Positions 1 to 17,664 of a stretch of DNA of 17,664 nucleotides are shown here, piece after piece. The notes under the pieces were generated by a model, which worked only from the letters and a program-made list of their open reading frames with translations, was not told the origin of the DNA and ran no database searches. Source of the stretch: an uncultured Anaerolineaceae bacterium (lineage in GTDB: Bacteria > Chloroflexota > Anaerolineae > Promineifilales > Promineifilaceae); assembly GCA_937967805.1 (NCBI GenBank), contig CALBTC010000327.1:1-17664 (forward strand), read 5' to 3'. Each line of letters begins with the position of its first letter. The first letter of the stretch is position 1. The translations under genes were made by a program, and so were the position numbers.

Positions 1-282
<282 letters not shown>

Positions 283-294
283 GCGGCTGAGTCT

Positions 295-345
295 GCATCC
301 TCAGGTGCGGTGTGTTTTGACCCAGCCGTTTGCATCTGAGGATGC
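295..345 (+). terminator. Possible stem-loop after the thiolase gene
   Basis: GCATCCTCAG at 295-304 pairs perfectly with CTGAGGATGC at 336-345, a 10-bp stem with a 31-base loop, 12 bases after the thiolase stop. No T-run follows, so it is not a standard intrinsic terminator. A second 6-bp pairing (CGGCTG 284-289 with CAGCCG 323-328) interleaves with the stem. It may be a terminator, an RNA-stability element or chance. Confidence 0.3.
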
Positions 346-377
346 TCATTCCTCCTAAATTGAAGAGAATTGGTTTT

Positions 378-436
378 AGGACTGGCAGTCCTGAAATTTG
401 CTGTTTAGAAGAGATTTGGGTAGGACTGCCAGTCTT
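378..436. promoter_or_regulatory. Twin palindromic operator-like sites before fadB
   Basis: AGGACTGGCAGTCCT at 378-392 is a perfect 7+1+7 palindrome. AGGACTGCCAGTCTT at 422-436 is the same palindrome with one arm mismatch. Their centres are 44 bases apart, close to four helical turns, so dimers bound at both would sit on the same face of the DNA. They lie 27 to 85 bases before the hydratase/dehydrogenase start, where an operator is expected. I infer a repressor site, perhaps acyl-CoA responsive; the sequence matches no operator I can name with confidence. A dispersed palindromic repeat is the alternative. Confidence 0.45.
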
Positions 437-462
437 GCCGATGGTGAATCGAGGGAGTTGGG

Positions 463-2592
463 ATGGCAATTCATTACGCAAAAGATGAACAGCATATTGT
501 GACGTTGACGCTGGACCAGCCGGGACGGTCGGCCAACGTGATTAATGCCGAATTTGGCGTGGCGTTGGCGGCGGCGCTGGAGCGTTTGCAGGCGGAAACG
601 GATCTGGCGGGCGTGATTGTAATCTCGGCCAAGAAAACGTTTATGGCCGGTGGCGATTTGGCGTGGCTGTACGCCGTTACGGATGCTGCCCAGGTTTTTG
701 AAAGTGCTGAGATGCTTAAAGCGGCGTTTCGCGCGCTGGAAACGTTGGGTGTGCCGGTGGTGGCGGCGATCAACGGGACGGCGCTGGGCGGTGGCCTGGA
801 GCTGGTGCTGGCCTGCCATCACCGTGTGGTGTTGAACGACGGCCGTATCAAGCTAGGTTTCCCCCAAGTGTCCCTTGGATTGCTGCCCGGCGGCGGTGGC
901 GTCACCCGTTTGCCGCGCATGATTGGCTTGCAGGCAGCCTTCCCGCTGCTGACAGAAGGGACACAATTAGACCCAACGGCCGCACAAAAAGTGGGTCTGG
1001 TCGATGCGTTGGCTAAGGACACGGCCGATTTGCTGGCCCAGGCTCGCGCCTGGATTGTGGCCAATCCCGAGGCAGCTCAACCGTGGGACAAGCCGGGTTT
1101 CCGCATCCCTGGCGGTGATCCGCGCAGCCCGCGCGTGGCGCAAATGTTGTCGATTGCGCCAGCTATGCTGAAGAAGCGCACCTATGGCAACTATCCCGCG
1201 CCGGAAGCAATCTTGAGCGCGATGGTGGAAGGAACCCAGGTCGATTTTGCCACAGCCGGCCGGATTGAATCCCGCTACTTTGCCCAACTTGCCACCGGGC
1301 AGGTGGCCAAAAACATGATCAACGCCTTTTGGTTCCAGCTCAACCAGATTAATGCCGGGACCAGCCGGCCGCAAACCGTGCCGCCGCAAACGGCAAAAAA
1401 GGTGGGCGTGTTGGGTGCGGGGATGATGGGGCATGGTATTGGCTATGTGACGGCCGTTTCCGGCAAAGATGTCGTTCTCAAAGATGTTACCCTGGAACAG
1501 GCCGAAGCGGGCAAGGTCAAAATTGCGGCGCTGTTGGATGGGCGGATTGCCAGGGGTAAGCTCAGCAAAACGGAGCGCGACGAAACGTTGGCCCGCATCC
1601 AGACCACGATCGATGCTGCCGATCTGGCGGGCTGCGAATTGATCATCGAAGCGGTGTTTGAAGACCGGGAGCTGAAGGCGAGGGTGACACGAGAAGCGGA
1701 AGGGGTTTTGGCGGAAACGGCCGTCTTCGCCAGCAACACGTCAACGTTACCTATCACTGGACTGGCGCAGGCGTCAAAACGGCCGCAAAACTTTATTGGC
1801 CTGCACTTTTTCTCGCCGGTGGAGAAGATGAAGCTGGTAGAAATCATTACCGGTGCGGAAACCAGCGAAGAGACGCTGGCTAAAGCGTTTGATTTTGTCC
1901 TGCACATTGGCAAGACGCCAATAGTAGTGAATGACAGCCGCGGCTTTTACACCTCGCGCGTGTTTGGTACCTATTTGCGTGAGGGGCTGGCCATGCTGGG
2001 CGAAGGGCAGCATCCGCGGGCAATTGAGTCTGTCGGTTTGCAGGCGGGGATGCCGGTGGGGCCGCTGGCCCTGGCCGACGAGGTGAGCCTGGGGCTGATG
2101 CTGCACATTCGCGAGCAGACGCGCAAGGATTTAGCCGCAGAGGGTGAAGAAATACCAAACCACCCTTCTGATGCGGTGCTGGATGTGATGACGGGGGAAT
2201 ACGGCCGTTTCGGCAAAGCGCGTGGCGCTGGATTTTACGACTATCCTGAAGACGGCAAAAAGCATCTTTGGCCGGAACTTAGAACGATTTTCCCAGCGCG
2301 CAGCGAACCCTTGTGCCAGACAGAAATGATGGAACGGCTGATGTTTGTCCAGGCGCTGGAGACGGTGCGCTGCCTGGAAGAAAACGTGGTCACCAGCGTG
2401 GCTGACGCCAATATTGGCTCGATTTTTGGCTGGGGCTTTGCGCCGTTTAAGGGGGGCACGCTGCAATACATCAATGATTATGGCGTAGCGGCCTTTGTAC
2501 AGCGCAGCCAGACGCTGGCGGAAAAATACGGGCCGCGCTTTGCGCCGCCGGCCAAGCTGTTGGCAATGCGGGATGCCGGCCACACGTTTTAG
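463..2592 (+). CDS. fadB: Fatty oxidation complex alpha subunit: enoyl-CoA hydratase / 3-hydroxyacyl-CoA dehydrogenase
   Basis: This 709-residue protein has the FadB/FadJ layout. A crotonase (enoyl-CoA hydratase) domain covers about residues 10-200: oxyanion loop AGGD at 62-65, GGGLE with Glu113, then PGGGG. An NAD-binding 3-hydroxyacyl-CoA dehydrogenase domain begins near 312, with GAGMMG at 318-323, catalytic His448 in LHFFSP and Glu460 in LVEI. Two C-terminal dehydrogenase helical domains follow, ending in GWGFAPFKGG. It would hydrate 2-enoyl-CoA and oxidise 3-hydroxyacyl-CoA, feeding the thiolase encoded upstream. GAGGGAG at 451-457 sits 5 bases before the ATG and supports this start. One oddity: the second hydratase glutamate (E. 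coli FadB Glu139) is Gln135, while the dehydrogenase residues look intact. FadB and FadJ cannot be told apart here, so the symbol is a family label. Confidence 0.94.
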   Translation: MAIHYAKDEQHIVTLTLDQPGRSANVINAEFGVALAAALERLQAETDLAGVIVISAKKTFMAGGDLAWLYAVTDAAQVFESAEMLKAAFRALETLGVPVVAAINGTALGGGLELVLACHHRVVLNDGRIKLGFPQVSLGLLPGGGGVTRLPRMIGLQAAFPLLTEGTQLDPTAAQKVGLVDALAKDTADLLAQARAWIVANPEAAQPWDKPGFRIPGGDPRSPRVAQMLSIAPAMLKKRTYGNYPAPEAILSAMVEGTQVDFATAGRIESRYFAQLATGQVAKNMINAFWFQLNQINAGTSRPQTVPPQTAKKVGVLGAGMMGHGIGYVTAVSGKDVVLKDVTLEQAEAGKVKIAALLDGRIARGKLSKTERDETLARIQTTIDAADLAGCELIIEAVFEDRELKARVTREAEGVLAETAVFASNTSTLPITGLAQASKRPQNFIGLHFFSPVEKMKLVEIITGAETSEETLAKAFDFVLHIGKTPIVVNDSRGFYTSRVFGTYLREGLAMLGEGQHPRAIESVGLQAGMPVGPLALADEVSLGLMLHIREQTRKDLAAEGEEIPNHPSDAVLDVMTGEYGRFGKARGAGFYDYPEDGKKHLWPELRTIFPARSEPLCQTEMMERLMFVQALETVRCLEENVVTSVADANIGSIFGWGFAPFKGGTLQYINDYGVAAFVQRSQTLAEKYGPRFAPPAKLLAMRDAGHTF

Positions 2593-2670
2593 GCATACAT
2601 TTTGCCAGGATCGATAAACTGATTGATAATGCAGGGTGGATTGCAGTGGTAACCCATTTGAGTAATATGG

Positions 2671-2690
2671 ATTCCCGCCTGCGCGGGAAT
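2671..2690. repeat. dRS3-like palindrome ATTCCC-N8-GGGAAT
   Basis: ATTCCCGC (2671-2678) and GCGGGAAT (2683-2690) form a perfect 8-bp stem with a CTGC loop, between the hydratase/dehydrogenase gene and the AGPS-like gene. It fits the ATTCCC-N8-GGGAAT core of the neisserial dRS3 repeat, and near-identical palindromes are scattered through many unrelated bacterial genomes. It may also act as a transcript-end hairpin, though no T-run follows. The false peptides 'FPRRRESI' and 'HSRAGGNP' that this repeat family encodes appear on the minus strand here. Confidence 0.7.
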
Positions 2691-2745
2691 GACAAGCGGA
2701 GTGCAAGCGCAATCCAAAAAAAATTTAGGAAGAGAGAAATAAATC

Positions 2746-4545
2746 ATGGCAGATAAATCACTTGATAAAGGATCAAGTGGCGAAGATATTCGCTACGATC
2801 ATAAATGGGGGTTTACCGATACTTACTTCAAGGTAAATCCAGACAAAACTGTGACCGTGACCGGCAGCCGTTACGCCCTGTCTGGCACCGTCATGCATGA
2901 ATTTTTACCCTTCGTCGAGGAGATGCTCGACATCAAAATTGATTTTGACGATCTAAAACCAGAAGTCCAGAATAAACCCGTTGCTCCACCCAGATTAAAT
3001 GAAGGGTTTCACCAGGCTCTTAAAGCACAGCTCTCCGCTGAAAAATTCACCGTTGATGATAAACAAAGATTGATTCATAGCCATGGCCAAACGACGGCCG
3101 ATGAAGTGTACAAAGTGCTCTACGGTGCGCTGGACCGCGTGGTGGATATGGTAGTTTACCCGGAAAGCCAGGAAGATGTGGAGGCGATTATCGCGCTGGC
3201 CAAAGAACATGATGTCTGTCTTGTTCCCTATGGTGGTGGCACCAGCGTAAGCTGTGCCTTGCAGTTACCGCAAAACGAAAGCCGCTCCATCGTCTCGGTG
3301 GATATGCGGCGCATGGACAAAATTTTGTGGATCGACCATGAAAATTTCCGTGCAGGCGTGCAGGCGGGCATTACCGGCAAGCAGTTGGAAGAACGGCTGG
3401 AGCAGGCAGGTTACACCAGCGGCCACGAGCCCGATAGCCTGGAATTGTCTACGCTGGGCGGCTGGATTGCCACCAACGCCAGCGGCATGAAGAAGAACCG
3501 CTACGGCAACATCGAAGACATCGTGGAGTCGGTAACGATGGTGACGCCAAACGGGGTTATCGAACAAGGTGCAGCTATGCCGCGCCAATCAATCGGAATC
3601 GATCCGAAGCAGGTGGCGTTTGGCAGCGAGGGCAACCTGGGCATCATTACCAGTGCGGTGATCAGAATTCACAAACTGCCGGAGGCCAAGAAGTATGGCT
3701 CGCTGGTGTTCCCCAATTTTCAGGCGGGCACTGAGTTTCTTTACGAGCTTTCCCAAACCGGTACGCTGCCGGCCAGCATTCGCCTGCTGGACAACATTCA
3801 GTTCCGCTTCGGCTCGGCGCTGAAGGGTGAACCGACGCGTATGGAGGCAATCATTGGTGAAATCCAGAAATTCTTCCTGCTGAAAGTGAAGAAGTTCGAT
3901 CCTAACGAACTGGTCGCCGCCACGATTGTGATGGAGGGGACGAAGGAGCAGGTGGATTACCAATCCAAACTCATTAACCGGTTGGCCAAGAAGTATGGCG
4001 GTATTGCCGGGGGCGAGACCAACGGCAAGCGAGGCTACATGCTCACCTATGCCATCGCTTACATTCGCGACTTCCTGACGGATTTTCACATTATTGGTGA
4101 GACGTATGAGACGACGGTGCCTTGGAACAAGGTGCAGGCGGTGATTGATGCCGTGGCCGAACAGGTTGATAAAAAGCACAAAGAGTATGGTTTGCCGGGA
4201 CGGCCGTACATCTCCCCGCGCATCACCCAGCTTTACCATACCGGGGTATGCATCTACTTCACGCACGGCTTTTCCACGGTCGGCGTGGAGAATCCCGACG
4301 AGATTTTTAGCAAGATTGAACATTCATTGCGAGAAACCATTATGGCCGCCGGCGGCTCTATCTCCCATCACCACGGGGTAGGCAAAATTCGTAAGGATTT
4401 TATGCAACAGGCTATTTCGCCGGCAGCTGCTGAGCTAATTAAAGAGATCAAGAAGGCCAACGATCCACAAAACATCTTTGGCATTCGCAACAATATTTTT
4501 GCAGAAGCTACCGAACCGGATCGCGTGACTGAGCCAAATTTGTAG
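2746..4545 (+). CDS. agpS: Alkyldihydroxyacetonephosphate synthase-like FAD enzyme
   Basis: This 599-residue protein resembles eukaryotic AGPS over its whole length, not just the generic FAD-oxidase fold. The FAD-binding PCMH domain has PYGGGTSVS at 161-169 and GHEPDSLELSTLGGW starting at 226; the cap and C-terminal domain follow. Residues that AGPS uses in catalysis are kept: Arg346 in ASIRLLDN, Arg441 in AYIRD, Tyr504 in CIYF and the His triad 541-543 in SHHHGVGK. AGPS swaps the acyl chain of acyl-DHAP for a fatty alcohol, giving alkyl-DHAP and free fatty acid, the committed step of ether-lipid synthesis. The first 100 residues also align with the AGPS N-terminus, but no peroxisomal signal is expected in a bacterium. 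AGGA 2727-2730 and GAGAG 2732-2736 precede the ATG. A glycolate- or lactate-type dehydrogenase is less likely because of the HHH motif and the full-length match. Substrates are inferred. Confidence 0.88.
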   Translation: MADKSLDKGSSGEDIRYDHKWGFTDTYFKVNPDKTVTVTGSRYALSGTVMHEFLPFVEEMLDIKIDFDDLKPEVQNKPVAPPRLNEGFHQALKAQLSAEKFTVDDKQRLIHSHGQTTADEVYKVLYGALDRVVDMVVYPESQEDVEAIIALAKEHDVCLVPYGGGTSVSCALQLPQNESRSIVSVDMRRMDKILWIDHENFRAGVQAGITGKQLEERLEQAGYTSGHEPDSLELSTLGGWIATNASGMKKNRYGNIEDIVESVTMVTPNGVIEQGAAMPRQSIGIDPKQVAFGSEGNLGIITSAVIRIHKLPEAKKYGSLVFPNFQAGTEFLYELSQTGTLPASIRLLDNIQFRFGSALKGEPTRMEAIIGEIQKFFLLKVKKFDPNELVAATIVMEGTKEQVDYQSKLINRLAKKYGGIAGGETNGKRGYMLTYAIAYIRDFLTDFHIIGETYETTVPWNKVQAVIDAVAEQVDKKHKEYGLPGRPYISPRITQLYHTGVCIYFTHGFSTVGVENPDEIFSKIEHSLRETIMAAGGSISHHHGVGKIRKDFMQQAISPAAAELIKEIKKANDPQNIFGIRNNIFAEATEPDRVTEPNL

Positions 4546-4563
4546 TGGAATTGCAACAAACAT

Positions 4564-4622
4564 AGACTCTAAGGGTTTCTGTCTGACGGATAGGCCTGCT
4601 GAAACAGAAACCCTTAGGGTCT
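4564..4622 (+). terminator. Long hairpin after the AGPS-like gene
   Basis: AGACTCTAAGGGTTTCTGT at 4564-4582 pairs with ACAGAAACCCTTAGGGTCT at 4604-4622: 19 bp with a single G-U position and a 21-base loop. It starts 18 bases after the AGPS-like stop and ends 26 bases before the next start, so it probably ends the lipid transcript. Only a short T-rich tail (CTTTAC) follows, so factor-assisted termination or a dispersed hairpin repeat is also possible. Confidence 0.6.
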
Positions 4623-4648
4623 TTACAGGTAGCGATGAAGGAGTATAA

Positions 4649-5419
4649 ATGAGTAATAAGACGCTGCGCAGCGTTTTAATCGGGACGTTGAGTGTCCTGA
4701 TTTTAATTTTGATTGTGGCCATTGTTTTGGTTATTCGTGACAATGGCGAAACGGCCGATTCTGCCGAACCGACGGCGGTGGTGGCCGACCTGCCAACGGT
4801 GGCGACAAACACGGCCGCACCCGCTTCGCCAACCGTTTTACCCCCGGCCGTGGTGGAAATATTGCCAACCAATACCCCACTGCCCTCACCCACGCCAACC
4901 GAGACACCTGTACCTACTGAAACAGCGCTGCCGACAAACACGGCAACGGCCGTTCCCCCAACAAACGTGCCGCCGCCAACGGCCGTACCAGCCACCAATA
5001 CCCCGGTTCCACCCACCACTACGCCGGTCCCTTCGGGGCCACAGCCTGTAAATGCCAGGGGGCTTGTGGGCCAAAGCTTTGTATTGCAGGATTGGCGCAC
5101 CTCGCTGACGCCCGGCGGGCAAATCTGGTACGAATGGCGCGTGGGTAACACCAGTGGGGCAGGTGTGCCGTACTCAACCATCGGCGTCATGCCGCGCCGC
5201 AACGGCCAGGACATTGTTGCCTGGTACCAGAACAACTGGGGCGGCAACAATGACGTGATGCCGCCCGAAGGGTTAAGCTGGCCGTCGTGGATGTCTATTC
5301 CGGAAGCCGGTGATTACACACTGCGCCTGGTTGTCTGTTTTGATGGTTTCCAAAACTGTCTCAATGGGGGTGGAACTTTCCATACGCTTTCGCAAGAAAT
5401 TCCAGTGAGCATTCGCTAA
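4649..5419 (+). CDS. Membrane-anchored protein with Pro/Thr-rich linker and Trp-rich C-terminal domain (unknown function)
   Basis: I do not recognise a named family. The 256-residue product starts with a short basic N-terminus and one hydrophobic segment (about residues 8-29, LILILIVAIVLVI) with no obvious signal-peptidase or lipobox site, so it is probably a signal anchor with the rest outside the cell. Residues about 32-131 are a disordered spacer of repeated Pro-Thr units (PTPTETPVPT and similar), a style common in Chloroflexota surface proteins. The last 125 residues look like a compact beta-rich domain with seven Trp and two Cys (VVCFDGFQNC) that could form a disulfide. AAGGAG at 4638-4643, 5 bases before the ATG, fixes the start. 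The hairpin upstream suggests its own promoter. A role in binding cell-surface or extracellular material is only a guess. Confidence 0.85.
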   Translation: MSNKTLRSVLIGTLSVLILILIVAIVLVIRDNGETADSAEPTAVVADLPTVATNTAAPASPTVLPPAVVEILPTNTPLPSPTPTETPVPTETALPTNTATAVPPTNVPPPTAVPATNTPVPPTTTPVPSGPQPVNARGLVGQSFVLQDWRTSLTPGGQIWYEWRVGNTSGAGVPYSTIGVMPRRNGQDIVAWYQNNWGGNNDVMPPEGLSWPSWMSIPEAGDYTLRLVVCFDGFQNCLNGGGTFHTLSQEIPVSIR

Positions 5420-8355
5420 TGGGCATTTGAAGGTAGGCTGTTTATCGGCAAAAGTAAGGTAAAGGTGACGCCCTCGCCAGGGATGCCGCTGCTGTAAACC
5501 TGGATACGGCCGTCGTGCCGTTCAATAATCTCTTTTGCGATGGCTAGCCCCAACCCGGTTCCTGGTTGACCAGAGGAACGCCCCGCTTCACCGCGATAAA
5601 AGCGAACAAACAAATTGGCGTGATCCTCTGGCGTGATGCCAGGACCAGTGTCGCTAATGCTAACTTCCTGCCAGAGCATGTCGCTCTCGCGCCGTTGCCC
5701 GGTGGCCAGAGTGATCGTGCCGCCGGCGGGCGTGTAATTGATGGCATTGGTGAGCAGCACGCTGAGCACCTGGCCAATTAGACCCGGATCAGCATGGATG
5801 GGCTTTAGGTTGGCTGCCAGGTCGAGCTTGAGATTTAGCTCCTGCTGCTCGGCCATACTTTGACGGTCCTCCGCATATTCCTGAACCAATTCATTCATTC
5901 GAAAAGAGGTGCGTCTCAGGATAACCTGGCCTTGTTCCAGGCGGGCCAGGCGCAGTAAATCTTCAACAATCAGGCCGAGCCGAATTGCTTCGCGGTGGAT
6001 GCGGTCTGAATATTTTTCGTGGTTGCGTGGATTGCGTTTCAGCAGGTCGCTGTGCAGGCGCAGGTTGGTAATTGGCGTGCGCAGTTCGTGCGAGACGTTG
6101 GCGATGAAGGCATCTTTCATCCGCTCCACTTTCTTAAATGCACTGATGTCGCGCATGGTGCAAACGATGCCCGGTTCGCGACCATGATCAGCAATTGGTG
6201 ATAAAGCTACTTCGATATCAAATTGGGTGCCGTCTTTGCGTTGCGCCATCAATTCGGCGCGTTCAGTTTGCAGAAAATCCTTCGCGCGGTCCAGCAAGCG
6301 GCTCATAGCTCGTTGGTACTCGTGGGTAATAAAATCAATGGGCGATGCATCGTTGATTTCGTCTGGTTTGTAACCGAACAAGTCACAGAAAGCAGGATTA
6401 CAGGTTTTGACGATGCCGCCGGCTGAAAGCAGCAAAATGGCATCGGGGCTATTATTGAGGATGGTTTCTGCTTCTTGCATGGCGCGCCGCAGCTCGTTGG
6501 TGCGTTCCAAAACGGCTTGCTCCAGCTGTTCGTTATAAAATTCCAGTTCTTCATACAGTTTGGCATTTTGCAGGGCCGTGGCGGCATGATTGGCAAAGGT
6601 AGTGGCAATATCAATTTCTGCGGCGGTGAACGGCCGTACTTCCTGCCGGTCCAGTGTAATCATGCCAATTACTTTTCCCTGTACGATCATCGGTACACCC
6701 AGCCAAGAGCAAATGCCTCGTGTCTGGTACCGTTCAATAATTTGGTTAAAACCGGTGTACGCCTTGGATACGTCAGATAGCGACAAAGCCTTCTGCGACT
6801 TTAAAACATCCCTGTTTGGGTACTCTGGCGTCATGGGAATCCTGATATTGAGCAACTTTTCGCGATTTTTAAATCCGGTTACCGCCTTAAGGACAAGCTC
6901 GTTGCCATCAACCTGCTGCACCGAACCGCTGTCGAACTCAATGGCCTGGGCCAGTTGGTCCAGAATGCGGGTAAAGACTTCCTCCAGACGCAAAGATTCA
7001 TTGAGAACGGCCGCCGCTTCGCGCAGGGTGGCCTCAATACGCCTCTGACGTTGTTCTGTTTCATAAAGCTGGGCGTTGCGAATGGCAATGGCAACCTGGT
7101 CGGCAAAAGATTGCAGACGCTCGGCATGATGGTCGTTGAAAAAGTTGGGTGTCTGGCTGTCCAGATTGAGAAAACCGAGCACGACGCCATCTCTTTGAAT
7201 GGGGGCGCTCACGTGGGAAGCGACCCAGTCTGTCGCCGGCAAAGTTTGCCAGGCAGGGTCTTCATGGGTGTGGGGGATAGTGTACGGCCGTTTCGTTTCC
7301 ATCATCGTGCGCAAATTGACCGTCTGCTCTATCGTGAAGCGCAGCGCCAACACCTGATCCGTTATTTTGTTTTCCAGATAATAGCCATAACAGGCAGCAA
7401 CATAAGCTTCATCATTTTTAACCAGCATGATGTTGGCGCCGTCATGGGGCACCACACGTTCAACGTTTTTCAAAATGCCGTCAAATACCTTGTCCAGCGT
7501 CAGCGTGCTGTTCAAAACCGTTGCTGTGTCGCGCAGCGCCTCTGCCAGGTGCCGCTGTTCGCGCTCTGCTTTTTCCACTTGCCGCCGCTCGGTAACGTCC
7601 CGGCTGATACCCTCTACGGCAATCAGTTGGTCATTATCATCATAGATGGGCACTGCCCGATTTTGAATCCAACGAATGTGGCCCTCACGATGCACAAAGC
7701 GATGCTCTACAAAACGGTGGAGTTTCGTCAGGTTGAAAAAGTCTTCCAGTATGTGCATGTCATCGGAATAAATTATTTGCCAGAACAGCTTTGGATCTTC
7801 ATAAAATTGTTCCGGCCTGTAGCCGGTAATATGATATACGGCCTGGTTGATATATTGCAGCTTTGGTGGTTTACCTTCTTTAACAGAAAACCGGTAAATA
7901 ATGTCTGGGGCATTTTCTGCCAGGCGGCGGAAACGGGCCTCGCTGGCAAAAAGATCGGCTATTGCCCGTGCGCGCTCTTGTCGCAGATGTTTTTCTTCTA
8001 GAGCCCGCTTTACCGCTTCACCCAGGCGCGTAAGACGGTCTTTTAGCAGATAATCGGCCGCTCCCTCCTTCATACAGGTCAATGCTGCTTCTTCCAGCGT
8101 TCCGGTAATGACAATAAACGGAATGTCTAAGTCCAGTTCCTGAAGAATATGCAAGGCATCCAGGGCTGTGAATTGGGGTAGGCTGTAATCGGCCAGGATC
8201 AAATCAGGTTTTTGGGTGACAGCCTGATAATATGCTTCCCTGTTATCCACGCGCTGCCAATGAGGTTCATACCCGGAACGCTCTAGCTCGTGAATAACCA
8301 GATACGCATCATCCTCTCTGTCTTCTAACAGAAGCACATTTAATCGTTCGTTCAT
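5416..8355 (-). CDS. Receiver-PAS-GAF-GAF-PAS sensor histidine kinase
   Basis: This 979-residue soluble kinase begins with a receiver domain (residues 1-123): acid pocket Glu11/Asp12, phospho-acceptor Asp56 in LADYSLP, Thr84 and Lys105. Then follow PAS (about 141-260), GAF (285-430), GAF (453-600), a coiled coil, PAS (630-735), HisKA with phospho-His756 in SHELRTP, and HATPase_c (855-975) with the N box in LLTNAINYTP, then DTGPGI and GTGLGLA. No membrane segment is seen. A receiver at the front usually lets another kinase control the transmitter, and the genes just upstream encode a kinase and a free receiver. The start ATG at 8353-8355 has only a weak ribosome site (TTGAG), 57 bases after the preceding gene, so the genes are probably co-transcribed. 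Its stop overlaps the stop of the convergent gene. The ligands of the PAS and GAF domains are unknown. Confidence 0.93.
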   Translation of the reverse strand: MNERLNVLLLEDREDDAYLVIHELERSGYEPHWQRVDNREAYYQAVTQKPDLILADYSLPQFTALDALHILQELDLDIPFIVITGTLEEAALTCMKEGAADYLLKDRLTRLGEAVKRALEEKHLRQERARAIADLFASEARFRRLAENAPDIIYRFSVKEGKPPKLQYINQAVYHITGYRPEQFYEDPKLFWQIIYSDDMHILEDFFNLTKLHRFVEHRFVHREGHIRWIQNRAVPIYDDNDQLIAVEGISRDVTERRQVEKAEREQRHLAEALRDTATVLNSTLTLDKVFDGILKNVERVVPHDGANIMLVKNDEAYVAACYGYYLENKITDQVLALRFTIEQTVNLRTMMETKRPYTIPHTHEDPAWQTLPATDWVASHVSAPIQRDGVVLGFLNLDSQTPNFFNDHHAERLQSFADQVAIAIRNAQLYETEQRQRRIEATLREAAAVLNESLRLEEVFTRILDQLAQAIEFDSGSVQQVDGNELVLKAVTGFKNREKLLNIRIPMTPEYPNRDVLKSQKALSLSDVSKAYTGFNQIIERYQTRGICSWLGVPMIVQGKVIGMITLDRQEVRPFTAAEIDIATTFANHAATALQNAKLYEELEFYNEQLEQAVLERTNELRRAMQEAETILNNSPDAILLLSAGGIVKTCNPAFCDLFGYKPDEINDASPIDFITHEYQRAMSRLLDRAKDFLQTERAELMAQRKDGTQFDIEVALSPIADHGREPGIVCTMRDISAFKKVERMKDAFIANVSHELRTPITNLRLHSDLLKRNPRNHEKYSDRIHREAIRLGLIVEDLLRLARLEQGQVILRRTSFRMNELVQEYAEDRQSMAEQQELNLKLDLAANLKPIHADPGLIGQVLSVLLTNAINYTPAGGTITLATGQRRESDMLWQEVSISDTGPGITPEDHANLFVRFYRGEAGRSSGQPGTGLGLAIAKEIIERHDGRIQVYSSGIPGEGVTFTLLLPINSLPSNAH

Positions 8356-8412
8356 CTCAATCGTGTTCAGGATAAATACTGTGTCTGTTGAATTGGACCA
8401 GGACGGAAAGCC

Positions 8413-8856
8413 TTAAGCATTATTGGGCGGCTGGTTCAAAATGAGCCAGTAAAAGCCAAGCTGCTTAATTACTTCCACAAACTCGTCAAAATCGACCGGC
8501 TTGCGGATGTAGCTGTTTACGCCGTACTCATAGCTTTCAACAATGTCTCGTTCCTGATCGGAAGAGGTCATGACCACAATGGGAATGGTGTGCAGGTCCG
8601 GATCGCTCTTGACGCGCCGTAATACTTCCAGGCCATCTATTTTGGGCAGCTTTAGGTCCAGCAAGATGAGCCGGGGCGTGTGGTTTTTCTTGCGATCTGC
8701 ATAGTTGCCTTCGGCAAAGAGGAACGCCAGGGCTTCGGCGCCATCCCGTACTACTTCAACATGATTAGCCAGCTTGTTTTTGCGCAATGCATGCAGGGCC
8801 AGCTCGATGTCGTCTAGGTTATCTTCAACAAGCAATATTTCCACTGAATTACTCAT
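8413..8856 (-). CDS. Rcp1-like single-domain response regulator
   Basis: The 147-residue protein is a lone receiver domain with no output domain. It has the acid pocket Glu11/Asp12, phospho-acceptor Asp67 in LILLDLKLP, switch Thr97 and Lys119 in RKPVDF. The extended loop after the second helix and the C-terminal FVEVIKQLGFYWL tail are typical of Rcp1, the partner of cyanobacterial phytochrome Cph1. The kinase encoded directly upstream has the matching bacteriophytochrome-type transmitter, and the two genes overlap by 4 bases (ATGA at 8853-8856), so they are almost surely a cognate pair made in step. With no DNA-binding domain it must act by protein contact or by passing phosphate on; the next gene downstream, a kinase with an N-terminal receiver, is a candidate relay partner (inference). 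Confidence 0.95.
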   Translation of the reverse strand: MSNSVEILLVEDNLDDIELALHALRKNKLANHVEVVRDGAEALAFLFAEGNYADRKKNHTPRLILLDLKLPKIDGLEVLRRVKSDPDLHTIPIVVMTSSDQERDIVESYEYGVNSYIRKPVDFDEFVEVIKQLGFYWLILNQPPNNA

Positions 8857-11800
8857 AGATTCTCCTCATCTTCAAGCGTGAAGTAAAAGGTTGCGCCCTT
8901 ATCGACTTCGGCTTCGGCCCAAATTTTGCCACCGTGACGGTGAATGATACGCTGGACCGTTGCCAGACCCACACCGGTGCCTTCATACTCTTCTGCGCGG
9001 TGCAGTCGCTGAAAAACGCCAAATACTTTTTCTGCATATTTGGCATCGAAACCGATACCATTATCTTGAACGAAGTAGACTGTACGGCCGTTTTGCTCTG
9101 TTGCACCCACCAAAATCTGGGACGTTTCTCGGGTACGCGTATATTTTAATGCATTTGCCAGCAGATTGGTGAATACCTGTGCCAGCAGGCTGCGATCGGC
9201 GTGGCAAGGAGGCATGGCTTGAATGGTGATGTTGACACTGCGCTCCGGTTGTTCTTCTTTAAGCTGCTCCCATGCTTTTTGGACCAGGGCTTGCGGCGCA
9301 ACGACTTCTTTTTGCAAAGGCTGACGGCCGAGTCGGGAAAAAGTCAGCAGGTCATCGATTAGATCGCCCATTTGTTGGGCATTGCGGCGAATGCGCCTGA
9401 GGTAGAATGCAGCTTGTTCGGCCATTTCCTCGGCGTAATCTTCTAATAGGATGCGGGAGAAGCCGTCCATGGCCCGCAGCGGGGCGCGCAGGTCATGGGA
9501 AACGGAATAGGCAAACGCTTCCAGATCGGCATTGACTGCCTCCAGTTGAGCGGTTCGCTGCCGCACCCGCTCCTCCAGCGCCTGGTTTAGCTGTTTGGTT
9601 TCCCGGTAGAGGCGGGCATTCTCAACGGCCGTTCCCGCCCGGGCGGCCAACTCTTCTGCCATGGCCAGGTCGGCTTCGTCGTACAGGTATTCTTCCCGGC
9701 TGGAGATAAAGGAGATTGTGCCAATTGCCTTGCCGTGCGTCTTCATGGGTACCAGCATCAACGAGCAAAGCCCGGCCTGGCGTAAAACAGAAAGGTGTGT
9801 TTCATCTATGGCATTTTGCACCAGCATCTCATCTGTAATGTGGCGGTACAGCTGTGCTCTTCCTGTTTCTATCACCTCGTATGCGGCCGTATCACTCTGG
9901 CTATATTGTTCATGCAGCTGCTGGGCCCAGGTAACTTTGGCCGGATCAGCGTGGGCAATCGATACCAGCCGCAACCGCTCATTTTTATCCAGCAGATTCA
10001 CAACACACCAATCTGCGATGTCCGGCGTTGCCAATTGCGTGACCGCACGCAGGGTTTCTTCGTAATCAAGCGACGACCCCAATAATTTGCCGGCCTCGAC
10101 CAAAAAGGCCAGCCGCCGGCGAGACTGAACCGCTTTTTGGTGGGCGATGCGTTCACTAATGAGCAGGCGTTCCTTATCGCGCTGTGCTTCTTTGAGCGCG
10201 GTAATGTTTCTGGCAATTGCAGACGCCCCGATAATCTTATTCCCGGCATCTTGGATGGGCGACAGGCTGAGGGAAACGTCGATGACGGTGCCGTCTTTGC
10301 GCACCCGTTTTGTCTCAAAATGATAGATATGTTTCCCCTGGGACAGTTGGCGCATAAATTTTTCGATTTCGGCTTTCTTTTCCGGTGGGGCGATAAAGGA
10401 AATATGCCGGCCGATGGCTTCTTCGGCCGTATACCCATACATCTTCTCGGCACCCGTGTTCCAACTTTTTATAATGCCCTCTAGCGACTTGCCAATGATG
10501 GCATCCTCTGTTGATTGCACGATGGTGGAGAGGTAGTTTGCCTGCGCATGGTATTGTTGGCTTTCAATGGCGACGGCTAAAACATTGGCCACAGAGGCGA
10601 GGAAGTTAATATCATCCTGGGTAAAAAGGCGAGGGGTGTCTGTGTGGGCTCCCAGAACACCAAAGGGTCCTTTACGACCGTGAATCACCGTGCTCATGCC
10701 GCTGATGATGCCGTGGTCCAGCAGCAGCGCCGGCCCGTTGAAGCGGGTTTCTTGGTGCATGTTGGTCACGATGACTGGTCCATCGCTTTGCAGCGTGTAG
10801 CCTGCTTGAGAATCCAAATCAGCGCTAACGGCGGCCTGGCCGACCAAGCCTTCTTGCCAGCCGACGCCGGCCCGCAGCAGCAGTTCGGTGCCGGACGGCT
10901 GCAATTCCAGCACCTTGCAGAACGGAATTTGCAGCGTATCGGCCACCACCGAAACCGCTTGATCAAACAGTTTGTTTAGCTCTGGTTCTGACAGGGCGAT
11001 TTGGCCGATTTTGGCCACGGCCGCTTGTTGGCGCACACGGGCTTTCAGCTGTTTTTCTACTTCCTCTAAGGCTTTCAGCGCCTCCTTTTGCTGGGTAATG
11101 TCGCTGTTGATGCCGACCCAGTTGGTGATGCTGCCCTGCTCGTCGTAAACTGGCGTGCCAATGAAAGCCAGTATTCTCAGCGAGCCGTCGGCTGCCCGGA
11201 AGCGGCATTCACCGCGATAATCTTCACCATGTTTATAAGCGTGTTCCCATTTGGCCAGGAGATCGTCCACATCATCCGGATGCACGGCGCTGACCCAGCC
11301 GCTGCCCAACGATTCTTCTTTGCTGAGCCCGGTCAGCCGGTACCACGCTTGGTTTAAAAATGTGACCTGGCCTTCGGCATCGGCCAGCCAGATGACGTGC
11401 GGCAAGGTTTCTGTGAGCGTGCGGTAAAGTCGCTCGCTGGCAGCCAGGGCATCCTGCGCCTGTTTCAGTTCCGTCACATCGTGCCAGATGGAGCTGCTGT
11501 AGAGAATATTGCCGGCCTCATCCCGTACGGCCGTTGAATTTAGCATGACGTCAATGATACGGCCGTCTTTATGCAGCAGTTGCAGCTCAACGTTTTGCAG
11601 CTTTCCCGTTTGAATGAACGTTTCCAGCAAGCCTGCCACCTTTTTCTTGCTGTCTGGATGGTAAAAATCGGTGACCGGGCGGCCGATTATTTCTTCTTTG
11701 CTGTAGCCTAATTTTCTGAAAACCGTTTCATTACACTTCAATACCTGGACTGTTTTAGGGTCGACCGATACAAACATGTTTGGCGCGTTGTCATAAAGCA

Positions 11801-12635
11801 GTTGGTATCTTTCCTCCGATTTTTTCAAGGCGATCTCTGCTTCGACCCGTTCCGTCACGTCTCGCGCGTTTGTCACAACGCCCCTGATATTGGGATCATC
11901 CAGCAAATTGCGCCCCACAGCTTCGATGGTGCGCCAGGTGCCGTCTTTATGACGGAAACGGAATGTTTCGGTAATGGTTTTTTGCGGATGCTGTACCAAT
12001 GATTGAAACAGGTTGAGCAAATGGGGTAAATCATCCGGATGCACCAGGCTAAAGGCGTCCTGATTTTCTAATTCTTCAGGCGGGTAGCCAAAGACGTGTT
12101 CTGCTGCCGGGCTTTGGTACGTGATCATCCCCGAGGCATCAATAATGGTTATGACGTCGGTTGATTGTTGTACCAGGGTACGGAAGCGCGCTTCGCTTTG
12201 GCTCAGGGCCAGTTCGGCTTCCTGGGCTGTTTCTACAATTTGTTGGTATTGTTCCTGGCTGTGTCGCAGCGTCTGGGCAATGTTCATTTGCTCCGTCAGG
12301 TCTTCGACAATGACCAGGACGGCATCACGGCCGTTGTAGGGAATGGTGTGGGAGGTAATGCGCACTTCCAGCAGCGTGCCGTCCTTGCGCCGGTGCTGCC
12401 AACCCTGTGTAATTTGCCGCTCCGGCCGTTCCTGCTGCAAATGTTCCAGTAGCGTAGGAACATCTTCTCCGGGCCGAATGTCGGTGATGCGCATTTGCAG
12501 AAATTCTGCCTCGCTGTAACCGTACTGCAAGACGGCCGCATGGTTCACCGCCAGGAATTGCAGCGTTTCCTGGTCGTAAATCCATATGGGATAGGGATGG
12601 TTGGTAAACAGCAAGCTTTCAATTGTCTCGGTCAT
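8853..12635 (-). CDS. Five-PAS, two-GAF sensor histidine kinase with bacteriophytochrome-type transmitter
   Basis: I place the start at the ATG at 12633-12635 (MTETIES...), giving 1260 residues. The frame stays open to a TTG at 12698, but that would overlap the previous gene and add 21 basic residues outside the first PAS. Domains in order: PAS1 about 8-113, PAS2 155-260, PAS3 278-387, PAS4 408-515, GAF1 550-690, PAS5 708-812, GAF2 857-1005, coiled coil, HisKA with His1047 in SHDLRAPL, and HATPase_c from about 1150 with NALKYT, DNGIGFD and GTGVGLATV. The DLRAPLRAM box and the EYEGTGVGLATVQRIIHRHGG-type tail are those of bacteriophytochrome kinases, yet no phytochrome chromophore module is seen, so light sensing is not supported. 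It probably phosphorylates the overlapping Rcp1-like receiver. It is cytosolic. Signals are unknown. Confidence 0.92.
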   Translation of the reverse strand: MTETIESLLFTNHPYPIWIYDQETLQFLAVNHAAVLQYGYSEAEFLQMRITDIRPGEDVPTLLEHLQQERPERQITQGWQHRRKDGTLLEVRITSHTIPYNGRDAVLVIVEDLTEQMNIAQTLRHSQEQYQQIVETAQEAELALSQSEARFRTLVQQSTDVITIIDASGMITYQSPAAEHVFGYPPEELENQDAFSLVHPDDLPHLLNLFQSLVQHPQKTITETFRFRHKDGTWRTIEAVGRNLLDDPNIRGVVTNARDVTERVEAEIALKKSEERYQLLYDNAPNMFVSVDPKTVQVLKCNETVFRKLGYSKEEIIGRPVTDFYHPDSKKKVAGLLETFIQTGKLQNVELQLLHKDGRIIDVMLNSTAVRDEAGNILYSSSIWHDVTELKQAQDALAASERLYRTLTETLPHVIWLADAEGQVTFLNQAWYRLTGLSKEESLGSGWVSAVHPDDVDDLLAKWEHAYKHGEDYRGECRFRAADGSLRILAFIGTPVYDEQGSITNWVGINSDITQQKEALKALEEVEKQLKARVRQQAAVAKIGQIALSEPELNKLFDQAVSVVADTLQIPFCKVLELQPSGTELLLRAGVGWQEGLVGQAAVSADLDSQAGYTLQSDGPVIVTNMHQETRFNGPALLLDHGIISGMSTVIHGRKGPFGVLGAHTDTPRLFTQDDINFLASVANVLAVAIESQQYHAQANYLSTIVQSTEDAIIGKSLEGIIKSWNTGAEKMYGYTAEEAIGRHISFIAPPEKKAEIEKFMRQLSQGKHIYHFETKRVRKDGTVIDVSLSLSPIQDAGNKIIGASAIARNITALKEAQRDKERLLISERIAHQKAVQSRRRLAFLVEAGKLLGSSLDYEETLRAVTQLATPDIADWCVVNLLDKNERLRLVSIAHADPAKVTWAQQLHEQYSQSDTAAYEVIETGRAQLYRHITDEMLVQNAIDETHLSVLRQAGLCSLMLVPMKTHGKAIGTISFISSREEYLYDEADLAMAEELAARAGTAVENARLYRETKQLNQALEERVRQRTAQLEAVNADLEAFAYSVSHDLRAPLRAMDGFSRILLEDYAEEMAEQAAFYLRRIRRNAQQMGDLIDDLLTFSRLGRQPLQKEVVAPQALVQKAWEQLKEEQPERSVNITIQAMPPCHADRSLLAQVFTNLLANALKYTRTRETSQILVGATEQNGRTVYFVQDNGIGFDAKYAEKVFGVFQRLHRAEEYEGTGVGLATVQRIIHRHGGKIWAEAEVDKGATFYFTLEDEENL
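8862..8867 (-). promoter_or_regulatory. Ribosome binding site inside the upstream kinase gene
   Basis: GAGGAG on the minus strand lies 5 bases before the ATG of the Rcp1-like regulator and inside the last codons of the preceding kinase gene. This, together with the ATGA overlap, supports the chosen start and translational coupling. Confidence 0.75.
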
Positions 12636-12666
12636 AGTGGTGTAGTGCTTCTTACAGCAGGGTAAT

Positions 12667-14037
12667 TTAAGTGCTGACCGTCGTTTGCGGTATGGCAACG
12701 GGTATTATAACTGTAAACGTGCTGCCGATGCCCGGTTCGCTCACAACTTTAATCTGCCCTTGCAGCTGATCGATGATCTGTTTTGCCAGGGCCAGCCCCA
12801 GGCCAACGCCATGAAAGTTCCGCGTTAAGGAAGGGTCTCCGATGAAAAACGGTTCAAAAATTGTCTCGAGGTGATGCGCCGGGATGCCAATGCCGCTGTC
12901 TTGCACCACAATTTGGAGCTCGTACCGATTGTTGGGCAGGGAACGGCCGTCTACCCAAACGGTTACTTCACCGGCCGGCGTGAACTTGACGGCATTATCC
13001 AGCAAATGGACCAACACCTGCTGCAGCCGGACACCATCGCTGATAACCACATCGGGCACGGTCTGGCTGATATGCGTGTGGAGGGCCAGCCCTTTCTTGT
13101 GGGCCGGCGAGAAAACCATGTCCACCGCCTGAGAAAGGCAGGTCTGGAGATGAAACGGCCGTTGGCTGATGAGCCTCTTACCACTTTCTGCCTGGCTCAA
13201 ATCCAGCATCTCCTCTACCAGCTGCAGCAGCTCTTGCGATTTATCCTGGATGACGTCTACCTGTTCTGCCTGCTCGGGCGGCAGGTCATCATGCTGCAGC
13301 AGCGTGGCCATGCCGATGATGCCGTTGAGCGGGGTGCGCAGTTCGTGGCTCACGTTTTGCAAAAAAGCTGTTTTGACCACATTGGCCGATTCAGCCTGCA
13401 TCAGCGCCTCCTGAATCTGGTTAAACGCCTGCTGCAGTTGGTGTTGCTGCTGCCGAACCTGCAAGTTGGATTGTTCCAGCCACGTAAGAACGGCATAGAG
13501 CAGCAGCGCACCGGTAAAAATGATGGCGACAATTGTTGCCAGGTCAGACAGTTGCACCATGGGGGAGATTGTTGTGCGAAGGTAGCCCAACCTTTCTGCC
13601 GCAAAGAGAAGCGTCACGGCAGAAAGGCTGGCGGCAGAAAAAATTAAGACGGCACTTCCCCCCAGAAGTAAGCCCGAAATAATGAGCAGCAAAAAGTAAC
13701 CGCCGCTGCTGATGCTGCGAATGCCGTCATACGCATACAGGCTGCCACTGGTAAGCAGCAGCAGGAAAATAGGCAAAAGCCAGCTGACCAGCACTACCCG
13801 CTGCCGGCGCAGCAGCAGCAGCATGGCCAAAATCAGGGGAACGGCCGTTCCGCCAAAGGCCAAACCCAACATGCGCCTGGCCGGATCGATCACAGTCAAG
13901 GTTGCTACCAGTGCAATTAGCCCTACTAATAGCACGAGGAGAAACAACCTCAAAATCGGCGCCTGTTTATCCCCTAGAATGTTGCCCGTGCCGGTTAGCA
14001 CGCTTCGAACGTTTGCTGTCGGGCTAAAACTTACCAT
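12667..14037 (-). CDS. Membrane histidine kinase with about six transmembrane segments
   Basis: The 456-residue kinase starts with a run of about six hydrophobic segments between residues 28 and 185 (for example [17 protein letters not shown] and [14 protein letters not shown]) with very short loops, so it likely senses something in or at the membrane rather than with an outer domain. A coiled coil (about 185-220) leads to HisKA with phospho-His231 in [10 protein letters not shown], then HATPase_c with [10 protein letters not shown] near 346, DSGIGIP and [10 protein letters not shown]. No receiver is fused. It ends 31 bases before the five-PAS kinase, so the two are probably co-transcribed. 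No regulator gene sits next to it, and its partner may be a receiver encoded downstream. The ATG at 14035-14037 has a weak GAG ribosome site. Confidence 0.92.
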
Positions 14038-14097
14038 CGCTACTCAGTACGATACTAATATCACCTCTGCCTGAGATCATACCGGAGTTGAGGTTAC

Positions 14098-14156
14098 AAA
14101 CCATGACCCATTAGACCGAAATTGAATAGGTCAAAAGTACTGGTAGGTTATGGTTT
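14098..14156 (-). terminator. Imperfect hairpin spanning the end of the LuxR-type regulator gene
   Basis: AAACCATGACC (14098-14108) pairs with GGTTATGGTTT (14146-14156) with one mismatch, and GACC/GGTC pair again inside the loop (14114-14117 with 14129-14132). The stem includes the TAA stop of the regulator (14148-14150). Only TTTG follows on the minus strand, so termination is uncertain. The rest of the 110-base gap (14038-14147) shows no clear promoter. Confidence 0.33.
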
Positions 14157-14789
14157 AAGCAAATTTTCTTGAACCGCTTTGGTGGCAGCCGTTGTTCTGG
14201 ACTTCACGTTCAGCTTTGTCAAGATGCTGCTCACATGGTTTTTTACGGTCGAAGGAGAAATCCTCAGCGCCAAAGCAATATCTTCGTTTTTTTTCCCGGC
14301 CACAATATGGCGCAGCACCTCTTTTTCCCGGTCGGACAAACCGTAATCGCTGGGCGGCTGCACTATTGTTTCCAACAGCAGCTTGGTGGCTTCCGGTGCC
14401 AGGGTGGGTTCTGCCCGATGGGCGTTGCGAATGGCCTGGGCCAGCTCCACGGCCGGCACGTTTTTTAGCAAATAGCCAATGGCCCCAGCCTCCAGCGCAT
14501 CTTTGACCAACGTTTTGTTGGAGAAGCTGGTAAGGGCCAGCACCTGTACCTGCTTGTTTTGCTGCTTGATTTTTTTAATAGCTTCAATGCCGTTCATTTC
14601 TGGCATGATTAAATCCATCAAAATCACGTCGGGCTGCAAGGCTTGCGCCAGTTCAATGGCCACTCGGCCGTTTTCCGCTTCCCCAACCAGCTCCAGGTCC
14701 GGGAACGCATCCAGCAGGGATTCTAATCCTTCGCGCACAATAATGTGATCATCAGCAACCAGAACGCGAATGGTTTCTTGAGCTTTCAT
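14148..14789 (-). CDS. NarL/FixJ-family response regulator with LuxR-type DNA-binding domain
   Basis: The 213-residue protein has a receiver domain (1-125) with Asp13/Asp14, phospho-acceptor Asp59 in ILMDLIMP, Thr87 and Lys109 in YLLKN. A LuxR-type helix-turn-helix follows (about 148-210): LSDREKEVLRHIVAGKKNEDIA, then the recognition helix SPSTVKNHVSSIL. It is the only DNA-binding protein in the signalling cluster. Its gene overlaps the upstream HisKA_3 kinase gene by 4 bases (ATGA, 14786-14789), the usual layout for NarX/NarL, DegS/DegU and LiaS/LiaR pairs, so that kinase should phosphorylate it. The nearest purine-rich site (GGAGG) is far from the ATG, so translation probably depends on ribosomes finishing the kinase gene. 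Targets are unknown. Confidence 0.95.
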   Translation of the reverse strand: MKAQETIRVLVADDHIIVREGLESLLDAFPDLELVGEAENGRVAIELAQALQPDVILMDLIMPEMNGIEAIKKIKQQNKQVQVLALTSFSNKTLVKDALEAGAIGYLLKNVPAVELAQAIRNAHRAEPTLAPEATKLLLETIVQPPSDYGLSDREKEVLRHIVAGKKNEDIALALRISPSTVKNHVSSILTKLNVKSRTTAATKAVQENLLKP

Positions 14790-17664
14790 GCTGTTTTACC
14801 CATTTCCTCCGGCCAGCGGATGTTTACCGTTGTGCCTGTGCCCACAGCTGTGTCGATAGAAAAGTGGGCGTTGATGCCGGCCGCGCGTTCCCGCATGACC
14901 TGTAAACCAAGATGGCCGGGGGCGACGGCCGTTGGATCAAATCCCCGGCCATCATCGGCAACAATGACCTCCACCCCACCGCCGCGGCATCGCAGTGAGA
15001 GTTTGATGCGGGTGGGCATCGCGTGGCGTACAACGTTGTTTAATGCCTCCTGCGCAATGCGAAACAGCGACATCTTCACGTCCGGCGGCAGGTGGCAATC
15101 ATCATCAATTTGGATTTCCTTCTCGGCAGCCGCCCGCGCCGCGGCCGATTCCAGTAAATGCCCCAGCAGCTCCGGCAGGTTCACTTCCAGTAAATCTGCC
15201 GGGCGCAGCTCCAGCAGCAGCAGGCGCATTTCCAGCAGCGCGCTGCGCGCCAGCTGCGATATCCGGCGCAGCCGTCTTTTCCCTTTTTCCCGATCTTGCC
15301 GCCAATTTTGTGGCAAAACGTCGGCCATCAGGGCAATGGACCACAGCGTCTGGCTGACCGCATCGTGCAGGTCCCGGGCCAGCCGTTCCCGCTCCCGCAG
15401 CGAAGCCAGCTCGCGCGCCCTGGCATAAAGCTGGGCATTGCGGATGGCGATGGCCGCATAGTCAGCAAATGCCGCCAGGTTATCGGCCTGGTGCCGGGTG
15501 AAGAAGTTGGGCCGGTCGCTGTCCAGGTTTAAAAAACCCAGCGTCTCTCCTTGCCACTGAATGGGCGCGCCGATGTAGGAGCGTATCCATTCGGTGCCGG
15601 AGATTTGGAACCAGCGATTGTCTTGATATGTATCCCCGATGCAAACCGGTTTTCCGGTGACGCTCATCTCTCGTAAATGAGCAATGTTGGCAAGGGAATA
15701 GCGCACATTGCTAATCAATTGGGCAATGCCATATTGTTCATAGCCGTGGTGGCGGACTATTGTCAATACATCATCATCTACCAGCATGATGTTTCCCACC
15801 TCGTGGGGCACCACGCGCCGGACGTTGACCAGAATCCGATCCAGCACCTCATCCAGGTCCAGCGACCGGCTCAACGCGGCGGCCGAATCGCGCAGCGCCC
15901 CTGCCAGGGCGCGCTGTTCTTGCTCGCTTTCTTCAGTGCGGCGCTGTTCGGTGATGTCGCTGTTGATGGCCACGGCGCCAATGGTCTTACCAGTATGATC
16001 TTGTACCAGAGAAACGGAAGAACGCACAACAATGCGCCGTCCCGATTTTGTTGCTTGCCTGACTTCACCGCGCCAGTTGCCCGTTTCATAAAGTGCCCGG
16101 ACTGAGGATTCTAAGGTTTCGCTGCCCAGAAATTCAGTTTGCAGCAGGTCTATAATGTTTCCTTTAACTTCCCCCTCCTGCCAACCATAGATATGCTCGG
16201 CTGCCTTGTTCCAGCTGGCTACGTGGAAATTGAGATCGGTTGAGATGATGGCGTCTGATACCTGGTTCAGCAAGTTTGCCTGGTAGCGCAGCTGTGCCTC
16301 AACGGAGCGACGCTCGATAACCTCTTGCCGAAGCTGTTCGTTGGCCTGGGTTAATTCGGCGGTGCGCCGGGAGACTTGCTGCTCCATCGTAGCGGCATAC
16401 GTTGTTAATTTTTGATGCAGCTGTGCCCGTTCTAATGCCGCGCTTACCTGGGCTGCCAGGGCTTGCAGGAACCGTAAATCGTATTCAGAAAACGCCCCTG
16501 TCTGGCTGAAGTTGTCGGCAAAGGTGGCTCCGATTCGTTCCTCGTTCACAAGGAGCGGCACCCCAATCAATGATTTTAGCCGGTCGAGTTCCGGATAGCC
16601 TAGAAGTTCAAACGCCGGATTTGCCTGGGCATCATTAATAATGACGGTTTGTCCGTCGCCAAAAATGGGCCGGATCAGGCTAACATCTGGGGCAAAGGTG
16701 AGCTGGTCTAACAGCTCATTCCGATAACCTGTATGCGCTGCCACTACCAACTGCCCTAAATCTTTGTTGTACAGGAGCACGGTGGCGGCTTCGGCGGCGG
16801 GCAGGGCAGCGGTAATGGTGTCCACGATGGTTTCCAGCAGTTCGCCCGGGTCCAGCGAGCGTGCCAATTGTTGGCCCACTTTGAGCAGCCCGCCAAGCTC
16901 ACGATTGCGGCGTATGAGTTCGCGTTCGGCCTGCTTTTTATCAGAGATATCGCGATTGATGGCAACCAGGCCGACAACCTCACCAGCATCATTTTTAATT
17001 GTTGAAGACGAGGCCATCACTTCCACCAGACGGCCGTCTTTGGTTTGTTGCCTCACTTCGCCATGCCATTCACCGGTTGATTTCAGTTGGGCCAGGGCTG
17101 CGGCCCGACTGGTTGTGCCAAAATCCGTTTGCAGCAGTTCGGTGGCGTTGCGGCCAATGGCTTCATCGGCCGACCAGCCGTACAGGTTCTCGGCACCGGC
17201 GTTCCAGCTGGTGATTGTCAGATCAAGCGTGGTAGAAAGGATGGCATCGCTCACCTGGGATAGTAGGCGACTTTGATACTGTAAGGCTTCTTCTGCCTGC
17301 TTTTGTTTCAGCAGCGTGCCTAACTGGTTGGCAACGGCCGTTAATAATGGGCGCAGCAGGTTTTCTTGCCCGGTAGATTGTTGGCCAAAAAAGAGCAGAA
17401 CGGCCGTTACGTTCTCATCATCCAAAATGGGTACTCCCAGCGCCGTGCGAAACTTAACGGCATATGCTTCGCTCAGGCGGGGGAATTCTGCGGCAGAAAT
17501 TTCGCTGATGTCGATTTTTTCCAGCGGCTGCTGCCCGGCCCAGACCTGTCCGGGTAACCCTTCTCCTCTGGCAAAGGTTCGTTTCTGGCCTGCCTCTATA
17601 AACGCCAAAAGGTCCAGATCATCTTCCGGTTCCGGATAATGGGCAAAGCGATAGAGCCGCTCGG
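14786..17664 (-). CDS. GAF-PAS-GAF-PAS-GAF NarX/DegS-type histidine kinase, N-terminus cut by window edge
   Basis: The frame is open from the TGA at 14786-14788 to the right edge, so the start lies outside the window; at least 958 residues are present. The first visible residues (ERLYRFAHYPEPEDDLDLL) run straight into a GAF domain with GEGLPGQVW and LLFFGQ, so a TTG at 17608 is not the start. Approximate domain positions: GAF 17664-17330, PAS 17290-16930, GAF 16890-16430, coiled coil, PAS 16310-15940, GAF 15880-15425, HisKA_3 15400-15190 with RDLHDAVSQTL (phospho-His codon 15365-15367), HATPase_c 15090-14800 with QEALNNVVRHA, DDGRGFD and HLGLQVM. The two PAS units are alike (QVSDAI..ST, SWN..AE, YGW, LLQT) and look duplicated. 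It should phosphorylate the overlapping LuxR-type regulator. No membrane segment is visible in the part present. Confidence 0.93.
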   Translation of the reverse strand, partial: ERLYRFAHYPEPEDDLDLLAFIEAGQKRTFARGEGLPGQVWAGQQPLEKIDISEISAAEFPRLSEAYAVKFRTALGVPILDDENVTAVLLFFGQQSTGQENLLRPLLTAVANQLGTLLKQKQAEEALQYQSRLLSQVSDAILSTTLDLTITSWNAGAENLYGWSADEAIGRNATELLQTDFGTTSRAAALAQLKSTGEWHGEVRQQTKDGRLVEVMASSSTIKNDAGEVVGLVAINRDISDKKQAERELIRRNRELGGLLKVGQQLARSLDPGELLETIVDTITAALPAAEAATVLLYNKDLGQLVVAAHTGYRNELLDQLTFAPDVSLIRPIFGDGQTVIINDAQANPAFELLGYPELDRLKSLIGVPLLVNEERIGATFADNFSQTGAFSEYDLRFLQALAAQVSAALERAQLHQKLTTYAATMEQQVSRRTAELTQANEQLRQEVIERRSVEAQLRYQANLLNQVSDAIISTDLNFHVASWNKAAEHIYGWQEGEVKGNIIDLLQTEFLGSETLESSVRALYETGNWRGEVRQATKSGRRIVVRSSVSLVQDHTGKTIGAVAINSDITEQRRTEESEQEQRALAGALRDSAAALSRSLDLDEVLDRILVNVRRVVPHEVGNIMLVDDDVLTIVRHHGYEQYGIAQLISNVRYSLANIAHLREMSVTGKPVCIGDTYQDNRWFQISGTEWIRSYIGAPIQWQGETLGFLNLDSDRPNFFTRHQADNLAAFADYAAIAIRNAQLYARARELASLRERERLARDLHDAVSQTLWSIALMADVLPQNWRQDREKGKRRLRRISQLARSALLEMRLLLLELRPADLLEVNLPELLGHLLESAAARAAAEKEIQIDDDCHLPPDVKMSLFRIAQEALNNVVRHAMPTRIKLSLRCRGGGVEVIVADDGRGFDPTAVAPGHLGLQVMRERAAGINAHFSIDTAVGTGTTVNIRWPEEMGKTA

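Follow-up and report, generated by a model that had tools for sequence, protein, structure and literature searches.

The palindrome in the window

The window, that is the whole 17,664-nt stretch of Chloroflexota DNA analysed here, contains nine long ORFs, seven of which hold all 22 exact copies of the palindromic octamer ACGGCCGT (6 of its 8 bases are G or C), distributed over the three reading frames as 10, 8 and 4 (Table 1). The copies lie between positions 839 and 17407, and 200 dinucleotide shuffles of the window gave a mean of 0.32 and a maximum of 2. The original prediction of 22 copies at roughly 70-80 times the chance level, in seven of nine long coding regions and in different frames, was exact in its counts, and the excess amounted to about 69-fold by shuffling. 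Other palindromic octamers were present in at most 3 copies each, and ACGGCCGT alone was strongly enriched. Searches of the window against Rfam and of plasmids with 8 kb of the window as query gave zero matches. The top match of a 940-aa kinase protein was 63% identical and named from Anaerolineales.

The hexamer CGGCCG was found 49 times in the window, 22 times within ACGGCCGT and 27 times with a differing outer pair, 17 of the latter being off at one outer base only. These 17 one-base variants compare with 2.7 expected, while the three core pairs gave 1, 1 and 1 variants against 2.1, 1.6 and 1.1 expected.

Table 1. Positions in the window of the exact octamer copies and of the CGGCCG cores with differing outer bases.
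Feature	Position	Remark
ACGGCCGT site 1	839..846	exact match
ACGGCCGT site 2	1450..1457	exact match
ACGGCCGT site 3	1717..1724	exact match
ACGGCCGT site 4	2201..2208	exact match
ACGGCCGT site 5	4200..4207	exact match
ACGGCCGT site 6	4946..4953	exact match
ACGGCCGT site 7	4979..4986	exact match
ACGGCCGT site 8	5506..5513	exact match
ACGGCCGT site 9	6630..6637	exact match
ACGGCCGT site 10	7284..7291	exact match
ACGGCCGT site 11	9084..9091	exact match
ACGGCCGT site 12	9625..9632	exact match
ACGGCCGT site 13	11527..11534	exact match
ACGGCCGT site 14	11559..11566	exact match
ACGGCCGT site 15	12327..12334	exact match
ACGGCCGT site 16	12943..12950	exact match
ACGGCCGT site 17	13155..13162	exact match
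ACGGCCGT site 18	13841..13848	exact match
ACGGCCGT site 19	14925..14932	exact match
ACGGCCGT site 20	17030..17037	exact match
ACGGCCGT site 21	17334..17341	exact match
ACGGCCGT site 22	17400..17407	exact match
CGGCCG core, GCGGCCGT	58..65	one outer base off
CGGCCG core, ACGGCCGC	976..983	one outer base off
CGGCCG core, ACGGCCGA	1021..1028	one outer base off
CGGCCG core, CCGGCCGG	1256..1263	both outer bases off
CGGCCG core, CCGGCCGC	1365..1372	both outer bases off
CGGCCG core, ACGGCCGC	1779..1786	one outer base off
CGGCCG core, ACGGCCGA	3094..3101	one outer base off
CGGCCG core, ACGGCCGA	4751..4758	one outer base off
CGGCCG core, ACGGCCGC	4811..4818	one outer base off
CGGCCG core, CCGGCCGT	4844..4851	one outer base off
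CGGCCG core, ACGGCCGC	7007..7014	one outer base off
CGGCCG core, TCGGCCGC	8054..8061	both outer bases off
CGGCCG core, ACGGCCGA	9324..9331	one outer base off
CGGCCG core, GCGGCCGT	9883..9890	one outer base off
CGGCCG core, CCGGCCGA	10407..10414	both outer bases off
CGGCCG core, TCGGCCGT	10423..10430	one outer base off
CGGCCG core, ACGGCCGC	11017..11024	one outer base off
CGGCCG core, GCGGCCGA	11679..11686	both outer bases off
CGGCCG core, CCGGCCGT	12422..12429	one outer base off
CGGCCG core, ACGGCCGC	12532..12539	one outer base off
CGGCCG core, CCGGCCGG	12971..12978	both outer bases off
CGGCCG core, ACGGCCGG	14449..14456	one outer base off
CGGCCG core, TCGGCCGT	14664..14671	one outer base off
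CGGCCG core, CCGGCCGC	14877..14884	both outer bases off
CGGCCG core, GCGGCCGA	15141..15148	both outer bases off
CGGCCG core, GCGGCCGA	15879..15886	both outer bases off
CGGCCG core, TCGGCCGA	17166..17173	both outer bases off

Abundance and dialects in related genomes

Genome-wide counts were made in relatives of the window (Anaerolineae MAGs). ACGGCCGT was abundant in 23 of these, with 2,984-14,867 copies each at 0.99-2.1 per kb, or one in about 650 bases. Three close relatives contained 11,907 copies in 8.1 Mb, 11,512 in 7.3 Mb and 12,866 in 7.7 Mb, against 403, 99 and 64 copies of the reversed word, so that the excess proposed from the window extends genome-wide in its relatives. More than 2,000 copies were detected in 20 of the 396 genomes of a draw from the class.

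The CGGCCG core was invariant and the outer pair varied by genome, being A/T (ACGGCCGT), T/A (TCGGCCGA), G/C (GCGGCCGC) or free. The A/T and T/A pairs dominated among the sampled octamer genomes, in which G/C was found in G198 only. In genome G002 the outer pair accounted for 199 near-misses, where 49.3 were expected, and the core pairs for 41, 36 and 24 (46.5, 34.4 and 23.8 expected); G003 and G016 displayed the same pattern. The near-miss copies initially read as a sign of gain and loss are thus in excess at positions 1 and 8, but at or below chance in the core, both in the window and in G002.

Codon use and conservation

That codon, amino-acid or composition bias produced the repeat is hardly credible. 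Frame 0 did hold about half of the coding copies in G002 (320 of 588), but every frame was occupied, the outer pair flips among relatives, and synonymous-codon shuffling left 68 ± 7 of the 588. A second such test gave 596 coding copies against 80 ± 7, and for TCGGCCGA the figures were 484 and 33 ± 5. Together with the conservation between orthologs described below, the synonymous shuffle refutes this explanation and bears out the initial view that codon bias does not account for the copies.

Of 513 comparisons of orthologous ACGGCCGT sites, 418 showed the site retained, whereas for other octamers the figure was 7,490 of 35,834 (21%), in a set of reciprocal best hits with at least 60% identity in which pairs were counted two ways; a separate set comprised alignments of at least 300 bases, also counted two ways. 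Silent third bases were 93-100% identical within sites and 57-67% outside: 227/244 against 795/1386 for ACG, 232/238 against 2524/3774 for GCC, 73/73 against 615/1077 for CGG and 70/71 against 944/1665 for CCG (Fisher p 5e-9 to 4e-16 with halved counts). The comparison of orthologs that the original prediction had called for accordingly found conservation far beyond the synonymous expectation. Among 95 losses between orthologs, 92 were gap-free and 33 of these were single-base changes, the partner of a lost site mostly differing at two or more bases.

The density in G002 was 1.15 per kb between genes and 1.65 per kb in coding sequence. Known DNA uptake signals are non-palindromic and rich between genes, and the combination of a constant core with variable outer bases is reminiscent of the species dialects of such signals in the Neisseriaceae. 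The octamer, however, is symmetrical and poorer between genes, and we regard an uptake function as very improbable.

Spacing of the sites

The hazard of meeting a further site was 0.53 per kb at distances below 25 bases and climbed to about 1.9 per kb at 200-1,400 bases, and ACGGCCGT sites mutually repel within about 200 bases. Beyond 1.4 kb it dropped to 1.36-1.37 per kb, and in G016 beyond 2 kb to 1.06. Site-poor stretches (103.1-129.0 kb of contig C90 and the first 12.6 kb of C30 in G003, and the first 62 kb of C51 in G001) were excluded from this test. Conservation was lower (0.717) where another site lay within 60 bases, a difference that was not significant after halving the two-way counts (p 0.18), and a dependence of conservation on spacing is suggestive only.

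Virus records and a Tn7-like island

Fifteen virus records were found by means of site triplets, and in 11 of them ACGGCCGT was present at 1.4-3.5 per kb across the whole record, a density biased upward because the records were picked by a dense-site search. Scans covered pieces of 7 of these 11 records, 5 of which encoded portal, terminase, tape-measure or head proteins; tailed phages are among the octamer-dense records. Of 12 viral loci of the T/A dialect, L373 alone was clearly dense at moderate GC; L375 had 11 copies as well, but at 69% GC. One T/A-dialect piece encoded a phage primase/helicase. The scan for the G/C dialect gave at least 120 stretches in at least 80 loci, and two of the six examined, all below 60% GC, were dense. 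The reversed-word control gave 21 stretches in viral contigs, with 3 to 7 copies in each of the 8 densest. A Tn7-like island of G003 contained zero copies of ACGGCCGT over 25.8 kb. The avoidance looked for as the mark of a restriction site was not seen, ACGGCCGT being strongly over-represented in the hosts and in the 11 of 15 virus records, themselves picked for dense sites.

These observations bear on a password or Chi-like role, in which a nuclease or recombination complex would spare or repair DNA of the host dialect and phages would have acquired that dialect. The dense virus records with their phage structural proteins, the T/A piece, the two dense G/C pieces and the site-free island all favour such a role. 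Nevertheless, the hosts of the virus records are deduced from the octamer alone, the site-free island persists in the chromosome, and known Chi sites are asymmetric and strand-oriented, unlike ACGGCCGT, a perfect palindrome without the asymmetry of Chi or uptake sites. We consider this role unlikely. A nucleoid or chromosome-structure site for an abundant dimeric protein would agree with the palindrome, its even spread, the repulsion and the several outer-pair variants of one core, but is rather improbable given the density in virus records too and the lower intergenic density in G002.

Comparison with known repeats

The pattern of ACGGCCGT is that of the cyanobacterial HIPs, with another core and in another phylum, as the initial comparison with HIP1 had proposed. 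Elhai (2015, PMC4390886) describes HIPs as GC-rich palindromic octamers at about 500-2,500 per Mb, with near-misses most frequent at positions 1 and 8, and HIP1 variants with a hexamer core and an exchangeable outer pair, among which TCGATCGA occurs. ACGGCCGT resembles HIP1 (GCGATCGC) in being a GC-rich palindromic octamer within the HIP range of density, over-represented and with one-off deviations at its first and last base. It differs from HIP1 proper (core CGATCG) in its CGGCCG core, its occurrence in Chloroflexota, its three outer pairs plus a flank-free form, the lack of a common m5C methyltransferase in the rich Anaerolineae and its presence in virus records. The same search detected HIP1 itself in the cyanobacterial loci L035, L057 and L069, and a literature search found no description of this Anaerolineae palindrome with a CGGCCG core.

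Alternate cyanobacterial HIPs (GGGATCCC, GGCGCC, rCCGGy and GCsGC) are reported by Elhai (2015, PMC4390886) from single genomes or pairs, each highly overrepresented sequence being accompanied by a predicted methyltransferase. They likewise place another palindrome in the HIP role at similar density; unlike these, ACGGCCGT was found across the relatives searched, in 23 or more genomes. The Synechocystis enzyme M.Ssp6803II recognises GGCC and makes GGm4CC, and its loss is reported to be linked to transcription, replication and DNA repair (PMC6604393). GGCC is the centre of CGGCCG, but alone it occurred 162 times in the window, where different models predict 119-160.

Biased repair without function for the sites is possible though doubtful; modification and repair would ratchet near-sites into the octamer, as in Elhai (2015). 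Under this explanation near-misses should fall on the outer pair, the density should level off at about one site per kb and sites should repel one another, all of which was observed. Elhai's own form of the model (PMC4390886) needs GmeC, made for CGATCG by the outer G/C, and the dominant A/T and T/A dialects lack GmeC at the outer pair. The losses between orthologs, with single-base changes in a minority, also argue against it.

Methyltransferase candidates

The methylase families searched were PF00145, PF02086 and PF01555. PF00145 (m5C methyltransferase) was absent by profile match from 11 of the 23 rich genomes, and no m5C ortholog group common to the rich genomes was found. The 24 m5C genes examined, three of them from the flank-free G295, carried 7 sites in 23.4 kb (0.3 per kb). 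An m5C enzyme as the general agent is rejected on these three grounds. One m5C group was common to G015, G364 and G087; its end part is similar to E. coli Dcm, and its target is likely CCWGG. Dam-like PF02086 enzymes, presumably GATC-specific, were strong in 6 of 8 rich genomes tested (out of 23) and present in poor genomes too.

Among the PF01555 enzymes no ortholog was found in all rich genomes, a DUF1156-like protein excepted, which had orthologs in 21 of the 23 rich A/T-dialect genomes when split and partial copies are counted. Fifteen of its genes carry ACGGCCGT at 2.2 per kb, and look like long-standing residents for that reason, in comparison with the m5C genes. The protein was also encoded by 31 genomes in the class draw that are poor in ACGGCCGT (34 including short partials, at least 47% identity), some of the G/C dialect or with a weak core excess; CGGCCG was not enriched in samples of the carriers G095, G169 and G010. 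It was not found in the octamer-bearing G007 and G152, in the flank-free G015, G295 and G364, or in G220, and a search in phage records gave one weak match (27% query coverage). The classes cluster in a tree of 30 of the orthologs (25 in the alignment), and the association with the octamer may be clade inheritance. A fold search with the model gave partial matches only, led by Trm11, which acts on tRNA (E 3.5e-4); CcrM, a DNA methylase, ranked below it. Its status as an orphan is not firm, the comparison resting on ORF clusters within 1.5 kb of the gene, the ten largest of which overlapped the gene itself. As to the link to a methyltransferase suggested at the outset, no m5C enzyme common to the rich genomes was found, and the DUF1156-like methylase is the best candidate agent by association only.

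Proposed function and significance

Our preferred reading, which we hold tentatively, is that ACGGCCGT constitutes a genome-wide symmetrical mark, whose CGGCCG would be modified by a resident methyltransferase and which mismatch repair or recombination would read. The DUF1156-like candidate would set the mark on the core, probably by base methylation, and m4C is a candidate that would fit all outer pairs since the CGGCCG core has no A. A symmetrical reader in repair would need every point to lie no more than about 1 kb from a site; chance supplies 4-base sites at that frequency but not sites of 6-8 bases, and ACGGCCGT would thus have to build up in the genome. The sites would then be under selection, beyond mere copying by biased repair. 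The drop in hazard beyond 1.4 kb counts against this reading, because selection for coverage alone predicts no drop.

With considerable reserve, a dialect system in a class of Chloroflexota may be envisaged, with an invariant CGGCCG per 0.5-1 kb, a genome-specific outer pair (A/T, T/A or G/C), a dimeric reader other than the known m5C methyltransferases, phages whose genomes adopt the host dialect, and dialect-free DNA that would be handled as foreign or would go unrepaired.

For HIP1, known since 1995, no function has yet been agreed on. A further system of this kind, built on a different core in a different phylum and with relatives that vary in the outer pair only, makes the origin and upkeep of such sites a comparative question. 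Any explanation has to account for the A/T, T/A and G/C forms and the flank-free one, for genomes in which no m5C enzyme was detected, and for phages. The octamer is also a clue, from sequence only, to the hosts of phages and to recently acquired DNA.

The octamer in the window and in related genomes

The palindrome ACGGCCGT, with an A/T outer pair on a CGGCCG core, occurred 22 times in the window where 0.32 copies were expected. This excess of about 69-fold bears out the original observation, and the runner-up palindromic octamers had 3 copies each. All 22 copies lay within seven of the nine long ORFs and in three frames, as had been claimed. The ORFs, when read through, encoded a FadJ-like protein, a FAD-linked oxidase with 95% identity to its counterpart in an Anaerolineaceae MAG (L001) and a series of sensor kinases and response regulators; no methyltransferase was noticed among them.

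Among 80 loci carrying the oxidase, ACGGCCGT came first of the palindromic octamers in eight (L001-L005, L007, L008 and L012), from records labelled Anaerolineae, Chloroflexi or Chloroflexota. Locus L016 had the T/A form TCGGCCGA in its place (16 copies in 17.4 kb). HIP1, the cyanobacterial highly iterated palindrome (HIP) with a CGATCG core, was visible in the cyanobacterial loci L035, L057 and L069 and provided a natural positive control. Other palindromes were also seen in this set. The whole 16.5-kb locus of the bacterium CPR1 MAG (L026) contained 13 GCTCGAGC (1.1 expected), perhaps another iterated palindrome, with a CTCGAG core. Locus L041 (Dulcicalothrix desertica PCC 7102) contained 6 AGGCGCCT and 4 TGGCGCCA (0.1 expected each), which fit the GGCGCC palindrome described for Calothrix PCC 7103 in Elhai 2015 (PMC4390886).

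The excess extended to the whole genomes of relatives. In the genomes behind 21 loci, ACGGCCGT had 6,316-12,866 copies in eight rich genomes and 19-1,727 in the other 13, against 2-580 copies of the reversed word, and the genome G016 contained 9,414 TCGGCCGA. More than 2,000 copies of ACGGCCGT were present in 20 of 396 genomes drawn from the class of the relative G002. The A/T dialect, assigned by the sampled outer pair for some genomes and by octamer count for others, comprised 23 genomes (eight found through the loci and 15 more through the draw) with 0.99-2.1 ACGGCCGT per kb; the tally is 23 because G295, one of the 20, was mostly flank-free. At the opposite extreme inside one class, CGGCCG was nearly missing in G257, G378, G143 and G071 (found 2, 7, 13 and 16 times in genomes of 3.3-6.0 Mb) and in other genomes of the draw. 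The reversed palindrome GCCGGC was nearly missing in G198 and G015 (51 and 132 copies), where CGGCCG was abundant (13,814 and 21,019).

Codon use was ruled out as the cause of the excess, as originally claimed, by synonymous-codon shuffles of coding DNA in samples of about 400 kb per genome: 588 copies against 68 +/- 7 after shuffling in G002, 596 against 80 +/- 7 in G003 and, for TCGGCCGA, 484 against 33 +/- 5 in G016. Sites were sparser in intergenic than in genic DNA (1.15 vs 1.65 per kb in G002, 1.13 vs 1.68 in G003 and 0.97 vs 1.38 in G016).

Conservation, spacing and dialects

Between the window and G001 the site was kept in 14 of 15 two-way comparisons, octamers in general being kept at 32%. 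Across coding orthologs of five non-independent pairs drawn from the window, G001, G002 and G003, counted two ways, sites were kept in 418 of 513 comparisons and other octamers in 7,490 of 35,834. Silent third bases were 93-100% identical within sites and 57-67% outside for the same codons (p <=5e-9 still after halving the two-way counts), a conservation far beyond synonymous expectation. Of 95 site losses 92 were ungapped, 33 of these with one base changed (18 outer) and 59 with at least two differences.

The hazard of meeting the next site was 0.53 per kb in the first 25 bases, climbed to 1.9-2.1 at 200-1,400 bases and dropped to 1.4 beyond; in G016 it started at 0.33 per kb, reached 2.0 at distances of 1.4-2 kb and was then 1.06 (12 events). 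Independent local conversion by itself would leave sites unspaced, and spacing would be expected if the returns of the process saturate, whether through selection or through mechanism. The long-range drop may come from stretches poor in sites, for example newly acquired DNA.

The near-miss copies taken as signs of turnover were in excess at the outer pair only. Against first-order Markov expectations, G002 (639 octamers per 400 kb) had 199 one-base variants at the outer pair (49.3 expected) and 41, 36 and 24 at the core pairs (46.5, 34.4 and 23.8). The corresponding numbers were 252 (71.7) and 29, 31 and 9 (53.4, 43.1 and 31.9) in G003, and 143 (61.5) and 39, 31 and 40 (43.4, 49.9 and 48.7) in G016. 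The CGGCCG core thus hardly decays in place.

In samples of sequence, many of them <=20 kb, the outer pair was A/T in 116 of 136 cores in G002, 67/102 in G370, 36/56 in G375 and 27/53 in G152, T/A in 77/115 in G016 and G/C in 56/64 in G198. It was mostly free in G015 (195 cores, 17.9 expected), G364 (87, 7.5 expected) and G295 (66, 7.2 expected). A two- to fourfold core excess with no dominant outer pair was found in G087, G341, G014, G013, G006, G210, G239 and G286. No core enrichment was seen in samples of G095, G169 and G010, or in G194 and G074, sampled at 4-5 kb only.

Candidate methyltransferases

Eleven of the 23 rich genomes gave no match to the m5C family (PF00145), and MAG gaps could conceal some genes there. 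The 24 m5C genes examined from rich genomes (3 from G295) contained 7 octamers in 23.4 kb, 18 having none, in loci with 0.95 octamers per kb overall. Six Dam-like genes contained 10 in 4.5 kb, and 15 DUF1156-like genes 65 in 29.6 kb, two having none. By these counts the m5C genes resemble newly acquired DNA, and the Dam-like and DUF1156-like genes resemble residents.

The DUF1156-like protein of G002 displayed weak likeness to PglX, HmaB and an NCBI model of DUF1156 anti-phage proteins. TDPPY was invariant in the alignment and a DPMMGGGT stretch conserved. Its structure model (pLDDT 83.6) matched known structures only partially, Trm11 best and CcrM lower. At >=47% identity and with short partial copies counted, it was present in 18 of the 20 drawn genomes with the most octamers and in 34 of the 376 others; overall, 21 of the 23 A/T genomes had it, as did G016 and G198. 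It appears not to be necessary for octamer or core enrichment, since it was not found in G007, G152, G015, G295, G364 and G220, nor sufficient, since G095, G169 and G010 carry it and their samples showed no core enrichment. Kinship alone could explain its distribution, and as the agent it is a candidate.

Location of features discussed in the text
Feature	Location	Strand	Description
DUF1156-like gene of G002	L170:16657-18732	minus	PF01555 54.9 bits (cut-off 26.7); DUF1156 under its cut-off
Phage fusion protein, viral contig	L360:9827-11098	minus	ParB-like part fused to DNA methyltransferase; 106 octamers in its 46-kb record
Tn7-like island of G003	G003:C90:103166-128945 (L207-L208)		Zero sites over 25.8 kb; TnsA-like and TniQ proteins; cargo m5C methylase, Mrr-helicase, GHKL ATPase

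Viral and mobile DNA

Gapped octamer triplets used as seeds, a search favouring dense records, retrieved 21 viral-contig pieces, 17 of them above 1 octamer per kb. The pieces came from 15 records, of which, taken whole, 11 had 1.4-3.5 per kb and four did not. With seeds removed the pooled viral density, biased upward by the dense-record search, was 2.05 per kb against 1.55 in the 23 hosts. Pieces of seven of the 11 dense records were scanned. Portal, terminase, tape-measure or head proteins were encoded in five; a sixth had an endolysin and a helicase, and the seventh an FtsK-like protein with a weak match to terminase. The T/A dialect occurred in L373 (11 copies in 11.1 kb), which also encodes a phage primase/helicase, and the G/C dialect in L409 (13 in 4.6 kb, an auxiliary-gene match alone) and L458 (8 in 3.2 kb, no protein match found). 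The host of each virus was assigned by inference. In the viral contig L349 (GC 0.69) the most frequent palindrome was GTGGCCAC, with 14 copies over 13 kb; it may be another iterated palindrome carried by phages. The site-free Tn7-like island of G003 is likely a recent arrival.

Relation to known systems

HIP1 and its alternates in cyanobacteria, with predicted methyltransferases, are covered in Elhai 2015 (PMC4390886), where GmeC-directed repair is proposed; its main text has no mention of Chloroflexi or CGGCCG. PMC6604393 cites Xu 2018 for statistical analyses supporting selection on HIP1 and reports GGm4CC methylation in Synechocystis. Literature searches on the octamer, highly iterated palindromes and Chloroflexi palindromes, with thin coverage of subscription journals, found no prior account among the papers listed. 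We conclude that the octamer belongs to a genuine HIP-type system in Chloroflexota whose outer pair is interchangeable. Among the candidate functions, methylation plus repair is the reading we prefer, with a putative mark and a putative reader.
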